Of a stretch of DNA of 64,000 bases, positions 1 through 64,000 are shown piece after piece. The stretch is taken from NCBI RefSeq assembly GCF_900112105.1, contig NZ_FOKV01000001.1:930001-994000 (forward strand), given 5' to 3'. The notes beneath the pieces are model-generated. The model saw only the letters and a list, made by a program, of their open reading frames with translations, searched no databases and was not told the DNA's origin. The stretch's first letter is position 1. The number at the start of each line of letters is the position of its first letter. Source of the DNA: Zunongwangia mangrovi. Its GTDB lineage: Bacteria > Bacteroidota > Bacteroidia > Flavobacteriales > Flavobacteriaceae. The translations under genes were made by a program, and so were the position numbers.

Positions 1-846
1 TCAGGAATGCATAAGAGTCCGTTTCACGGTTTCTCTGCGGAGTTTGCCGAGCATAAAATTTACAATCAGGGCGAAAGTACCAAGCATATCGACTGGAAGC
101 TTTACGCAAAGACCGATAAGTTGTATACCAAACGCTACGAAGAAGAAACTAATTTAAGATGCCATTTAATCATCGATAATTCGGCTTCGATGCATTATCC
201 TTCACTAAAGAAACAAAGTCTCTCTAAACTGAATAAAATCGGTTTTTCGGCTTTAGCTTCTGCCTGTATCATGAACATATTGAAGCGCCAGCGCGATGCG
301 GTTGGTTTAAGTGTGTATAGTGACGAATTTGAATTTTACGCACCAGAAAGAGCAGGAGAGCGCCACCATCATTTATTGCTGAATAATCTGGAAAAAGCAG
401 TAAATTCTGAAGGAGCCAAACACGGAACACAAACCTACACCTATCTTCATCAAATCGCCGAGAAATTAAAAAGACGTTCTTTAGTGTTTCTTTTTACAGA
501 TATGTTTCAAAGTGACAAAGAAGAAGCTGAACTTTTTGAAGCGCTTCGGCATTTAAAATATAATAAGCATGAAGTGGTTTTATTTCATGTTTTAGATAGC
601 GAAAAGGAGTTGGGTTTTAGTTTTGAGAATACACCAAAGCGATTTTTTGATGTAGAAACCGGTGATGAAATCGATTTGTATTCAGAAAATATTCAGGAAA
701 ATTATAAAAAAGCGATCGAAGATTACTTCGAAAATTTAAAATTAGAATGTGCGAAGTACCGCATTAGTTACGTTCCCGTAGATATCAATAAAAATTTCAA
801 TAAAATTTTACAGTCCTATTTTGTTGAAAGACAAAAGCTTGCTTAG
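1..846 (+). CDS. DUF58 domain protein, 5'-truncated by window edge
   Basis: This is the C-terminal 281 or so residues of a DUF58 protein. The reading frame is open from base 1, and the first ATG (base 7) lies inside the conserved SPFHGFS...EFAEHK...IDWKLYAKTDKL block, so the true start is upstream of the window. The segment LIIDNSASM is the vWA-like metal-binding stretch (DxSxSM) typical of the family, and LFTDMF is a later strand of the same fold. Family members are usually encoded beside MoxR-type AAA ATPases and BatA/BatB vWA proteins and are thought to act in envelope stress or protein maturation, but the neighbours are not visible here. The gene ends about 40 bases before the tRNA-Asp promoter. 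The family call is secure; the role is general. Confidence 0.9.
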   Translation, partial: SGMHKSPFHGFSAEFAEHKIYNQGESTKHIDWKLYAKTDKLYTKRYEEETNLRCHLIIDNSASMHYPSLKKQSLSKLNKIGFSALASACIMNILKRQRDAVGLSVYSDEFEFYAPERAGERHHHLLLNNLEKAVNSEGAKHGTQTYTYLHQIAEKLKRRSLVFLFTDMFQSDKEEAELFEALRHLKYNKHEVVLFHVLDSEKELGFSFENTPKRFFDVETGDEIDLYSENIQENYKKAIEDYFENLKLECAKYRISYVPVDINKNFNKILQSYFVERQKLA

Positions 847-883
847 CGAAAGAAAAAAAAGATTAAAAAAATGCGAAAAAAAG

Positions 884-914
884 TTTGTGCGATTGAAAAA
901 CTGCAGTATATTTG
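884..914 (+). promoter_or_regulatory. Bacteroidota-type promoter of tRNA-Asp
   Basis: TTTG at 884-887 is followed after 19 bases by TATATTTG at 907-914. This matches the TTTG-N19-TAnnTTTG form of the Bacteroidota housekeeping sigma promoter exactly. It lies 18 bases before the first base of the tRNA-Asp gene. Confidence 0.8.
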
Positions 915-932
915 CCCTCGCAATAACGCAAC

Positions 933-1006
933 GGTCTGGTAGTTCAGTTGGTTAGAATACCTGCCTGTCACGCAGGGGGTCGCGAGTTCGAGTCTCGTCC
1001 AGACCG
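933..1006 (+). tRNA. tRNA-Asp (GTC), integration target
   Basis: A complete 74-base cloverleaf. The acceptor stem is GGTCTGG (933-939) with CCAGACC (999-1005), and discriminator G is at 1006. The anticodon stem-loop CCTGC-CTGTCAC-GCAGG has anticodon GTC (Asp), and the T arm reads GCGAG-TTCGAGT-CTCGT. CCA is not encoded. The last 22 bases (986-1007, including one base past the tRNA) recur at 44692-44713, so the 3' end of this gene was supplied by the integrated island and the tRNA stays intact. Confidence 0.97.
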
Positions 1007-1007
1007 C
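986..1007 (+). repeat. Left attachment site of the island (attL)
   Basis: A 22-base direct repeat identical to 44692-44713. It begins GTTCGAGTCTCG and ends with the acceptor strand and CGC. It covers the T arm and acceptor 3' strand of tRNA-Asp, the usual crossover region for tRNA-targeting tyrosine integrases. The sequence diverges directly after the repeat (ttttagg here, aagattg at the right copy). Confidence 0.9.
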
Positions 1008-1030
1008 TTTTAGGATACTAAATAAAAGCA

Positions 1031-1067
1031 AAAGGCCTTTAAATCAATGATTTAGAGGCTTTTTTTA
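1031..1067 (+). terminator. Imperfect terminator after tRNA-Asp
   Basis: An imperfect hairpin (arms near AAGGCCTTTAAAT and ATTTAGAGGCTT) is followed by a run of seven T. It lies inside the island edge, so it would replace the original chromosomal terminator now found at 44723-44753. Confidence 0.5.
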
Positions 1068-1109
1068 TTGTCCTAACTATCATTTTAACGCATATTAACC
1101 TAAGTGTTT

Positions 1110-1231
1110 GGTGCTTAATTCGGTGCATATTTTTTCGTCGATTTATATGCACCTCGAAACTCCTAATGCACTGTTAATAAAAGGCTTGCAGCTTTTCTTT
1201 AACACTTTCTTTTACTACCTTGAGGTGCATA
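1110..1231. repeat. GGTGCAT repeats upstream of integrase, candidate integrase arm sites
   Basis: GGTGCATAT occurs at 1122-1130 and at 1224-1232 (as GAGGTGCATAT from 1222), and inverted as ATATGCACCTC at about 1145-1155. The longer string GGTGCTTAATTCGGTGCAT (1110-1128) recurs with two mismatches at 44621-44639, just inside the right island end. Repeats of this kind beside a tyrosine integrase are usual for arm-type binding sites. This is inference from position and repetition only. Confidence 0.45.
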
Positions 1232-1248
1232 TTTTAATACCAGCACCG

Positions 1249-2475
1249 ATGAATAATTCACTATCTATTATTTTTTATCCAAAAAAGACCACTTCAAAAC
1301 ATACGAATGAAGCTATTATTTATGTTCGAATCACGTATAATGGTAATCGATCAGATTTTACTACTTCCAGAAAAATAGAAGTGAGTAAATGGAATTCCCG
1401 TACAAATAGTACTCGAGGTAATTCTGGAGAAGCAAGGATCATTAAAAGATACCTCGATGACATACGTACTAGGTTATACGATATCCATGATCGTTTAGTT
1501 AGGGAGCATAAGAATATTTCCTCTAAAATTATAAGGAATATTTATCTGGGGAAAGAGGAGAGGGAGTACAAGCTTGTGGAAGTTTTTAATGAGCATAATG
1601 ACCAAATGGAAGGGCTCATTGGTAAAGGCTACACAAAAGGAACTTTACAGCGTTATAAAGCCTGCATAAAGCATATTGAAGATTACCTCGAGTTTAAATT
1701 TAAAGTAAAGGATATGCCAATTAAAGAGGTTGACTATTCATTTATTAGTGGTTTCGAACACTTCTTAAAATCTCAAAAGGAATGTGGGCATAATACTTCT
1801 ATTAAATACATTGTAAATTTTAAAAAGATTATTAGGATCGCGTTAGCAAATGAATGGATTAGTAGTGATCCTTTTTTCCATTGGAAAGGGACCTGGAAAA
1901 CTTCAGATAGGGATTATTTAAATGATGAGGAATTAAAAAGGTTGTCCGAAAAAGATTTTGATATCACTCGATTAGATTTGGTAAGGGATATGTTCGTTTT
2001 TTCCTGTTATACAGGTCTTGCTTTTGCAGATATAGAGAAACTATCTGAGGATGATATCGTTTCTAACGGTGATCAACGATGGATAAAGACTAAAAGGAAG
2101 AAAACAAATTCTTTAAGTAGTATTCCTCTATTACAAATCCCGGAGAACATTTTGGTTAAGTATAAAGATCATCCAAGAGTTAAATTTAGTGACAATGTAC
2201 TGCCGGTAATGTCTAATCAAAAGTCGAATGCCTATCTTAAGGAAATAGCAGACCTATGTAGAATAAAAAAGAATTTAACCACTCATTTGGCTAGACATAC
2301 CTTTGCAACCACGGTAACGCTTTCTAAAGGGGTGCCAATCGAGTCTGTTGGGAAAATGTTAGGACATAAATCTTTAAAAACTACTCAGATTTATGCAAAA
2401 GTTCTTGATGAAAAGATTGCAAAAGATATGCAGGTTGTTGCTAAAGGAATGGAGAGTGATGCTAATAACGAATAA
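1249..2475 (+). CDS. Tyrosine recombinase (island integrase)
   Basis: A site-specific integrase of the Bacteroidota phage-integrase type, 408 residues from the ATG at 1249. The frame is open further upstream to 1108, but the family N-terminus (arm-binding strand SIIFYPKK...ITYNGNRSDFTTS) begins at 1249. After the arm-type and SAM-like core-binding domains (about residues 95-205), the catalytic domain shows HLARHTF (about residues 346-352), LGHKS and the C-terminal Tyr in TTQIYAKV (about 381). The first catalytic Arg is not evident: the usual TGLR motif reads TGLAFAD, as in IntDOT-like enzymes. It sits directly inside the tRNA-Asp attachment site and points into the island. It should catalyse integration and excision between 986-1007 and 44692-44713. 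Confidence 0.93.
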   Translation: MNNSLSIIFYPKKTTSKHTNEAIIYVRITYNGNRSDFTTSRKIEVSKWNSRTNSTRGNSGEARIIKRYLDDIRTRLYDIHDRLVREHKNISSKIIRNIYLGKEEREYKLVEVFNEHNDQMEGLIGKGYTKGTLQRYKACIKHIEDYLEFKFKVKDMPIKEVDYSFISGFEHFLKSQKECGHNTSIKYIVNFKKIIRIALANEWISSDPFFHWKGTWKTSDRDYLNDEELKRLSEKDFDITRLDLVRDMFVFSCYTGLAFADIEKLSEDDIVSNGDQRWIKTKRKKTNSLSSIPLLQIPENILVKYKDHPRVKFSDNVLPVMSNQKSNAYLKEIADLCRIKKNLTTHLARHTFATTVTLSKGVPIESVGKMLGHKSLKTTQIYAKVLDEKIAKDMQVVAKGMESDANNE

Positions 2476-2502
2476 AGCCGACATAGGAACATCGGCTTTA
2501 TT
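2471..2502. terminator. Terminator at the end of the integrase gene
   Basis: AATAAAGCCGA (2471-2481) and TCGGCTTTATT (2492-2502) form a perfect 11-bp stem overlapping the integrase stop codon. The hairpin is symmetrical and could also stop transcripts arriving on the minus strand, including any from the TATATTTG box at 2536-2543 (minus). Confidence 0.75.
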
Positions 2503-2643
2503 GAACGAAGCTTGAGATTTTCCCGCGCTTCATTGCAAATATAAGAACCTAAATATTTTAAATACCATTCTTAAAATTCAATAGTTTTAATATTGCGTTT
2601 TTAGTGCAGGATTCACAGGTTAATGCGCCATTTAACGTAGCGG

Positions 2644-3246
2644 TTATGGTTTTTTCGATCCTTTCTTCTTTTTAAATTTTGTGGACTTAATGGTTTCTGC
2701 AATCCATAGCATTTGGCTTGGTGATAATCGGTTCTGGTGATTTTCTGTTCTAATGTATCGTACGAGTTGCCACAGGTACAATACAGGCAGTTCCGAAGTC
2801 ACATTCTTTAACCGGGCACGTCCTGAAAAAACAACAATAGGATAGTACTTTAGTTTCTGGAAGTTCGGATGAATTTTTCTTAAAGCAAATATATGAGTCC
2901 AATTTTGTCGAATTGGATTTTTAAACCTTGTATGATGCTTGAAAATGGTCTGGCTCCAATTTTCAGATTTTTGATGTCCATGAATCCAACCTTTATAATG
3001 TTTCGTTTCGATTACAAAAACACCCGAAGAACAAATTACGATATGGTCAATTTGGGAACTGCCCTGGCCAGATGGTATAAGGATATTGTTTAAGACAATA
3101 TAATCTCTTTTACGAAGCCTTCGAAGTTTAGCGGCAACTCTGCGTTCCCCAAAATTCCCTTTCATTCTAGGAATTACCACATTCATGACAAAGTCAGAGC
3201 CTACGAAAAAGACCATGAAAATAATAAGAAGGAATGCGAGTTCCAT
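2644..3246 (-). CDS. NERD domain membrane protein
   Basis: A 200-residue protein with an N-terminal hydrophobic segment (LAFLLIIFMVFFVGSDFVM) followed by a nuclease-related NERD domain. The region from GNFGERRVAAKLRRL through QIDHIVICSSGVFVIETKHYKGWI contains the family core with the D...E-x-K pattern (IDHIV and IETKHYKG). NERD is a distant PD-(D/E)xK nuclease relative; most members have no known substrate. The anchor suggests action at the inner membrane. The gene lies alone between the integrase (convergent) and the mobilisation genes (same strand, 138-base gap). A role in DNA processing or defence carried by the island is inference. Confidence 0.8.
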   Translation of the reverse strand: MELAFLLIIFMVFFVGSDFVMNVVIPRMKGNFGERRVAAKLRRLRKRDYIVLNNILIPSGQGSSQIDHIVICSSGVFVIETKHYKGWIHGHQKSENWSQTIFKHHTRFKNPIRQNWTHIFALRKIHPNFQKLKYYPIVVFSGRARLKNVTSELPVLYLWQLVRYIRTENHQNRLSPSQMLWIAETIKSTKFKKKKGSKKP

Positions 3247-3384
3247 ACCTAATAAAGTATTATTAACGGAGGGGTGCTACTATAAAGATAACTAATTATT
3301 CATTGTCAGTGATTTATAGCTAACTTGCCTATATTTAGTCCTAAAGCTGTATGGATTTTTAGTATCCATTATTAAATAAGATAC

Positions 3385-3687
3385 TTAGCTAAATACCAAA
3401 AAGGCTATACCAATAATATTCAAACTCAAAGACACAAAGAAGACAACCAGCGCCCATTTCGGGTAGATCTTTGCTTCTTTAATGGTATTGGCTAATTCCG
3501 TAGAAATCCGCTCATATTCGTTCTTTTCAAAATCCAGGGTATCTTCCAGACTTGAAAGTCGTCGTATTAGGTCTTCAGTATCCAGGTGGATCCCTTGTGA
3601 GTGAATTTCTTCCAGTCGTTTCATATGCTGCTCAAAGCTTGCCAGCTCGGAGCATAACAATTCCGATAGTTCATCAATTCTTGCCAT
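3385..3687 (-). CDS. Small coiled-coil protein with C-terminal membrane anchor
   Basis: 100 residues. The first about 70 are charged and helical with heptad-like spacing (LSELLCSELASFEQHMKRLEEIHS), and the end is one transmembrane helix (WALVVFFVSLSLNIIGIAFLVF). It follows the relaxase gene by 12 bases on the same strand and is probably co-transcribed. Similar small proteins often follow relaxase genes in Bacteroidota mobilisable elements (possibly the DUF6730 group, from memory and unverified). A membrane tether for the relaxosome is a reasonable guess, not shown by sequence. Confidence 0.6.
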   Translation of the reverse strand: MARIDELSELLCSELASFEQHMKRLEEIHSQGIHLDTEDLIRRLSSLEDTLDFEKNEYERISTELANTIKEAKIYPKWALVVFFVSLSLNIIGIAFLVFS

Positions 3688-3699
3688 AATTCAAGAGGT

Positions 3700-4569
3700 T
3701 TAATATCCGATATCCATGCCTTTGGATATAGACTTTTTAATTACTTTTTTCGTGATTTCTTTCAATAGTTTTAAGCTGATTTGCACCGGTTCAGGGCTTT
3801 TCGTCAGGCTAATTGCTTTATTGAGTTCTTTAAATTTTTCGAGGCCATGTTCCCGTGCCATTTGCTTCCCAATATTGGACATACTCATGGAGCGGTGAAC
3901 GGCGCTCCCTTTGAGGCTGTGTCCATCAAATTCAAACCGAAAGCCCTGTAGTTTTTGTTGCTTATTGATAAATGGAATGGCTTTTACGCCATTGGTTTCC
4001 ATCCCTCGCATGTATGCTTTATACGTTTCCGGTTTGAACTGTTTCATGGTCAGCTCATGCCGACGTTTGATTTCCAAACGGATATCGGTAAGATTAATCT
4101 CTCGTATGAGCTGTACCTCACGAACGGTGGTCAGTTGATGTTCATGAGCTACCCGCTCGGCAGCATGCTGACTACGTTTACCAATAAAATTATCCTTATA
4201 GGCTCGACCATCAAAATCAATCCGGTTCACATACAGATGCACATGTTTATGCTCTTTATCCTGATGCACAAAAGCAATTGCCTGTCGCTCGCCCAGTTTC
4301 ATCTCCCGCATAAAGTCTTTGGTCAGTTCTCCGAGTTTCTGCTGATCCAGTGTGCGTCCATCTTCTATGGTAGGACTCAGGACAAAGGAAAGCGTATTAC
4401 GTTCACAATGCTCATTCAGCTTTTGGATCTGTTCAAACTCGCGGCTAATTTCCTGCGGAGAATCTCCCACGATATTTTGAGCGTAGACAATCTCTGGCTC
4501 CTTTTCCTGGTTCCATCCATACTTCATGGAAGCTTGGGTATGACTAATGGATTTTCCTTTACCAATCAT
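3700..4569 (-). CDS. Relaxase (MobA/VirD2-type mobilisation nuclease)
   Basis: A 289-residue relaxase that would nick oriT and pilot the single strand during conjugative transfer. The metal-binding HxHxH triad is visible as HKHVHLYVNRID (His107, His109, His111). The catalytic Tyr should lie in the first 30 residues (Tyr17 or Tyr29; I cannot decide). It starts inside the MobC-like gene with a 4-base ATGA overlap, so the two are translationally coupled. At 289 residues it is a short relaxase without primase or helicase fusions; those activities are encoded by separate genes upstream. No coupling protein or type IV secretion genes are present, so transfer would need a helper element. Confidence 0.92.
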   Translation of the reverse strand: MIGKGKSISHTQASMKYGWNQEKEPEIVYAQNIVGDSPQEISREFEQIQKLNEHCERNTLSFVLSPTIEDGRTLDQQKLGELTKDFMREMKLGERQAIAFVHQDKEHKHVHLYVNRIDFDGRAYKDNFIGKRSQHAAERVAHEHQLTTVREVQLIREINLTDIRLEIKRRHELTMKQFKPETYKAYMRGMETNGVKAIPFINKQQKLQGFRFEFDGHSLKGSAVHRSMSMSNIGKQMAREHGLEKFKELNKAISLTKSPEPVQISLKLLKEITKKVIKKSISKGMDIGY

Positions 4570-5087
4570 AGATCCAGTTTTTTAATATGTTGCTTCATCG
4601 CCTCGGCCAGTTTATAAACTTCAGTAGATAACCTGGGATCCCGTTTTCGGAACATATTCCCAATCGACTTAAAGTTGTTATGAAATTTCACCAGGTCCTT
4701 GTAGATAGCAATATGATCATCGCTCATCCGCTCATTGATGGGCAGATCCATCGCAGATTTTCGACAAAATTCACTCAGACTTAATCCCGATCTTTTAGCC
4801 TTGATGTTCAGTAGTTTTTTCTGGTACAAAGTACACCTGAATTTGATTAAGGAGGTCTTCCCCTTAAACATCTCTTTTTTTTCATTGCGACCATGGGGAG
4901 CAATCAAGATTGTGTCCACAGACACACATCTTGAATTAGGATCTATATTAGAATTTTCCGTTGGATGGGAACCCGTGTCCCCATCATTGGAAATCCTCGT
5001 TTTGCCTTCCCTTTTTTTTAGCTTTTCAAAGCTTAAGGAATAGGAAGATTTCTTTTCATTTTCAAAGGGTATTTTCTCGTCGAACAT
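4566..5087 (-). CDS. MobC-like relaxosome accessory protein
   Basis: 173 residues. The N-terminal about 75 residues are polar and low in complexity. The C-terminal 100 carry the ribbon-helix-helix MobC pattern: KTSLIKFRCTLYQKKLLN then AKRSGLSLSEFCRKSAMD and a late helical tail. Such proteins bind oriT and help the relaxase melt the nick region. The gene overlaps the downstream relaxase by 4 bases and the upstream primase-like gene by 26 bases, a tight operon order (primase, mobC, relaxase). oriT is expected nearby but I could not pinpoint it. Confidence 0.8.
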   Translation of the reverse strand: MFDEKIPFENEKKSSYSLSFEKLKKREGKTRISNDGDTGSHPTENSNIDPNSRCVSVDTILIAPHGRNEKKEMFKGKTSLIKFRCTLYQKKLLNIKAKRSGLSLSEFCRKSAMDLPINERMSDDHIAIYKDLVKFHNNFKSIGNMFRKRDPRLSTEVYKLAEAMKQHIKKLDL

Positions 5088-5955
5088 GGCAGAGTTTTTC
5101 GTTAAGATCTTTATGTGGGTAAAATCGATATCTCAGGTCTATGGCCTGAGCAAAATGTTCTAGTAAATACGAAGTCATACGATCTCCGGCAGGGTCATGA
5201 TCCAGGCATAATAAGATCGGATCATTATAACCATCAAAGCCTTTGATAATTTCCTGAATAAAGGATAGGGAGTTGAGTATGATATGATCATGGGTAAAGA
5301 ATAGTTCAGGATCCAATAGCGCTAAAGACAGGTAATCAAATAAACCTTCGGTAATGATCAGCCCATTTCCATCTTGTTGAAAATAGCTATAGGATTTCGG
5401 AGAACTTGAAGCTTTATAAAAAGCATTCCGAAGCTCATAGCCTCCCCGTCTATTTTGTAGACCAATGGCATAATACGGTTTTCCATGTAATTCAAAATGT
5501 ACTTCACTGGTCAATTCACGAATCAGTTCTCTCGGGATACCACGTTTTTTAGCATAACGGAGTAATTGAAAATTTGATAGTTCCTGAACACAAAGTATAT
5601 TAATACCCTCCTTTTCCTTTTTAGAAATCTGCTTATGAAAAGACAAAGAAGGTTTTTTAATATCTGTAAATGATAGCTGCTGATCATTGGCCAGAAATTG
5701 TAAAGCTTCAGTAATGGAACATTGTTTCAATGCAATAATCAGATCCAGGCAATTTCCACCTTTTCCCAATCCGAAGTCGTACCATCTATTATTACGATAA
5801 GAGACATGGAAAGAGGCCTGTGTTTCTGACCGCAGGGGACTCAGAAACCAGGCTTCTTTCACCGTTGTTTTGCTGGGATAATGACCTAATTTAGCGAGTA
5901 CGTGTACGATGTCTAAATTACGAGCATCTTCACAGCATATTTTCTTTATTTTCAT
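5062..5955 (-). CDS. TOPRIM primase-like protein
   Basis: 297 residues. The N-terminus resembles the CHC2 fold of DnaG primases (SPLRSETQASFHVSYRNNRWYDFG then GKGGNCLDLI), but the zinc-binding Cys/His set is missing. The C-terminal half is a TOPRIM domain with the conserved Glu in LIITEGLFDY and the DxD in LLCLDHDPAGDR. Proteins of this form are standard in Bacteroidota mobilisable elements and act in replication or lagging-strand start of the transferred DNA. The gene ends inside the MobC gene. A TTCATCA repeat cluster fills the 202 bases upstream. Confidence 0.85.
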   Translation of the reverse strand: MKIKKICCEDARNLDIVHVLAKLGHYPSKTTVKEAWFLSPLRSETQASFHVSYRNNRWYDFGLGKGGNCLDLIIALKQCSITEALQFLANDQQLSFTDIKKPSLSFHKQISKKEKEGINILCVQELSNFQLLRYAKKRGIPRELIRELTSEVHFELHGKPYYAIGLQNRRGGYELRNAFYKASSSPKSYSYFQQDGNGLIITEGLFDYLSLALLDPELFFTHDHIILNSLSFIQEIIKGFDGYNDPILLCLDHDPAGDRMTSYLLEHFAQAIDLRYRFYPHKDLNEKLCHVRRENTL

Positions 5956-5979
5956 AAGCGTTCTATTTTCTGGATTTTT

Positions 5980-6185
5980 TTGATGAATTGATGAGAACCC
6001 CTCCTAAGCCCTTATAGACATTGAGCTGAAGCTGTCATCAAAAATTCATCAATTCATCATTTTTATTTTCAATAGCAGGCTTTTATTCATCACTTTTATT
6101 TTTGATGAACATTTGATGAATAAATGATGAGCTACTAAACCCCTATAAATACAGGGCTTAACCTTCCCCGTTCATCAATTCATCA
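5980..6185. repeat. Cluster of TTCATCA iteron-like repeats
   Basis: The heptamer TTCATCA or its complement TGATGAA/G occurs about ten times in about 205 bases: pairs at 5981-5995 (inverted), 6046-6060 and 6171-6185 (the last two are identical TTCATCAATTCATCA), with singles at 6086-6092, 6103-6109, 6114-6120 and 6125-6131. The cluster lies between the primase-like and helicase genes, with the last copy running into the helicase 3' end. Repeated short sites between replication genes suggest an origin or a site of auto-regulation. This is inference. Confidence 0.55.
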
Positions 6186-7369
6186 AAATTCTCGGTCAGA
6201 AACGACCTTGAAATGTTAAAATAACGTCCTTTCGCTTCCTGCTGTTCTATCGATCCATCCCCCCACCATACCAATCTTTGATAGCAAAATGTATTCTTTT
6301 GATTCTCTAATTTCCAGGAATTCTTTAGCAGTCGTCTAAGCTGGGTAAGATCCGTTTTAATCCGTGTCCGATTCAGTAGTTGTAATGCATCAATCGGGCA
6401 GAGTTGAATGTCATCGATATTAAAGTGATCCATACCCATTAGTAAAATGGTGGCCAGTTCTTTTTCTACCCGGTTACGATTATTGGCAAGCAATTTTTTT
6501 AAGGCTGGCGTTTTTAACTGAGAATGATGAAACCACATCCTAGTGAGATGTTTGGAATGCAATTGACGGTGTTTTAAAAAATGAAGAAAGGCCGGAACTT
6601 CCCGGTTAAGATGATAGAGATAATCCGTTTCTTCAGCTGTAATTTTAGGCACTTTAAGCACCCAGAACCGGGTTTCATTTCCATCAATCTTGATAAAGTT
6701 ATCCTCATTATTACTGCATAGGATAAACTTTCCAAAGAATTCCACTTCCCGTTTATCCTTCCCTTTAGCCTCCAACTTATTAATGTTGGTGGTACTCAGG
6801 TATTTGATGCGCTCGGTCAATTCTTCTTTGTTGAAAAGCACTTCATCAATACAGACTAGTAGCTTATTCGCCCAATCCGCATTAAACTGACTACTAAAAC
6901 TATCATTGGTCAGATAGGTCATATTATTTTCAAAAATGCTTTTCAGCCATTTCAAAAAGGTACTTTTCCCGGTGGAACGTTCTTTAGAAACCAAACAAAG
7001 GATCGGTAAGGTTTGCACCGGTTTGGTATATAATAGTTGCAGATAGTCCAATCCCAATTCAAAATGCTCCCCAAAAATATGTTGGACAAAATTCAGGCTA
7101 AAACCTAATTCCCCTTGTATTGGAATATTACTTAACGGGGAATAAATATTGTAGAAATTATGATAGACCGGTTTAAAATTCAGGTGATCGGGAATACAGG
7201 TAAAACCATCATATTTTGCAATTTTACTCAGGTATGATTTCCCATGATCCTGTCGAATGGTCTCCACACTCCAGGGCAGCAAAAGCTCATTGAAGTGTCC
7301 GGCAATGGTAGGTGCTTTGACTTTTTTATAATACGAAGTCCCTACCCTTAAATATGGTATACTTTTCAT
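6158..7369 (-). CDS. Primase-helicase / SF3-type ATPase
   Basis: 403 residues. The central ATPase core is visible: Walker A in SKERSTGKSTFLKW, Walker B in LLVCIDEVLF, and a sensor-like LCSNNEDNFIKIDGNETRFWVL (sensor Asn in CSNN and an Arg finger candidate in ETRFW). This order is typical of the virus/plasmid-type superfamily 3 helicases in the primase-helicase group (DUF5906-like). With the TOPRIM protein it likely forms the element's own replication start machinery. It lies between the TTCATCA repeats and the excisionase-like gene, in the same orientation. The DNA unwinding role is by family; the exact replication mode is not known. Confidence 0.85.
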   Translation of the reverse strand: MKSIPYLRVGTSYYKKVKAPTIAGHFNELLLPWSVETIRQDHGKSYLSKIAKYDGFTCIPDHLNFKPVYHNFYNIYSPLSNIPIQGELGFSLNFVQHIFGEHFELGLDYLQLLYTKPVQTLPILCLVSKERSTGKSTFLKWLKSIFENNMTYLTNDSFSSQFNADWANKLLVCIDEVLFNKEELTERIKYLSTTNINKLEAKGKDKREVEFFGKFILCSNNEDNFIKIDGNETRFWVLKVPKITAEETDYLYHLNREVPAFLHFLKHRQLHSKHLTRMWFHHSQLKTPALKKLLANNRNRVEKELATILLMGMDHFNIDDIQLCPIDALQLLNRTRIKTDLTQLRRLLKNSWKLENQKNTFCYQRLVWWGDGSIEQQEAKGRYFNISRSFLTENFDELMNGEG

Positions 7370-7423
7370 AATAGATGAATTTGTGCTGAGAATACAGCAG
7401 GTTAAAAAATGAAAAGAATGTGC

Positions 7424-7702
7424 TTACTGATCCAGCAGCTGGTCAACTATGGGAGTATTAAGATCTTCTTTGGTCACCCGTTCATTTTGAAGAAGCCAGG
7501 AATTAAGCTTATGGATATCAAAAAAGATGCGCTTTCCATTAGGCTTACTATGTGGAATAGCACCAGAGGCGGTAAGTTTATACAGGTAGTTTTTAGAGAT
7601 TCCTGTATAATCACAGGTCTCATCAAAGGTCAGTACTTTCTTTACACCCAAAAGAAGATTTTCAATCCTGTCGAGTTTTTCTTCTAATTTAAACTTGTCC
7701 AT
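7424..7702 (-). CDS. Excisionase-like HTH protein
   Basis: A 92-residue protein with an HTH_17/MerR-like winged helix: LTFDETCDYTGISKNYLYKLTASGAIPHSKPNGKRIFFD. The pattern of 'domesticated' position reading (TGISKNYLYKL) followed by a basic wing (KPNGKRIFF) is that of excisionase-family DNA-binding proteins. It is the first gene of the leftward mobilisation operon and lies 54 bases upstream of the helicase gene. A perfect 14-base palindrome sits 28 bases before its start, so it may repress its own operon as well as assist excision. Family call good; which of the two roles dominates is unknown. Confidence 0.82.
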   Translation of the reverse strand: MDKFKLEEKLDRIENLLLGVKKVLTFDETCDYTGISKNYLYKLTASGAIPHSKPNGKRIFFDIHKLNSWLLQNERVTKEDLNTPIVDQLLDQ

Positions 7703-7730
7703 TGGTATTTGATTTAGAAATTAATAATGA

Positions 7731-7744
7731 ACAAGACGTCTTGT
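7731..7744. promoter_or_regulatory. Perfect palindrome upstream of the excisionase operon
   Basis: ACAAGACGTCTTGT is a perfect 14-base palindrome starting 29 bases upstream of the ATG at 7702 (minus). The position fits an operator for the HTH protein or an oriT/excision site. No clear TAnnTTTG box was found for this operon. Confidence 0.5.
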
Positions 7745-8056
7745 AATCTATAGTAGAATTCTATCGATAAAAGTAGTATTAAACGCAAATAAATAGCGAC
7801 TGATACGTCTGTAGTTATTCACAGTGGGCTATGATTTAGGCAATTACACTAAAATGCTTTCAATTAGATTTAAGTCATATCAAATTATATTTCAACTTAA
7901 ATTTTATTTGAATCAAATTGATCAGATTTAATGTTTTGAAATATTTAAATCGGTCAATTGTTAATAACTATATCGATAAACAATGCTGAATATAGAATAG
8001 AATAAAAAATGTATTCCGTGTTAACTTAGTTAGAATCCGTTACTGTAATCACGAAT
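7745..8056. other. AT-rich gene-free stretch between divergent genes
   Basis: About 310 very AT-rich bases between the excisionase-like gene and the fic operator. ATCGATAAA occurs twice (about 7762 and 7972). I see no ORF of note. The leftward operon promoter, and possibly oriT, are likely here or in the adjacent palindrome. Confidence 0.4.
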
Positions 8057-8083
8057 GAGCCGAATAATAATTTTATTCGGCTC
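8057..8083. promoter_or_regulatory. Operator-like inverted repeat before fic
   Basis: GAGCCGAATAA (8057-8067) and TTATTCGGCTC (8073-8083) are perfect 11-base arms around five bases. No T-run follows on either strand, so it is not a terminator. It covers the expected -33 region of the promoter whose -7 box is at 8094-8101, so a bound protein would block transcription. The winged-helix tail of the Fic protein itself is a candidate binder. Confidence 0.6.
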
Positions 8084-8093
8084 AAAAAAGTCA

Positions 8094-8101
8094 TATATTT
8101 G
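8094..8101 (+). promoter_or_regulatory. -7 box of the fic promoter
   Basis: TATATTTG matches the Bacteroidota TAnnTTTG element and lies 28 bases before the fic ATG. The region 19-20 bases upstream falls in the inverted repeat and lacks a clear TTTG, so the promoter may be weak or regulated. Confidence 0.5.
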
Positions 8102-8129
8102 ATTTGAATAATGTATTTATCTGGCTCAT

Positions 8130-9239
8130 ATGTATAACTGGCAACTTGAAAATTGGCCTTATTTTGACTATAAATCAAAAGCAATCAATGATATTGTTAT
8201 TGAATTTGCCTCAGAGACGGGTGAAGTTAAAGGGATTATAGATAGCCTGCCTTCTGACTTTAGACAAGATGCGATTATACAATTTATGATCGATGAGGCC
8301 ATTAAAACTTCAGCGATTGAAGGGGAATATTACAGTCGTCAGGATGTAATGTCATCGATCAAAAATCGATTAGGTATTGGAAATGGTGCTACTATTAGAG
8401 ATATCAATGCCAGGGGGATTGCAGAATTGATGGTGGAGGTAAGAGAAAACTTTTCCGAACCTCTAAGCGAGCGATTAATTAAGGGATGGCAAGCGATGTT
8501 ATTTACCAGATCCAGGTATATTCAGGCTGGGACTTATCGGTCTGGAGAGGAACCCATGCTTATAGTATCAGGGAGATACGGTAGAGAAGAAATTCATTAC
8601 GAAGCTCCTCCATCTCATCGTGTTCCTATGGAGATGAAACAGTTCATACAGTGGTACAAGAAATTTGATATTGAAAATAATGATATTCGAAGTTCATTGA
8701 TCAAAACAGCTATTGCTCATTTGTATTTTGAAACGATACATCCTTTTGAAGATGGAAATGGACGTATAGGTAGAGCCATAGCTGATAAATGTCTTTCTGA
8801 ATCTTTAGGTAGAGTATTAGTATTAAGTATATCCACTGCAATCGAACAAAATAAAGCAGCGTATTACCAAGCCTTAAAAATGGCTCAACGTTCCCTGAAT
8901 ATTACGGATTGGATTGTTTACTTCTGTAATACTATTTTGACCGCCCAGAAAAACGCTAAAGCAGTTATTCGATTTATTTTAAAGAAAGCAAAATTTCTGG
9001 ATCAACATCGGGAGAATTTAAATGATCGTCAGTTAAAAGTGATCTTAAAAATGTTTGATAAAGGTGTTGAAGGTTTTGAAGGAGGAATGACCGCAAAGAA
9101 ATATATATCATTAACCAAAACTTCAAAAGCCACCGCCACCCGAGATTTACAGGATATGGCTTCTAAAGGAATTTTGAAACCACAAGGAGGAGGACGGAGT
9201 GTTCACTATGAGCTAAATTTAAACCTTAACAAACTCTGA
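8130..9239 (+). CDS. Fic family AMP-transferase with winged-helix tail
   Basis: 369 residues. An N-terminal Fic_N/DUF4172-like domain carries the inhibitory motif (S/T)xxxE(G/N) as TSAIEG (residues 60-65), which puts it in class II of self-inhibited Fic proteins. The active-site motif HPFEDGNGRIGR (204-215) is complete, so AMP transfer is expected to work. The C-terminal about 90 residues form a winged helix (GGMTAKKYISLTKTSKATATRDLQDM...GILKPQGGGR), giving possible DNA binding and self-regulation at the upstream inverted repeat. Fic genes on mobile elements can act as toxins, regulators or stabilisers; the target is unknown. A diverged C-terminal fragment of a sister gene is found at 44303-44597. 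Confidence 0.93.
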   Translation: MYNWQLENWPYFDYKSKAINDIVIEFASETGEVKGIIDSLPSDFRQDAIIQFMIDEAIKTSAIEGEYYSRQDVMSSIKNRLGIGNGATIRDINARGIAELMVEVRENFSEPLSERLIKGWQAMLFTRSRYIQAGTYRSGEEPMLIVSGRYGREEIHYEAPPSHRVPMEMKQFIQWYKKFDIENNDIRSSLIKTAIAHLYFETIHPFEDGNGRIGRAIADKCLSESLGRVLVLSISTAIEQNKAAYYQALKMAQRSLNITDWIVYFCNTILTAQKNAKAVIRFILKKAKFLDQHRENLNDRQLKVILKMFDKGVEGFEGGMTAKKYISLTKTSKATATRDLQDMASKGILKPQGGGRSVHYELNLNLNKL

Positions 9240-9314
9240 GGTAAATTTTGTTTTGGATAACTATTCCATGAATAAAATTTATTGGCATAAGCATTTTAGA
9301 TTGAATTTATAAAT

Positions 9315-9350
9315 AAAAAGGGAGAGCAATTTAATTTGTTCTCCCTTTAA
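9315..9350. terminator. Bidirectional terminator between fic and GH97
   Basis: AAAGGGAGA (9317-9325) and TCTCCCTTT (9340-9348), with three more pairs after a mismatch, flanked by A- and T-rich bases. It serves the convergent fic and GH97 genes and marks the seam between the mobilisation module and the polysaccharide locus. Confidence 0.65.
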
Positions 9351-9391
9351 AATTTAATACTATAAACTATTATATATTATCATTGAGTTTA

Positions 9392-11362
9392 TTATACCTG
9401 CTTGAAGATTATTAAAACTCCACCACCTTTAGCCAGATTTAGGTGGAGATTCGAAGTCCTATCTACACGAATTTTTTCAACCTCATAATCTTCTGCATAA
9501 TGATTTGCATTTAAACCATCCTTCAAGATTGTTGCTTCATAGTTAGCTCCATCAGTTAGAAAATCTAATTTAAGATCTAATTCATGTTCAGACCAATCTG
9601 TCATAGATCCTAAATACCAATTTTTACCATTGTTTCTTACTATGGTTAAGTATTCTCCAATCTTTGCTTCAATCACTTTAGTCTTATCCCAAACTGTAGG
9701 AATTTTAGAGATAACCTCTACCGTTTTTTTATCTTTTAAATAGGATGAGGGACTATCACAAAGCATTTGTAGGCCACTTTCATAAATTACATACATTGCT
9801 GCCTGATGTGCTCTTGTCCCCATACTCATTGGACGATCAAAAATAACAGCGTGATTTTTAAGTTGAGCATTTCTCATAGCTCCTGGCGTATAATCCATAG
9901 GACCTATGGCATTTCTGGTAAAAGGTAAAATTAAATTATGTGTAGGGGTAACATCATCAATCCATTTGTTATTTTCATTTCCGTGAACACCTTCATAACT
10001 AATAACATTAGGATAAGCTCTTCTAAGTCCAGAAGGCTTGTAAGCCCCATGAAAATCAACCAAAAGTTTACGCTTGGCGCATTCTTTTGCAATTTTCTCA
10101 TAGGAATTAACCATTTCCTGATCTGCTCTTTGCATAAAATCTGTTTTAATTCCTACAGCCCCCCAATCGGCATAGGTATCAAGAATTTGCTCCATATTAG
10201 CATCGAGTGGTTTCCACAGGCACCATAAAATTATTCCTACATTTTTCTTTTTACCGTAAGCTATAAGTTCCTTAACATTTATTTCCGGATTAAATTCTAA
10301 AATTTCAGTGGTAGATTTTGTCCAACCCTCATCAAGAATCACATATTCTAAACCATAATCAGCGGCAAAATCAATGTAATATTTATAGGTTTCTGTATTT
10401 AATCCAGCTTTAAAGTTTACATCGTATAAATTATTTGCATTATACCAATCCCATGCGATCTTACCTGGTTTAACCCAATCAATATTCTTTAACTCGGACG
10501 GTCTGGATAACAAATAAACAAGATCTTGTTCGATTAGATCTTTATCTCTAGCAGAGGCTATAAATACTCTCCAGGGCAAGCTGCGGGTTCCTTTTGTTTT
10601 AGCAATATATGGAAACTCCTCTGTTATTACAAGGTTTCGATCACCTGAACTACCCTCGACAGGTTCAGTTTTGGCTACAGCTTTAGGAAACTTTGCTTTT
10701 AAATTTCCATTTCCATCACTTTCTAAGAAAAGATTGGGGTAATCATACAAATCGGCTTCTGAAATTAAAATATTCATTTCATCTGCCTTAAATAGTATAG
10801 GCATTGCTCCAAATTTTCCTTTCTCCAAAGTGTCGATCGCGACCTGGGTAAATGTTTGTTCATAGTGAGAATAGGTTGATTTTTCATATGGGAAAAGGGA
10901 CGTTGTGGATTTTGGGAATTTTAAATCTAACTGTTCATTATCAATGGTAATGTCATTTTTAAATGTAGTGTTGAAGCGATACGCAAAACCCTCATTATAG
11001 ACTCTAAAACTCAAATAAAAATCTTGTTTGAAATAAAGATTAAGTTCGTTGAAATTCTCTATGATATTTTTTGACTTTAATGGAATAGGTACCTGAATAT
11101 TGTTGTGTACACTATTGTTTTTTGTTTTTTTAATTATAGGATTGCTCCCTAATGTATTACTATTCACATCAATCGAGATCGTTGCCTGGGGAAGTATGAG
11201 TTTTGTATTTTTATATACAGAAAAGGATATGTTTTCAGCTATATTTATTTTAACCTCTGTTTCCTTGTTAGGAGAACTAATTGAAAATTCTTGAGAAACA
11301 GATTTTAGCGATAGTAATAAAGCGATTAAAGCCAATGTGCATCGTATGTTTTGAAATCTCAT
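9392..11362 (-). CDS. GH97 glycoside hydrolase, probable retaining alpha-galactosidase
   Basis: 656 residues with a signal peptide (ALIALLLSLKSVSQ). An N-terminal beta-sandwich is followed by a (beta/alpha)8 barrel with family landmarks: KIAWDWYNAN, YVILDEGWTKS, WGAVGIKTDFMQRADQ and LLVDFHGAYKPSGLRR. The Asp in GIKTDFM sits where retaining GH97 alpha-galactosidases have their nucleophile, unlike inverting SusB-type alpha-glucosidases, so removal of alpha-1,6-galactose from galactomannan is the best fit. It acts in the periplasm or on the outer membrane. It lies 178 bases downstream of the GH2 gene on the same strand, probably one operon. GH27 at 31130 offers the same activity, one of several duplicated functions in this locus. 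Confidence 0.88.
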   Translation of the reverse strand: MRFQNIRCTLALIALLLSLKSVSQEFSISSPNKETEVKINIAENISFSVYKNTKLILPQATISIDVNSNTLGSNPIIKKTKNNSVHNNIQVPIPLKSKNIIENFNELNLYFKQDFYLSFRVYNEGFAYRFNTTFKNDITIDNEQLDLKFPKSTTSLFPYEKSTYSHYEQTFTQVAIDTLEKGKFGAMPILFKADEMNILISEADLYDYPNLFLESDGNGNLKAKFPKAVAKTEPVEGSSGDRNLVITEEFPYIAKTKGTRSLPWRVFIASARDKDLIEQDLVYLLSRPSELKNIDWVKPGKIAWDWYNANNLYDVNFKAGLNTETYKYYIDFAADYGLEYVILDEGWTKSTTEILEFNPEINVKELIAYGKKKNVGIILWCLWKPLDANMEQILDTYADWGAVGIKTDFMQRADQEMVNSYEKIAKECAKRKLLVDFHGAYKPSGLRRAYPNVISYEGVHGNENNKWIDDVTPTHNLILPFTRNAIGPMDYTPGAMRNAQLKNHAVIFDRPMSMGTRAHQAAMYVIYESGLQMLCDSPSSYLKDKKTVEVISKIPTVWDKTKVIEAKIGEYLTIVRNNGKNWYLGSMTDWSEHELDLKLDFLTDGANYEATILKDGLNANHYAEDYEVEKIRVDRTSNLHLNLAKGGGVLIIFKQV

Positions 11363-11540
11363 ATACTTAATATTTATTGTTGAAATTAATTTTTAAATGT
11401 CTCCCCTTTTTCTAATTCTGCCGAATATTTTTTGTTGCGATAATGAATAATTGTTTTTCCCATTAGTAAAAGTGATTTTAAATTCAGAAATATTATAATG
11501 ATATTCCGAAAGCAAAGGATGATTTCCTAGTATTACTTTT

Positions 11541-14342
11541 TTAGAAAAAATTTTCAAGTTCCGTGTTTGAAATACCAACCTTTGGATTGAAATTGTCGGA
11601 CTCCATATATTTAATGATTGAGTTATAAAGTTCAACTGCCTCTGGTTGATCAAAAATTTTGGAAAGTTGAGAGGTGCATATTAATAACTTTCCTTTGCCT
11701 ATTTTCAATTCGTATATCATCCCTAGTTTATGATTGCGTTCAAGATTATCAATTACCTGAACTATCGGTTTGAGCTCATGGGGTAGTTGATCAATAATCA
11801 TTGCACTGCTCGCTTTTATAATTGAAAACCATTGCCAGTTTGTATGATTATCGGTAGGGAATCTTTCAAAGATTGGATGTTGTGAATCTATTAATAGTCC
11901 CAGGGTTCCTGGTGATACTGGCTTATTTACATTTTCACTTATGGATTTAAACATTCCATAGTTCCAGAATTCAGGTGGGAAATGACCTGGAAAACTATTG
12001 TTTTTTATGTTTTCTGAATCTGGAAATAATAGCACTTTTCCACCGGCATTAAGTCGATCGAATAACTCATTATCTAAATTATGCTTGACTAAAACTTCTT
12101 TAGCAACGACTGGCGACTTAGGCTTATAAACCCATATTGGATAATCATTAGCGCTAAGAGAATTATTGAGTTCTAAATGTAAATTAAGCTTACCTGCATT
12201 TTCGGATAGGTTTAAATCTGCTCGAATAGTACCGATATAAGTATTGCCCCCCTGTGATGATTCTTTTGGTTGGAATTGGCCTTCTGCAATAGTGTCATTA
12301 CCTTTTGAAGTGATACTCCATTGTAAAGGTTCATTTATTGAGCTTTTGCCATAATTTGATACAATAATGTCTGCTTGAAATTTTTCATCGGTGGTCCAGC
12401 AATACTTAGAAAATTCAGCAAGAAGTGTGATGTCACTACAAGATTGTTTCCATTTTTCTTTTGAAATTACATTTTTACTATCCATAAATGCATCTAAAAC
12501 ACCTACCAATGCGGTACCTTGCCCAGGGAAATCCTGTAGATCCAACAACTGAAATCCTGCAAGGCTATCTGTTCTAAGAGCAGCTTCCATTTCTGCTTTA
12601 TAACAAAGTGCAGCCCATGCCCCTGAGGCTTTTTGGAAAATACTGTCCATTTCTGCCATGCCGGATTTCTCTAGATTTTTTTGAAATGATATCAAGTTCC
12701 ATGGTTTCAATACTCCGGTATATTTATGAATTTCTTCGTAGTCCGGATAAATTTGGTATTGTCCAATTTCATGGCTTATTACAGGAATTGAAAGTCTCAA
12801 TACAGCATCATCGAAGGTTCTGGTGGTTGAAGGATATTTTGTGTTCAGAATACCTCCCTCATGACTATCGGCATAAGCATGGGTTAAACGCGTATGTGTT
12901 TCTATACTATCACTTGCTGAAGGTGTTCTGGATCCAACGAAAAAATCTACATAATCTCCAGGCTTTAAATACCCAATATTATTATTGGAACCCATGGTAT
13001 AAAGAGGACGATTGTCATAAGCTTTAAGTTTTTTTATATACTCAGCAACCCGGTCATGACCACTCCAAATTTCATTTCCAGGAGAAAATAAAACAAAAGA
13101 AGGATGATTGCCGTATTCATCTAACATTGCTATACCTTCTTCGAATTGCATTTTTGCGATGGAATCGGAATCCATACCCCCCCAAAAAGGAAGCTCTACC
13201 TGAAGATAAATACCTAATTTGTCAGCTGCTTTGAAGGCTGCTTCTGGAGGACAATAAGTATGAAAACGGTAATGGTTAATGCCATATGATTTTGCAATTC
13301 CATAAATTCGTTTCCATTCTTCAGTAGTCATCGGAGGATAACCCGTAATAGGAAATACTGCCGCTTCGTGCTTCCCTCTTAGAAATGTGGTAAGACCATT
13401 GATAGTAAATTTTCTTCCCTTTGCTTGAAACTCACGCATTCCAAATTCTTCAATAATAGTACTTTTGATGCTATCCTTATATACGGTGGCCTCAAGTTCA
13501 TATAATGGTTGATCGAATTCATCCCAAAGTTTTATATCATTTTTAAATTCAAATGTTAATTGAATTTTGGATTGATCTTTAATCTTATATCGCTTTGAAG
13601 AAATTTCATCTCTCTGAGTTTTCCCTTTTTTATTCAACTTCAGAATGATGTCAAAATCTTTATAATCAGTATCATTGTTTATTTCTAAATCAACAGTAAT
13701 CCTTTTTGCCTGTATATCCGGATGTATTTTTATAGAATTAATTCTCAAATTATTAAAGGCTTCCAGGTGCATATCTCCTAGTATTCCATTCCAATTGGTT
13801 TGTGTATCATCAGAGTAGATGTGAACATTCCCATATGGTGTCAAATCTAAATCGTTATTCACCATAATAGTTATATAATGCTCCCCTGGGGCAGCATAGT
13901 TGGTAATATCAAATTTTTGAGGTGATTGCAAAAGATGGGATTTTCCAATGTATAAGCTGTCAATCCAAATTTTTGAGACCTTAGTTCTTTCCAGGAATAA
14001 TTCTACATGCTTGCCTTTAAAATTTGCAGGAATATTTATTTTTCTGCGATACCACGCAGCTCCTTCATATTTGTTAGGTCTGTTTAAGTGTAAAGTTGTT
14101 GTATCCTTATTGATTATTCCTTTTTTCCTTAGATCCGTTGTGCCAGGTAATTCAATCTTATCATTCAGCGTTTTCAAAAACCATTCTTTTTGAACTCCCA
14201 CTTGCGCAGTGTCTAAAGAAAATTGCCAATTTCCATTAAGTGGTAGAATATTAGAAGTATCTGGATTGTTCTCTCGTGTGCATCCGCTAAGAAAAATAGA
14301 TAAGAATAGTAACACAAAACAGTTACAGAAGATGGATTTCAT
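11541..14342 (-). CDS. GH2-family lipoprotein, candidate beta-mannosidase
   Basis: 933 residues. The lipobox is LSIFLSGC (Cys near residue 21). A sugar-binding jelly roll (about 35-200: NGNWQFSLD, GAAWYRRKINIP) and an Ig-like domain lead to the GH2 barrel, with RGKHEAAVFPITGYPPM, HYRFHTYCPPEAA, the acid/base Glu in SPGNEIWSG and the nucleophile Glu in VISHEIGQY. A long C-terminal extension of beta domains follows. Beta-galactosidase and beta-mannosidase share this fold; next to mannanases and a mannobiose route, exo-beta-mannosidase is favoured but not proven. It is the first gene of a leftward unit with GH97 and divergent from the first SusC gene. Confidence 0.85.
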   Translation of the reverse strand: MKSIFCNCFVLLFLSIFLSGCTRENNPDTSNILPLNGNWQFSLDTAQVGVQKEWFLKTLNDKIELPGTTDLRKKGIINKDTTTLHLNRPNKYEGAAWYRRKINIPANFKGKHVELFLERTKVSKIWIDSLYIGKSHLLQSPQKFDITNYAAPGEHYITIMVNNDLDLTPYGNVHIYSDDTQTNWNGILGDMHLEAFNNLRINSIKIHPDIQAKRITVDLEINNDTDYKDFDIILKLNKKGKTQRDEISSKRYKIKDQSKIQLTFEFKNDIKLWDEFDQPLYELEATVYKDSIKSTIIEEFGMREFQAKGRKFTINGLTTFLRGKHEAAVFPITGYPPMTTEEWKRIYGIAKSYGINHYRFHTYCPPEAAFKAADKLGIYLQVELPFWGGMDSDSIAKMQFEEGIAMLDEYGNHPSFVLFSPGNEIWSGHDRVAEYIKKLKAYDNRPLYTMGSNNNIGYLKPGDYVDFFVGSRTPSASDSIETHTRLTHAYADSHEGGILNTKYPSTTRTFDDAVLRLSIPVISHEIGQYQIYPDYEEIHKYTGVLKPWNLISFQKNLEKSGMAEMDSIFQKASGAWAALCYKAEMEAALRTDSLAGFQLLDLQDFPGQGTALVGVLDAFMDSKNVISKEKWKQSCSDITLLAEFSKYCWTTDEKFQADIIVSNYGKSSINEPLQWSITSKGNDTIAEGQFQPKESSQGGNTYIGTIRADLNLSENAGKLNLHLELNNSLSANDYPIWVYKPKSPVVAKEVLVKHNLDNELFDRLNAGGKVLLFPDSENIKNNSFPGHFPPEFWNYGMFKSISENVNKPVSPGTLGLLIDSQHPIFERFPTDNHTNWQWFSIIKASSAMIIDQLPHELKPIVQVIDNLERNHKLGMIYELKIGKGKLLICTSQLSKIFDQPEAVELYNSIIKYMESDNFNPKVGISNTELENFF

Positions 14343-14480
14343 AATAAAAAGGATTAGTGATAATACTAAAATCGAATAAAAAATAAAGCTGACGTAAAAT
14401 AATTCGATGATTTATCATTCAATTTTATTTTTTGATAATGATTTGACAAAATAATATTAATTCTTTGAAGAAACTCGGTA

Positions 14481-14488
14481 TAAATTTG
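14481..14488 (+). promoter_or_regulatory. Candidate -7 box for the first susC gene
   Basis: TAAATTTG matches TAnnTTTG, 107 bases before the susC ATG. A TTG lies 13 bases upstream rather than the preferred 19-20, so this is a weak call. The 252-base region also has to hold the promoter of the divergent GH2 gene, which I could not place. Confidence 0.3.
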
Positions 14489-14594
14489 ATCTTGATAATA
14501 TTTAAGTGCCTCTATTCCCAATAATTTATATTCTGCATCGAAAAGGTTGTAGTGGCTTTTAAATAAAACAATGTATCAGTAAAAACTATATTTT

Positions 14595-17500
14595 ATGAAT
14601 CAAATAAGAGAAAGTTTGTATCTTTTTTTCTTGTTGCTCAGTTTCGGAGTATTTGGTCAAAAGACTATTACGGGAACCGTCACAGATGCCAATGGCATGC
14701 CTTTGCCAAGTGTTAATGTAATTCTGCAAGGAACAGATAACGGTGTTGTAACCGATTTTGACGGTAACTATCAAATTGAAGGGGTATATCCTGAGGATTA
14801 TCTGGTTTTCAGTTTTATCGGAATGGAGCAACAATCATTTTTAGTAGGGGAACAAACTACTATTGATGTAGTTCTTCAAGATGGAGCCAACAATTTAGAT
14901 GAGGTTGTACTTGTAGCCTATGGAACAGCCACCAAAAGAGATTTGACCGGAGCTGTAAGCACAATGTCTAGTGAAGATATGGAAACCTTTCCTGCTACCG
15001 ATGTAAATCAGGCTATTCAGGGTAAATTGTCTGGGGTTCAGGTAACCCAAAATTCGGGTAGCCCCGGCTCAGCAATGAGTATCAATATAAGAGGAGTTGC
15101 ATCATTTGGAAGTAATGATCCATTATATGTTGTTGATGGATTTCCAACTCAGGATATTTCCTTTTTAAACCCTAATGATATTGAAAGTATCTCTGTTTTA
15201 AAAGATGCATCTGCTGCTGCTATTTATGGGGTGCGCGCTAATGCTGGAGTTGTTATTATAAAAACTAAAAGTGGGGTTTCGGAAAAAGTAGTAGTCTCAT
15301 TAGATAATTTTGTAAGTATTCAAACGGTACCACAGCAAATTGACATGTTAGATGCCCCAACCTTTGCCAGGTTTGCTATGGAAACTGGTCAAGATCAGGG
15401 TGTGAACACTCTTGAGGAATGGAATAATCCGTCTAATTTAAGAACTGTAAACTGGCAGGATTATGCATTTGACACTGGTGTGAAAAATGTTCATAATATA
15501 AGTATTAGAGGAGGTAGCGATAGATCCAAAACTGCATTTAGCCTTGGAATGGTAAATGATGACGGTATTGTAGTTTCAGCAAAGTACAAGCGTTATAATA
15601 TTGGATTAAATACCGACTATAAAATAGCAGAAGGACTTAAGTTCAGAGGAAGTATTAAATATGCTTACGCTGAAACATATAATAATTTAGCGGCAGGTTT
15701 CTATGGTTTCGCCAGAATATTTGATAATGTTCCTTATTTGAATAATAGTGGTATAGCTGCACCATATGACGATAATGGAAACTATGGCGTTTTTACGGAT
15801 AGTCAGTTGATTTCAAGTAGTACTAATGTCATTGCAAATGCTTTATTATATGATAATGATAATAATAGCACTACTTTATTAACTAATATGGCTCTGGATT
15901 ATGAATTTCTGGACGGATTCAAAATTACAGGGAAATTTGGCTATCGTAATAATGGTTATAGCGGGAGTAGCTTCGTGCCTACCTATTTCCGTAGTGCGAA
16001 TGATCAAAATGCAAATGCTTCCTATTCCGTAAATCAGTCTAAAACCAATCAATATATAGGTGAGCTTTTACTAAATTACAAAAGAGTATTTGATAAGCAT
16101 AGTTTAGATATTCTTTTAGGTTCTTCAGCTCAAAAAGAGCTTTATGAAAATATTGCAACCACCGGGCAAGGATTTCTAAATAATAGCATACGTGACCTTT
16201 CATCAGCCAATGAAATAATTAATTATTCCGGAACTAATGGTACCGCAACCTTCGCAAGTACTTTTGCACGCTTAAATTATGTATTTGATCAAAAGTATTC
16301 CTTTACGGCTACTGTACGAAGAGATGGTGTTGGTAATAAATTTGCATCAGATAATTTATATGGAGTATTCCCTTCTGTGGCAGGTGCATGGAATTTAGAT
16401 CAGGAGAGCTTTATGGATAATTCCGTATTTGACTTATTAAAATTACGTGGTAGCTGGGGGGAAACTGGTAATAGTCAAGGTATTGAAGCTTTCCGGTATA
16501 TGGCTACCTATACTTCAGGGGCTACGCAGGAAAATTCAGGTTATGTTTTTGGCGGATCCCCCGTAACTGGATTGTCATTAGCGAGTCTTGCGAACCCGGA
16601 TTTAACCTGGGAATCTCAGATACAAACAAATATAGGTTTGGATTTTGAGCTTTTTGACTCAAAATTTTACGGAACAATTGATTATTTTAATAAGTCAGCT
16701 AAAGATTTCTTACTGGATCAGACAATTCCAGCTCAAAACGGATTTACGACAATGGCCGTTAATGCCGGAAATGTTGAAAATAAAGGTATTGAAGTTCTTT
16801 TGGGCTATCGTAAGTCCGAGGGAGATTTTACCTGGGATCTGTCAGGAAACATAAGTGTTATAGAAAATGAGATAACAGATTTAGGTAATCAGGAGTTTGT
16901 AACGTACCCTTCAAATTTTACACCAAGCTTTAATACCAGTTGGTCAGGGTTTACCCGATCCTATGTGGGAGGAAATGTAGGAGCATTTTATGGATATCGG
17001 GCAAATGGGATATTTCAATCTCAAGAAGAGATAGATCAGCTTAATGCTGGAGCACCTGATGGAGAATATCAACCTGCATATGGTTTAAATCCCATCGCAC
17101 CCGGAGACCGAAGATTTGAAGATATCAATGGGGATGGAGAAATCACTGCTGAGGACAGAGAGATTATCGGAAGTCCTATTCCGGATTTATATGGAGGCTT
17201 AAATTTTAATGCAGCCTATAAAAATTTTGATTTTCAATTGGCAATATATGGAAGCTATGGAAATGATATTTTAAATTTTATCAAAAGTCAGAATGAAAGT
17301 CTGGGAGCCTACGGATATAATTCTGTATATACGAATGTTAGCCAGGAATACTATAATAATCGTTGGACACCAACGAATCCATCTAATACTTATGCCAGGG
17401 CAGTTATTGAGGATACTAACCGAAACGGAAGAATATCAGATTATTTTGTTGAAGACGGTTCGTTCTTAAAGCTAAGAAACATTAAACTGGGATATAACTT

Positions 17501-17717
17501 ACCGCTATCTATTTTAGAACGCTTCAGTGCTTCTCGTGCTAATTTATATATCAGTGGACAAAACCTTATAACGCTGACCAGTTATAGTGGCCTGGATCCT
17601 GAGATAGGAACAGCAACAGATATAGATGGAAACGGAGGTGTGCAAACAAGAGGGATCGATTTTGGGTCATATCCTAATTCTCCAACAATAACTCTTGGGT
17701 TAAACTTACAATTCTAA
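14595..17717 (+). CDS. SusC/RagA-type TonB-linked outer-membrane transporter (pair 1)
   Basis: 1040 residues. After a signal peptide (LYLFFLLLSFGVFGQ) comes a carboxypeptidase-like regulatory domain (KTITGTVTDANGMPLPSVNV...GTDNGVVTDFDGNYQI), then the plug (DEVVLVAYGTATKRDLTGAVS, LYVVDGFP, SVLKDASAAAIYGVRANAGVVII) and the SusC barrel ending in the expected aromatic residue (GLNLQF). It forms the TonB-driven import pore for oligosaccharides capped by the SusD protein encoded 10 bases downstream. The substrate here is inferred as manno-oligosaccharides. Together with the SusD gene it ends at a strong hairpin (19311-19340), so it seems to be a separate unit from pair 2. Confidence 0.95.
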   Translation: MNQIRESLYLFFLLLSFGVFGQKTITGTVTDANGMPLPSVNVILQGTDNGVVTDFDGNYQIEGVYPEDYLVFSFIGMEQQSFLVGEQTTIDVVLQDGANNLDEVVLVAYGTATKRDLTGAVSTMSSEDMETFPATDVNQAIQGKLSGVQVTQNSGSPGSAMSINIRGVASFGSNDPLYVVDGFPTQDISFLNPNDIESISVLKDASAAAIYGVRANAGVVIIKTKSGVSEKVVVSLDNFVSIQTVPQQIDMLDAPTFARFAMETGQDQGVNTLEEWNNPSNLRTVNWQDYAFDTGVKNVHNISIRGGSDRSKTAFSLGMVNDDGIVVSAKYKRYNIGLNTDYKIAEGLKFRGSIKYAYAETYNNLAAGFYGFARIFDNVPYLNNSGIAAPYDDNGNYGVFTDSQLISSSTNVIANALLYDNDNNSTTLLTNMALDYEFLDGFKITGKFGYRNNGYSGSSFVPTYFRSANDQNANASYSVNQSKTNQYIGELLLNYKRVFDKHSLDILLGSSAQKELYENIATTGQGFLNNSIRDLSSANEIINYSGTNGTATFASTFARLNYVFDQKYSFTATVRRDGVGNKFASDNLYGVFPSVAGAWNLDQESFMDNSVFDLLKLRGSWGETGNSQGIEAFRYMATYTSGATQENSGYVFGGSPVTGLSLASLANPDLTWESQIQTNIGLDFELFDSKFYGTIDYFNKSAKDFLLDQTIPAQNGFTTMAVNAGNVENKGIEVLLGYRKSEGDFTWDLSGNISVIENEITDLGNQEFVTYPSNFTPSFNTSWSGFTRSYVGGNVGAFYGYRANGIFQSQEEIDQLNAGAPDGEYQPAYGLNPIAPGDRRFEDINGDGEITAEDREIIGSPIPDLYGGLNFNAAYKNFDFQLAIYGSYGNDILNFIKSQNESLGAYGYNSVYTNVSQEYYNNRWTPTNPSNTYARAVIEDTNRNGRISDYFVEDGSFLKLRNIKLGYNLPLSILERFSASRANLYISGQNLITLTSYSGLDPEIGTATDIDGNGGVQTRGIDFGSYPNSPTITLGLNLQF

Positions 17718-17727
17718 AATTAGAAAA

Positions 17728-19263
17728 ATGAAAAAGCTAGGTAAAATAAATAAGATTAAAATAATCACTTTAAGCTTGTCAGCAGCCTTTATATCTTGCT
17801 CGGATGATTATCTGATTGATGAACAATACGATGGTCTGACTTCCGAAATAGTGTATTCCGATCCTACGACTGCAGCCGCAACCGTTACATCTATATATGA
17901 TGCCATGCAAATGGATATGGTAGAAGCAACTATTAAGGGTCTGAATTATCCAAATACATATTCAACACTTGATTTTTATAATATCGGGAGTGATACCTTT
18001 TTCAATACCTACGAGGTGCCTACGGATTTTGATGGTATAAACCAGTTATGGATAAAAATGTATGGCGGCATCGTTGATGCTAATAATGCTATCTATAATA
18101 TTGAAAATATGATTGAATCCGGAAATATTGAAGAAGAATATGGAAATCGACTTATAGGGGAAAGTTATGCGCTTCGAGGAATTTATTACTCAATGTTAGC
18201 ATCGAATTTTGGAGGAGTTCCTCTCGTAACTGATATTACGACCACTTCTGAAGAAAGCTTATATACCCCTCGTAGTAGCCAGAATGAGATATTTGAGCAT
18301 GTCGTTCAAGATTTACAGATGGCTATTCAATATTTGCCATGGTCGTATAATGCAGAAAATACAGGGAGGGTTACCAGAGGAGCCGCCTATGCTTATCTGG
18401 GTAATGCTTATATGTGGCTAAACGATTATAATAGTGCAATTAGTGCCTACGAAAATTTAGAAGGACGTTATACTTTAGAAAGTAATTATCTAGATATTCA
18501 TGATTATGAAAATAGAAATGGAGTTGAGTCTATCTTTGAAATTCAGATGTACTCTCCTAGCGGCGCGGCTAATTGGGGTGGTAATGATGATAATATGAAT
18601 AATTTTCAATGGTTTACAATGCCTATAGAAATCCAAACTTATGGAGGATATACTGTTCCTACGGAACAATATTATAATTCGTTTGAAGAAGGAGATTCCA
18701 GAAAGCTTGCTACACTTATTGGCCCTGGAGAGGAACATCCAGACCCTGATATTAATATATCAGAATATCCAAATATTCAGGCAAATTACGGAGGTATCAA
18801 TACTTGTGGTACCGTGGAAAATCCATGGATACAAGAAGGTCGAAGCGGCTATTATGAAGTAAAGTTCTGGAGGAACCCGTTAATTGATGCTTATGTTGGT
18901 AACATTTTTAGCGATCAAAACCTGATCCTTCTAAGATATGGACAAGTGCTCTTAAGTCTTGCTGAGGCTAATCATCGGGTAGGAAATGATGCTGCAGCTG
19001 AACAATACTTAATGCAAGTTAGAAATCGTGCGGGCTTAAATAATTTACCTTCTGGGAATATGTTAGATATAATTCTTGAAGAATATAGGCATGAATTAGG
19101 TGGAGAATTTTCTTTATGGTGGCTTTTAAGACGATCTGGTGAACATATTAGATACATTTCAGAACATTTCGGAGTGAGCATTCCTAACGGAAAAGATATT
19201 TTACCAATTCCTCAGGAACAAGTTGATGCTAACCCTAATTTAGAACAAAATCCCGGATATTAA
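17728..19263 (+). CDS. SusD/RagB-type glycan-binding lipoprotein (pair 1)
   Basis: 511 residues with lipobox SAAFISCSDD. The SusD features are the early TPR-like helices (SYALRGIYYSMLASNFGGVPLVTD) and the C-terminal signature LRYGQVLLSLAEANHRVGNDAAAEQYLMQVRNRAGL with the closing PNLEQNPGY. It forms the lid of the SusC transporter and binds glycan on the cell surface. It starts 10 bases after susC and is clearly co-transcribed. An acid-rich loop region with many Asn and Asp differs from pair 2, so the two pairs likely bind different chain forms. Confidence 0.95.
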   Translation: MKKLGKINKIKIITLSLSAAFISCSDDYLIDEQYDGLTSEIVYSDPTTAAATVTSIYDAMQMDMVEATIKGLNYPNTYSTLDFYNIGSDTFFNTYEVPTDFDGINQLWIKMYGGIVDANNAIYNIENMIESGNIEEEYGNRLIGESYALRGIYYSMLASNFGGVPLVTDITTTSEESLYTPRSSQNEIFEHVVQDLQMAIQYLPWSYNAENTGRVTRGAAYAYLGNAYMWLNDYNSAISAYENLEGRYTLESNYLDIHDYENRNGVESIFEIQMYSPSGAANWGGNDDNMNNFQWFTMPIEIQTYGGYTVPTEQYYNSFEEGDSRKLATLIGPGEEHPDPDINISEYPNIQANYGGINTCGTVENPWIQEGRSGYYEVKFWRNPLIDAYVGNIFSDQNLILLRYGQVLLSLAEANHRVGNDAAAEQYLMQVRNRAGLNNLPSGNMLDIILEEYRHELGGEFSLWWLLRRSGEHIRYISEHFGVSIPNGKDILPIPQEQVDANPNLEQNPGY

Positions 19264-19310
19264 GACTATTTGAATGGAGTTCGTTCTAGTCATATCATTT
19301 TTAGTATTCT

Positions 19311-19340
19311 ACAAAGGTTTCGATTTATCGAAACCTTTGT
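19311..19340. terminator. Perfect hairpin after susCD pair 1
   Basis: ACAAAGGTTTCGAT and ATCGAAACCTTTGT are perfect 14-base arms around TT. The T-run is weak (aattac follows). It most likely ends the first susCD transcript, or attenuates reading into pair 2. Confidence 0.65.
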
Positions 19341-19612
19341 AATTACGAAATTGTATGAACTTCTAACAAAGTGGCAGCTTGTTATAAAATGTATTCCATA
19401 TTGCCATCGCAAAATATTCAATTTTCCCCCTTATAGAATCATTTAGTTACTTGTTTATTTCATTTTGAGGAAATTTAGTACTGATAAAATCTTACTATTA
19501 ATTGAGTAAATAGTATTATTTTTAAATACGCATTCAAGTTACCTTGTCATTGTTAATTATTTAATAATTTCTCTTTATTTAAAGAATTCATCAACTAAAA
19601 CGTTATCGTAAT
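19341..19612. other. Gene-free leader of susCD pair 2
   Basis: About 270 AT-rich bases between the hairpin and the second susC. I find no clear TAnnTTTG box, ORF or RNA gene. A promoter is expected here because the hairpin isolates pair 2 from pair 1. Confidence 0.4.
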
Positions 19613-22600
19613 ATGAGTAGACTTTTACTAATAATTAAAAGATTTGAGCATTATAATTCTAAACATTTTTGCATTATTGGTTGCATGCTCTTAAGTCTGG
19701 TAGGTACGGCTCAGAAGACAGTGTCCGGAACGGTTACCGATGCTGATGGAACCGTACTAATGGGCGTAAATGTGATTGAAAAAAATACATCAAATGGAGT
19801 GACCACAGATTTTAATGGAAATTATACTATTGATGTACAGGATCAAACCGTTCTGGTTTTCAGTTTTTTAGGTTTTGAAACTAAAGAGGTGTTAGTACTC
19901 GATAAGAAGGAAGTGAATGTTAGATTATCGGAAAATCAGGAGAGCCTGGAAGAGGTGGTTGTTATTGGTTATGGGGTTCAGAAATTAAGTAATGTGAACT
20001 CTTCGGTATCTTCGGTAAAAGCAGAGGATATTCAAAATCTTTCCCAGGTTTCTGTAGATCAAATGTTACAAGGGAAAGCAGCAGGTGTAACCGTTACTAA
20101 TAATTCAGGGCAACCCGGTAGTGCGGTATCTGTAAAGATTAGAGGAACTTCTTCTCTTTCGGGAACTAATGAGCCACTGTACGTAATCGACGGTGTGCCT
20201 ATTTCTGGGGATGCTACTAATCAAAGTACCAGTGGACGTCCTGTAGCTGGAGGTAATTTTAGTAATGCGGGTAATGTTGCTGTTAGTCCTCTTTCATCAA
20301 TTAATCCTAATGATATTGAATCTATAGATATACTAAAGGATGCTTCTGCTACTGCAATCTATGGTTCCAGAGGCGCTAACGGGGTGGTTATTATCACTAC
20401 AAAATCTGGGAAAAGTGGGAAAGGTCGTCTAACCTTAGATTCATATGTTTCTTTTCAAGAGCAAAGCAAGTTTTTAGATGTCATGAATCTGCGAGAATAT
20501 GCTGTTTTACAGAATGATCTTGCCGAAACTTATGGCATAAGCCCACGTATAGAATTTGCCAGGCCACAATTGTTAGGTGATGGTACTAACTGGCAGGATG
20601 AAATTTATCAGACTGCGATGTTTGAAAATTATCAGGTATCTTTTGGTGGGGGAAAGGAAAATGTGAATTACTATATTTCAGGAGGATACACCAATCAGGA
20701 AGGAACTGTAATTGGTTCGGCTTTTAAACGATATACCTTTTTAACCAATTTGGACGCAAAATTAAAAGACTGGTTAAAAGTGGGGGTAAATATCAATAGC
20801 GGTTTTACTGACCAGGATATTACCTTAAACGGTCAGCAAAACGGTATTATTAGCACTTCTTTATTAAGCACACCAGACGTTGCGGTGAGAAACCTGGACG
20901 GCTCTTATGCAGGTCCACCGGAAGATGGTAATCTGGGGTCTTTTATTAACCCAGTAGCCTCAGCACTTTTAAGGACCAATCAATTGGATACGAAAAATTT
21001 TTATGGAAATGTATTTGCTGAAATAAACTTGTTCAAAGGCCTTAAGTACAGATTCGAATTAGGTGGTAATGCTAGTTTTAATAATAACAAACAATTTAAT
21101 CCAACCTACCAGTGGGGAAGTGCTATCAACGATCGGGCAACTCTAGATGTGCGTAACCAGGATTCCTATTCCTTGAATGTGAAAAACTTGCTTACCTATT
21201 CTAGAAGTTTCGATAAGCATAATGTTACCTTGCTTTTAGGACAGGAAGCGAACGATGCACACTGGAAAGGTTTAAGCGTTCAGGGTGCTGGTTTTGTAAG
21301 CAATAATCTACCGGAGCTAAGCGTGTCCGACCCCGATGAATTTATTTATCAGGATCAATATAAAGGAAGCCAGGCACTATATTCCTATTTTACCAGACTT
21401 ATTTATGACTTTAATAATAAGTATAGTCTTACTGCTTCGTTTAGGGCAGATGGTTCTTCCAAATTTGCGAAAGAAAATAAATGGGGATATTTCCCAGCTG
21501 TATCGGGGTCCTGGAATATTTCAAATGAAGATTTTATGGAGAATATCAATGAACACTTAAATAATCTTAGGATTAAAGTAGGCTATGGGGAAACCGGTAA
21601 TCAGCAGATAGGAAACTATCTTTACGGTTCCACAATTAACGCCGTACCTACCGGATTAGGACAAGGCTTCCTCGTTAGTAATATAGATAATCCCGATCTG
21701 CAATGGGAAACATCCAAACAAACAAACATCGGGCTGGATTTCTCTCTTTTTGAGAATAGTTTGTCAACTACTGTCGAGGTATATAATAAAACTTCAGAAA
21801 ACTTTCTTTACCAGGCGCCACTGCCACTATATTTAACTGGCGGTCAGGGTTACGAAGGCGGTGTGGCTGCTCCTTATATCAATATTGGAGAGATGGAGAA
21901 CAAAGGGATTGATGTTACCGTAAAATATAATAAAAATTTCGGAGATTTCAGCTGGAATTCTTCTCTAGTATTATCTAAATATAATAACGAAGTTGTTTCA
22001 GTGTATAGCGGTGCAAGTATTCAAAAATCCGTAGCTTTTAACGATTATACTACTGGGATAGTAACTAATACGACTTCGGGAAGACCTATCGGCCAGTTTT
22101 ATGGGTTGGAAACCAGGCGGATTATTAGGACAGAGGAGGAGCTAGCCCAGGCGCCGCAGACGTTTTTTGGTACCTCTGCCCAAACTTCACAGCTAGGGGA
22201 TATTGAATACGTAGATCAAAACGGGGACGGTTTTATAGATGATTCTGATTTAACTTTTATAGGAAACCCTAACCCGGATTTCACATACGGTTTCACCAAT
22301 AAATTTAATTATATGGGATTCGAACTTTCCGTTTTCTTACAGGGAACGGTAGGTAACGAAATCTTAAATCTTACGCGTAGAGCAACAACCTTAAATACCA
22401 ACCTGTATCAAAATCAACTTGCTGAAGCTATAGATTTCTGGAGTCCGGATAATATAGATGGCGAACTTCCAAGACCTGTAGGTTCGCTAGGCCATCCTAA
22501 CATCAGGGTGTCCGACCGGTATGTCGAGGACGGTACCTACTTACGTATTCAGAATCTTACTTTCGGGTATACACTACCCACTGAAGTCGTAAACAAATTT

Positions 22601-22777
22601 TACCTGTCTAAATTAAGGATCTACACTAGTGCACAAAACCTGCTGACGTTTACAGATTATAGCGGGTACGATCCAGAAGTTGGTGCCTTTAACCAGGATG
22701 CGTTGCTTAACGGAGTAGACAATGGAAGGTATCCAACACCGCGAACCATAACCCTTGGGGTAAATGTTGAATTTTAA
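19613..22777 (+). CDS. SusC/RagA-type TonB-linked outer-membrane transporter (pair 2)
   Basis: 1054 residues. The signal segment is CIIGCMLLSLVGTAQ, preceded by about 20 residues that may not be translated (an internal ATG at the start of MLLSLVG is possible). The carboxypeptidase-like domain (KTVSGTVTDADGTVLMGVNV), plug (EEVVVIGYGVQKLSNVNSSVS, LYVIDGVPISGD, DILKDASATAIYGSRGANGVVII) and barrel ending GVNVEF are complete. It shares fold but only moderate sequence with pair 1, so it is not a recent duplicate. Its codons use more G and C than pair 1, in line with a different origin. Substrate probably a longer or differently decorated mannan fragment (inference). Confidence 0.95.
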   Translation: MSRLLLIIKRFEHYNSKHFCIIGCMLLSLVGTAQKTVSGTVTDADGTVLMGVNVIEKNTSNGVTTDFNGNYTIDVQDQTVLVFSFLGFETKEVLVLDKKEVNVRLSENQESLEEVVVIGYGVQKLSNVNSSVSSVKAEDIQNLSQVSVDQMLQGKAAGVTVTNNSGQPGSAVSVKIRGTSSLSGTNEPLYVIDGVPISGDATNQSTSGRPVAGGNFSNAGNVAVSPLSSINPNDIESIDILKDASATAIYGSRGANGVVIITTKSGKSGKGRLTLDSYVSFQEQSKFLDVMNLREYAVLQNDLAETYGISPRIEFARPQLLGDGTNWQDEIYQTAMFENYQVSFGGGKENVNYYISGGYTNQEGTVIGSAFKRYTFLTNLDAKLKDWLKVGVNINSGFTDQDITLNGQQNGIISTSLLSTPDVAVRNLDGSYAGPPEDGNLGSFINPVASALLRTNQLDTKNFYGNVFAEINLFKGLKYRFELGGNASFNNNKQFNPTYQWGSAINDRATLDVRNQDSYSLNVKNLLTYSRSFDKHNVTLLLGQEANDAHWKGLSVQGAGFVSNNLPELSVSDPDEFIYQDQYKGSQALYSYFTRLIYDFNNKYSLTASFRADGSSKFAKENKWGYFPAVSGSWNISNEDFMENINEHLNNLRIKVGYGETGNQQIGNYLYGSTINAVPTGLGQGFLVSNIDNPDLQWETSKQTNIGLDFSLFENSLSTTVEVYNKTSENFLYQAPLPLYLTGGQGYEGGVAAPYINIGEMENKGIDVTVKYNKNFGDFSWNSSLVLSKYNNEVVSVYSGASIQKSVAFNDYTTGIVTNTTSGRPIGQFYGLETRRIIRTEEELAQAPQTFFGTSAQTSQLGDIEYVDQNGDGFIDDSDLTFIGNPNPDFTYGFTNKFNYMGFELSVFLQGTVGNEILNLTRRATTLNTNLYQNQLAEAIDFWSPDNIDGELPRPVGSLGHPNIRVSDRYVEDGTYLRIQNLTFGYTLPTEVVNKFYLSKLRIYTSAQNLLTFTDYSGYDPEVGAFNQDALLNGVDNGRYPTPRTITLGVNVEF

Positions 22778-22787
22778 TAATGAGAAT

Positions 22788-24329
22788 ATGAAAAAGTTTT
22801 ATAGTAATTATAGCATACTATTAGCAATAATTTTAATGGGATTTTCTTCCTGTTCTGATGAATTCCTAGAAAGACCGCCTGAAGACACCTATAGTTTAGA
22901 CGAATTTTATAGCACTAACGAGCAGGTCGAAGCCAGTACCAATGCCTTATATGGGAAAACATGGTTTTTTCTTCATAACAAAACCCTGTATGCGATTGCT
23001 GAAGTGGGTGGCGGTAATGCTTTTACCTACTCTAGTGATGTGAATGGATTAAGGTTGTTGAATATTACTTCTACAGATCCTGTTTTAACAGATGCCTGGA
23101 AATCTTGTTTCGCCACCGTGGCGCAATCCAATTCCCTTATTAACTTGTTACCTTCGCGGGTGGGGAACGAAGTAAACGAGGAGGTGTTAAACAATACCCT
23201 TGGCGAAGCACATTTTATGAGGGCCCTTTCTTATTTTTATTTGGTACGCCTATGGAGGGCAGTTCCTATTATAGAAAATAATGCCGCACATGTAAATGAA
23301 CCTCAACTAAATACAAATCCTGAAGAAGATATCTATCGTTTTATAGAATCCGATCTTAATTATGCTATCGAGAATTTGTATGCCAAAACCAGAGGTAGTA
23401 ATTACGAGGCCAATGGTCATGTTTCGAAAGGTTCTGCCAGGGCCTTGCTAGCAAAGGTACTATTGTACCAGGAAAAGTATGATGAGGCCAGGGCGATGGC
23501 AGAACAGGTAATCAATAGTGGAGAGTTCAAATTATTTGGTGGTGAACAACTGCCTAATCAGTCCTTCGGTGATCTCTATAAAATAGCAAATAATAATAAC
23601 GAAGAATCTATTGTCGCTTGGCAATGGACTTTGGGTAACTACTTTACTGGGAATTACCTAAATACGATGTTTGCTTATTCCTCCATAATTAATAATTCGA
23701 CTTATGGTGGTACTTTTGCACCTTCTCAGGATTTGCTCGATGCTTTCGAGCCGGGGGATTTAAGGCGTAAACAAACGGTGATGCTTCCCGGTGATTATTA
23801 TCCTGATTTGCCATCTGCTAACGGTCCGGATTTTACAGTTCCCGATGATATTGATCCACAAAATGCCGGGGCGGGTATCAAAAAATATGTAGTAGGTAAA
23901 AATGGGATAACCGATGGTAACGGAGGAAGTCCTAACAACACTTATATCATGCGTTACGGCGAGCTGTTTTTAATACATGCCGAAGCCATATTGGCGGGAG
24001 CTCAAAGTACGGCTGACCCGGCAGCCTTGGAATCTTATAATACAATAAGAGAAAGGGCGGGCTTGCAGCCGGTAAATTCTTTCACTTTTGACGATTTATT
24101 GCACGAGCGAAGGATCGAACTTGCTTTTGAAGGAGACTACTGGTTTGATCTTGGCAGGATTTCTCCTCAGAAAGCAGTTGAGATTGTTGCGGCACAAAAC
24201 CGCGGAGATGAGGATAATCCAGAATATGCAGATCCTAGACCGACAGATTTTATACTTCCTTATCCTTCTTCAGAACTTATTTTAAATCCCAAGTTGGGAC
24301 AGGATCCCGTACCTTATAATTTTGATTAA
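22788..24329 (+). CDS. SusD/RagB-type glycan-binding lipoprotein (pair 2)
   Basis: 513 residues from the ATG at 22788. An earlier in-frame ATG at 22764 overlaps susC and would add eight polar residues before the signal peptide, so it is unlikely. The lipobox is LMGFSSC followed by DEFLERPPEDTYSLDEFY, a typical SusD opening. TPR-like helices (GEAHFMRALSYFYLVRLWRAVPII) and the C-terminal YGELFLIHAEAI...YNTIRERAGLQPV and LNPKLGQDP complete the fold. It begins 10 bases after the partner susC stop. Confidence 0.95.
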   Translation: MKKFYSNYSILLAIILMGFSSCSDEFLERPPEDTYSLDEFYSTNEQVEASTNALYGKTWFFLHNKTLYAIAEVGGGNAFTYSSDVNGLRLLNITSTDPVLTDAWKSCFATVAQSNSLINLLPSRVGNEVNEEVLNNTLGEAHFMRALSYFYLVRLWRAVPIIENNAAHVNEPQLNTNPEEDIYRFIESDLNYAIENLYAKTRGSNYEANGHVSKGSARALLAKVLLYQEKYDEARAMAEQVINSGEFKLFGGEQLPNQSFGDLYKIANNNNEESIVAWQWTLGNYFTGNYLNTMFAYSSIINNSTYGGTFAPSQDLLDAFEPGDLRRKQTVMLPGDYYPDLPSANGPDFTVPDDIDPQNAGAGIKKYVVGKNGITDGNGGSPNNTYIMRYGELFLIHAEAILAGAQSTADPAALESYNTIRERAGLQPVNSFTFDDLLHERRIELAFEGDYWFDLGRISPQKAVEIVAAQNRGDEDNPEYADPRPTDFILPYPSSELILNPKLGQDPVPYNFD

Positions 24330-24341
24330 AATAATTTTATT

Positions 24342-25376
24342 ATGAAACATATAAAAATATTATATAAAGTAACCATACTGGTCTTTGTTGCCGGATTAAT
24401 GTTTACTTCTTGCGATAATGAGGATGATAGTAACGGATCTTCAGAATTAATAGTGGAAAGTATCAGTTTTGCTGAAAACGACTCTCTGGTAAATACTGGG
24501 TATGCTAATAATATGTATATCATTAGAGGGGAAGGTTTTAGTGATTTAAGAAAAATTTATTTTAATGAGACCGATACCTATTTTAACCCCACTTTAGTTA
24601 CTGATCAGGTAATTTTTGTAACCATAGCAGACGGCACACCTTTTAGAGGAGAGAATAATAACCTTGTTTTACAAACCAGTGATAATTCTGTTACTTATGA
24701 ATTTCCTATAGGTGCACCGCCCCCAAGCATTACAGGCTTTAATCCTTTAGCCGGCGGAGCAGGAGATATTGTTACCATAGAGGGAGAGGTGTTTGACGAT
24801 TTAATTGAAGTGCGGTTTGGAGATATTCCTGCGGAAGTGGTTTCTTCTACAACTACAGAAATTAAAGTAAGAGTGCCTGAAGGCGTGGTGCAAGCCCCTA
24901 TATTCGTGGAGACCGAAGGAGGGATTACCCGGGCCACTCAAACATTTGGATTCAAATATCTTATTTATGATGATTCTCTGGACAATAGCTGGTGGATAGG
25001 CGGCTGGGACGGTACCCAAGACTTTGAAAATACCGAACAGGTACGTAGGGGTGACTTTGCTATTAAAAGAACCTACACCGGTGCTTATTCTGGTTTCCAA
25101 ATAGGTAATGGTACCGGGGAACTATCGGTTAGCGATTACCAGGCTATAAAGATGTCTATTTATACAACTTCCGGCGGACAAAATGTTCAGTTGGTTATCA
25201 ATAGTAATTATGATGCACCTTATGTGATATCGCTTACCCAGGGAGAATGGACGAATATTACCGTTCCTTTTGAAGAGCTGGGATCACCATCGGGTACTAT
25301 CAATGAAATAGTTGTGCAAGAGATTAGCGGTAACGCCCCTGTAGTGATTTACATAGATGACATAGGTTTAATATAA
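24342..25376 (+). CDS. Surface glycan-binding lipoprotein with IPT/TIG domains
   Basis: 344 residues with lipobox LMFTSCDN. Two IPT/TIG-like beta domains are visible, at about 30-125 and 125-210 (PSITGFNPLAGGAGDIVTIEGEVF...IEVRFGDIPAEVVSSTTTEIKVRVPEGV). A C-terminal beta-sandwich of carbohydrate-binding type follows (WWIGGWDG, GDFAIKRTYTGAYSGFQIG, VVIYIDDIGLI). It holds the SusE/SGBP position 12 bases after susD and should help hold polysaccharide at the cell surface. It is not an enzyme by any motif I can see. The binding target is inferred from the locus. Confidence 0.85.
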   Translation: MKHIKILYKVTILVFVAGLMFTSCDNEDDSNGSSELIVESISFAENDSLVNTGYANNMYIIRGEGFSDLRKIYFNETDTYFNPTLVTDQVIFVTIADGTPFRGENNNLVLQTSDNSVTYEFPIGAPPPSITGFNPLAGGAGDIVTIEGEVFDDLIEVRFGDIPAEVVSSTTTEIKVRVPEGVVQAPIFVETEGGITRATQTFGFKYLIYDDSLDNSWWIGGWDGTQDFENTEQVRRGDFAIKRTYTGAYSGFQIGNGTGELSVSDYQAIKMSIYTTSGGQNVQLVINSNYDAPYVISLTQGEWTNITVPFEELGSPSGTINEIVVQEISGNAPVVIYIDDIGLI

Positions 25377-25408
25377 TAATATAAGTTGTTGAAATATCAC
25401 TGTTTTAA

Positions 25409-25440
25409 AAGGCCGGTAAGTTTATTACTGGCCTTCTTTA
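25409..25440 (+). terminator. Terminator of the second susCD-SGBP operon
   Basis: AAGGCCGGTAA and TTACTGGCCTT (one G-T wobble) form an 11-base stem with five-base loop, followed by TCTTTATT. It lies 32 bases after the SGBP stop codon. Confidence 0.8.
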
Positions 25441-25950
25441 TTCGTTAAACTGGAATATCTCAAAATTTATAAGTATCAGGGGAAAATGAAGAAGAATATT
25501 ATTTATGAATCCAATACCGAAAAGCTTTAATCTCCTATGCTAATCTTCCGCAAATGACTTTTTAGTTTCGCCACTTGGTTATAAATAGTATTTGAAAACT
25601 TCCGATTTCGCCCTTAATTCAATATATTTTAATCCATTGAACTAAAATTGATAGTAATTATTAGAGGTCTTTTTTTACTAATCATAATTTTTATGAAAAA
25701 TAATCCTAGAGAAAACCAATTTAATGTATCTGGAATTTGCCTTTAGTTTCACAATTATATAGTATTGACTTCTGATTGTGTGTTTTTTATCTTTTCTGAA
25801 GCTTAAATAGTAAAGTTTTAATAAAGTTTATCGGAATGTTGATATCAATAACCCAAAAGATCAACCCTATAATTTCTAAAATCATGTGGTAAGAGGCCTT
25901 GATATTGTTATATTTTTTCAATTTAAAGCAGCATTTTAATTGATAGGAAT
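25441..25950. other. 510-base gene-free AT-rich stretch
   Basis: Between the SGBP terminator and the convergent GH26 gene. I see no ORF, RNA gene or repeat. An unusually long empty gap between convergent genes may be a remnant of a lost gene or a seam from recombination. Confidence 0.4.
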
Positions 25951-26949
25951 TTAAAATTTTAAGGATATTTCATTTCTATTAATCGTTTTATGAAAATCAA
26001 AGACATTTTGTACCCTTTCGTTGGTATTCGCCGTTTCTATCCAGTCAGACCAGACCATAAACCAAGACCATTTTGGTTGTCTTTCTAGAATATTTGTTTT
26101 CGGCAATTGCCCTACTTCTCCCAATGCGATAGGCTTTCCATCAGCGAGTTTTAAGAGGCTTTCGTAATCTTTTTGCTCATAATCATAGTGATAAACATCG
26201 GTAGCCAGTATGTCAACAAATTCTTTTCCAGGGTAAAAGTCTTTGTAAGCATAAGCTTCGTCGTAAGGAATATCCCTGGGACCATTTGCATTCCACACCC
26301 AGATTAAGTTATTAATTTTGTGCACTGTGGTTAGACGATGGTAGAGCATTTTCCATAGTTTTTGATATCCATTTTTTCCCGGTTGGTTTCCCCACCAAAA
26401 CCACACACCATTCATTTCGTGATAAGGTCGCCATAGTACCGGAATATTCGCTTTTTGCAATTTATTCAATGTTTTGGCGATCGTATCTACCTGCGCTTTC
26501 CATCGCTTATTTATGGCGGTTCCATCGGTAATAAGCGCCTTCCATTGTTCCTGTGAAAAGTCATTTTGCACACTACTGCTCCATCCATATGGAGCCTCGT
26601 CTATAGGTCGACCAACATGCCACATCAAGGTTATAATTGCACCTTCTTTGTGTTTTTTCTTAGCTTCTCTAACTATTCGTTCCCCAGGATTATTTTCCCG
26701 GTTCCAGTAAAGATCGGTTCCCCAAACCGCGGGATATTTGCCAGAGATATTTTCGGCGATATTGTAAAAATGATCGGGTTCTTCGTTATAACTATGTTGT
26801 CCTGAAAGTATGTTTTGATCAAGGTTATAGATAAAGGATAGTAATTTTTGCGCTTCTATACTTGCATCTTTATTTACCGGTTGCTGCGCGTAGCTATAAG
26901 TGGTAAATAATATTGCAGTCATTAGAAAATAATATGGGTTTATCATCAT
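25951..26949 (-). CDS. GH26 endo-beta-1,4-mannanase (secreted)
   Basis: 332 residues with a signal peptide (FLMTAILFTTYSYAQ). The GH26 barrel shows VWGTDLYW, IITLMWHVGRP, the acid/base Glu178 in LWRPYHEMNG, WFWWG of the substrate cleft and the nucleophile Glu278 in ALGEVG. It cuts internal beta-1,4-mannosyl bonds. It lacks a lipobox, so it is periplasmic or released, unlike the lipoprotein GH26 at 34502. It starts 13 bases after the GH9 stop codon on the same strand, giving a GH9-GH26 operon suited to glucomannan. Confidence 0.93.
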   Translation of the reverse strand: MMINPYYFLMTAILFTTYSYAQQPVNKDASIEAQKLLSFIYNLDQNILSGQHSYNEEPDHFYNIAENISGKYPAVWGTDLYWNRENNPGERIVREAKKKHKEGAIITLMWHVGRPIDEAPYGWSSSVQNDFSQEQWKALITDGTAINKRWKAQVDTIAKTLNKLQKANIPVLWRPYHEMNGVWFWWGNQPGKNGYQKLWKMLYHRLTTVHKINNLIWVWNANGPRDIPYDEAYAYKDFYPGKEFVDILATDVYHYDYEQKDYESLLKLADGKPIALGEVGQLPKTNILERQPKWSWFMVWSDWIETANTNERVQNVFDFHKTINRNEISLKF

Positions 26950-26962
26950 TAATTTTTTTGAA

Positions 26963-29434
26963 TTACTCTTTTAATAAGTGATTTGCGGCAATAACCAGGA
27001 ACAAGTAATCTGTAGTACCTCCACCTAGTACATATTCGGTTTGCTGCCATAAATACGGCCATTCCAGTAGTTCTGGGAAGTCTGGCCGTATAAGAGCAGT
27101 TCCCGATCCGATTCCTCCCGGCACATAAGAATGTTCACCACGATTAGGACCGTAAGCCTGGGTAATGGATCTGGATCCTACTCCAGATGTAAATGAAGAT
27201 GTATTAACGCCCGGATGAGCTCCCAGAATAAAATTTAATGCATTAAGTAGGTACGAACTGGGAAATTCTTGAGGGAAAGCGGCATGAAAAAAATACTGTT
27301 TCATGCCAAAATTTTGGATTCCCCAACCGGCGCCCCATATATCTGGTTCGTACGGAACTCCATATGGTGTTTTGCTTCCCTGTTCTTTTACAGTCTCTAA
27401 AAACGAAAGGGAGTTTGTCTTCAAAAACTCCTTAAAGTTCCTGTCCGGAATCATGGAGTAAATCGATAAAACAATCCATCCGGTTTCCTGAAAGTTTTGC
27501 TGGATAAAACTTTTATGTTGTATGATATAATCCAGAAATTTTTTGTACTTGGTAGAATGGTATAACTCTGTAGCCAATTCGATAGTGCCAATACCAGGGT
27601 TGCTAGCATTGCGTTCCCATTCTTCTTTTGCGATCGTTAAAGCCTGCCTGGCTAAAGTATCGTTATAGTTCTTCATTACCCGGCCTGAAGTGGCCAGTGC
27701 GGCAGCAGCCTGTAGCGAACGTTCCTTATTTTTTTCGGTGAAAACCCAACGATCGTCTGGAGCTCCTTTTTGTCCCATGGGAATATCTGGTAATGTACGG
27801 TAGTCATACACCTCATTATCACTATGGTTTACGGGATCTCCCAGCAATACATATTGCCTTTTGGTAGGAACGATGATCCCTCGGTAAAATCTGCCCAACG
27901 ACTGGTATCCTCCCATTATCGATAATAAACCGTGTTCTATTTGTTGCAGTAGGTCTGCTTTGCCATCTGGCCTTAGAATTTCAACGGTTTGAGTTTTTTG
28001 ATCGATGGTGGTATTATCGTATTGAATATCGAATAATTCATAAATTCTGGCAAGTCCCTGAACGGTTTGTGACTGGGATTCGATACGTAAATCGTAATCT
28101 CCCGCATCATGCCAGCCTCCGTGATTAAGATTTGGTACGTGTTCACCAGGATTATAACTGGTTAAGGTTTCAGGCCCCTGTAGATAACCATCAAAATGGT
28201 TGGTATCGATGGGCGCCATCCTGGCATCGTCCAGATGGCAGCGACCGTGCCACACTTTATAACGGTCGTTTACCCTCATATGGCACATTTGTTCTGGAAG
28301 AAAATATTCTAAGGTAGGCTGCCAAACATCCCTCTCATAAATAGTTTTGGATATCTGGAAGGGAGAGGTTTTAAAATCCTTATATTTTATTAGGTAGATC
28401 CCCGCTTCCTGTATCTCTGAAAAATCAAATTGATAATATCGATATCTTAGAAAATCACCCCATATTTGTGGAGTTTCTTGTTTGATTAATTTTGATTTGC
28501 CGTTTTGCATGACCCGGTATAAATCAATACTTTCTGCCTTCGCTTTTTTATCGGTTTCGATTACCGCTATTTTTTGCTGGTTTGAATGATAGCCTACCTG
28601 GGATACCTGAACCACAGGATCGTAAGTATAACTTTTTTCTGTTTTAGGAGTAACAAGCCACTCTATGGCATTCTTTGTTTTATTTGCGGGAACCAAAGAT
28701 CGGATGATAAACCACCCATTGTTATGCTCTGCCCGACCATCCAATAATTGCAGTTTGGAGCCACCAAGATTTTCTATTATCAGGTTTAGGTTCGGGGTTT
28801 CGGGGGCAATACTTATCGTTTTCGCTTCAGCGATGGGCTTTAACCGGTATTCTCCTTTTTTAGTGGTATGGCCAGGCCCGTTTGCCTGCCTGTTAAATAT
28901 TCCAAATTCATTATCGGCATAATAACTTTTACCAAAAAGATTCCCTGGAAATAATTCGATATTCATTCCCACTTTTCCAACCCATTCTTTCGGCAATGGA
29001 CGATCCAGATCAACGACGATTTTAAAAGATTCTTTACCGGCGGGTTTCACTTTTAAAGTATAGGAAAATTCTAAATCAGGATAGATAATAGGATTAAAAC
29101 CTTTCCTATTTTTTGAAGAATCCGGGTACTGCATACGTACACTGATCGTTTCAGTTTTTTGGTCTATCTCTCTGGTTCCTACTTTTGGTACCGGTTGCCA
29201 TTGGCCAGGAGTTGGCTGTAATCTTAAATCGCCGTTGGTAGCCACGCGGAGACCATTTTGAATAATACCAACACCACCCTGATGGCTTTCCGGGTAAAAA
29301 TCGTGAGCCAACATTACGTTAGCCCCATTTTTTTCCAAATATTCCAGATTATTAAGATGGAAACCCAAACTATCTGTCTGTGATATAGCCGTAAAGGAAG
29401 CCAAAAAAAGGAAAGAGTAAATAAAATACTTCAT
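26963..29434 (-). CDS. GH9 beta-glucanase with N-terminal Ig-like domain
   Basis: 823 residues with a signal peptide (YSFLFLASFTAISQ). An N-terminal region of about 270 beta-rich residues precedes a CelD_N-type Ig-like domain (DPVVQVSQVGYHSNQQKIAVIE). The (alpha/alpha)6 GH9 barrel follows, with the catalytic Asp pair in NHGGWHDAGDYDLR, the His motif in GAHPGVNTSSFTSGVG and the catalytic Glu near LWQQTEYVLGGG. GH9 enzymes act on beta-1,4-glucan; in this setting cleavage at glucose units of glucomannan is likely. The long N-terminal region is unlike a plain cellulase and may bind substrate. First gene of a two-gene leftward operon with GH26. Confidence 0.88.
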   Translation of the reverse strand: MKYFIYSFLFLASFTAISQTDSLGFHLNNLEYLEKNGANVMLAHDFYPESHQGGVGIIQNGLRVATNGDLRLQPTPGQWQPVPKVGTREIDQKTETISVRMQYPDSSKNRKGFNPIIYPDLEFSYTLKVKPAGKESFKIVVDLDRPLPKEWVGKVGMNIELFPGNLFGKSYYADNEFGIFNRQANGPGHTTKKGEYRLKPIAEAKTISIAPETPNLNLIIENLGGSKLQLLDGRAEHNNGWFIIRSLVPANKTKNAIEWLVTPKTEKSYTYDPVVQVSQVGYHSNQQKIAVIETDKKAKAESIDLYRVMQNGKSKLIKQETPQIWGDFLRYRYYQFDFSEIQEAGIYLIKYKDFKTSPFQISKTIYERDVWQPTLEYFLPEQMCHMRVNDRYKVWHGRCHLDDARMAPIDTNHFDGYLQGPETLTSYNPGEHVPNLNHGGWHDAGDYDLRIESQSQTVQGLARIYELFDIQYDNTTIDQKTQTVEILRPDGKADLLQQIEHGLLSIMGGYQSLGRFYRGIIVPTKRQYVLLGDPVNHSDNEVYDYRTLPDIPMGQKGAPDDRWVFTEKNKERSLQAAAALATSGRVMKNYNDTLARQALTIAKEEWERNASNPGIGTIELATELYHSTKYKKFLDYIIQHKSFIQQNFQETGWIVLSIYSMIPDRNFKEFLKTNSLSFLETVKEQGSKTPYGVPYEPDIWGAGWGIQNFGMKQYFFHAAFPQEFPSSYLLNALNFILGAHPGVNTSSFTSGVGSRSITQAYGPNRGEHSYVPGGIGSGTALIRPDFPELLEWPYLWQQTEYVLGGGTTDYLFLVIAANHLLKE

Positions 29435-29569
29435 TTTTGATATTTTTTATAAAACTAAAGTCTGAATAGAGCTCATCTTAATACTATTTCATCAATATAT
29501 CATAGTATTTTTTCAATACTATTTAATATTTGTTAGTTATTTTATCTTTATCACAACAAAAGTATCCTG

Positions 29570-30907
29570 ATGAGTAGAAAAATATTATTGATCATGTTGT
29601 GGTTAGTTTGTGTAATTAGTGTTAATGCCCAACAAATTTCTAAGAAAATGGTACACAAGTTCGATCGTTCTGCGAGGCAAGAGCTTATAGATAAATGGTA
29701 TCCATTGGCACTCGATAGGGATTATGGAGGTTATTATAGTGATATCACCTATAATTTTAATATTGGGAAACACCACGATAAAATGATTGTGACCCAATCA
29801 AGGCAGGTATGGGTTAATTCGAAGGCGTATGCGGATCATGGTAAAGAAAAGTATCTGAATTATGCTGAACATGGTTTTCAATTTTTAAAAACCAAGATGT
29901 GGGATAAAGAATTTGGAGGATTTTATAATCTTGTTTCTAGAGAAGGAAATCCTATACCTCAACCTAATGAGGCCAAAACGGCTTACGGTAATGCTTTTGC
30001 AATTTATGCCCTAGCCGCTTATTACGAAGCCTCAGGGAATATTGAAGCGCTACAACTGGCTCAAAAAACATTTCAATGGTTAGAAAAACATAGTCATGAC
30101 CCAAAGTATAAGGGATATTTTCAGCATATGGAACGGGAGGGCATGCCTATTGAACGTAGCGAAAAAAATCCGTCGACTTCAGATGTAGGGTATAAGGACC
30201 AAAATAGCTCTATTCATTTATTAGAAGCTTTTACGGAACTTTATAAGGTTTCCCCTAATCCTTTATTAAAAGAGCGGTTAACAGAACTTTTTTTATTGAT
30301 TAGGGATACTATAATCAACAAGGATCATTATATGAACCTGTTTTTTGAACCAGACTGGACGCCTGTAAGTTTTAAAAAGAACAGCAGGGAGTATATTGCC
30401 CAGCATTACTACCTGGACCATGTGTCTTTTGGGCATGATGTGGAAACCGCCTATCTACTATTGGAAGCCTCTAAAGTTTTAAAAAGGGATGATTTAGAAA
30501 AAACCTGGACTACCGGGAAAAAGATGGTCGATCATTCGTTAAGAAATGGATGGGATATAGAAAAAGGTGGATTCTATGATGGGGGGTATTATTTTGAAAG
30601 CAGTGATTCGCTCGAAGTGGTTAACTTGGATAAAAACTGGTGGGCGCAGGCTGAAGGTTTAAATACACTGTTATTGATGGCTCAAAAATATCCCGATGAC
30701 CCTATGAACTATTATGGCTATTTTGAGAAGTTATGGGATTATACTAATAAATATATAATGGACGATCGTTATGGCGGTTGGTATGAATGGGGACTGGATA
30801 CAAGACCAGAAACGAAAGACGATTTAAAAGGTCATATCTGGAAAACGACTTATCACAACTTCCGGGCTTTAATTAATTGCAGGGATCAGTTAAAGAATTT
30901 TGAGTAG
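29570..30907 (+). CDS. AGE-family 2-epimerase with signal peptide
   Basis: 445 residues in the N-acylglucosamine 2-epimerase (alpha/alpha)6-barrel family that includes cellobiose and mannobiose 2-epimerases. Conserved His residues appear in NSSIHLLEAF, SFGHDVETAYLL and TTYHNFRAL. The family is normally cytosolic, but this copy opens with a clear signal peptide (ILLIMLWLVCVISVNAQ). It should convert the reducing-end sugar of mannobiose or related oligosaccharides in the periplasm. It is divergent from the GH9-GH26 pair and upstream of GH27. A second, leaderless copy lies at 38643. Family call firm; substrate inferred. Confidence 0.88.
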   Translation: MSRKILLIMLWLVCVISVNAQQISKKMVHKFDRSARQELIDKWYPLALDRDYGGYYSDITYNFNIGKHHDKMIVTQSRQVWVNSKAYADHGKEKYLNYAEHGFQFLKTKMWDKEFGGFYNLVSREGNPIPQPNEAKTAYGNAFAIYALAAYYEASGNIEALQLAQKTFQWLEKHSHDPKYKGYFQHMEREGMPIERSEKNPSTSDVGYKDQNSSIHLLEAFTELYKVSPNPLLKERLTELFLLIRDTIINKDHYMNLFFEPDWTPVSFKKNSREYIAQHYYLDHVSFGHDVETAYLLLEASKVLKRDDLEKTWTTGKKMVDHSLRNGWDIEKGGFYDGGYYFESSDSLEVVNLDKNWWAQAEGLNTLLLMAQKYPDDPMNYYGYFEKLWDYTNKYIMDDRYGGWYEWGLDTRPETKDDLKGHIWKTTYHNFRALINCRDQLKNFE

Positions 30908-31129
30908 TATTATTTAAATACACGCGTTTCCCAATTTCCGATTAAAGTTTCGTTGCCAGATCAAAGAAAAGAATAGGTTTTAAGTTAATAAACACTATTT
31001 TAAGTTTTAAAAAACAAAATGGAATTTGTTGAAATTTCGTTATGTCTTTGCCGTAAATGAAAAATTTATTGTTGAGTTCTTTTACCGGATAGAAATAACT
31101 CATCATTATAGCTTTACAAATAATAAACA

Positions 31130-32353
31130 ATGAAATTAAAAAGATTATTAGCGATACTCTTAATGATAAGTATCAGTGTTACAGCAGGGGCACAAAAATT
31201 TGAAGATCTAGCCCAAACACCGCCCATGGGTTGGAACAGCTGGAACACTTTCGAAACTGATATCGATGAGCAACTGGTTAGAAATATTGCCGATAAATTT
31301 GTAGAATTAGGGCTTAAAGATGCAGGCTACGAATATATAGTTTTAGACGATGGATGGATGTCTAGAGAACGTGATAGTAATGGCAACCTTGTTGCCGATC
31401 CCAAAAAATTTCCTAATGGCATGAAGGCCTTGGTAGATTATGTGCATTCTCAAGGATTAAAATTCGGTTTGTATAATTGTGCAGGTGGAAATACCTGTGC
31501 GGGTTACCCCGGTAGTAGGGGACACCAGTATCAGGATGCCAGATTATATGCTTCCTGGGGGGTGGATTTTTTGAAATACGATTGGTGTGATACCGGGAAT
31601 TTAAATGCGCGTGAATCCTACGTTACCATGAGAGATGCCCTTTATGAAGCCGGCAAACCAGTGTTATTTAGTATTTGTGAATGGGGTACCTATCAACCCT
31701 GGGAATGGGCAGGTGATGTTGGGCACATGTGGCGTATTACGGGGGATATTATCAACTGTTGGGATTGCGAAGTGGGACATGGGTCCTGGGCCTCTTTTGG
31801 AATATGGAAAGTTATCGAGCTAAGAAATAAGGAAAAGATTAGACAAGCGGCCGGGCCGGGTCATTGGAATGATTATGATATGATGGAGGTAGGAAATGGA
31901 ATGACCGATGCTGAAGATCGCAGCCATTTTGCTATGTGGAATATTTTGAATTCTCCTTTAATGATGGGAAATGATCTTAGGGAGGTTTCCAAAGAAACCC
32001 TTAAAACTTTAACCAATAAAGAAGTGATTGCGGTTAATAAAGATCCCCTTGCGATACCTGCTTTTCGTTTTAACAACGAAAATAATGTTGAAATTTGGGC
32101 AAAACCTTTAAAAAATGAAAAATGGGCGATAACCTTCGTAAACAGAAATGATACTCCTGTAGACATCGATTTTGATTGGAGAAGACATCAGCTTTCTGAC
32201 GACCTAAGCCAGAGAAGTCTGCAAGTCGAGAATACCACTTATCAGCTTAGAGATCTTTTTAAGCACGAAGAGGTAGGAGATACCAGTAAAAATTTGCAAA
32301 CCTCTATTGGGGTACATGATGTATTGATGCTTAAGTTAACCCCTAAATCTTAA
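31130..32353 (+). CDS. GH27 alpha-galactosidase
   Basis: 407 residues with a signal peptide (LLAILLMISISVTAGAQ). It shows the classic GH27 opening TPPMGWNSWNTF, YIVLDDGWM, GLYNCAGGNTCAGYPGS, the nucleophile Asp151 in FLKYDWC and the acid/base Asp206 in MWRITGDI. The C-terminal beta-sandwich is short and ends normally. It removes alpha-1,6-linked galactose from galactomannan fragments in the periplasm. It is followed 4 bases later by the GH5 gene, so the two are one operon. GH97 at 9392 likely shares the job by a different fold. Confidence 0.95.
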   Translation: MKLKRLLAILLMISISVTAGAQKFEDLAQTPPMGWNSWNTFETDIDEQLVRNIADKFVELGLKDAGYEYIVLDDGWMSRERDSNGNLVADPKKFPNGMKALVDYVHSQGLKFGLYNCAGGNTCAGYPGSRGHQYQDARLYASWGVDFLKYDWCDTGNLNARESYVTMRDALYEAGKPVLFSICEWGTYQPWEWAGDVGHMWRITGDIINCWDCEVGHGSWASFGIWKVIELRNKEKIRQAAGPGHWNDYDMMEVGNGMTDAEDRSHFAMWNILNSPLMMGNDLREVSKETLKTLTNKEVIAVNKDPLAIPAFRFNNENNVEIWAKPLKNEKWAITFVNRNDTPVDIDFDWRRHQLSDDLSQRSLQVENTTYQLRDLFKHEEVGDTSKNLQTSIGVHDVLMLKLTPKS

Positions 32354-32357
32354 TAAA

Positions 32358-33353
32358 ATGAAATTCAAGTTAGATTTAAGTCTATTGCTGGTTCTAATAA
32401 GTGCAGCTATCTATGCTCAAAAGCCTATGGACAGGCTTTCGGTTAATCAAAATGAGTTTGTAAATGAAGAGGGAGAGATTATGGTTTTTCGCGGAGTCAA
32501 TACCAGTGATCCCGATAAATTAGAGAAAGACGATCTGTGGAATGAAAATTATTTTAAGGAAATAAAAGATTGGGGAGCTACAATTGTAAGGTTTCCTATT
32601 CATCCTGAAGCCTGGAGGGAACGTGGTGAAAAAGAATACCTGAAGCTTTTGGATAAAGGAATTGAATGGGCTGAAAAATATAGTATGTATGTTATTTTAG
32701 ATTGGCATAGTATAGGAAATCTTAAAAATCAACTTTATCTGGACGATATGTATTACACCACTTTGCCAGAAACTTTTGCTTTTTGGAAATTGATGGCCGT
32801 ACGTTACGGTGACCGCCCCAGTGTTGCATTTTACGAGTTGTTTAACGAGCCTACAGTTTATAACCAACGGTTTGGAACCTTAAAATGGAAAGAATGGAAG
32901 TCTATAATGGAAGAAATTATCACCATTATTAGAGCTAACGGAGGAGAAGGGATTCCACTTGTCGCAGGATTTAACTGGGCATACGACCTTGGCCCGGTAA
33001 AAGAACAGCCAATAGAGGCAGAAAATATAGGCTATGTAGCCCATCCTTACCCGCAAAAACGTGAAAAACCATGGGACCCAAAATGGACCGAAGATTGGGG
33101 ATTTGTAAAAGAAAAGTATCCGGTAATTTTAACTGAAATTGGTTTTTGTGACGAATCTTCGCCCGGGGCTCATGTTCCTGTTATTAGCGATGAAAGCTAT
33201 GGCGATGCAATTTCTAATTATGCAGATAAGCGTAATATCTCTTATGTAATTTGGGTATTTGATATGGATTGGGCTCCCAGAATGTATAAAGACAGGAATT
33301 TTACCCCAAGCCGGCAAGGGAGATACTTTAAGAAAAAAATGCAGAGTTATTAA
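32358..33353 (+). CDS. GH5 endo-glycanase (mannanase or glucanase)
   Basis: 331 residues with a signal peptide (SLLLVLISAAIYAQ). The GH5 barrel is complete: VFRGVNTSDPDK, IVRFPIHPEAW, VILDWHS, the acid/base Glu164 in ELFNEP and the nucleophile Glu260 in ILTEIGF. The subfamily cannot be fixed by eye; the general build is closer to bacterial cellulase-like GH5 than to the GH5_7 mannanase encoded at 39836. Beta-mannan or glucomannan cleavage is inferred from the locus. It follows GH27 by four bases and ends the rightward unit before the convergent AraC gene. Confidence 0.88.
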   Translation: MKFKLDLSLLLVLISAAIYAQKPMDRLSVNQNEFVNEEGEIMVFRGVNTSDPDKLEKDDLWNENYFKEIKDWGATIVRFPIHPEAWRERGEKEYLKLLDKGIEWAEKYSMYVILDWHSIGNLKNQLYLDDMYYTTLPETFAFWKLMAVRYGDRPSVAFYELFNEPTVYNQRFGTLKWKEWKSIMEEIITIIRANGGEGIPLVAGFNWAYDLGPVKEQPIEAENIGYVAHPYPQKREKPWDPKWTEDWGFVKEKYPVILTEIGFCDESSPGAHVPVISDESYGDAISNYADKRNISYVIWVFDMDWAPRMYKDRNFTPSRQGRYFKKKMQSY

Positions 33354-33422
33354 GAATAAGATTAGTTTAATAACTATCAAAACGCTTAGTCTTTTATCAA
33401 CTTTAATGAACTAGTCAATTTT

Positions 33423-34298
33423 TTAAAGTACCCTTTTTATTCCGCTAAATTCTTCTCGATATTTACTTGGAGTACAGTTCTTACTTTTTTTGAAAACCCT
33501 ATTGAAATTAGCGATGTTATTAAAACCACATTTGAAAGCAATTTCAGCTATACTAAGATCTTTTTCGATTAGCCATCTTGCCGCATATCCTATGCGCGTG
33601 TCATTTACATATTCAACAAGTGTTTTACCTGTTCTTTTTTTTATAAACCGATTAAATGATACTTGACTCATATTAACTAATTGAGCAACTTCACTAAGAC
33701 TGATTTTATTTTGATAGTTTAGTTGAATATATTCATAAATCGTTTTGAGCTTGTCACTATTCTCAAAGTTTTTGAAGTCAGAGGTGTATGTGGATAATAA
33801 ACGTTGGTTTCTTGAATTAGCAAGGTCATGTAAAATTGAAATGAGTTCTAAAAAATAGTCAATACTATCTATTTTTGACAACTGCATAATCCTGGGAGCA
33901 ATTTCCCGTGAAATTTTTTCTGAGAAAAGAATTCCATTTGTAGAACGATCAAACATATCTTTTATAGGTTTCATAATTCTTCTGTCGAGTAGTTTGGAAT
34001 CAAAAAGATCGTTATGAAATTGTAATGTTATCTCGTGAATATCAGTGTTTGTACATTCAAATAACTCCCATCCATGTTGAAGATTAGGGCCCACAAGAAC
34101 TAATTCTATATTTTCAATTTGTTCCATTGAATCACCGACAATACGACGAACTCCTTTTCCGTTAGCTAGGAAATTCAATTCATATTCAGGATGAAAATGA
34201 ATTGGAAAATCAAAATCATCCTTAATTCTGTCAAATACCAAAAAACTATCTTCCGGTGCCAAAGGAGTGATTTCACGATGTATGGTAGGATGCGCCAT
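33423..34298 (-). CDS. AraC-family regulator with cupin sensor
   Basis: 291 residues. An N-terminal cupin-like domain (FPIHFHPEYELNFLANGKGVRRIVGD) is followed by a two-HTH AraC domain at about 190-285 (KISLSEVAQLVNMSQVSFNRFIKKRTG and LSIAEIAFKCGFNNIANFNRVFKKSKNCTPSKYR). It is divergent from the GH26-symporter-GH130-epimerase operon, with 203 bases between them containing TGTAA-type repeats, so control of that operon is likely. The inducer might be mannobiose or mannosyl-glucose (inference). It is the only dedicated regulator visible in the locus; no hybrid two-component system or ECF sigma/anti-sigma pair is present. Confidence 0.92.
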   Translation of the reverse strand: MAHPTIHREITPLAPEDSFLVFDRIKDDFDFPIHFHPEYELNFLANGKGVRRIVGDSMEQIENIELVLVGPNLQHGWELFECTNTDIHEITLQFHNDLFDSKLLDRRIMKPIKDMFDRSTNGILFSEKISREIAPRIMQLSKIDSIDYFLELISILHDLANSRNQRLLSTYTSDFKNFENSDKLKTIYEYIQLNYQNKISLSEVAQLVNMSQVSFNRFIKKRTGKTLVEYVNDTRIGYAARWLIEKDLSIAEIAFKCGFNNIANFNRVFKKSKNCTPSKYREEFSGIKRVL

Positions 34299-34434
34299 TT
34301 TAAAGAGTTTTATAAAAAGAAAAAATTCAATTATTATTTGATAAAATCCTATTATTATAAGATTGTATTCCCGTTTAAATTTGAGAATTATTAATAATAT
34401 GCTTTAAAAGAATAAAAATTCTTAGAAATAGGAG

Positions 34435-34472
34435 TGTAAATGTAATATATGTAAAATATAACAAATATTACA
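34435..34472. promoter_or_regulatory. Candidate AraC-type binding site before the catabolic operon
   Basis: TGTAAA (34435), TGTAAT (34441) and TGTAAA (34450) repeat directly, and TGTAATAT (34441-34448) is mirrored by ATATTACA (34465-34472) across 16 bases. The group lies 30-67 bases before the GH26 start. The surroundings are very AT-rich, so chance is possible. Confidence 0.35.
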
Positions 34473-34501
34473 TATGTTCTTATATAATATTAAATATATA
34501 T

Positions 34502-35608
34502 ATGAAGGATTTTGTCAAAGTAGTGATAATATTTAGTATGCTTTCTTTGTCTTGTAGTCTTTCACGTCCTATAAAAGTAATGGAGGGAAAGAAATATAAA
34601 TCGAATAGTACATTACAGAAGCGTTTAGTAAATATAGCGGATACCGGATTCGCTTTTGGCCAGCAGGATGGTACTGCTTATGGTGTCAATTGGTACTTAA
34701 ATGATGGATCGAATACTTTAAATAGCGATATAAAGAAGGTCTCAGGAGAATTACCTGCTATGATAGGATTTGATCTAGGTCATCTTGAGCATGGGGGGAT
34801 ATATAATTTAGACACGGTTTCATTTGCTTTAATAAAACAGCAAACCATCGAAGTAGATCAACTCGGAGGTATTATTAGTTTTAGCTGGCATGCAGATAAT
34901 CCTGTAAGTCAGGGTAGCTCGTGGGATACCACACCTGCAGTTCATAAAATTTTATATGATAAGAAAATAAATGCAAAATTCAACCTATGGATAGAGCGTC
35001 TTAGCAGGTTTTTTAAATCTCTTAAAGATGAAAATAACCAAAGTATTTCGGTTATTTTCAGACCTTTCCATGAGATGAATGGTTCCTGGTTCTGGTGGGG
35101 TAGAGGAAATTGTACTAACGAAGATTATGTGAAGTTGTGGCAATATACCATAGAGCGATTAAGACAGCATGGAGTTAATAATATTCTTACTTCTTTTTCT
35201 CCAAATACAATGAATGATATAAAGGATTTTGAAGACTTCTATCCGGGAGATGATTATGTTGATGTTTTAGGAGTCGATATCTATAACCATAATGGGAATC
35301 AAAATTTTATAAAATCTGTAGAGGATAATTTATCAATATTAAGAGCCAAGGGGGAAAAATCCAATAAACCTTTTGCATTAACAGAAACTGGGAATGTAAA
35401 TATGGGAAAGGATTCACGCTGGTGGACCGAAATTTTATATCCAGTATTGGAAGATAGTGGGATTTCATGGGTTCTGGTATGGAGAAACGCAAGAAAAGAT
35501 CACTATTTTGCTACTTTCCCTAATGAAAATTCTTCCGAAGATTTTAAAACTTTTGTGAATAAATCGCAAGTATTAATGCTTCCTGATCTCCGATCCAAAA
35601 AATTATAA
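34502..35608 (+). CDS. GH26 endo-beta-1,4-mannanase lipoprotein
   Basis: 368 residues with lipobox SMLSLSCS (Cys18). The GH26 barrel shows GGIISFSWHADNP, the acid/base Glu191 in VIFRPFHEMNGSWFWWG, LGVDIYNHNG and the nucleophile Glu in FALTETGN. The lipid anchor and architecture resemble ManA-type mannanases that release mannobiose. It is the first gene of an operon running through the symporter, GH130, epimerase and GH5_7 gene; the stop codon is one base from the symporter start. Distinct from the unanchored GH26 at 25951, so the two enzymes likely differ in location and product. Confidence 0.95.
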   Translation: MKDFVKVVIIFSMLSLSCSLSRPIKVMEGKKYKSNSTLQKRLVNIADTGFAFGQQDGTAYGVNWYLNDGSNTLNSDIKKVSGELPAMIGFDLGHLEHGGIYNLDTVSFALIKQQTIEVDQLGGIISFSWHADNPVSQGSSWDTTPAVHKILYDKKINAKFNLWIERLSRFFKSLKDENNQSISVIFRPFHEMNGSWFWWGRGNCTNEDYVKLWQYTIERLRQHGVNNILTSFSPNTMNDIKDFEDFYPGDDYVDVLGVDIYNHNGNQNFIKSVEDNLSILRAKGEKSNKPFALTETGNVNMGKDSRWWTEILYPVLEDSGISWVLVWRNARKDHYFATFPNENSSEDFKTFVNKSQVLMLPDLRSKKL

Positions 35609-35609
35609 A

Positions 35610-37457
35610 ATGTTACAAACTATTGATATCCTTATAATTTTGGCCTATTTAGTAGGAACTATTCTAATAGGTTTAGCTCTAAGAAAAAGGGCTCAAAAAA
35701 GTAAGGATGATTATTTAATGGGAGGTAAAAGTCTTCCATGGTATATGTTGGGGCTATCAAATGCTTCTGGGATGTTCGATATCTCTGGAACTATGTGGCT
35801 TGTTACTTTGACTTTTGTATATGGTTTCAAAAGTATATGGATCCCGTGGTTGTGGCCAGTATTCAATCAGGTTTTTTTAATGGTTTATCTTTCAATGTGG
35901 TTAAGAAGGTCTAATGTAACAACTGGAGCCGAATGGATATTATTTCGGTTTGACAATGGAAAAGGAGGAAGAAGGTCGCATACTATAATCGTAATCTTCG
36001 CTATTTTAAGTTGCCTTGGTTTTCTTGCCTATGGATTTATTGGTTTAGGAAAGTTTGTAGAGATTTTTATTCCCTGGGAAGTAGTTTCGGTATATATTCC
36101 ATTCGATATTCCAGTTGCATATATTCCTCACTTCTATGGTATAATATTTACACTTTTTGCAGTTTTTTATTCTGTTTTAGGAGGTATGTCGGGTATAGTT
36201 TGGACCGATGTATTACAATATGGTATAATGACTATTTCTTCCATTGCTATTGCAGTTATTGCCTGGCAAGCATATGGAACAAATACAATGGATGTTCCTG
36301 AAGGTTGGATGAATCCCTTTTTTAACTGGGAGTTACATATGGATTGGTCTAATATTATAGCTGAAGTAAATACAAAAATAGAAGAAGATGGCTATACCAT
36401 GTTTGGGATATTTTTTATGCTTATGGTCTTTAAAGGGATACTCTCAAGTATTGCCGGGCCAGCTCCAAATTACGATATGCAAAAAATTCTGTCTACTAAA
36501 TCTCCTCTTGAAGCAGCAAAAATGAGTGCTTTTTCTTTAGGAGCCCTAATTCCAACCAGGTATTTGATGGTTGGGGGATTTTCAGTATTAGCTCTGTTAT
36601 TCTACGATAAACTAGATTTAAAAACTGCGGGAGTTTTGGATTTTGAAAAAATACTTCCTGCTGCAATAGAGCAATTTGTGCCTGTAGGTTTATTGGGTCT
36701 TTTATTAGCAGGCTTACTAGCTGCTTTCATGTCCACTTTTGCCGGAACACTAAATGCAGCTCAGGCATATTTGGTAAACGATATTTATCTAAAACATTAT
36801 GAGCCTGATGCCTCTTCGAAGACAATAAAAAAAATGAATTATGGAAGTGGGATTGTAGTGGTTGTAATAAGTATAATACTTGGTTTTTTTGTCCAGGATG
36901 TCAACTCCATCCTTCAATGGATTGTATCTGCATTATTTGGTAGTTATGTGATTTCCAATGTTCTTAAATGGCATTGGTGGAGGTTTAATGGCGAAGGCTA
37001 TTTTTGGGGAATGCTTTCAGGGATTATTCCAGCTTTAATTTTTCCTGTTTTTCTTGATACATTAGATCTATATTATTTCCCCGTAATTTTATTGATTTCG
37101 CTCGCAGGAAGTATTATTGGAACGTATAGTGCACCCCCTACAAACGAGCAAGTTTTACAAAAATTTTATAAAAAGACTAAACCTTGGGGATTTTGGTCGC
37201 CAATTGCAAAAAAGCTAAGTATTGAACAACATGCTTTCGAGGAAAATAAAAATTTTAAATGGGATATGTTTAATGTTGTTCTTGGTACACTGGCACAAAC
37301 ACTTTTAGTGGTTATCCCTTTATATATAATTCTGAGGGAAACTTCATTACTTATGATTACAACAGGTGTCCTAATCATATCAGTAGTTATTCTCAAATTT
37401 TCTTGGTGGGACAGAATAAAAAAAGAAGATATTAAATATCGCTCTGATAATGAATAA
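35610..37457 (+). CDS. Sodium:solute symporter (SSS family), probable mannobiose importer
   Basis: 615 residues with about 14 hydrophobic helices, starting with TIDILIILAYLVGTILIGLALRKR. SSS features include DDYLMGGKSLPWYMLGLSNASGMFDISGT, which holds the first sodium-site helix, and LLLAGLLAAFMSTFAGTLNAAQAYLVNDIY, the family signature region. It imports a sugar with Na+ across the inner membrane. Placed between the GH26 mannanase and GH130, it is the natural mannobiose carrier of this route, as in Bacteroides fragilis-type mannan loci. Substrate inferred from context; family firm. Confidence 0.92.
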   Translation: MLQTIDILIILAYLVGTILIGLALRKRAQKSKDDYLMGGKSLPWYMLGLSNASGMFDISGTMWLVTLTFVYGFKSIWIPWLWPVFNQVFLMVYLSMWLRRSNVTTGAEWILFRFDNGKGGRRSHTIIVIFAILSCLGFLAYGFIGLGKFVEIFIPWEVVSVYIPFDIPVAYIPHFYGIIFTLFAVFYSVLGGMSGIVWTDVLQYGIMTISSIAIAVIAWQAYGTNTMDVPEGWMNPFFNWELHMDWSNIIAEVNTKIEEDGYTMFGIFFMLMVFKGILSSIAGPAPNYDMQKILSTKSPLEAAKMSAFSLGALIPTRYLMVGGFSVLALLFYDKLDLKTAGVLDFEKILPAAIEQFVPVGLLGLLLAGLLAAFMSTFAGTLNAAQAYLVNDIYLKHYEPDASSKTIKKMNYGSGIVVVVISIILGFFVQDVNSILQWIVSALFGSYVISNVLKWHWWRFNGEGYFWGMLSGIIPALIFPVFLDTLDLYYFPVILLISLAGSIIGTYSAPPTNEQVLQKFYKKTKPWGFWSPIAKKLSIEQHAFEENKNFKWDMFNVVLGTLAQTLLVVIPLYIILRETSLLMITTGVLIISVVILKFSWWDRIKKEDIKYRSDNE

Positions 37458-37483
37458 AACCAATACATTAAAAATTAATCTTT

Positions 37484-38653
37484 ATGAAAACGATCCCCAA
37501 TTTTGAAAAGTTGATCGAAAGTCATGTTAGCCTCATAAAAAAGCAGAATAAAGCATTAGAATATTCTAATGGTATTTATCAGAGATATAAAAATCCTGTA
37601 GTCACTGGTGAGCATGCGCCTATAGAATGGAGGTTTGACTTAAACCCTGAAACAAATCCAAAAGGCTTGGAGAGAATAGGTATTAATGCTGCCTTCAATC
37701 CTGGGGCAATTAAATGGAATGAAAGCTATGTTTTAGCAGTAAGAGTAGAGGGGAACGATAGAAAATCTTTTTTTGCTATCGCCGAGAGCCCTAACGGAAT
37801 TGATCAATTCGAGTTTTGGAAAAAACCAATTGAACTCCCTGCATACGGTGAGCCTGATACAAATGTTTATGATATGCGCTTAACCAAGCATCAGGATGGT
37901 TGGATTTACGGTATTTTTTGTACGGAGAGAAAAGATAAATCTCGTATTGATGATACAACGGCAGCTATAGCTAATGCGGGTATCGTTAGAACAAAAGATC
38001 TGATGAACTGGGAGCGTCTGCCGGACTTAATATCGGATTCTGGACAGCAAAGAAATGTAGTAATGCACCCAGAATTTGTTAATGGGAAATATGCCTTATA
38101 TACTCGACCTCAAGATGGTTTTATTGAAGTTGGAAAAGGCGGAGGTATTGGTCTGGGGTATATTTCAGATATTACTAATCCAGTTTTAGAAGATGAAGGT
38201 ATAATTAATCAAAAAGTATATCATACCATTTATGAAATGAAAAATGGTCTTGGACCTGCTCCCATTAAAACCAAAGAGGGTTGGCTACATCTCGCTCACG
38301 GGGTAAGAAATACTGCAGGAGGCTTAAGGTATACACTTTATATGTTTATGACATCTTTGGAAGATATTTCAAAAGTTATCTATCAGCCCGCGGGTTATTT
38401 CATGGCACCCAACTATAAGGAAACTGTCGGAGATGTTCCAAATGTATTATTTGCTAATGGATGGATAAAAGATGAAGATAATACCGTTTATATATATTAT
38501 GCCTCTTCAGATACTAGATCTCATGTAGCTACAAGCACTGTAGATAAGCTTGTAGACTATGTAAAAAACACACCCCAGGACCAATATACTTCAGCAGCAT
38601 CTGTAAAGTCTATTATAGATTTGATAAATAGAAATTCCGTTTATGATCTCTAA
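37484..38653 (+). CDS. GH130 4-O-beta-D-mannosyl-D-glucose phosphorylase
   Basis: 389 residues, no signal peptide, so cytosolic. GH130 subfamily 1 traits: RIGINAAFNPGAIKW, AVRVEGNDRKSFFA, the proton donor Asp130 in PDTNVYDMRLTKH, and phosphate-site residues in the HPEFVNGKYALYTRPQDG segment. It should split mannosyl-1,4-glucose with phosphate into mannose-1-phosphate and glucose. The last 11 bases overlap the AGE epimerase start, coupling the two steps of the pathway. Mannobiose phosphorylase (subfamily 2) is the alternative, but the length and the partner epimerase favour the mannosyl-glucose enzyme. Confidence 0.92.
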   Translation: MKTIPNFEKLIESHVSLIKKQNKALEYSNGIYQRYKNPVVTGEHAPIEWRFDLNPETNPKGLERIGINAAFNPGAIKWNESYVLAVRVEGNDRKSFFAIAESPNGIDQFEFWKKPIELPAYGEPDTNVYDMRLTKHQDGWIYGIFCTERKDKSRIDDTTAAIANAGIVRTKDLMNWERLPDLISDSGQQRNVVMHPEFVNGKYALYTRPQDGFIEVGKGGGIGLGYISDITNPVLEDEGIINQKVYHTIYEMKNGLGPAPIKTKEGWLHLAHGVRNTAGGLRYTLYMFMTSLEDISKVIYQPAGYFMAPNYKETVGDVPNVLFANGWIKDEDNTVYIYYASSDTRSHVATSTVDKLVDYVKNTPQDQYTSAASVKSIIDLINRNSVYDL

Positions 38654-39827
38654 TAAAGAAACTCTAAAAAAAGAATTTCGAATAGAACTTCTAAATATTG
38701 TTTCTTATTGGAAATCTAATAGTCTGGATGAGGTCAATGGAGGTTTTATAGGAGCCAGAGATCATGATAACAATATTAGAATAAATCAGGATAAAGGGAT
38801 TATTCTCAATACAAGACTGTTATGGACATTTTCATTTGTAGAAAATTTTGATAGTTCATTTTCTTGCAAAGCAGAGGCGGATAGAGCTTACCAGTATTTG
38901 AAAGCAAATTTTAAGGATGATCGTTATGGTGGAGTTTTTTGGAGCTTAAATTTTAAAGGAGAGGTAACCAATTCCAGAAAACAAATCTATGCACAAGCTT
39001 TTTTGATCTATGCTTTATCAGAATACTATAAACTCACAGGTGATCAAAATGTACTTAATTGGGCACTTGAGGTTTTTGATTTGATAGAAGATAGGGCTAA
39101 GGACCTAAATAACGGAGGATACTTTGAAGCATTTAGAAATGACTGGGATACTATTGAGGATATGCGATTGAGTGAAAAGGATCTCAATGCTTCAAAAACA
39201 ATGAATACTCATTTGCATTTGTTAGAAGCTTATACATCATTATATGCTGTATCAGGAAACTTTAAAGTTAAGAATGCATTAGATAACTTGATTCATTTAC
39301 ATTTAGAAAAATTCCTAAATTCAAGTACTAAACATTTTTATCTATTTTTTGATGATCACTGGAATAACCAAACGGATATTATTTCATATGGACATGATAT
39401 TGAGGCCGCATGGTTATTAATAGAAGCAGCTCACATTGTGGAAGATAAAAGTTTGCTTCAGAAAGTGGAATCTTTGGCAATACAAATAAGTGATATCTTT
39501 TTAAAAGAAGCCTACGTAAAGTCATTTGGTATTATAAATGAAAAAAAGGAGGGGGTTGTTGATGAAGATCGTCATTGGTGGCCTCAGGTAGAAGCAATGC
39601 TTGGACTTGCCTTTGTTTCCAAAATAGAAGCTAAACAATCATACCATGATGCTTTAATAGATATTTGGGATTTTGTAAAAACTTATATTATTGATAAGAG
39701 ATATGGAGAATGGTTTTTTAGAATTAATAAAGAAGGTAAACCTTATGAATCTGAAAATAAAATTGGTATGTGGAAGTGTCCATATCATAACTCGCGGGCT
39801 CTGGTTAAACTAATTCAGATGTTATAA
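38643..39827 (+). CDS. Cytosolic AGE-family epimerase, probable mannobiose 2-epimerase
   Basis: 394 residues, no leader. The (alpha/alpha)6 barrel shows conserved His residues in MNTHLHLLEAY, SYGHDIEAAWLL and CPYHNSRAL and the WWPQVEAM segment. The expected reaction turns beta-1,4-mannobiose into mannosyl-1,4-glucose, which the overlapping GH130 gene product then phosphorolyses. Symporter, phosphorylase and epimerase in a row match the known Bacteroides mannan catabolic module. It is leaderless, in contrast to the AGE protein at 29570. Confidence 0.92.
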   Translation: MISNKETLKKEFRIELLNIVSYWKSNSLDEVNGGFIGARDHDNNIRINQDKGIILNTRLLWTFSFVENFDSSFSCKAEADRAYQYLKANFKDDRYGGVFWSLNFKGEVTNSRKQIYAQAFLIYALSEYYKLTGDQNVLNWALEVFDLIEDRAKDLNNGGYFEAFRNDWDTIEDMRLSEKDLNASKTMNTHLHLLEAYTSLYAVSGNFKVKNALDNLIHLHLEKFLNSSTKHFYLFFDDHWNNQTDIISYGHDIEAAWLLIEAAHIVEDKSLLQKVESLAIQISDIFLKEAYVKSFGIINEKKEGVVDEDRHWWPQVEAMLGLAFVSKIEAKQSYHDALIDIWDFVKTYIIDKRYGEWFFRINKEGKPYESENKIGMWKCPYHNSRALVKLIQML

Positions 39828-39835
39828 TATTTAGT

Positions 39836-41107
39836 ATGAAGAAAGCATTTATATTAATTTTGATAGGTACTTTATTTTCTTGTAATGGAGTTAAGCGTAT
39901 CAGTATTGTAGACGGTCATTTTAAAAAAGGAAATGAACCATATTACTATATAGGTGCAAATTACTGGTACGGACCTATAATAGCATCAGAAAAGTTAGGA
40001 AATAGAACCCGATTGATAAAAGAACTCGATCTAATGGATAGCCTTGGGATCGATAATTTGAGAATATTAGTTGGTGCAGAGGGAGGTAAAGAAGATTTTC
40101 AGGTGAAGCCTGCGCTTCAATATGAACAAGGGAAATATAATGAGGATCTTCTGGATGGTTTAGATTTTTTGCTAAATGAAATGCGCAAAAGAAAAATGTA
40201 TGCTGTATTATATTTAAACAATAATTGAATCTGGTCCGGCGGTATGTCCACCTATTTGAATTGGAATGGATATGGGAAGGTTCCGAATCCTTTTTTAGAG
40301 AAATATACCTGGGAAGAATATATGAATTATACAGAGCAATTCCACACATGTCAGCCATGCTTGGATTCATTTTATAAGCATATAGCATTTATATTGGGAA
40401 GAAAAAATAATTATAATGGCGAAAAATATTCTAGTGATAAAACGATAATGTCCTGGCAGGTAGCGAATGAACCCAGAATTTTTTCAGAATCCGACAAAGT
40501 TCCATTCAAATCATTTTTAGATAAAACAGTTAGAGTGTTAGATTCATTAGCACCAAAAATTTTAATTTCTACAGGAGCCGAAGGCAAAGCGAGTTATTTG
40601 CAGAATATTGATACGTATAAAGTATTACATGTAAACCCTAACATAGATTATTTAACGGCTCATATGTGGCCTAAAAATTGGGGATGGTATAAGGTATCTG
40701 ATGAAACAAAATCATTAAATGAATCAATTTCGAATGCAAGATCATATATAAAAGAGCATATTGATGTAGCAAAAGAATTAAATAAACCCATCGTGATTTC
40801 TGAATTTGGTTTCCCTAGAAACTCTGAAAGTCTTAAACTTAAATCAAATACAGGTTACCGTGATGAATTTTACGAATCAATTTTTCAACAGCTTTTAGAA
40901 AGTGCTCAGTCGGATGGTTTAATGGGCGAAGTAAATTTTTGGGGATTTGCAGGATATGCAAAGCAATCAAATAATCCTGAAAAGTGGAGAGAAGGAGATG
41001 ATTTCACTGCAGACCCTCCACAAGAACCCCAAGGCTTAAATTCAGTTTATGCTGGAGATAAAACTACTATTCAACTAATTGAAAAATATAATAGTAATTT
41101 AAATTAA
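39836..41107 (+). pseudogene. GH5_7-type endo-beta-mannanase interrupted by in-frame TGA
   Basis: The two halves (39836-40228 and 40229-41107) are in one frame, separated only by TGA at 40226-40228, giving 423 codons if read through. The signal is lipoprotein-like (LILIGTLFSCNG). The stop falls in LNNN-stop-IWSGGM, where GH5_7 mannanases usually have Trp (NxWxWSGGM pattern), so a single TGG to TGA change explains it. Beyond the stop the frame stays intact to the end with acid/base Glu212 in WQVANEP and nucleophile Glu323 in VISEFGF. It is the last gene of the GH26 operon. Fresh nonsense mutation, sequencing error or, less likely, readthrough; the 130-residue product alone could not be active. 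Confidence 0.85.
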
Positions 41108-41108
41108 C

Positions 41109-42497
41109 TTATTTAGATTCTTCTATTTTTTCCAAAAATCCAGAAGCTGGCAGATTTTCTTCATTCATTAAGTTTGGTTCGGCGTCATTTTTCCATGCAT
41201 ATCTAACCCATAAGGGATTATTAACTTTATTAGAACTAAGTATAACCTTCGTGTTCTTTATAACTGCTTCAGCAGGATAAAAAATACTATCTTGTCCGGC
41301 AACTTCGAATAATGATTGATTATTTATAAAATGTAGTTCTTTAGCATGGGAGAACTCGACAATTAAACTATCACTTTTTGAATATGATTGTGTAAAAAGT
41401 GGCCCATAATATTCTTTATCTATTTTATTATAGTGTAGGTTCAATGCTAGATTAGCAAACCTTTCTCCTACGGGTTTCTTATTTCTTGGATGGATATCTT
41501 TTGGGTTTCCTACATCACCGGTAAAAACCATTCCAGTATTCGAAATATTTAGTGATTTTCGCTGAGCCTCTCTAACTATTACCCCGTTAAAATTATCTTG
41601 CCCATAATCATAGGGCGCTATTTGAGCATAATAAAATGGAAAATTAGTATTAAAAACTTCTCTCCAGGAATTAATTAATTCCTTAAATGTATTTTGATAA
41701 TATTCTGCATTTGAGGTATTACTTTCTCCCTGGTACCAAACTACACCTGCTATCTTATAATTTGTAATAGGATGAATCATAGCATTAAATGCATAAGCAG
41801 GCTCATTAGGCCCCCATGGTTCCTTGGGTAATTTAGCAACAGCCTTTTGAAGAATGGAGTCTTTCTCAAATTTATTTTTCGGAATCCATATTTCTGCAGG
41901 TGTTCCACCCCAGTACGAACCGATTATTCCTATAGGTATGTCTCCCAAATCTTTTGAAAGTTTGTTAGCAAAAAAATAAGCAATTGCACTAAACTCTTGC
42001 ATCGTTTCGGGACTATTAATCCTCCAATTAGCAGTTAATTCCTGCTGTGGAAATTTGGAAGAACGTTTTGGAATTTGAAAAAATCTTATTTTTTTATTCG
42101 TAGCATTTTCAATTGCTTCCTCACCCTTAGTAATACCAGCAGCATTCCATTCCATATTTGACTGTCCAGAAGCCAACCAGACCTCTCCAAATAATATATT
42201 TTCGACCTTTATGTGATTATAACCATACAAGTCTAATCGCTGCGGATTTTTATTATCATTAGTTTTAATTTCAACGCTCCAATTTGAATGTCGATCTACT
42301 TTGGTAGAAATTGTATCATTTTTATTCCAGGACGCAACGATATTAATTTTCTCTCCTGGATTTCCCCAGCCCCAAATCTTAATTTTACTATTTCTTTGTA
42401 AAACCATATTATCTGAAAATATGGAGGGCAGTTCAATATTGCCAAAGGAATCCATACTCACTAAGCCTATTAGTAAGAGAATTAAAATTTTTTTCAT
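41109..42497 (-). CDS. Sialate O-acetylesterase-like (SASA/SGNH) acetylesterase
   Basis: 462 residues with a signal peptide (ILILLLIGLVSMDSFG). An N-terminal beta domain (LPSIFSDNMVLQRNSKIKIWG) precedes the SGNH fold: WLASGQSNMEW holds the catalytic Ser, IIGSYWGGTPAEIW the oxyanion Gly, VVWYQGESN the Asn block and DIHPRNK the Asp-His pair. Related plant-wall loci use such enzymes to remove acetyl groups from xylan or mannan. Next to mannanases, deacetylation of glucomannan is likely. The start overlaps the end of the upstream CE2-like gene by 4 bases, and the stop is one base from the convergent mannanase gene. Confidence 0.87.
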   Translation of the reverse strand: MKKILILLLIGLVSMDSFGNIELPSIFSDNMVLQRNSKIKIWGWGNPGEKINIVASWNKNDTISTKVDRHSNWSVEIKTNDNKNPQRLDLYGYNHIKVENILFGEVWLASGQSNMEWNAAGITKGEEAIENATNKKIRFFQIPKRSSKFPQQELTANWRINSPETMQEFSAIAYFFANKLSKDLGDIPIGIIGSYWGGTPAEIWIPKNKFEKDSILQKAVAKLPKEPWGPNEPAYAFNAMIHPITNYKIAGVVWYQGESNTSNAEYYQNTFKELINSWREVFNTNFPFYYAQIAPYDYGQDNFNGVIVREAQRKSLNISNTGMVFTGDVGNPKDIHPRNKKPVGERFANLALNLHYNKIDKEYYGPLFTQSYSKSDSLIVEFSHAKELHFINNQSLFEVAGQDSIFYPAEAVIKNTKVILSSNKVNNPLWVRYAWKNDAEPNLMNEENLPASGFLEKIEESK

Positions 42498-43573
42498 GAT
42501 TTAGAACTTAGAATATTTTTAAAAAATGGAACTAATTGTTGAGCAAGGATCTTATGATCTTGTGATGAAGGATGGTAGTCACAACCCTCGGGTGTCATAA
42601 GTTTAAATTCAAAAATTTCAATGGATAGTTCATCATTAAGTTTTGATTTAATAGAACGTAACGATTCCAGTAATTTCTTACCTTCTTTGGATTCGGGATC
42701 TACCATTGGGCTTGTCAAAAGTGTAAACTTAGCCTGCGGGTATATTTTATGAAGATGGTTTAAAAATTTGATGTAGTTACGCTCAAACTTTTTATGATTA
42801 AATTCAGATCTTTCTTTGATTCCATCTCCTTTGGATAAATCATTAGTACCTAATGCTACACTTATGATATCTGGTGAATGTTCCGGTTTTGCTCTTCTTT
42901 CTCCGTCATCACTTAAATTTTTAAAATCATATACATCTGGCATTACAGGTTGATCTTCATCATTCCAGTTTCGATACATGCCCATCCCAGATACACAACT
43001 TAATTCGAAATCTACATCCAAAATTCTCGCTATTCTTGGCCCATATGCTAAATAAGAATTGTGTTGATCAAACCAGTTTTCAGATCCGCAGTCTATTGAA
43101 TCCATATCCGCTCCCATGCCACACGTTATAGAATTCCCTATGAATTCAATTTTCTTTCGTGTTTTAGGAATTGCTTTTGAGATTTTTTCAGCTTTTACAC
43201 CATTAAAAAAAATATCTCCTGTAGATGCTTCGGTTGCTTTATAAACTTTTATGTCGTTTAAAGAATCTTTCAGACCAATTTGGATTGGAGAATTTTTAAT
43301 ATTAAATCGACCAACATACTTACTATTCAATTCTAAACTAATATAATCACTTTGGTTAACACCACTGAAAAAGAGTTGACAGCTATCGCCTTCAACAGCA
43401 AAGTGTACATTAGAGGCTGAACCAATTAATGTAATAGTAGAATCGCTTAGTTTCTCAATACGTCCTTTATATTGAAAATTGCTAGAACTTGCAGGATAAT
43501 ATTTGTCTTTATTGGTTTTATTACATGAGGCTAGAGAAATTAAAACCAATGAAAATAGTACAAATTTATGCAT
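42494..43573 (-). CDS. CE2-like SGNH acetylesterase lipoprotein
   Basis: 359 residues with lipobox LVLISLASCNK. It has the two-part CE2 build: a beta-sandwich (about 30-130, FQYKGRIEKLSDSTITLIGSA) and an SGNH hydrolase domain with IEFIGNSITCGMGAD (Ser), VALGTNDLS (block III Asn) and CDYHPSSQDHKILA (His). Acetyl groups of mannan or xylan are typical substrates. First gene of a leftward pair with the SASA-type esterase, with a 4-base overlap. Two esterases with different folds suggest handling of O-2, O-3 and O-6 acetyls, as in acetylated glucomannan. Confidence 0.88.
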   Translation of the reverse strand: MHKFVLFSLVLISLASCNKTNKDKYYPASSSNFQYKGRIEKLSDSTITLIGSASNVHFAVEGDSCQLFFSGVNQSDYISLELNSKYVGRFNIKNSPIQIGLKDSLNDIKVYKATEASTGDIFFNGVKAEKISKAIPKTRKKIEFIGNSITCGMGADMDSIDCGSENWFDQHNSYLAYGPRIARILDVDFELSCVSGMGMYRNWNDEDQPVMPDVYDFKNLSDDGERRAKPEHSPDIISVALGTNDLSKGDGIKERSEFNHKKFERNYIKFLNHLHKIYPQAKFTLLTSPMVDPESKEGKKLLESLRSIKSKLNDELSIEIFEFKLMTPEGCDYHPSSQDHKILAQQLVPFFKNILSSKS

Positions 43574-43711
43574 GAAAATTTTTATTCAATTTAGTAAAAC
43601 TTAAATTTATTAACTTCTATTAAAATTTCATTTAATGATAGTATATTTTCAACCCAATTATGAAAAGGCCTTGTTCATTTCCTCCTGATACTGATCTAAA
43701 ATATTTGTAGA

Positions 43712-43983
43712 TTAAGACTTTAAATATTTCTGAGTTGTATTAAATTTTGAATGGCCCAGCATAGATGAAATTGCCGTTAGTGGAACATTTTTTAATAAAG
43801 CATGAGTAGCAAAACTATGTCTTGAAACATAGGAAATTAACTTTTCTTCGATGTCACATAATTTGGCCATTCGTTTTAAGCCCGCATTATAATGATGCAA
43901 AGCGTCTTTGGTATCTTTATATTGAAGTTCAGGTTCCTCTCTTTTTATTATCGGTAAAATAAAATCATTGCTAATTTTCCTTG
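43712..43983 (-). pseudogene. C-terminal fragment of a second tyrosine recombinase
   Basis: The C-terminal about 90 residues of a recombinase remain: ISNDFILPIIKREEPELQYK, then SYVSRHSFATHALL (Arg box) and MLGHSKFNTTQKYLKS (His and Tyr). An ATG in frame at 43900 leaves a 62-codon ORF, but homology extends to about 43983, where it stops abruptly at the IS remnant. The sequence is unlike the island integrase. It is a relic of an older mobile element. Confidence 0.8.
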
Positions 43984-43984
43984 T

Positions 43985-44259
43985 AGGCTAAATAAAGGTT
44001 GGGTTAGCGATATCACTTACATTCAAACCAAACTATCATACCCGCTTGGAAAATGGCAGTAAGTAAGCGCAGGATAAACAAGAAGTTGATTTTTCATTCA
44101 GACAGAGGGATACAATATGCTTTTAAAACTATAGAACAGGCTATAATCGCTATTTTCGAATATATAGAAATATGGTATAACAGGAAACGATTGTGCTCTT
44201 TTTTAGGAAATAAAACACCTTATGAAATGGAGCAAGAATTTTATCAACTTAAAGATTAA
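43985..44259 (+). pseudogene. IS3-family transposase (OrfB) remnant
   Basis: Pieces of an rve-type transposase: GWVSDITYIQT (first catalytic Asp), then in another frame IPAWKMAVSKRR and LIFHSDRGIQYA (second Asp), fused directly to FKTIEQAIIAIFEYIEIWYNRKRL and TPYEMEQEF. About 60 residues with the catalytic Glu are missing between GIQYA and FKTIEQ, and another stretch is lost near 44030. TGTCCAACTTTTCTGG at 44264 resembles an IS3-group end. Inactive. Confidence 0.85.
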
Positions 44260-44302
44260 AAAAATGTCCAACTTTTCTGGTAAGTGCATTATTTATGTGA
44301 GA

Positions 44303-44597
44303 TTATTTTGAACGCCCAGAGAAATGCTAAAGCGGTTATTCGATTTATTTTAAAAAAGCAAAATTTCTGGATCAGCATCGGGCAAATTTAAATGATCGCC
44401 AGTTAAAAGTGATCTTAAAAATGTTTGATAAAGGTGTTGATGGTTTTGAAGGAGGAATGACAGCGAAAAAATATATATCACTAACTAAAACTTCAAAAGC
44501 TACGGCCACACGAGATTTACAGGATATGGCTTCTAAAGGGATTTTGAAACCACAAGGAGGTGGACGAAGTGTACATTATGAACTAAAATTCACATGA
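44303..44597 (+). pseudogene. Fragment of a second fic gene (winged-helix tail)
   Basis: Matches bases 8933-9230 of the intact fic gene: the end of the Fic domain and the winged helix. One base is missing at about 44353 (TTTTAAAAAAGC against TTTTAAAGAAAGC), which breaks the frame; the downstream part reads as a 62-codon ORF from 44409. By my count about 16 of 198 bases differ in 44392-44585, nearly all silent, so the parent gene was under selection before it was cut. The 5' part is lost at the IS remnant. Confidence 0.85.
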
Positions 44598-44620
44598 ATA
44601 AACGTTAAAGTTTGTTAAAA

Positions 44621-44639
44621 GGTGCTGAATTCGGTGTAT
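44621..44639 (+). repeat. Right-end copy of the integrase-proximal repeat
   Basis: GGTGCTGAATTCGGTGTAT matches GGTGCTTAATTCGGTGCAT at 1110-1128 in 17 of 19 bases and in the same orientation. It lies 52 bases inside the right attachment site, as expected for an arm-type integrase site. Confidence 0.5.
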
Positions 44640-44691
44640 GTATAAATATTAATTTATTTAAAATGTTTATAATCAATGATTTATATGTTTG

Positions 44692-44713
44692 GTTCGAGTC
44701 TCGTCCAGACCGC
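44692..44713 (+). repeat. Right attachment site of the island (attR), tRNA-Asp 3' remnant
   Basis: The same 22 bases as 986-1007. Without the 5' half it is not a tRNA gene. It is the original chromosomal 3' end displaced by integration, followed by the original terminator at 44723-44753. Confidence 0.9.
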
Positions 44714-44722
44714 AAGATTGCA

Positions 44723-44753
44723 AAAAGCCTTTCAGAAATGAAAGGCTTTTTTT
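44723..44753 (+). terminator. Original chromosomal terminator of tRNA-Asp
   Basis: AAAAGCCTTTC and GAAAGGCTTTT are perfect 11-base arms around AGAAAT, with the T-run reaching 44753. It stands 10 bases after the attR remnant, where a tRNA terminator would be expected before island insertion. Confidence 0.85.
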
Positions 44754-44797
44754 ATGTCCTGAATTTAGATAATTTAGGGCCAGTTTTTTCTATAAAA

Positions 44798-44832
44798 CAA
44801 AAAAAGATCCCATCATAAAACGATAGGATCTT
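44798..44832 (-). terminator. Terminator of the nitroreductase gene
   Basis: On the minus strand AAGATCC(T)ATC and GAT(G)GGATCTT pair around GTTTTAT, followed by a T-run. It lies 32 bases beyond the stop codon of the nitroreductase gene. Confidence 0.75.
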
Positions 44833-44864
44833 CAACTTAAAATTCGTTATTTTTTGGCGCTGTT

Positions 44865-45524
44865 TTAAGCTTCAGTAGAATTAAGATCTTCTAAGCTTAT
44901 TTCAGTAATAAAATCTTCTTTAGGCGTTCTTACTTTTTTCATATTAACCAACCAGTCATTTTGGTCTTCACGATAACCCAACGGAAGTAATAAAGTACTT
45001 TTGTATCCTGTACCTTCTAATTGTAGAAGTTCATCCAGTTTATCGTTTAAAAAGCCTTCCATTGGTGTAGCATCTACTTTTTGTTCTGCTGCAGCAGCCA
45101 TTGCCATCGCCAAAGCAATATAACTTTGCTTAGAAGTATGATGTGCCTGCCATTCTTGCCCTAGTGGTGCATAAAGGCTAAGGATGTTCGCTTTGTAATC
45201 GTCCATGGTGCTATGAGGAAGTGCTCTTTGTTCCATCGTGTAGTTAAAGACTTCTGTAACTCGCTCGTCACTATAGCTGTCCCAGGCAGCGAACACTAAA
45301 AGATGTGAACAATCTACAACCTGGGCTTGATTCCAGGCGATATCTTTTATTTTTTCTAATAATGCTTTATCCGTAATAACAAAAACCTTGTAAGGCTGTA
45401 ATCCAGATGAAGATGGTGAAAGCCTTGTGGCCTCTAAAATGTAATCTATTTTTTCCTGAGGAACTTTCTCCCCATTCATCTTTTTAGTGGCGTATCGCCA
45501 TTTTAGATCGTCTATTAAACTCAT
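44865..45524 (-). CDS. Nitroreductase-family NAD(P)H oxidoreductase
   Basis: 219 residues of the NfsB-like FMN fold: MSLIDDLKWRYATKKMNGEKVP at the start (RYATK binds FMN phosphate), LEATRLSPSSSGLQPYKVFVI in the flavin cradle, and LLLPLGYREDQNDW near the end (GYR contact). Reduces nitro compounds or quinones with NAD(P)H in the cytosol; the natural substrate is unknown. A single gene with its own terminator, the first chromosomal gene beyond the island. Confidence 0.93.
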   Translation of the reverse strand: MSLIDDLKWRYATKKMNGEKVPQEKIDYILEATRLSPSSSGLQPYKVFVITDKALLEKIKDIAWNQAQVVDCSHLLVFAAWDSYSDERVTEVFNYTMEQRALPHSTMDDYKANILSLYAPLGQEWQAHHTSKQSYIALAMAMAAAAEQKVDATPMEGFLNDKLDELLQLEGTGYKSTLLLPLGYREDQNDWLVNMKKVRTPKEDFITEISLEDLNSTEA

Positions 45525-45683
45525 ATAGTTATTTAATTTTCTTCTTTACTATAGTGGTCTACAATAATTACAAAAGCTAACACTAACATTTAGTTTAGTA
45601 GCGATATTCTTTATTTTCTACTGAATTAAATAGCCTCGCTAGAAAATATAACGAGGCAATCTTATTTTAATACTTCTGAAGTC

Positions 45684-46802
45684 TTAATTCCAAACTTCGT
45701 GACTGATCTCGTTGATTAATTTAATTTTTTTCCACTGGTCTTCTTCGGTAAGAATATTTCCTTCTTCGGTTGAAGCAAAACCACATTGCGGACTCAAACT
45801 TAAGCGATCTAATTCGACATAATTTGCTGCTTCTTTTATTCGATTTATAATCACTTCTTTATTTTCTAAAGTTGCATTTTTACTGGTAAGTAAGCCCAAG
45901 ACCACTTTTTTATGCTTCGGAATAAAACGTAAAGGCTCAAAACCTCCAGAGCGATCATCATCAAATTCTAAATAGAAGTTTTCTACATTTTCTTTGGCAA
46001 AAAGCGTATCTGCCACAGGCTCGTATCCACCTGAAGCAGCCCAGGTAGAATGATAATTCCCTCTACAAACATGGGTTGATAATCGAAGATCTTCTGGTAG
46101 ATTTTCTAAGGCAAGATTGTTTAATTTTAGATAGGTTTCTTTAAGTTCTTCTCGATCAAAACCTTCACCGGCCATCGTCTTCCAAAAATCGGCATCACAA
46201 AGCATTGCCCAGGTGCAATCGTCGATCTTTAAGTCTCGGCAGCCCAGATCGTATAATTTAAGAATGGTTTTGTGGTAAGCTTCCGCAATATCTTTAAATA
46301 ATTCTTCTCTGTCGGGATAGAACTTTTTCACGTATTTCTCATTATCACCTCGCACCAGCTCGGCAAATAATTGCGCAGGAGCAGGGATACTTTGCCTGGC
46401 GGTATGATATTCTCCACAGTGTTTTTTCAGAAATAAAAAACTTTCAAAAACCGGGTGTTCAGGATTAAATTCTAATTTTCCAGATAATCGAGCCGAATCT
46501 TTCCTGGTTTCTTCTCCCTGAAATAAATATCCCTGATCTTTCAAAAAGTGTTCGATACCGTGGAATCCCCAGAAAAAATCCAGATGCCAGTAGCTACGTC
46601 TAAATTCTCCATCAGTTAAAGCGGAAAGTCCTGCTTCTTTTTGATTTTCGATCAATTTGATGATCTCCTGATCTTCGATCTTTTTTAATTCTATTGCTGT
46701 TATTTCGTTTTTCGCGAATTGCTCTCTTGCATTTTTTAAAACTTCGGGACGTAAAAAGCTGCCTACAGCATCAGTTTTGTTACTGGTTAAATGATTACAC
46801 AT
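45684..46802 (-). CDS. MetE C-terminal-like methyltransferase (cobalamin-independent methionine synthase II family)
   Basis: 372 residues corresponding to the catalytic half of MetE (YxjG/YxjH-like). The barrel shows VGSFLRPEVLK at the start, DLKIDDCTWAML, the zinc ligands His and Cys in LSTHVCRGNYHS and Cys in LSPQCGFAS, and VVLGLLTSKN. These stand-alone forms transfer a methyl group to a thiol such as homocysteine; the methyl donor is uncertain because the N-terminal half is missing. Divergent from the Lrp-type regulator at 46965, which may control it. Confidence 0.88.
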   Translation of the reverse strand: MCNHLTSNKTDAVGSFLRPEVLKNAREQFAKNEITAIELKKIEDQEIIKLIENQKEAGLSALTDGEFRRSYWHLDFFWGFHGIEHFLKDQGYLFQGEETRKDSARLSGKLEFNPEHPVFESFLFLKKHCGEYHTARQSIPAPAQLFAELVRGDNEKYVKKFYPDREELFKDIAEAYHKTILKLYDLGCRDLKIDDCTWAMLCDADFWKTMAGEGFDREELKETYLKLNNLALENLPEDLRLSTHVCRGNYHSTWAASGGYEPVADTLFAKENVENFYLEFDDDRSGGFEPLRFIPKHKKVVLGLLTSKNATLENKEVIINRIKEAANYVELDRLSLSPQCGFASTEEGNILTEEDQWKKIKLINEISHEVWN

Positions 46803-46832
46803 AATAAATTATTGTTAGGTTTTTATTATGGT

Positions 46833-46840
46833 CAAAATTA
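46833..46840 (-). promoter_or_regulatory. -7 box of the MetE-like gene
   Basis: TAATTTTG on the minus strand matches TAnnTTTG, 30 bases before the start at 46802. No clean TTTG is seen 19-20 bases upstream. Confidence 0.45.
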
Positions 46841-46919
46841 TATATTATGGTTGTTTTATCTAAACTGAAACTAATATTCGGTTATAGTGACTGTAAAATA
46901 CAATCTGTAAAGAATATTG

Positions 46920-46927
46920 TACTTTTG
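46920..46927 (+). promoter_or_regulatory. -7 box of the Lrp-type regulator gene
   Basis: TACTTTTG matches TAnnTTTG, 37 bases before the ATG at 46965. It lies 80 bases from the opposing -7 box, so one bound regulator could affect both genes. Confidence 0.5.
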
Positions 46928-46964
46928 AAGTAGATGTTTTAATTCCTGAAAAGAATAATATCCT

Positions 46965-47429
46965 ATGGAAAACTTAGATGAGGTAGATCTTAAGCTCTTA
47001 AAAATACTGCACGAGAACTCGAATTTTACCGTAAAAGAGCTGGCGAAGCAGGTAAATCTTTCTGCTTCTCCTGTATTTGAGCGCTTAAAGCGATTAGAAA
47101 AAAACGGATATATTAAAAAATACATCGCCATTTTAGATGCTGAAAAATTGCATCAGGGATTTATCGTTTTTTGCAATATTAAACTGAAAAAACACGACAG
47201 GAATATCGGGAATCAATTTGTTAACGATATTATGGAGATCGACGAAATCGTAGAATGTTATAATATTTCGGGGGATTTTGATTTCTTACTAAAGGTTTAT
47301 GCTCGAAATATGAAGCATTACCAGGATTTTGTTTTTAATAAGTTGGGTGGCGTAAAAAGCATAGGAAGTACGCACAGCACTTTTGTGATGACCGAGATTA
47401 AAAATACCTACGGTATTGGGATTATCTAA
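46965..47429 (+). CDS. Lrp/AsnC-family transcription regulator
   Basis: 154 residues. The N-terminal HTH (LDEVDLKLLKILHENSNFTVKELAKQVNLSASPVFERLKRLEKNGYI) is followed by an RAM/AsnC ligand domain (VEDIMEIDEIVECYNISGDFDFLLKV region). Such proteins form octamers and sense amino acids. Divergent from the MetE-like gene with 162 bases between, so control of methionine or thiol metabolism is plausible. Complete and ordinary in length. Confidence 0.95.
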   Translation: MENLDEVDLKLLKILHENSNFTVKELAKQVNLSASPVFERLKRLEKNGYIKKYIAILDAEKLHQGFIVFCNIKLKKHDRNIGNQFVNDIMEIDEIVECYNISGDFDFLLKVYARNMKHYQDFVFNKLGGVKSIGSTHSTFVMTEIKNTYGIGII

Positions 47430-47461
47430 AATAACTAAGGCCTAAATTTTAAACAATCTGA

Positions 47462-48292
47462 CTATTGTATCGTATATCTAAATCGAACTCCTTGCGATAA
47501 ACTGAAATATCCGAACGCAAAATTATCTTCATTTGTTTGGTTAACAAGATTGCCACGAACATTTGCTGGCGGAGTACCAAAAGGATTGGCAACAGCACTT
47601 TCCAGAATTAGTTCCATATAATCATGAAACTGTTCTGAAATTGCACGAAATGTGATGTCTATCTCGCTGCCTGGTTCTAGATCTTCGTTAGAGAAATTCT
47701 GGTACATTTCGTTTCCGTTAAAGAAATCATCGCTGGAAAGATCGTATTCGGGGAAGTTTAGCACATCGCTTTGAAAGTCGGCCAGATAAAAATTAGTTTC
47801 ATCTTCAGGATCCTCAAAATAAAAACGTATTTCTTTATCTTCTCCTAAAAAGCCACCATCTTCGTATTGTTCGATCCTGGTCACTTCAGGAGAAGCGATC
47901 AAAGTTTCGGTTGCGGCATATTCTTCGCCATCTACGATAACTGCTAGGGTGAATTCTTTATTAATTTCAGGTTCAAAATTAGCGCAATTATACGTGCCGG
48001 GGATTTCGGTTTCAGTAAAATAAAATTCTTCGCCATCTTCATTAGTGATCGTAACTGTGGCACCAGAAACTTTGGTCGTTTCAGTATTGTAATAATCGGT
48101 AAGCCGTGACAGATAAATATTCTGAACTTCACCAGCGGTACCTGCAAGCCAGATAATTTCAGCATCTACAACCAATCGTGGTTCACCTTGTTCAAGATCA
48201 ACATCTATAACATCTTCACAGGAGGAAAGGCTTATAGCTAGAAGCAAAAAAAGAAGAGTGAAAAGCTTGTTTTTTGAATATATAGAGTTCAT
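47462..48292 (-). CDS. DUF4249 lipoprotein
   Basis: 276 residues from the ATG at 48292; an in-frame ATG at 48361 lies inside the upstream receptor gene and lacks a leader, so it is rejected. The lipobox is LLLAISLSSCEDV, followed by DVDLEQGEPRLVVDAEI, the family opening, and a beta-rich body (ATVTITNEDGEEFYFTE, RIEQYEDGGFLGEDKEIRFYFEDP). DUF4249 proteins are partners of TonB receptors on the outer membrane of Bacteroidota; their cargo is unknown. The gene starts 4 bases after the receptor stop. Confidence 0.9.
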   Translation of the reverse strand: MNSIYSKNKLFTLLFLLLAISLSSCEDVIDVDLEQGEPRLVVDAEIIWLAGTAGEVQNIYLSRLTDYYNTETTKVSGATVTITNEDGEEFYFTETEIPGTYNCANFEPEINKEFTLAVIVDGEEYAATETLIASPEVTRIEQYEDGGFLGEDKEIRFYFEDPEDETNFYLADFQSDVLNFPEYDLSSDDFFNGNEMYQNFSNEDLEPGSEIDITFRAISEQFHDYMELILESAVANPFGTPPANVRGNLVNQTNEDNFAFGYFSLSQGVRFRYTIQ

Positions 48293-48296
48293 AGAA

Positions 48297-50909
48297 TTAA
48301 AACTTAAAATTATAAGAAACACTAGGTAAAATGCCGAAAATCGATAATCTTCGGGCTTCATTTATTCCGGTGTCATCGTTTGTTGTGAAGCGTATAGACG
48401 CTGCATTTCTCCTGTTATAAAGGTTGTAAATACTAAATACCCAATTGCTCTGCCAGCCTTTCTTTTTTTTAGGTTTTGGAGTGAGCGTAGCTGCAATATC
48501 TAAATGATGATAAAGCGGTAAGCGATTTTCGTTTCGTAACGAATAGTTGGGGACAGGGATGCCACCTATTTCATAATACCCATTTGGGTAAGTTACCGGT
48601 TGGCCAGATTGCAAGGCAAAATTAGCACTAAAAGACCATTTTTTGCTGTACTCGTAATTTCCCGTAACACTTAGATTATGCAGTTTGTCATAAGGCGATA
48701 AATACCAGTTTCCATTGGCAATTCCCGGTTCTTGCGGAGTTCTTCCTGCGGTTCGTTGTTCTGCGCGAGAAAGAGTATAAGAAATCCATCCGCTAAGATC
48801 ACCTTTATTTTTTCTGAAGAGAACTTCTAAGCCATAAGCTCTTGCCTGCCCATTAAGTAACACCTGTTCGATATCGTTGTTCGCTATTAGATTTGCACCG
48901 TCTACATAATCGATTCTATTATCGATGTCTTTATAAAAGGCTTCGGTTTCTAAACTGTACGTATTATTATCAAAATTTCTGAAGTAACCTAAAGCATATT
49001 GATCTAAGATCTGAGGTTCTATAAAAGGTCCGCTGGGTGTCCAAATGTTCACCGGAGTTGGCGACTGGCTGTTAGAAACGATATGTAAATATTGCGCCAT
49101 TCTATTATAACTGGCTTTTAATGAAGATTCTTCATTCAGAATAAAAGATAGTGCAGCACGTGGTTCAAAATTATTAAAATCTGATATCAATTCTCCCGAA
49201 TCATAAAATTGAGTTCCAACCGGTGTTGCTTCCTGATAGATGTTATAATCTGCATTATAATCTACAGGGCTATTTTCGTAAATACTTACATTTTGCGGTC
49301 CGTATCTATAAAACGCACTGTATCGAAGTCCGTATCGCACTTCTAATTGATCTCCAATTTTTTGATTTACATCTAGGAAGGCTGAAGGTTCTAGAGCATA
49401 TTTGCGATCTAGCTCTCTATAATTTAAGGTAGATTCGCTATTGTTTGGAATAAGAATTCCCGGGTTAAAATCGTAGTAAGTGGCATCGACACCATAATTA
49501 AGCTGAATATCATCTGAAATATAATGTTGCCAGGCATATTTTAGTCCGTAGCTTTCTATCCCACTGTCCCAGCTAAAACTAAGTGTGTTTAAGTTGAGTT
49601 GGAATTGATAGTCGCTATAGAAAATCGATAGATCTGTGTTTATATTTTTACCGAAGCGATGTTTCCAATTTAATTTTCCCATGGTGTTACCATACGTGCT
49701 TGAAAAACTATCGCTAATATCAAAAACATCATTACCAAAATAACCTGAAAAATGAAGACTATTATTTTCATTTAGTTTATAATTCAGTTTTGCATTCAGG
49801 TCATAAAATTGTGCCGAGTTTTCGTTATCGGCCAGTTGTAAAAAAAGATGAGCATAAGAAGTTCTTCCGGCCAGCATAAACGAGGCTTTATCTTCTTTAA
49901 GAGGACCTTCAACTTTTAGTTTGCTCGAGATTAATCCAATTCCACCTTCAAATTTAAAATCTTTATAATCTCCGTTATTCTGAGTAATGTCTAAAACCGA
50001 AGAAACTCTGCCGCCATATTTTGATGGAATTCCGCCTTTATAAAGATCCAGCGAGTTAACAGCATCAGCATTAAAAACCGAGAAAAAACCGAAAAGATGA
50101 GAATCGCTATAAATAGGAACGTTATCTAATAAAATTAAATTTTGATCTGCTGCGCCACCACGAACATTAAATCCAGAAGAGCCTTCTCCTGCATTGGTCA
50201 CTCCGGGAAGCGTAAGCAAAGATTTTAAAGGATCTGGTTCACCCAAAGCAACCGGAATCTGTTTGATTTCGTTCATGCTAAGGCTATTCATACTCATTTG
50301 CGGTTTTTTAATATTCACCGCTTTATTTGTTTGCTCGATCACTACTTCTTCCAGCGTTTCTCCGCCCGGTTCCATTTGTAGAGTCCATTTAATGTCCTTA
50401 TTGAGATTTACAATTTCGGTGATCTTGTTATAGCCTAAAAAGCTAATATTTACTTCATGTTTTCCCTGCGGAAGTTGTATCGAAAACTCTCCATTTGCAT
50501 CTGTGGTCGTTCCTTTTTGAAGTTTAGGAATAGTAATACTTGCTCCCAAAAGAGGAGTGTTTTCTTCATCGAAAACAGTTCCTGATAATGTATAATTTGC
50601 CTGAAGATTTTGGGATTTCAGTTCACCGGGTTTTACCGTAATATTATTACCTAGTATTTTGAAATCATGCGGTAATTTAGTGTTTAGTTTTTCAATAAGA
50701 TCTGTGACACTTATGTTGTCGTAGTTAATTTCAGTAGTAACATTTAGTTTAGAGCTCATTTCTTCAGCATAAGCCAATTTATAATTAGTTTGCTGTTCAA
50801 TTTGCTTTTTAAGGGTATTTATATTGCTGCCTTTTTCAATATTTATAGCCATTTGTGCACTAAAGCCTAGGCTGTGAATAAAAAGAAAACAGATAAAAAT
50901 ATGTTTCAT
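48297..50909 (-). CDS. TonB-dependent receptor with STN domain
   Basis: 870 residues. Signal peptide, then an STN signalling domain (about 22-95, INTLKKQIEQQTNYKLAYAEEM, HDFKILGNNITVKPG), a carboxypeptidase-like domain (LSGTVFDEENTPLLGASITIP), plug (GFNVRGGAADQNLILLDNVPIY, SVFNADAVNSLDLYKGGIPSKYGGRVSSVLDI) and a beta-barrel ending SVSYNFKF. STN domains normally talk to an anti-sigma FecR, but the adjacent FecR gene is decayed, so signalling is probably lost while transport remains. Operon with DUF4249. Confidence 0.92.
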   Translation of the reverse strand: MKHIFICFLFIHSLGFSAQMAINIEKGSNINTLKKQIEQQTNYKLAYAEEMSSKLNVTTEINYDNISVTDLIEKLNTKLPHDFKILGNNITVKPGELKSQNLQANYTLSGTVFDEENTPLLGASITIPKLQKGTTTDANGEFSIQLPQGKHEVNISFLGYNKITEIVNLNKDIKWTLQMEPGGETLEEVVIEQTNKAVNIKKPQMSMNSLSMNEIKQIPVALGEPDPLKSLLTLPGVTNAGEGSSGFNVRGGAADQNLILLDNVPIYSDSHLFGFFSVFNADAVNSLDLYKGGIPSKYGGRVSSVLDITQNNGDYKDFKFEGGIGLISSKLKVEGPLKEDKASFMLAGRTSYAHLFLQLADNENSAQFYDLNAKLNYKLNENNSLHFSGYFGNDVFDISDSFSSTYGNTMGKLNWKHRFGKNINTDLSIFYSDYQFQLNLNTLSFSWDSGIESYGLKYAWQHYISDDIQLNYGVDATYYDFNPGILIPNNSESTLNYRELDRKYALEPSAFLDVNQKIGDQLEVRYGLRYSAFYRYGPQNVSIYENSPVDYNADYNIYQEATPVGTQFYDSGELISDFNNFEPRAALSFILNEESSLKASYNRMAQYLHIVSNSQSPTPVNIWTPSGPFIEPQILDQYALGYFRNFDNNTYSLETEAFYKDIDNRIDYVDGANLIANNDIEQVLLNGQARAYGLEVLFRKNKGDLSGWISYTLSRAEQRTAGRTPQEPGIANGNWYLSPYDKLHNLSVTGNYEYSKKWSFSANFALQSGQPVTYPNGYYEIGGIPVPNYSLRNENRLPLYHHLDIAATLTPKPKKKKGWQSNWVFSIYNLYNRRNAASIRFTTNDDTGINEARRLSIFGILPSVSYNFKF

Positions 50910-50940
50910 TTTGAATGTTTTGGATGGTGGCGAGGCCTCC

Positions 50941-51315
50941 TTATAACGAAATTAGACGTTTTTGAATGTAATTTTTCGAATAGCTTATCGTAGACCCTGG
51001 TCCAAGTCGAATCTCACTACTATCGGGTAAAAAGATCAATTTAAGTTGATTTCCCCGATTTTCAATATGGATCAGTGAAGCAATTTCTTTTTCAGGGTGA
51101 TTAGCGATATAAAAACCATTGCTTAAAATCGCCAATATCAATATTGCGGCAGTATATTTTAAAAGAATGGCTGAATTTATACCTGATTCTTGAAAGCTCT
51201 TGCGATAGAATTTTTTCTGGATTTTTGTTTTTCTGCGGAAGAAATCACTTGTAGACTTTCTTGTCAAAACTTGTCAAAACTTGTCAAAATTGCTGTCTAT
51301 TTTCGATTTTTTCAT
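50941..51315 (-). pseudogene. Decayed FecR-like anti-sigma gene
   Basis: A FecR core fragment is recognisable: a TM segment (LLKYTAAILILAILSNGFYI) and LIFLPDSSEIRLGPGSTISYSKNY, after which the frame ends, before the GEAYF block that FecR proteins normally have. The natural ATG (51315, overlapping the upstream stop as TGATG) gives only 13 codons before TGA within a 10-base tandem repeat. The longer 108-codon frame begins at a TTG (51267) inside that repeat. Truncated at both ends, so non-functional in all likelihood. FecR normally links STN receptors to ECF sigma factors; none is encoded here. Confidence 0.65.
51261..51290. repeat. Threefold 10-base tandem repeat in the FecR-like gene
   Basis: TTGTCAAAAC twice and TTGTCAAAAT once, directly joined. 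The unit length is not a multiple of three, so each copy changes the reading frame and places TGA codons on the minus strand. Likely cause or consequence of gene decay. Confidence 0.85.
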
Positions 51316-51533
51316 CACGAAGCCATTAATAATTCGCAATTGAAGCCTTCGCGCTTAACGCTGGTCATAAAATGCTTGTCTATGGCTGTTTTTGAAGAAA
51401 CGACGATTAAAATCTCATCTTCTAGTTGAAATGGATGTATTTCATATTCAGAAAACTGAAATGCCAGCACTTTTAAAAGCTGGACTAATTTATCCTGTTC
51501 CAGAATCCCTAAAGTATAACTTTCAACGATCAT
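51315..51533 (-). CDS. Small protein of unknown function, coupled to the FecR-like gene
   Basis: 72 residues, not recognised. Mixed alpha/beta without signal peptide or membrane segment: opening MIVESYTLGILEQDKLVQ, then EYEIHPFQLEDEILIVVSSK. Its stop codon overlaps the ATG of the decayed FecR-like gene (TGATG), so they were one operon. The place is where an ECF sigma gene might be expected, but the sequence has no sigma features. Could be a real cytosolic small protein or the C-terminal relic of something larger. Confidence 0.5.
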   Translation of the reverse strand: MIVESYTLGILEQDKLVQLLKVLAFQFSEYEIHPFQLEDEILIVVSSKTAIDKHFMTSVKREGFNCELLMAS

Positions 51534-51554
51534 TAATTGCAGTCTTTTTTATAA

Positions 51555-51643
51555 GATAATCGAGATTATAAATTCCGAGGCTTGCCTCGAATTAGAGTTG
51601 ATTTTCAAAATCCCTCATGGACCTGTCCTGAGGTTCTTTACCA
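51555..51643 (+). repeat. Dispersed intergenic repeat, copy A
   Basis: GATAATCGAGATTATAAATT leads into a hairpin (CGAGGC-TT-GCCTCG) and GAGTTGATTTTCAAAAT...GACCTGTCCTGAGG. It shares the start GATAATCGAGATTA, the TTCCGA...TGCCTCGA core and a downstream GATTTT and CCTCA with copy B (62759-62850), and more loosely with copy C (63845-63934). All three lie in gaps downstream or upstream of genes and encode no protein. Confidence 0.55.
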
Positions 51644-51694
51644 AAACGTAAATAGATCTTGATTAAGTATATTTAGGGTAGATATTATTAATGA

Positions 51695-51726
51695 TTTGTA
51701 TAATTTAAAATTAGGTTGTAAGTTTG
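51695..51726 (+). promoter_or_regulatory. Strong Bacteroidota-type promoter of the structured RNA
   Basis: TTTG (51695-51698), 20 bases, TAAGTTTG (51719-51726). A near-perfect match to the consensus; the start of transcription should fall at about 51731-51733, exactly at the base of the first hairpin. Confidence 0.75.
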
Positions 51727-51730
51727 CCAG

Positions 51731-52003
51731 CCCTTTTTTTCAATGCTCACCGTTGAACTTTTTTAAGGGATCAAATATCGAAGTTTACTTCCTTTATATT
51801 GGGAGATCAAAAATATAAGTGGTTTAAGCCGCTAGAGATTCAAAAGAAATTTATCTGGATTTTGATGAATCTTAAGACTTAGTTGTGTTGTTTGTTCCAA
51901 GAAATTGGAACTTGTAGGTAAACCTTTTTTAGCTATTAATTTAGTCTGAAGGTTTCCAATGAGAAGCTTTTTTCCGTTTATTCGGGAAGAGGCTTTTTTG
52001 TTT
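51731..52003 (+). ncRNA. Candidate structured RNA of about 270 nt
   Basis: The segment begins a few bases after a strong promoter and ends at a terminator-like hairpin with T-run. No ORF of note is inside. Successive stems can be seen: CCCTT/AAGGG with inner TTCAA/TTGAA (51731-51769), TTATATT/AATATAA (51794-51818), GATTCAAAA/TTTTGATGAATC (51837-51871), GTTCCAA-GAAA-TTGGAAC (51894-51911) and AAACCTT/AAGGTTT (51920-51955). It matches none of the RNase P, tmRNA or SRP hallmarks I looked for. 6S RNA or the 5' leader of the helicase gene at 52086 are alternatives. Confidence 0.5.
51963..52003 (+). terminator. Terminator-like hairpin ending the structured RNA
   Basis: AAGCTTTTTTCCG and CGGGAAGAGGCTT pair imperfectly around TTTATT, followed by TTTTG and TTTT. 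It lies 83 bases before the GTG start of the helicase gene, so it separates the RNA from that gene or attenuates reading into it. Confidence 0.55.
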
Positions 52004-52085
52004 TAAGGATATAAATTATTGGTATGCTAAAAACTCATATAAAGATTTGTAAATTTAAACTTGATAATTCAATACAAAGATTAGG

Positions 52086-54779
52086 GTGAAGTATATACCA
52101 AAGGATTTTTATTCCTATTTTAAAGAATGCTTTAAGTTGGATAATAAGGAATTTATTCTTCAGAATATTTTATCCAGCAAATATCCTTACAAATGGTTTG
52201 CCAATGATAAAGAAGAATTACTTCATAAGGAATTACCTATAATTCCTTATCCAAACAAAAAATATGGTGAAATAAATAAAGAATTAGAGCTTTATAATCT
52301 AGAAAAGCAACTGTTTTATGGTTGTTATTTTATTCTTGGAAAAGCGAACAACCCTATAGCAAAAGATAATCGTATATGTGCTCCACTTTTTCTGTTTCCT
52401 GCGGAATTGGAAATTAATGAAGGTCTTAGTTTTTTAAGAATAGATCGAAGTAATTACGAGATTAACAGATATGCGTTGCAATTATTAGAGTTGCAAGATG
52501 ATGAGGTTGATAAAGGTGATTTTTTAAAAGAGCTTACTCGTCGGCTTGAAGCAGGTAATTTAATAGGAATTAAAAGTTTCCTAGATCGAAGCACACTAAA
52601 TCTGGATACCGAAGATCTTTTGCTATTTCCTACGGTCTGGAATGCTGCTAAAATTAGAAAATACCTTAGCAAAGAGAACTTTAATGATAATATTTATAAG
52701 ATTGTTCCGGCCGCAGGCACAGCCTTAGTTGAAAAGTCTGAAGCATCATTAAGGATCTTAAACGATTTGGAAAAGATGGCGAAGCACGAGAGGTTTAGTG
52801 AGAATTTGGAAAAATTGCTAAACGATAAAAGAGATCTTTTAGGTAGCTATCAAAGTATTTATAAGAATCGGTTAAATAGTGAGCAATATGTAGCACTTAA
52901 AAATGCGAATAAATTTTCAAATTCTGTAATAATAGGGCCTCCTGGTACAGGAAAGAGTTATACCATAAATTCTATAGTTGTTGATGCACTAATGAATAAT
53001 AATTCTGTTTTAGTTGTATCTAAAACTAAACAAGCTGTAGAGGTGATTAGAGAAATGTTGGAAGATGATTTTAAACTTAAAGATTATCTTATTCATACCT
53101 CAGGTTTTAATTATAAAGTCAGCTTAAAGTCAAAGATCAGGAAATATCTAAGCGGAGTTTCTGGTAGAAAGAGAGGTGTTAATCTTGAAAAGTTTGACTA
53201 TCTAATTCGACAACTTGAAAGATTAGAATCTGAATTTGAAGAATTAATAGAACAGGAGCTTAGATTATCCAATCTTTCATTTAATGATGATCTGAATTTA
53301 TGGCAAAAATGGGAGAAATTTTACTTGAGTAAGATTTCGTATAAGGGAGAGAAATTACTTCCTACATTCGATAAAATGAATACTGTTTTCAATGATCTAG
53401 AGAAAGAGATAAGTGTCTTCTCTAGGCATAAGATCGCTAGTAATATTACAAAAAGCTCGATACATTATAGAAAAGATATTTCTAAATTTTATGACGCTCT
53501 GGATTCTTCAAGTTTTTCAGTCTATAAAAGAATTTTAGAAGATATTGATCAAAGTAGTGTCCTGAAAGTATTTCCCGTTTGGCTGGCAAATCTTTCAGAT
53601 CTAAATTCTATACTTCCATTAGAAGAAAACTTATTTGATCTAGTATTAATCGATGAGGCCACGCAATGCGATATTGCCTCAGCTTTACCTGCAATTTTCA
53701 GAGCAAAACGAGCTGTAATTATAGGTGATCCAAATCAATTAAGGCATTACTCTTTTGTTTCTAGAGCTCAACAAATAGAATTACAGCAACAATACAATCT
53801 TCCTGAAGATGCCTCTTTAGATTATCGAAATAGAAGTATTTTAGATTTATATCTTTCCAAGATTCAGGATCAACATCAAATTACTTTTTTAAGGGAGCAT
53901 TTTAGATCTACTCCCTCTTTAGTAGAATTTAGTAATCAGAAATTTTATAATGGTCAATTAGAGGTTTTAAAATCTACGCCAGATCACATCAATGAAAACC
54001 AGTTAGATTATTTTGAAGTTGATGGAACTCGAAATGAGAGAGGAGTTAATACGCGTGAAGCAGAATTTATAATAGAGAGATTAAAAGCTATTGTTACGAA
54101 ATATAAAGGTTCAGATAAAAAACCATCGCTTGGCATTATATCTCCCTTCAATTCTCAAGTTATCTATATAAAAAACCTCATCAGAGATACTTTTGATATC
54201 AATGAAATAAAAAAATATAAGCTTTTTTGCGACACTCCTTATAACTTCCAGGGATCTGAACGTGAAATTATATTTCTTTCATTTTGTGTTTGTAATGAAT
54301 CTCATCATTCTGCTTTTATTCATTTAAATAAACCCGAAGTTTTTAATGTAGCCATTACCAGAGCTAGATCTTATCAGGCAATAGTGACCTCGGTGGAACT
54401 TTCAAAGCTTAATCAAAATTCCTTGCTTTTCGAATATTTGAATTTTATAAAAAATTTTGATCACGAATCATCCAGAATAGAAGAGCATGATAGTTTTCAG
54501 AGAGAAGTAGTGAGCTTTTTAGAAAAAAAAGACTTCAAAAAAATCGAATGTGGATATCCCGTTGCTGGCTGCATTCTAGATATACTAATAACTAACGGAA
54601 GTAAGAATTATTTTATAGATCTAATTGGTTATCCTGGTAGCTTTGAGAAGGCTTTTAGTCTAGAGCGATATAAAACTTTGGCTAGAATAGGGATTAGATG
54701 TTTTCCCCTTCATTATAGTTTCTGGAAACGAAAGCCACATATTGCACAACGTAGCTTATTAAGCTTTGTGAAGAATTAA
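52086..54779 (+). CDS. SF1 (Upf1/DNA2-like) helicase with C-terminal nuclease-like domain
   Basis: 897 residues from a GTG codon, chosen because no better start is close. Superfamily 1 motifs: Walker A in IIGPPGTGKSYT (about residue 283), Walker B in LVLIDEATQCD, motif III in IIGDPNQLRHY, motif IV-V in REHFRSTPSLVEF and TPYNFQGSEREIIFL, and VI in NVAITRARS. The last about 100 residues look like a Vsr-type PD-(D/E)xK fold (VAGCILDILITN, YFIDLIGYPGSFEKA, ARIGIRCFPLHY), but the usual IExDG reads IDLIG, so cutting may be altered or lost. A long helical insert lies between Walker A and B. Single gene; similar builds occur in defence islands. DNA repair, defence or RNA handling are all open. Confidence 0.8.
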   Translation: MKYIPKDFYSYFKECFKLDNKEFILQNILSSKYPYKWFANDKEELLHKELPIIPYPNKKYGEINKELELYNLEKQLFYGCYFILGKANNPIAKDNRICAPLFLFPAELEINEGLSFLRIDRSNYEINRYALQLLELQDDEVDKGDFLKELTRRLEAGNLIGIKSFLDRSTLNLDTEDLLLFPTVWNAAKIRKYLSKENFNDNIYKIVPAAGTALVEKSEASLRILNDLEKMAKHERFSENLEKLLNDKRDLLGSYQSIYKNRLNSEQYVALKNANKFSNSVIIGPPGTGKSYTINSIVVDALMNNNSVLVVSKTKQAVEVIREMLEDDFKLKDYLIHTSGFNYKVSLKSKIRKYLSGVSGRKRGVNLEKFDYLIRQLERLESEFEELIEQELRLSNLSFNDDLNLWQKWEKFYLSKISYKGEKLLPTFDKMNTVFNDLEKEISVFSRHKIASNITKSSIHYRKDISKFYDALDSSSFSVYKRILEDIDQSSVLKVFPVWLANLSDLNSILPLEENLFDLVLIDEATQCDIASALPAIFRAKRAVIIGDPNQLRHYSFVSRAQQIELQQQYNLPEDASLDYRNRSILDLYLSKIQDQHQITFLREHFRSTPSLVEFSNQKFYNGQLEVLKSTPDHINENQLDYFEVDGTRNERGVNTREAEFIIERLKAIVTKYKGSDKKPSLGIISPFNSQVIYIKNLIRDTFDINEIKKYKLFCDTPYNFQGSEREIIFLSFCVCNESHHSAFIHLNKPEVFNVAITRARSYQAIVTSVELSKLNQNSLLFEYLNFIKNFDHESSRIEEHDSFQREVVSFLEKKDFKKIECGYPVAGCILDILITNGSKNYFIDLIGYPGSFEKAFSLERYKTLARIGIRCFPLHYSFWKRKPHIAQRSLLSFVKN

Positions 54780-54948
54780 TTGCTCCCGCAACCTTAAACT
54801 TTGTGGAGGTAATCAACATAATGTGTGGTGAACACAGGTGTGGAATACCACATAATTTCACAATAATTGTTAAAGAATTAACTGCGAAAACGTTTGAAGT
54901 TAAGAGGTATGTAAATTGCTCTATCTGATGCAGAAATATTCTGTACTT

Positions 54949-56103
54949 ATGGATAAGAAATATAAATTTTCAGTGTTGAACAGGTTTGCAATGTTGTTCA
55001 TCTCATGTATGCTTTTAAGCCTTTCGTCTTGTAAAGAAGAAGAAAAAGTGGACGAAGGTCTTCCTTTACCGGTTGTTTCACTTAAGGAACAAAATGCCTC
55101 AAAAGGTTTCGAATATATTGGTTCTATAGAAGGAGTCGAAACTATCGAAATTCGTCCTCAGGTTGACGGAATCCTAGAAGAGATTTATGTAGATGAAGGT
55201 GATTTTGTTGAAAAAGGACAGCCATTATTTAAAGTGAATAGTCAGCCTTATATGGAGGATTATAAAAATGCAATGGCAAATGTGAAATTAGAGAAAGCCA
55301 AAGTAGAAAAAGCAAAAAGTGATCTAGAGCGTTTGCAACCTTTAATCGATAATGAAGTAATTTCTGAAGTTAGAAAGAAATCTGTAGAAGCCGATTATCA
55401 GGTGGCTTTATCTTCTTTAGAAAGAGCGCAGGCTCAGGCTGCCAACATGAGAATAAATCTTAATTTCACAACTATAAAAGCGCCAGTAAGCGGATTTATG
55501 GGACGGATTCCTAAATCTCCAGGAAACGTTGTAAAGCAAACAGATGAAAAGCCACTTACCGTATTATCCAAAGTAGATGATATTTACGTTTATTTTTCAA
55601 TGAGTGAATCAGATTATTTGTATTACGAGAGAGCCAAGAACGATACGCTTTCTAATAAAATGAATAATAAGGTGAAACTTGTATTAGCTGATGGTTCAGT
55701 TTATGAACATTCAGGTCGAATCGATGCTAATTCAGGACAAATCGATCGTACTACGGGTTCTATTACATTAAGAGCTAGATTCCAAAATCCAGATACTTTA
55801 TTAAGATCGGGGAATACGGGTAAAATTTTAATGGAAGAGATTTATCCTAAAGCGATATTAGTTCCTCAAAGTGCTACCACTTTTATTCAGGATAAGAAAT
55901 TCGTTTTTACGCTGGATGAAAATAATATAGCGCAACGAAAAGAGATTATTACTGAAGGAAGATCTGGCGATAATTACATCGTAAGCTCTAAAAGTTTATC
56001 TCCTAATGATCGCATAGTGCTTTCTGGTCTCGATAAACTGGCTAACGGAATTAAAGTAAAACCTATCGAAAGAGGGCGTTTGCTATCCCAGATTCAGGAA
56101 TAG
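54949..56103 (+). CDS. RND efflux periplasmic adaptor (AcrA/MexA-type lipoprotein)
   Basis: 384 residues from the ATG at 54949, which opens a lipoprotein leader (MLFISCMLLSLSSCKEE). The frame is open upstream to a TTG at 54916, but that would precede the leader. The order is typical: lipoyl half (SIEGVETIEIRPQVDGILEEIYVDEGDFVEKGQPLF), coiled-coil hairpin (about 95-165), second lipoyl half (IKAPVSGFMGRIPKSPGNVV), beta-barrel and membrane-proximal domain. It links the inner-membrane pump encoded 36 bases downstream to the TolC-type channel. Exports drugs, detergents or metabolites; the substrate is not readable. Confidence 0.93.
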   Translation: MDKKYKFSVLNRFAMLFISCMLLSLSSCKEEEKVDEGLPLPVVSLKEQNASKGFEYIGSIEGVETIEIRPQVDGILEEIYVDEGDFVEKGQPLFKVNSQPYMEDYKNAMANVKLEKAKVEKAKSDLERLQPLIDNEVISEVRKKSVEADYQVALSSLERAQAQAANMRINLNFTTIKAPVSGFMGRIPKSPGNVVKQTDEKPLTVLSKVDDIYVYFSMSESDYLYYERAKNDTLSNKMNNKVKLVLADGSVYEHSGRIDANSGQIDRTTGSITLRARFQNPDTLLRSGNTGKILMEEIYPKAILVPQSATTFIQDKKFVFTLDENNIAQRKEIITEGRSGDNYIVSSKSLSPNDRIVLSGLDKLANGIKVKPIERGRLLSQIQE

Positions 56104-56139
56104 ACCAGGCTTCAGAAATCCACAACCAAAAAAAATTAC

Positions 56140-59100
56140 ATGTTTAAGAAAATAGTAAAAAGGCCAGTCCTTACACTGGTCATTACCATCATATTGCTTA
56201 TTGCCGGAGCCGCAAGTATCACATCTTTACCAGTAGAACGTTTTCCAGAAATTGCTCCGCCTAGTGTTAGTGTACAGGTGTATTACCCGGGAGGGAATGC
56301 AGAGACTGTTGCAAAATCTGTTTTATTACCTATCGAGGAGGCGATTAATGGAACAGAAAATATGTCTTATGCCAACTCTACGGCAACCAATTCCGGTAGA
56401 GGGCGTGTAACTGTTTATTTTAAGCCAGGTACAGATCCAGATCTGGCTGCTGTAGATATTCAAAACCGAATTTCTACGATTACCTCCATGATTCCGCCAG
56501 AAGTTTCAGAAGCTGGGATATCTGTTACTAAAAGGATGAAAGGTAGTATCATGACTATTAATATTTATAGTGATGATCCTACTTATGATGAGACGTTCTT
56601 AAATGCGTTTACGAGAATTAATATCCGTAGAGAACTAAAACGTGTCGACGGTCTTGCTGAAGCTTCAATTCTAAGACAACGTGATTATGCCATGCGAATT
56701 TGGTTAAATCCGCAAAAAATGGCTTCCTATAAACTCACACCACGAGACGTTTATAATCAAATTAAGGATCAAAACTTCGAAGCTGCTCCTGGGAAATTTG
56801 GTGAAAATTCAGAAGAACTTTTTGAGATCATTATGAAGCATGATGGTCGTTTTAATCAGCCAGAAGATTATGAAAATCTCGTGATTAAAACTAAAGATGA
56901 AACGGCATTACATTTAAGAGATATCGCAAGAGTGGAGTTTGGTGCTTCTAACTATACCAGTGAAAACCGTTTGAACGGAAAACCATCTGTAACCATAGAT
57001 ATCGTACAGCAAAATGGGGCGAATGCGATGGAAATCGATGGCCGAATTCGAGAAATCTTAGAAGCACAATCAAAACTGTTTCCAGAAGATGTTCATTACG
57101 AGATCACTTATAGTGTAAGAAACCAGATCGAAGAATCGATGAGCCAGGTAGAGCATACGCTTGTGGAAGCTTTTATTCTGGTGTTCTTAGTCGTGTTTAT
57201 CTTTTTGCAGGATTTTAGAGCTACACTTATTACGGCTATTTCTATCCCGGCATCACTTTTAGGTACCTTCTTCTTTTTAAATATCATTGGTGCTTCAATG
57301 AACGTATTAAGTATGTTCTCACTGGTACTTGCTATTGGTATTGTGGTAGATGACGCGATCGTGGTTATGGAAGCCATACACGAAAAAATGACGCATCACA
57401 AAATGCCGGTTAAAGAAGCGGTAAGTTCTGCAATGGACGAGATTACCGGAGCTATCATCTCGATAACGGTTGTAATTGCAGCGGTGTTTTTACCGGTAGG
57501 TTTTTTAAGTGGTCCGGTAGGAGTTTTTTATCAGGAATTTGCGTACACGATTATTTTTGCGGTATTAATTTCAGCAATTAACGCGCTTACATTAACGCCG
57601 GTACTTAGTAAAGTTTTCTTCGGAAAAAAGGAAACAAAAAAAGATAAGCGAGGAATCACCAAAGCTGTTTCTAATTACAGGCAGTTTAGAAGGGCTAAAG
57701 TGTTACGTAGAAAAGGATTTAGGAAATTCGATAATTTCTTCGATCGTTTTACTCAAAAATATTTAAATGCGGTTCGTTGGATCCTGAACAGAAAATGGGT
57801 TGGTCTGGGTGCTTTAGCAGTAATTATTGGGCTCACCGTATTTTTATCGAAGTTTACACCAAGTGGTTTTATTCCTACCGAGGATGATAACTTTTTGATC
57901 TTATCTATGAAAATGCCCGAAGGTTCTTCACTTCACCGTACCAATGTGGCGCTAAGAAAAGCCGATTCTATCTTACAGTTACAACCAGCGGTAAAAGGAG
58001 TAAACACTGTTTCAGGGTTTAATGTGGTAGATAATGCTAATAGTCCTTCTTCTGGTTTAGCCTATGTGCAATTAAAAGCAGCCGAAGATCGTGGTGAAAT
58101 TCAGGATATTCAGCCCGTGATCAAAGACTTATTGTCCAAATTAGATGAAATTCCTGAAACCGATTTTAATATGTATCCAAGGCCAACCATACAGGGGTTT
58201 GGTAACTTCGATGGGGTGCAATTTATGCTTCAGGATAGAGCAGATGGCGATTTGGGTGAATTTGGTCAAATCGTAAACGAATTCATAAATACCCTGAACA
58301 ATCAAAAAGAAGTAGAAAATGCTTTTACTTCGTTCAATCCTAATTTTCCGCAGTATCGTTTGGATATCGATTACGAGAAAGCGAAAAATATGGGAGTGAG
58401 CGTAAAAGATATGATGTTTACCATTCAATCTTATTTTGGTAGAGTTCAGCCCGGTGATTTTAATAGATTCAGCAGGCAATATGGTGTATACATGCAATCT
58501 GATATTCAGTTTAGGGAATCGCCAGAATCCTTTAATAGTATTTTTGTTAAGAACGACAAAGGAGATATGGTGCCGGTGAATACGATCGTAAAACTTAGGC
58601 AAACTTATGGTCCAGAGGTAGTAAACCGCTACAACCTTTACAACGCAGCGAAAATTAACGTAACACCAGCGCAAGGTTATAGTACCGGTGATGTAATGAA
58701 TATGATCGAAGCTCTTACTGCTGAAAAACTTCCAGGAACCTTAAGTTACGAGTGGACCAGTATGAGTTTAGAAGAAAAGAACTCGGGTGGAGATACGATC
58801 ATCGTATTTATAATTATTATTCTACTGGTATATTTTATCCTGGCTTCGCAATATGAAAGTTTCCTATTGCCCCTAGCGGTGATGCTTTCCTTACCGGTAG
58901 GTATATTTGGTGTATTTACAGCCATTAATATTGCAGGTATAGACAATAATATTTATGTGCAGATAGGTATTATTATGCTTATAGGTTTACTGGCTAAGAA
59001 TTCTATTTTGATCGTAGAATTTGTAGCGCAAAAAAGGCGAGCTGGTTTTACCGCTTTCGATGCTGTGATCGAGGCGAGCGCATTAAGAATAAGACCAATT

Positions 59101-59307
59101 ATCATGACCTCTCTGGCATTTACAGTTGGTTTAGTTCCTTTAATGTTCGCTGAAGGATCTTCAGCGCAGGGTAATCATTCTGTAAGTATTGGTACTGCCG
59201 GAGGAATGATTAGCGGAATCGTGCTTGGTATTTTTATAATTCCTGTTCTGGCGTATGTATTTCAGGTGCTTCATGATAAAATGAATCTGGATCGTTATGC
59301 CGAGTAA
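56140..59307 (+). CDS. RND multidrug efflux pump (HAE1/AcrB-type)
   Basis: 1055 residues with 12 membrane helices and two large periplasmic loops. It opens MFKKIVKRPVLTLVITIILLIAG; LPVERFPEIAPPSVSVQVYYPGG and the proton-relay Asp pair in AIGIVVDDAIVVMEAI (TM4) are visible, with the matching Lys in TM10 at IMLIGLLAKNSILIVEF. Full length for the family. Middle gene of the adaptor-pump-channel operon; the stop overlaps the possible ATG of the next gene. Confidence 0.95.
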   Translation: MFKKIVKRPVLTLVITIILLIAGAASITSLPVERFPEIAPPSVSVQVYYPGGNAETVAKSVLLPIEEAINGTENMSYANSTATNSGRGRVTVYFKPGTDPDLAAVDIQNRISTITSMIPPEVSEAGISVTKRMKGSIMTINIYSDDPTYDETFLNAFTRINIRRELKRVDGLAEASILRQRDYAMRIWLNPQKMASYKLTPRDVYNQIKDQNFEAAPGKFGENSEELFEIIMKHDGRFNQPEDYENLVIKTKDETALHLRDIARVEFGASNYTSENRLNGKPSVTIDIVQQNGANAMEIDGRIREILEAQSKLFPEDVHYEITYSVRNQIEESMSQVEHTLVEAFILVFLVVFIFLQDFRATLITAISIPASLLGTFFFLNIIGASMNVLSMFSLVLAIGIVVDDAIVVMEAIHEKMTHHKMPVKEAVSSAMDEITGAIISITVVIAAVFLPVGFLSGPVGVFYQEFAYTIIFAVLISAINALTLTPVLSKVFFGKKETKKDKRGITKAVSNYRQFRRAKVLRRKGFRKFDNFFDRFTQKYLNAVRWILNRKWVGLGALAVIIGLTVFLSKFTPSGFIPTEDDNFLILSMKMPEGSSLHRTNVALRKADSILQLQPAVKGVNTVSGFNVVDNANSPSSGLAYVQLKAAEDRGEIQDIQPVIKDLLSKLDEIPETDFNMYPRPTIQGFGNFDGVQFMLQDRADGDLGEFGQIVNEFINTLNNQKEVENAFTSFNPNFPQYRLDIDYEKAKNMGVSVKDMMFTIQSYFGRVQPGDFNRFSRQYGVYMQSDIQFRESPESFNSIFVKNDKGDMVPVNTIVKLRQTYGPEVVNRYNLYNAAKINVTPAQGYSTGDVMNMIEALTAEKLPGTLSYEWTSMSLEEKNSGGDTIIVFIIIILLVYFILASQYESFLLPLAVMLSLPVGIFGVFTAINIAGIDNNIYVQIGIIMLIGLLAKNSILIVEFVAQKRRAGFTAFDAVIEASALRIRPIIMTSLAFTVGLVPLMFAEGSSAQGNHSVSIGTAGGMISGIVLGIFIIPVLAYVFQVLHDKMNLDRYAE

Positions 59308-59332
59308 ACCAAAATCAACTAAAAAATTGAAG

Positions 59333-60880
59333 ATGAGAACGAGTTTTCTTTCAAGCATAAAATCAAATAATAGAACAAAATTTTCAGCGAGATATCTGAA
59401 ATCTGCTTTAGGGATTTTTGCAATGATCTGCGTGGTAAGTTGTAAAGTAGGAGAAGAATACGCACGTCCAGATTTTGGAGATGATGTTTCTTCTGAATTC
59501 TATACAGGTGAAGAAGAGGATGAAACGTTATCTGTAGATTCACTTAACTCTAACGAAGTGAATAACGATACGATTCCAATGTCTGAAATTCCGTGGAAGG
59601 ATTATATAACAGATAAGACTTTGCAGAAGCTTATTGATACGGCTTTGGTAAATAATATTGATTTGCAAAAAGCCATGAAAAACATGGAAATTGGGATTGA
59701 AGAACTTGCGCAATCTAAAGCTAATTTTCTTCCTTCTGTTAATGCGAGGCCGGCCGATTATCGTAGAGAATATTATTCTGAAAATTATAATAATTACGGT
59801 TCTAACAGGGCAAGAAGAAATCATGGCGAAAACCCTCCAACAAGCTTTTACACAGAGCGTCTAGAATATTCTGCTGCTTTACAGGCAAACTGGGAGCTTG
59901 ATGTTTGGGGAAAGTTACGTTGGCAAAAGGAAGCCGCCAGGGCTCAGTTTATGAAAAGTAAAGAGTTCAAAAAAGCGGTGCAAACTTCGCTAATTTCAGA
60001 AGTAGCAGCAACGTATTTTAATCTGGTGATGCTAAAATCACAGATAGAAGTTGCAGAGAAGAACTTTGCCTTAAGCGATAGTACTTTAAATATTGTACAA
60101 TTGCAGTACGATGCGGGAGAATCTACATCTTTAGCGATTCAGCAAACAAAATCTCAGAAATTAAAGGCAAAAACTTTAATTCCGCAGTTAGAGCGTCAAT
60201 ATGTGATTATGGAAAATAAGCTTAATCGCTTGCTTGGAAGATCACCAAGATCCATAGAAATTGATACTGATTTTGAAGAAATTGAATTTCAGAAAAGATA
60301 TACTTCTGGTGTACCTTTAGAATTGATAAAAAATCGCCCGGATGTCGCCATGGCCGAATATGAACTTATCACAGCTAATGCAGATGCCGGTGTTGCAAAT
60401 GCGCTGCGATATCCTTCCTTAAGTATTGGAGCTTCGGCAGGTTTAAATTCGTTTCGGTTAGAAGAATTTTTAGACCCTGTAAGTTCTGGTTTTGCGTTAT
60501 TAAACGGAGCTATTTTTCAGCCAATATTTAATAATAGAAAGCTAAAAACAAATTACAATATCGCTTTATCGCAAAAAGAAATCGCTCAGCTAGATTTTAA
60601 AGATGATCTTATCACAGCGATTGCAGATGTTTCTAATTCTTTGGCGAAAATGGAGAAATTAAAAGAGGAATATGCAATTGCACAAGAGCGTATCGAGGTT
60701 ACCCAAAAAGGTTTAAAAGATGCCGGGATGCTTTTTAGGGGTGGTTACGCCAACTACCTGGAAGTAATTAGTGCACAAAGCGACGCGCTAGAAAGTGAGC
60801 TAAATTTAATAAATATCAAAAACCAGTTACTCATTGCTAATGTTGAATTATATCGTAGTCTTGGCGGAGGCTGGCAGTAA
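59333..60880 (+). CDS. TolC/NodT-type outer-membrane efflux channel lipoprotein
   Basis: 515 residues from the ATG at 59333; an in-frame ATG at 59297 overlaps the pump gene and would add 12 basic residues. The lipobox is FAMICVVSCKV. The OEP repeats are plain: IPWKDYITDKTLQKLIDTALVNNIDLQKAMKNMEIG, SYRAALQANWELDVWGKLRWQ-type strand, and in repeat two VPLELIKNRPDVAMAEYELITANADAGVANALRYPSL. The end shows the helix with GLKDAGMLFRGGYANYLEVI. Completes the tripartite pump; a strong terminator follows. Confidence 0.93.
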   Translation: MRTSFLSSIKSNNRTKFSARYLKSALGIFAMICVVSCKVGEEYARPDFGDDVSSEFYTGEEEDETLSVDSLNSNEVNNDTIPMSEIPWKDYITDKTLQKLIDTALVNNIDLQKAMKNMEIGIEELAQSKANFLPSVNARPADYRREYYSENYNNYGSNRARRNHGENPPTSFYTERLEYSAALQANWELDVWGKLRWQKEAARAQFMKSKEFKKAVQTSLISEVAATYFNLVMLKSQIEVAEKNFALSDSTLNIVQLQYDAGESTSLAIQQTKSQKLKAKTLIPQLERQYVIMENKLNRLLGRSPRSIEIDTDFEEIEFQKRYTSGVPLELIKNRPDVAMAEYELITANADAGVANALRYPSLSIGASAGLNSFRLEEFLDPVSSGFALLNGAIFQPIFNNRKLKTNYNIALSQKEIAQLDFKDDLITAIADVSNSLAKMEKLKEEYAIAQERIEVTQKGLKDAGMLFRGGYANYLEVISAQSDALESELNLINIKNQLLIANVELYRSLGGGWQ

Positions 60881-60890
60881 ATAGGAATTA

Positions 60891-60921
60891 AAAAATCCGT
60901 TAGATGTTCTAACGGATTTTT
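60891..60921. terminator. Terminator of the RND efflux operon
   Basis: AAAAATCCGTTAGA and TCTAACGGATTTTT are perfect 14-base arms around TGT, with T-run. Symmetrical, so it also serves the convergent dihydroxyacetone kinase gene. Confidence 0.9.
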
Positions 60922-60967
60922 TAATTGGCATCTATAAAGGATATAATCTAGGTAGTTTACGGATTTT

Positions 60968-62596
60968 TTATACAATATCAACAAGTTTTTCGAATACTCT
61001 AGCGACCATTTCGGCGCCGGGATCTGGAATTCCTTCAAGGCTAGATTCAGATAAATAAGAACTGCGTCCTGCACTGGTATTGGTGATATTAGCGGTTTCA
61101 TCGGCTCCTTTTCTGGCAGCTTCAGCAGCTTCTTTCGTAGACTTTTTATCGCTTAAAGCTTCAAAAGCAGGTTGCATAGCATCGATCATGGTACGATCGC
61201 CCTTTTCAGCGCCACCGTAAGATTTCATTTTTTCTAATCCGTTTAGCAAAGCTTTTCCAATATTGTCATCATTTTTAAGGTTGCTTCCGGCTTTAGTAAA
61301 GAGCATCGACAACAATACTCCGCTAGAACCTCCGCTTTCTCGTGCTAACACACGCCCAACGGTAGTAAATAATTCAGGTAACGAAGCATATGGTAATTCT
61401 GAAGAAATCTTTTTAAACTTTTTACCTGCAGCAGCAAAAGTAGATCCTGCATCGCCGTCACCAACTTTCTCGTCCAGATCGTTCATTTCTTTTTCCATTT
61501 CGATAAGGTAATTTGCAATGCTTTCTACAACTTTTTGATGCTTTTTGTTTTCTGAAGGCTCAAATTGCATGGTTTTAGGTAAATCCGGACTTTTAATACT
61601 ACTGGGTTTCGCATAGGCTCTAATTCGCCATTCTGGAGTTTCGGTTTTTTCTAAAAGTGCGTTTTTGATTTCTTCATCTAACTTTAAAAGGGTGATCGAA
61701 AAACCATTCATATTTAAAGAAGTGGTCATTGCGGTTGGTCCAACCAGGTATTTCACTTTTTCAGAAATATCGGTTTTATCGAAACTATGCACCAGTAAAT
61801 TCATTTCAAGCGGAGTCACACTGCCCAAATTGTTAAATAGCAGCACATATTTTTCACTGTCCTCCGGAAGATATTCCTTCAATTTATCTACCGCTTTTTG
61901 AACTAAAGTATCGGCTTGGTCCATCTTTATCACATCCACACCAGGTTCGCCGTGAATACCCAAACCTAATTCGGCTTCGGTTTTATCTAATCTCGACTCT
62001 TCAGGATTATTGAATTTTTGTCCTTCAGTAAGTGATAGTCCGATCGAGATAGCACTTTCAGCTACTTTTTTTGCCGCTTTAGTCACTTCATCTAAAGATT
62101 TTCCTTCTTCCGCTAATTGTCCGGCAACTTTATGAACTAGTAAAGTTCCGGCAAGACCACGCTGCTGAGTATCTTCGCCTAAGGCAATATCGTCACCAAC
62201 AATCACGGTTTCAACTTTATGACCAAGCGCCCTTGCCTGCTCGGCTGCTAGCCCGAAATTCAATCGGTCTCCTGTATAATTTTTTATAACCAGTAAACAG
62301 CCTTTTTCGCTGTCTACCGCGAGAATGGCTGCTAAAACAGCATCTACAGATGGTGAAGCAAAAATATCGCCACAAACGGCAGCGGTAAGCATGCCCTTGG
62401 CAACAAAACCAGCGTGCATAGGCTCGTGACCAGATCCTCCTCCAGAGATGATGGCAACTTTAGATCTATCGATCTCTTTTCGGGTAACTACCCTAACTTC
62501 AGGAAAACTGTCTAGTTTGGTAAGATTAGGATCTGTAAGCAATCCTTCTATAGATTCGTTTACAACGTTATCGGGTTTATTAATGAAAAATTTCAT
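60968..62596 (-). CDS. Dihydroxyacetone kinase (fused DhaK-DhaL, ATP-type)
   Basis: 542 residues. The DhaK half shows ISGGGSGHEPMHAGFVAKGML (about 50-70, substrate site), VIKNYTGDRLNFGLA and the substrate-linking His in LGLGIHGEPGV (about 218). The DhaL half (from about 345) shows DEKVGDGDAGSTFAAAGKKF (Mg-ATP site), GRVLARESGGSSGVL and GDRTMIDAM. Fusion of the two halves marks the ATP-dependent, PTS-independent enzyme that forms dihydroxyacetone phosphate in the cytosol. Glyceraldehyde or FAD-AMP lyase side roles are possible. Single gene. Confidence 0.94.
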   Translation of the reverse strand: MKFFINKPDNVVNESIEGLLTDPNLTKLDSFPEVRVVTRKEIDRSKVAIISGGGSGHEPMHAGFVAKGMLTAAVCGDIFASPSVDAVLAAILAVDSEKGCLLVIKNYTGDRLNFGLAAEQARALGHKVETVIVGDDIALGEDTQQRGLAGTLLVHKVAGQLAEEGKSLDEVTKAAKKVAESAISIGLSLTEGQKFNNPEESRLDKTEAELGLGIHGEPGVDVIKMDQADTLVQKAVDKLKEYLPEDSEKYVLLFNNLGSVTPLEMNLLVHSFDKTDISEKVKYLVGPTAMTTSLNMNGFSITLLKLDEEIKNALLEKTETPEWRIRAYAKPSSIKSPDLPKTMQFEPSENKKHQKVVESIANYLIEMEKEMNDLDEKVGDGDAGSTFAAAGKKFKKISSELPYASLPELFTTVGRVLARESGGSSGVLLSMLFTKAGSNLKNDDNIGKALLNGLEKMKSYGGAEKGDRTMIDAMQPAFEALSDKKSTKEAAEAARKGADETANITNTSAGRSSYLSESSLEGIPDPGAEMVARVFEKLVDIV

Positions 62597-62970
62597 GGAT
62601 AGGTTTTCTTTTAAAGGTAAAGAATTATAAAGCCTTTACACAGTGACAAGCGCTATTCACTTCAGAATTTATAAAAACTTTAAGTTGGCTTTAGCACTTT
62701 TTGAAAGGAATAAAAATACATCTCGATTTTATCGATTTTTGACTTATATTTTTTACTTGATAATCGAGATTAAATGTTCCGAAACCTGCCTCGATACAAA
62801 GACGATTTTAAAAAAATGCCTCACCGGCTTGCTCCAAGATAGTTGACTTAAGTTATAAATGTAGTAGGAGATAAATCCTGAAGACTTTCTGCCGAAATAC
62901 TAAGAAACTATGCAATAAAGCTTAAATTTATATTTCTGAATAGAGATCCAAAAGCAAGGTTGAAAGTATT
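62597..62970. other. Gene-free stretch with dispersed repeat copy B
   Basis: 374 bases between divergent genes. ATCTCGATT (62720-62728) and AATCGAGAT (62762-62770) are inverted. The second overlaps the start of repeat copy B (62759-62850), which resembles 51555-51643. No clear promoter box for the Fur-type gene was found, and the small ORF at 62643-62846 runs through the repeat and is not credible. Confidence 0.45.
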
Positions 62971-63381
62971 ATGGAAGAAATTGAAGCTATTTTGAAAGCT
63001 AAGGGAATTCGCCCAACCGCCGTGCGATTATTGGTTTATAAATTTATGGCAAAAGAATCTTTGGCGATGAGTTTAAATGATATTGAAGCTGCTTTTGGAC
63101 AAACAGAGCGCACTACGCTTTTTAGAAGTTTAAAACTATTTGAAGAAAAAGGCTTAGTCCATAAAATAGAAGATGGCAGCGGAACGGCCAAGTTTGCTTT
63201 AGAAACTGCAGGAGAGAATAATGTGAGTGATAAACTGCATCTTCATTTTCACTGTTCTAAATGTGGGGAAACCCAATGTTTAACAGATCAAACAATTCCG
63301 AATATTAGTCTTCCTAAAGGATTTAAGGCTACAGATGCTAATCTTGTGGTGAAAGGTTTATGTGATAAATGTTCTAAATAA
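62971..63381 (+). CDS. Fur-family metal-dependent regulator
   Basis: 136 residues. The winged helix (IRPTAVRLLVYKFMAKES...MSLNDIEAAFGQTERTTLFRSLKLFEEKGLVHKI) is followed by a dimer domain with metal-site His (KLHLHFHCSKCGETQCL) and two CxxC pairs (CSKC at about 94, CDKC at about 131) for structural zinc. The choice among Fur, Zur or PerR cannot be made by eye; two CxxC pairs and a short form fit Zur or PerR as well as Fur. Single gene with a weak hairpin after it (63391-63412). Confidence 0.92.
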   Translation: MEEIEAILKAKGIRPTAVRLLVYKFMAKESLAMSLNDIEAAFGQTERTTLFRSLKLFEEKGLVHKIEDGSGTAKFALETAGENNVSDKLHLHFHCSKCGETQCLTDQTIPNISLPKGFKATDANLVVKGLCDKCSK

Positions 63382-63477
63382 TTATTCTTGAAATCTTATA
63401 ATTTTAAGATTTATGGTTTAAACTAATTAATTATTTAAGAGTCAAATGCTTGTAGTAACTTAATACCAGTTTAAATC

Positions 63478-63840
63478 ATGAAAAAATTAATTTTAGGTTT
63501 ATTTCTTCTTTTTGGAGCTCAAATATTTGCTCAGGGAAGAATATCTGAAGATGTCTTAAAGAAAATGCAGGAAGAAGAGATTGCTGCCTTAGCTTTAAGT
63601 GAAGAACAAATCCCAGATTATAAGGAAATCAATAAGAATTTTATGGAAGGCTTGAAAAACCTTCGAAACTCTGGTGATGATCGCAGCAAGCGTTTTGAGC
63701 AAATGAGAAAACTTTCTGAAAAGAGAGACGAAGATCTTAAAGAATTACTTACGGAAGATCAGTTTAATAAATATACTAAAATGCAGGAAGAGCGCCGTGA
63801 ACAAATGCGTGGCAGGATGCGAGATAGACGCCAAAATTAA
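63478..63840 (+). CDS. Small periplasmic Spy/CpxP-like helical protein
   Basis: 120 residues with a signal peptide (LILGLFLLFGAQIFAQG). The rest is helical and highly charged, with a late LLTEDQFNKYTKMQEERREQM that resembles the LTxxQ motif of Spy/CpxP-type periplasmic chaperones. A basic tail rich in Arg and Met (RGRMRDRRQ) ends it. It may bind unfolded proteins or metal; function is inferred from shape only. Follows the Fur-type gene by 96 bases. Confidence 0.65.
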   Translation: MKKLILGLFLLFGAQIFAQGRISEDVLKKMQEEEIAALALSEEQIPDYKEINKNFMEGLKNLRNSGDDRSKRFEQMRKLSEKRDEDLKELLTEDQFNKYTKMQEERREQMRGRMRDRRQN

Positions 63841-63844
63841 CTCG

Positions 63845-63934
63845 GTCATCGAAATTTAATGCTTCGAAGTTTAGCTCGAATTAAAGTTTATTTTCAAACA
63901 AAGTTTTCATTGGCTGGCCTTTAGATAGTTTACA
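63845..63934 (+). repeat. Dispersed intergenic repeat, copy C
   Basis: TCATCGAAATTTAATGCTTCGAAG...GCTCGAATTAAAG and TTTATTTTCAAA resemble copy A at 51555-51643, and GATAGTTTAC resembles the end of copy B. More diverged than A and B. It sits directly after the Spy-like gene. Confidence 0.4.
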
Positions 63935-63941
63935 AGGATCA

Positions 63942-63975
63942 AAAAAGCCCTCTAATTTTAGAGGGCTTTCTTTTT
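63942..63975 (+). terminator. Terminator after the Spy-like gene
   Basis: AAAGCCCTCTAA and TTAGAGGGCTTT are perfect 12-base arms around TT, followed by CTTTTTT. Confidence 0.85.
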
Positions 63976-64000
63976 TATAAAAGCAGATATTTGGCGATTA

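Follow-up and report, generated by a model that had tools for sequence, protein, structure and literature searches.

A layered beta-mannan locus, probably of mixed-origin modules, nested at the fic gene of a tRNA-Asp mobilizable element in Zunongwangia mangrovi

The locus for beta-mannan (galactoglucomannan) in Zunongwangia mangrovi is most likely a layered one, composed of modules of mixed origin and nested in a mobile element. In the 64,000-nucleotide stretch analyzed here (the window) and its relatives, the comparison shows the module content, the discordant trees, the att sites and an unoccupied fic site of the sister genome. Mannan loci have been described before, as have their rearrangement and the carriage of loci of this kind by mobile elements; the nesting at fic is a new variation. 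Below, G000 denotes the window genome, G001 its sister, and other G numbers the relatives compared. The genus sample comprised six genomes, so few taxa underlie the inferred order of events. Family-wide searches covered 397 genomes, sampled from a larger group; those for SusC, GH2 and GH9 scored no more than two top candidates in each genome among the matches listed. Loci were compared in 34 rows besides the window, leaving aside G003, where GH26a had no match; of the 80 named loci found by GH27, those of Salinimicrobium and Muricauda were compared.

The outer element is 43.7 kb long and is integrated in a tRNA-Asp(GTC) gene (933–1007, forward strand), bounded by 22-bp att repeats. The attL core is located at 986–1007, and the attR core (44692–44713, forward) is an exact copy of the tRNA 3′ end. 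The sequence adjacent to tRNA-Asp in relatives is displaced to 44714 onward, right after attR. The tyrosine recombinase int (1108–2475, forward; Pfam Phage_integrase and Arm-DNA-bind_5) has a 93% identical homologue that adjoins tRNA-Asp in G001. The backbone (2644–7702, reverse), in which a profile search also identified a NERD protein, encodes a relaxase (3700–4569; PF03432) and a NikA-like mobilization protein (4566–5087; PF21983), and a backbone scan added primase-like (5062–5955), DUF5906/VapE-like (6158–7369) and HTH_17 excisionase-like (7424–7702) proteins, all on the reverse strand. The features of an IME are thus found together: an integrase beside a tRNA gene with flanking att repeats, and a relaxase plus mobilization gene without a full conjugation set. 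The proteins scanned, a set that left aside small ORFs (for instance one of 100 aa at 3385–3687), included neither a coupling nor a transfer gene, and the element would thus depend on a helper to move. The relaxase is present in three copies in this genome, 97–100% identical, which suggests past movement, and the outer element may still be mobile. The corresponding tRNA-Asp element of G001 lies on two contig ends (C55 and C23), joined solely by sequence match, and beyond attR its agreement with the window stops at 44756.

Within this element, the whole mannan locus forms an insert of 35,068 bp at fic (DUF4172-Fic; 8130–9239, forward). A 303-bp direct repeat has its left copy in the 3′ end of fic (8918–9220) and its right copy in an orphan fic 3′ end at 44289–44590 (forward). 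Between the cargo and the right copy lie what is left of another tyrosine recombinase, int_M (43661–43981, reverse; the C-terminal 107 residues with a stop), and a remnant (44053–44259, forward) that resembles by eye the C-terminus of an IS3-type transposase and had no search match. The repeat is imperfect over its 303 bp, unlike the short exact att core that site-specific integration into fic by int_M would be expected to leave. The tRNA-Asp element of G001 has an unoccupied fic site, where sequence corresponding to window 6263–9220 (96% identity) continues straight into 44289–44756 (94%). The inner part of the repeat in this fic is 98/97% identical to the left copy and 95/95% to the right one, over the last 60 repeat columns its identity is 90% with the left copy and 98% with the right one, and its flank agrees with the right copy only. 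G001 carries its mannan locus elsewhere, next to an intact recombinase, a 408-aa homologue of int_M adjoining CE2. A fic-cargo-int_M frame is common to G001 and G005, with differing cargo; an orphan fic 3′ end beside int_M was not found in G005 and G001 C4.

Profile searches of the window proteins (Pfam and NCBIfam) verify two copies each of SusC, SusD, GH26, AGE-type epimerase and esterase in the locus, as well as GH97, GH27, GH2, GH9, GH130, SSS and AraC. A SusCD pair, GH26 and GH130, which together mark a beta-mannan PUL of the Flavobacteriaceae type, are thus present in one locus. On the left are GH97 (9392–11362, reverse), a putative alpha-galactosidase of a family that also includes alpha-glucosidases, GH2 (11541–14342, reverse), SusC1 (14595–17717, forward) and SusD1 (17728–19263, forward). 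In the middle, SusC2 (19613–22777), SusD2 (22764–24329) and a TIG-domain protein (24342–25376), presumed from its position after SusD2 to be a surface glycan-binding protein (SGBP), are on the forward strand. They are followed by a triad of GH26a (25951–26949, reverse; nearest solved relative the GH26A enzyme 6q75, 479 bits), GH9 with a CelD_N domain (26963–29434, reverse) and the AGE-family epimerase AGE1 (29570–30907, forward; an apparent signal peptide by eye), and then by a GH27-type alpha-galactosidase (31130–32353, forward) and GH5a (32358–33353, forward), whose G002 homologue (76%) matches the cellulases 4hty and 8bn7. The right part comprises an AraC-family regulator (33423–34298, reverse), GH26b (34502–35608, forward; nearest to 4zxo and Cellvibrio Man26C), a sodium:solute symporter (SSS; 35610–37457, forward), GH130 of the mannosylglucose phosphorylase type (37484–38653, forward; 3was, 548 bits), AGE2 of the cellobiose 2-epimerase type (38643–39827, forward; signal peptide absent by eye), a mannosidase gene of what we take to be the GH5_7 subfamily (39836–41107, forward), interrupted by an in-frame TGA at 40226–40228, a SASA esterase (41109–42497, reverse) and a CE2-type acetyl esterase (42494–43573, reverse). 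This second GH5 had no Pfam match, even with the stop read through, nor did its intact G002 homologue, which matches solved GH5 mannosidases (1uuq, 347 bits). The first-pass annotation had listed SusC/SusD, GH26, AGE and GH5 as duplicated, which the profile searches and the 1uuq match bear out. It also called the two susC genes clearly diverged, and SusC1 and SusC2 share 34% identity. Judged from the families, surface and periplasmic enzymes would cut and debranch mannan, and the two SusCD pairs would import the products; disaccharides would enter by the symporter, AGE2 would turn mannobiose into mannosylglucose, and GH130 would phosphorolyse the latter.

The region from 19.6 to 33.4 kb had also been described as richer in G+C than its flanks. 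This is confirmed by GC3, which is 0.265 in the left part, 0.349 in the middle and 0.251 in the right, with a background of 0.302. The middle lies above the flanks by 0.084 (left) and 0.099 (right), and the ranges by gene are disjoint (0.320–0.372 for the eight middle genes, 0.217–0.283 for the 12 flanking ones). As a control, two 40-kb stretches of this genome were sampled at 58 overlapping placements, where the maximal same-direction excess was 0.011; with 90 scaled placements in 20-kb stretches it was 0.032. In a comparison of 27 loci, where the middle part of G200 and two named loci consists of only one or two genes, the difference between middle and right is +0.087 in G000 and +0.068 in G001; the other 25 rows range from −0.069 to +0.013. 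The step as a gene-family property was dropped, since it occurs in these two rows of the 27. The corresponding modules of G121, G200 and G367 have a low GC3 (0.16–0.29), so these presumed donors do not account for the raised G+C in the middle. As a donor of the high-G+C SusCD2, no SusC2 relative above 56% identity was found outside G001 among the matches listed for the 397 family genomes; SusC2 is 95% identical in G001 and 50–56% elsewhere.

The modules have different relatives. All phylogenies were obtained by short "quick" tree searches. The concatenated AraC, SSS and GH130 tree (24 rows, restricted to loci where all three were found) groups the four locus-bearing congeners (support 99), and the rpoB tree groups the genus (100). 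In the SusC2, SusD2 and SGBP tree (22 rows; G264 and G181, with duplicated or remote SGBP, were removed beforehand), G002 and G005 group with G121 and G367 (100), apart from G000 and G001. AU tests rejected the swapped groupings, which were named after the trees were seen, with p values of 5e-62 and 1e-64. The triad tree (8 rows) places the window with G121, G200 and G367 (100). The GH27-GH5a tree had 13 rows, without G115, G148 and G396, where GH5a was not found. Between G000 and G001, AraC-GH26b (33.3–35.6 kb) is 66–81% identical amid surroundings of 89–100%, probably as a result of local exchange.

SusC1 is 79–80% identical only in G121, G200 and G367, among the matches listed for the 396 other family genomes. 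Matches at an E-value of 1e-280 or better occur in seven other genomes, one of which (G024) is outside the locus comparison. Of the six compared, G121, G200 and G293 also have the core, and SusC1 is apart from any core in the stretch compared of G367, G041 and G252. The triad adjoins SusCD1 in G121 and G200, which indicates a module that is split, in the window, over what had been taken for separate left and middle blocks. GH9 matched in 17 other genomes among the matches listed, and 14 were compared (the others, G117, G158 and G035, are all below 50% identity). AGE1 adjoins GH9 in eight of the 14, GH26a is also there in seven of these eight, and a GH130 core in six of the same eight; GH26a and AGE1 are absent from the stretch compared in the remaining six of the 14. 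GH2 is 94% identical in G001 and 57–62% in G200, G121, G266, G034 and G045, among the matches listed.

The first-pass annotation had explained the locus by insertion of 19.6–33.4 kb as a unit between the halves of an older mannan locus. Its view of the locus as composite, with a middle unlike the right part in composition and history, stands; its partition and order of events do not, and insertion as a unit is improbable. It would account for a sharp GC3 step at both block edges in two of 27 loci and for the conflict of the SusCD2-SGBP tree with that of the core, and SusCD1 with a core does occur elsewhere without SusCD2. In G200, SusCD1 is accompanied by the triad, the core and GH27-GH5a, and SusCD2-SGBP is missing. 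In G293, a 55% SusCD1 relative lies directly beside AraC-GH26b-GH130-AGE2, with SusC2 and GH27 absent in the 40 kb compared and GH2 and GH97 also missing from the joined locus. At this level of identity, SusCD1 and a core thus do occur together without the middle. This relative is as remote as most of the SusC2 relatives counted. A SusC1 of at least 70% identity with a core and without the block was found in none of the 34 other rows, and G121 and G200 both have GH27-GH5a. Against a single inserted block, the triad is missing from it in the loci of G001, G002 and G005, and in none of the eight further loci with GH9-AGE1 is this pair placed between SGBP and GH27. An insertion edge at 33.4 kb was considered and dropped, this junction being common to four congeners (G000, G001, G002 and G005). 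Nor does the right part look like an older half apart from the middle: wherever a SusC2 relative occurs (24 of 24 loci), one stretch holds both the SusCD2 module and the GH130 core. The left part, also taken to be old, is entirely absent from G002 and G005, which have a SusCD2-type operon and core, and is decayed in G001.

Vertical inheritance of one large locus with all modules, followed by lineage losses and shuffling without intergenus transfer, is very unlikely. G121 does have nearly the full gene set in one locus, in a different order, but SusC1 is closer to G121 and G200 (78–79%) than are AraC, SSS and GH130 (67–72%), SusC2 of G002 and G005 is 72–73% identical to G121 and only 55% to the window, and for SusCD2-SGBP a clade of the genus fails the AU test. 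It is hardly credible that the tRNA-Asp/fic arrangement arose by chance or misassembly around an ordinary chromosomal PUL. The genome is a draft of 32 contigs, yet one 1.42-Mb contig holds the window and both junctions, the att repeat is exact with the tRNA-adjacent sequence of relatives at the far end, and the fic site, empty in G001, holds different cargo in G004.

We therefore return to the layered locus, for which we infer the direction and order of transfers as follows. A core of AraC, SSS, GH130, GH26b, AGE2, GH5_7 and esterases, its AraC-SSS-GH130 part tracking the species tree, would have borne the import operon SusC2-SusD2-SGBP-GH27-GH5a, with a GH27-GH5a part whose sister is found in another genus group (G121, G200 and G367). 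In G000 and G001, the SusCD2-SGBP segment would then have been swapped for a divergent version of higher G+C; it looks replaced in place, given a tree that contradicts the core's and a high G+C confined to two of 27 loci. A second module, SusCD1 and the triad (with GH2), nearest to G121, G200 and G367, would have been added and then split, leaving SusCD1-GH2-GH97 on the left and the triad between SGBP and GH27. From its distribution, the left part seems to have come later or to be more volatile. The finished locus lies between fic and int_M genes, and from such a frame would have entered fic of the tRNA-Asp element, by homologous recombination or by int_M, with duplication of the fic 3′ end. 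As counterpoints, differential loss could account for the missing SusCD1 and triad, and G293 and G200 are SusCD1-plus-core loci without SusCD2.

The Bacteroides fragilis mannan operon with a mannosylglucose phosphorylase, reportedly described by Senoura in 2011, is said to have the same core of GH26, GH130, epimerase and symporter as the window; it is not known to have a SusCD2 module, a triad or a mobile element.

The MAR_2010_75 locus (PMC9860051) resembles the window in its GH26A- and GH26C-type enzymes, GH27, GH5_26, GH130, CE2, symporter, epimerase and AraC, whereas the window also has GH9, GH2, GH97, a second, secreted-looking AGE-family protein and a second SusCD of other origin. The parts of that paper considered here report significant PUL rearrangements among strains, the same modularity in 27 of 101 clusters, and GH97 among the CAZymes frequent with GH26 clusters; the word "horizontal" is absent from the paper, and a mobile element is not mentioned in those parts. 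A North Sea Muricauda beta-mannan PUL likewise has two SusC/D pairs, which might target different oligosaccharides, and PULs for mannose-rich substrates have little common gene arrangement (PMC6298971); module origin and a mobile carrier, unlike here, are not treated in the sections of that paper considered. In gut Bacteroidetes, according to the portions considered, 47 PULs with SusC and SusD are on mobile elements (PMC6907783), exchange proceeds via recombination between common flanking genes, and porphyran, agarose and carrageenan traits are cited as located on ICEs or mobilizable plasmids (PMC8845570). The window PUL is cargo in the same manner, but it lies in fic of a tRNA-Asp mobilizable element, with the frame carrying other cargo in sister species. 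Among the titles and abstract beginnings listed for open-licence papers, a weak basis, we found no description of this locus, of a PUL at fic or of a Flavobacteriaceae mannan PUL on an IME.

Accounts of PUL evolution often deal with whole loci, gained or lost. In the present locus three scales appear together: exchange of an import module, addition and later splitting of a second module, and loading into a mobile element. Block borders set by eye or composition may accordingly differ from the units of transfer. Together with the unoccupied site in a sister species, the three scales open the way to testing how PULs are transferred among these bacteria. We tentatively consider it a realistic possibility that the fic-cargo-int_M frame is a cargo-exchange site in the genus, where whole PULs and export cassettes of the C39-ABC/radical-SAM type would take each other's place, passing between a frame away from tRNA-Asp (G001 and G005) and the mobilizable element within tRNA-Asp (G000 and G004; unoccupied in G001). 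If so, these bacteria would have a general means of making entire polysaccharide loci mobile, with modules drawn from several genera.

The mannan locus of the window (contig 25, positions 930001–994000, of a 4.13-Mb draft genome) lies in its entirety within a mobile element at the tRNA-Asp gene (933–1007), a point absent from the first-pass annotation. This gene is followed, in order, by a tyrosine recombinase, a NERD protein, a relaxase, NikA-like, primase- and VapE-like and excisionase-like proteins, and fic. The last 22 bases of tRNA-Asp are repeated exactly at 44692–44713, and the sequence past 44713 matches what adjoins tRNA-Asp in four congeners (G002–G005; 61–75 bases, 94–100% identity, alignments starting at the att core). 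The exact repeat and the displaced tRNA-adjacent sequence thus delimit an element of 43,706 bases that encloses the whole locus. The same site may also be used in G002, where a second att-like sequence, with a single mismatch, lies 26.5 kb on. An 85% match to the attR surroundings at C25:1031651–1031711, 37 kb beyond the window, is probably not an att copy, because the matched bases fall on the 3′ end of tRNA-Leu and the sequence after it. The genome carries the mobilizable backbone in several copies: there are three relaxase genes in all (97–100%), the two outside the element being near-identical copies at C25:501882–502748 and C17:38150–39016. The relaxase and mobilization genes (3700–5087) have a GC3 of 0.44–0.45, at the top of 285 background genes, and the backbone itself looks foreign by this measure.

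Nested within this element is a second insertion, in fic. The fic 3′ end (8918–9220) is repeated at 44289–44590 (90% identical), the two copies enclosing 35,068 bases. At a contig end of the sister species, G001, the same element is found with fic unbroken, where sequence matching 6263–9220 (96%) runs straight into that matching 44289–44756 (94%), attR included. In the inner part of the repeat this unoccupied fic is slightly closer to the left copy (98 and 97%, versus 95 and 95% to the right), in the last 60 columns it is closer to the right copy (98% versus 90%), and in the flank it agrees with the right copy alone. This pattern is the one predicted by insertion within the fic 3′ end. The G001 mannan locus has another location, flanked on one side by a 5′ fragment of fic and on the other by an intact second tyrosine recombinase, int_M, whose counterpart in the window is a relic at 43661–43981.

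The gene list of the first-pass annotation was matched by Pfam and NCBIfam, and both its gene duplications and its G+C contrast were confirmed. Against a background of 285 genes of the genome (GC3 0.302, SD 0.041), GC3 is 0.265 in the left part (9.4–19.3 kb), 0.349 in the middle (19.6–33.4 kb) and 0.251 in the right (33.4–43.6 kb). The ranges of the eight middle and twelve flanking genes do not overlap, and the middle exceeds its flanks by 0.084 and 0.099, compared with background maxima for placements of the same shape of 0.011 (58 overlapping placements, two 40-kb stretches) and 0.032 (90 scaled placements). The middle-minus-right difference is +0.087 in the window and +0.068 in G001; the other 25 of 27 rows having both parts range from −0.069 to +0.013. 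A property of the gene families is thereby ruled out as the source of the step, so that the composition argument, that the middle part had another history in this lineage, is sound.

The trees differ among parts of the locus. In an rpoB tree of 28 genomes, the genus groups together (support 100) next to G115 and far from three other family genomes, G121, G200 and G367; the tree of the core proteins AraC, SSS and GH130 agrees. For GH27 and GH5a (13 rows), the genus is one clade, sister to G121/G200/G367 (support 100). For SusC2, SusD2 and the presumed surface glycan-binding protein (SGBP), G002 and G005 group with G121/G367 (support 100), with the window and G001 far away. Forcing the genus together for SusCD2-SGBP cost 454 log units (AU p 1e-64), and forcing G002/G005 with G121/G367 for the core cost 684 (AU p 5e-62), for groupings picked after the trees were seen and with short tree searches. 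Identities point the same way: SusC2 of G002 is 72% identical to that of G121 and 55% to that of the window; the SSS of G002 is 85% identical to the window protein and 68% to the G121 one.

The first-pass annotation had proposed that the middle block was inserted between two parts of an older mannan locus. A composite locus with a middle of other history stands, but the partition into blocks does not. Among 396 other family genomes, just three (G121, G200 and G367) have SusC1 at 79–80%. In G121 and G200 it directly adjoins the triad AGE1, GH9 and GH26a, in the same locus as the core, GH27-GH5a, esterases and GH2; in G367 the triad is in the mannan locus and SusCD1 on another contig. In the tree of the triad, the window clusters with all three genomes (support 100). 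Gene order and tree therefore indicate that the proposed left and middle blocks each carry half of one SusCD1-triad module. Elsewhere, the triad or GH9-AGE1 lies beside the core with no close SusCD1 (G148, G115, G396) or apart from the core (G054, G179). A split older locus draws at best remote support from two genomes: in G293, a 55% SusCD1 relative directly adjoins AraC, GH26b, GH130 and AGE2 with no SusCD2, and the G200 locus has SusCD1 and the core and lacks SusCD2-SGBP. The G293 arrangement also counts against so neat a split of one module. Because of G293 we give the single-block insertion somewhat more weight, and layered modules somewhat less, and still regard the former as improbable. 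We consider it probable that the locus is a composite assembled from modules, carried whole as cargo of a nested mobile element.

The core and SusC2 are present in four of six genus genomes (the window genome, G001, G002 and G005); the two GH130 loci of G004 are different ones, with different SusCD pairs, and a genome search of G003 gave no GH26a match. The G001 locus, ~95% identical to the window in most proteins, comprises GH2, a SusC1 fragment (residues 1–238), SusC2, SusD2, SGBP, GH27, GH5a, AraC, GH26b, SSS, GH130, AGE2, a broken GH5_7, SASA and CE2, and lacks SusD1, GH97 except its start, and the triad. Between 33300 and 35600 (AraC-GH26b) the two loci are only 66–81% identical, compared with 89–100% on either side, a likely local exchange. 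The G002 and G005 loci span SusC2 through SASA; neither yielded SusCD1 (>38%), GH2, GH97 (>27%), the triad or CE2. SusC2 matches at E 1e-280 or better in 23 of 397 family genomes. In the stretches fetched around SusC2 in all of these plus G002, GH130 occurs in 24/24 loci, AraC in 23/24 and GH27 in 19/24. Twelve of the 23 loci having AraC carry SusC2 0.3–1.3 kb away from it in the same orientation; in the window genus the SusC2 operon is turned round, with GH5a adjoining AraC.

The nearest endo-mannanases to GH26b are 4zxo and Man26C (a family resemblance), GH26a resembles GH26A of 6q75, and for GH130 the resemblance is to a mannosylglucose phosphorylase (3was). Of the two epimerases, AGE2 belongs to the cellobiose 2-epimerase type (302 bits); AGE1, a remoter match (147 bits), has an apparent signal peptide by eye. 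Together with GH27, GH5a, GH9 and two esterases, these families fit acetylated galactoglucomannan as the predicted target; PMC9860051 deduces galactoglucomannan as the substrate of the Muricauda PUL. The second GH5 (GH5_7-type), identified via its intact G002 homologue, has an in-frame stop at 40226–40228 in the window and a different lesion, a frameshift, in G001, and is uninterrupted in G002 and G005 (427 residues each), reflecting either parallel loss or sequencing error in the drafts.

The fic-cargo-int_M arrangement recurs in the genus. G005 shares this frame with G001, the left flank being 98.8% identical over 7.4 kb (L241 1–7441 versus the stretch left of the fic fragment on G001 contig C4) and 1.5 kb around int_M 96.5%. 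Since these identities exceed the 81–86% protein identity of AraC, SSS and GH130 between the two genomes, the frame itself may have moved recently between these species. In G005 (L241 and L245), fic is accompanied by 12 kb of cargo, in which a C39-like ABC transporter and a radical-SAM-like protein were assigned by reading translations. In G004 (L237), ~21 kb from tRNA-Asp, there are fic, cargo that encodes a C39 ABC transporter and an HlyD protein, an int_M relic, and an orphan fic 3′ end that leads into an att copy with one mismatch. The cargo in G004 and G005, with C39 ABC transporter and HlyD or radical-SAM-like genes, resembles peptide export cassettes. Next to int_M, neither G005 nor G001 C4 showed an orphan fic 3′ end. 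Across G001, G005 and G004 one frame therefore carries cargo that differs between species, which would have been exchanged either by recombination between fic copies or by int_M.
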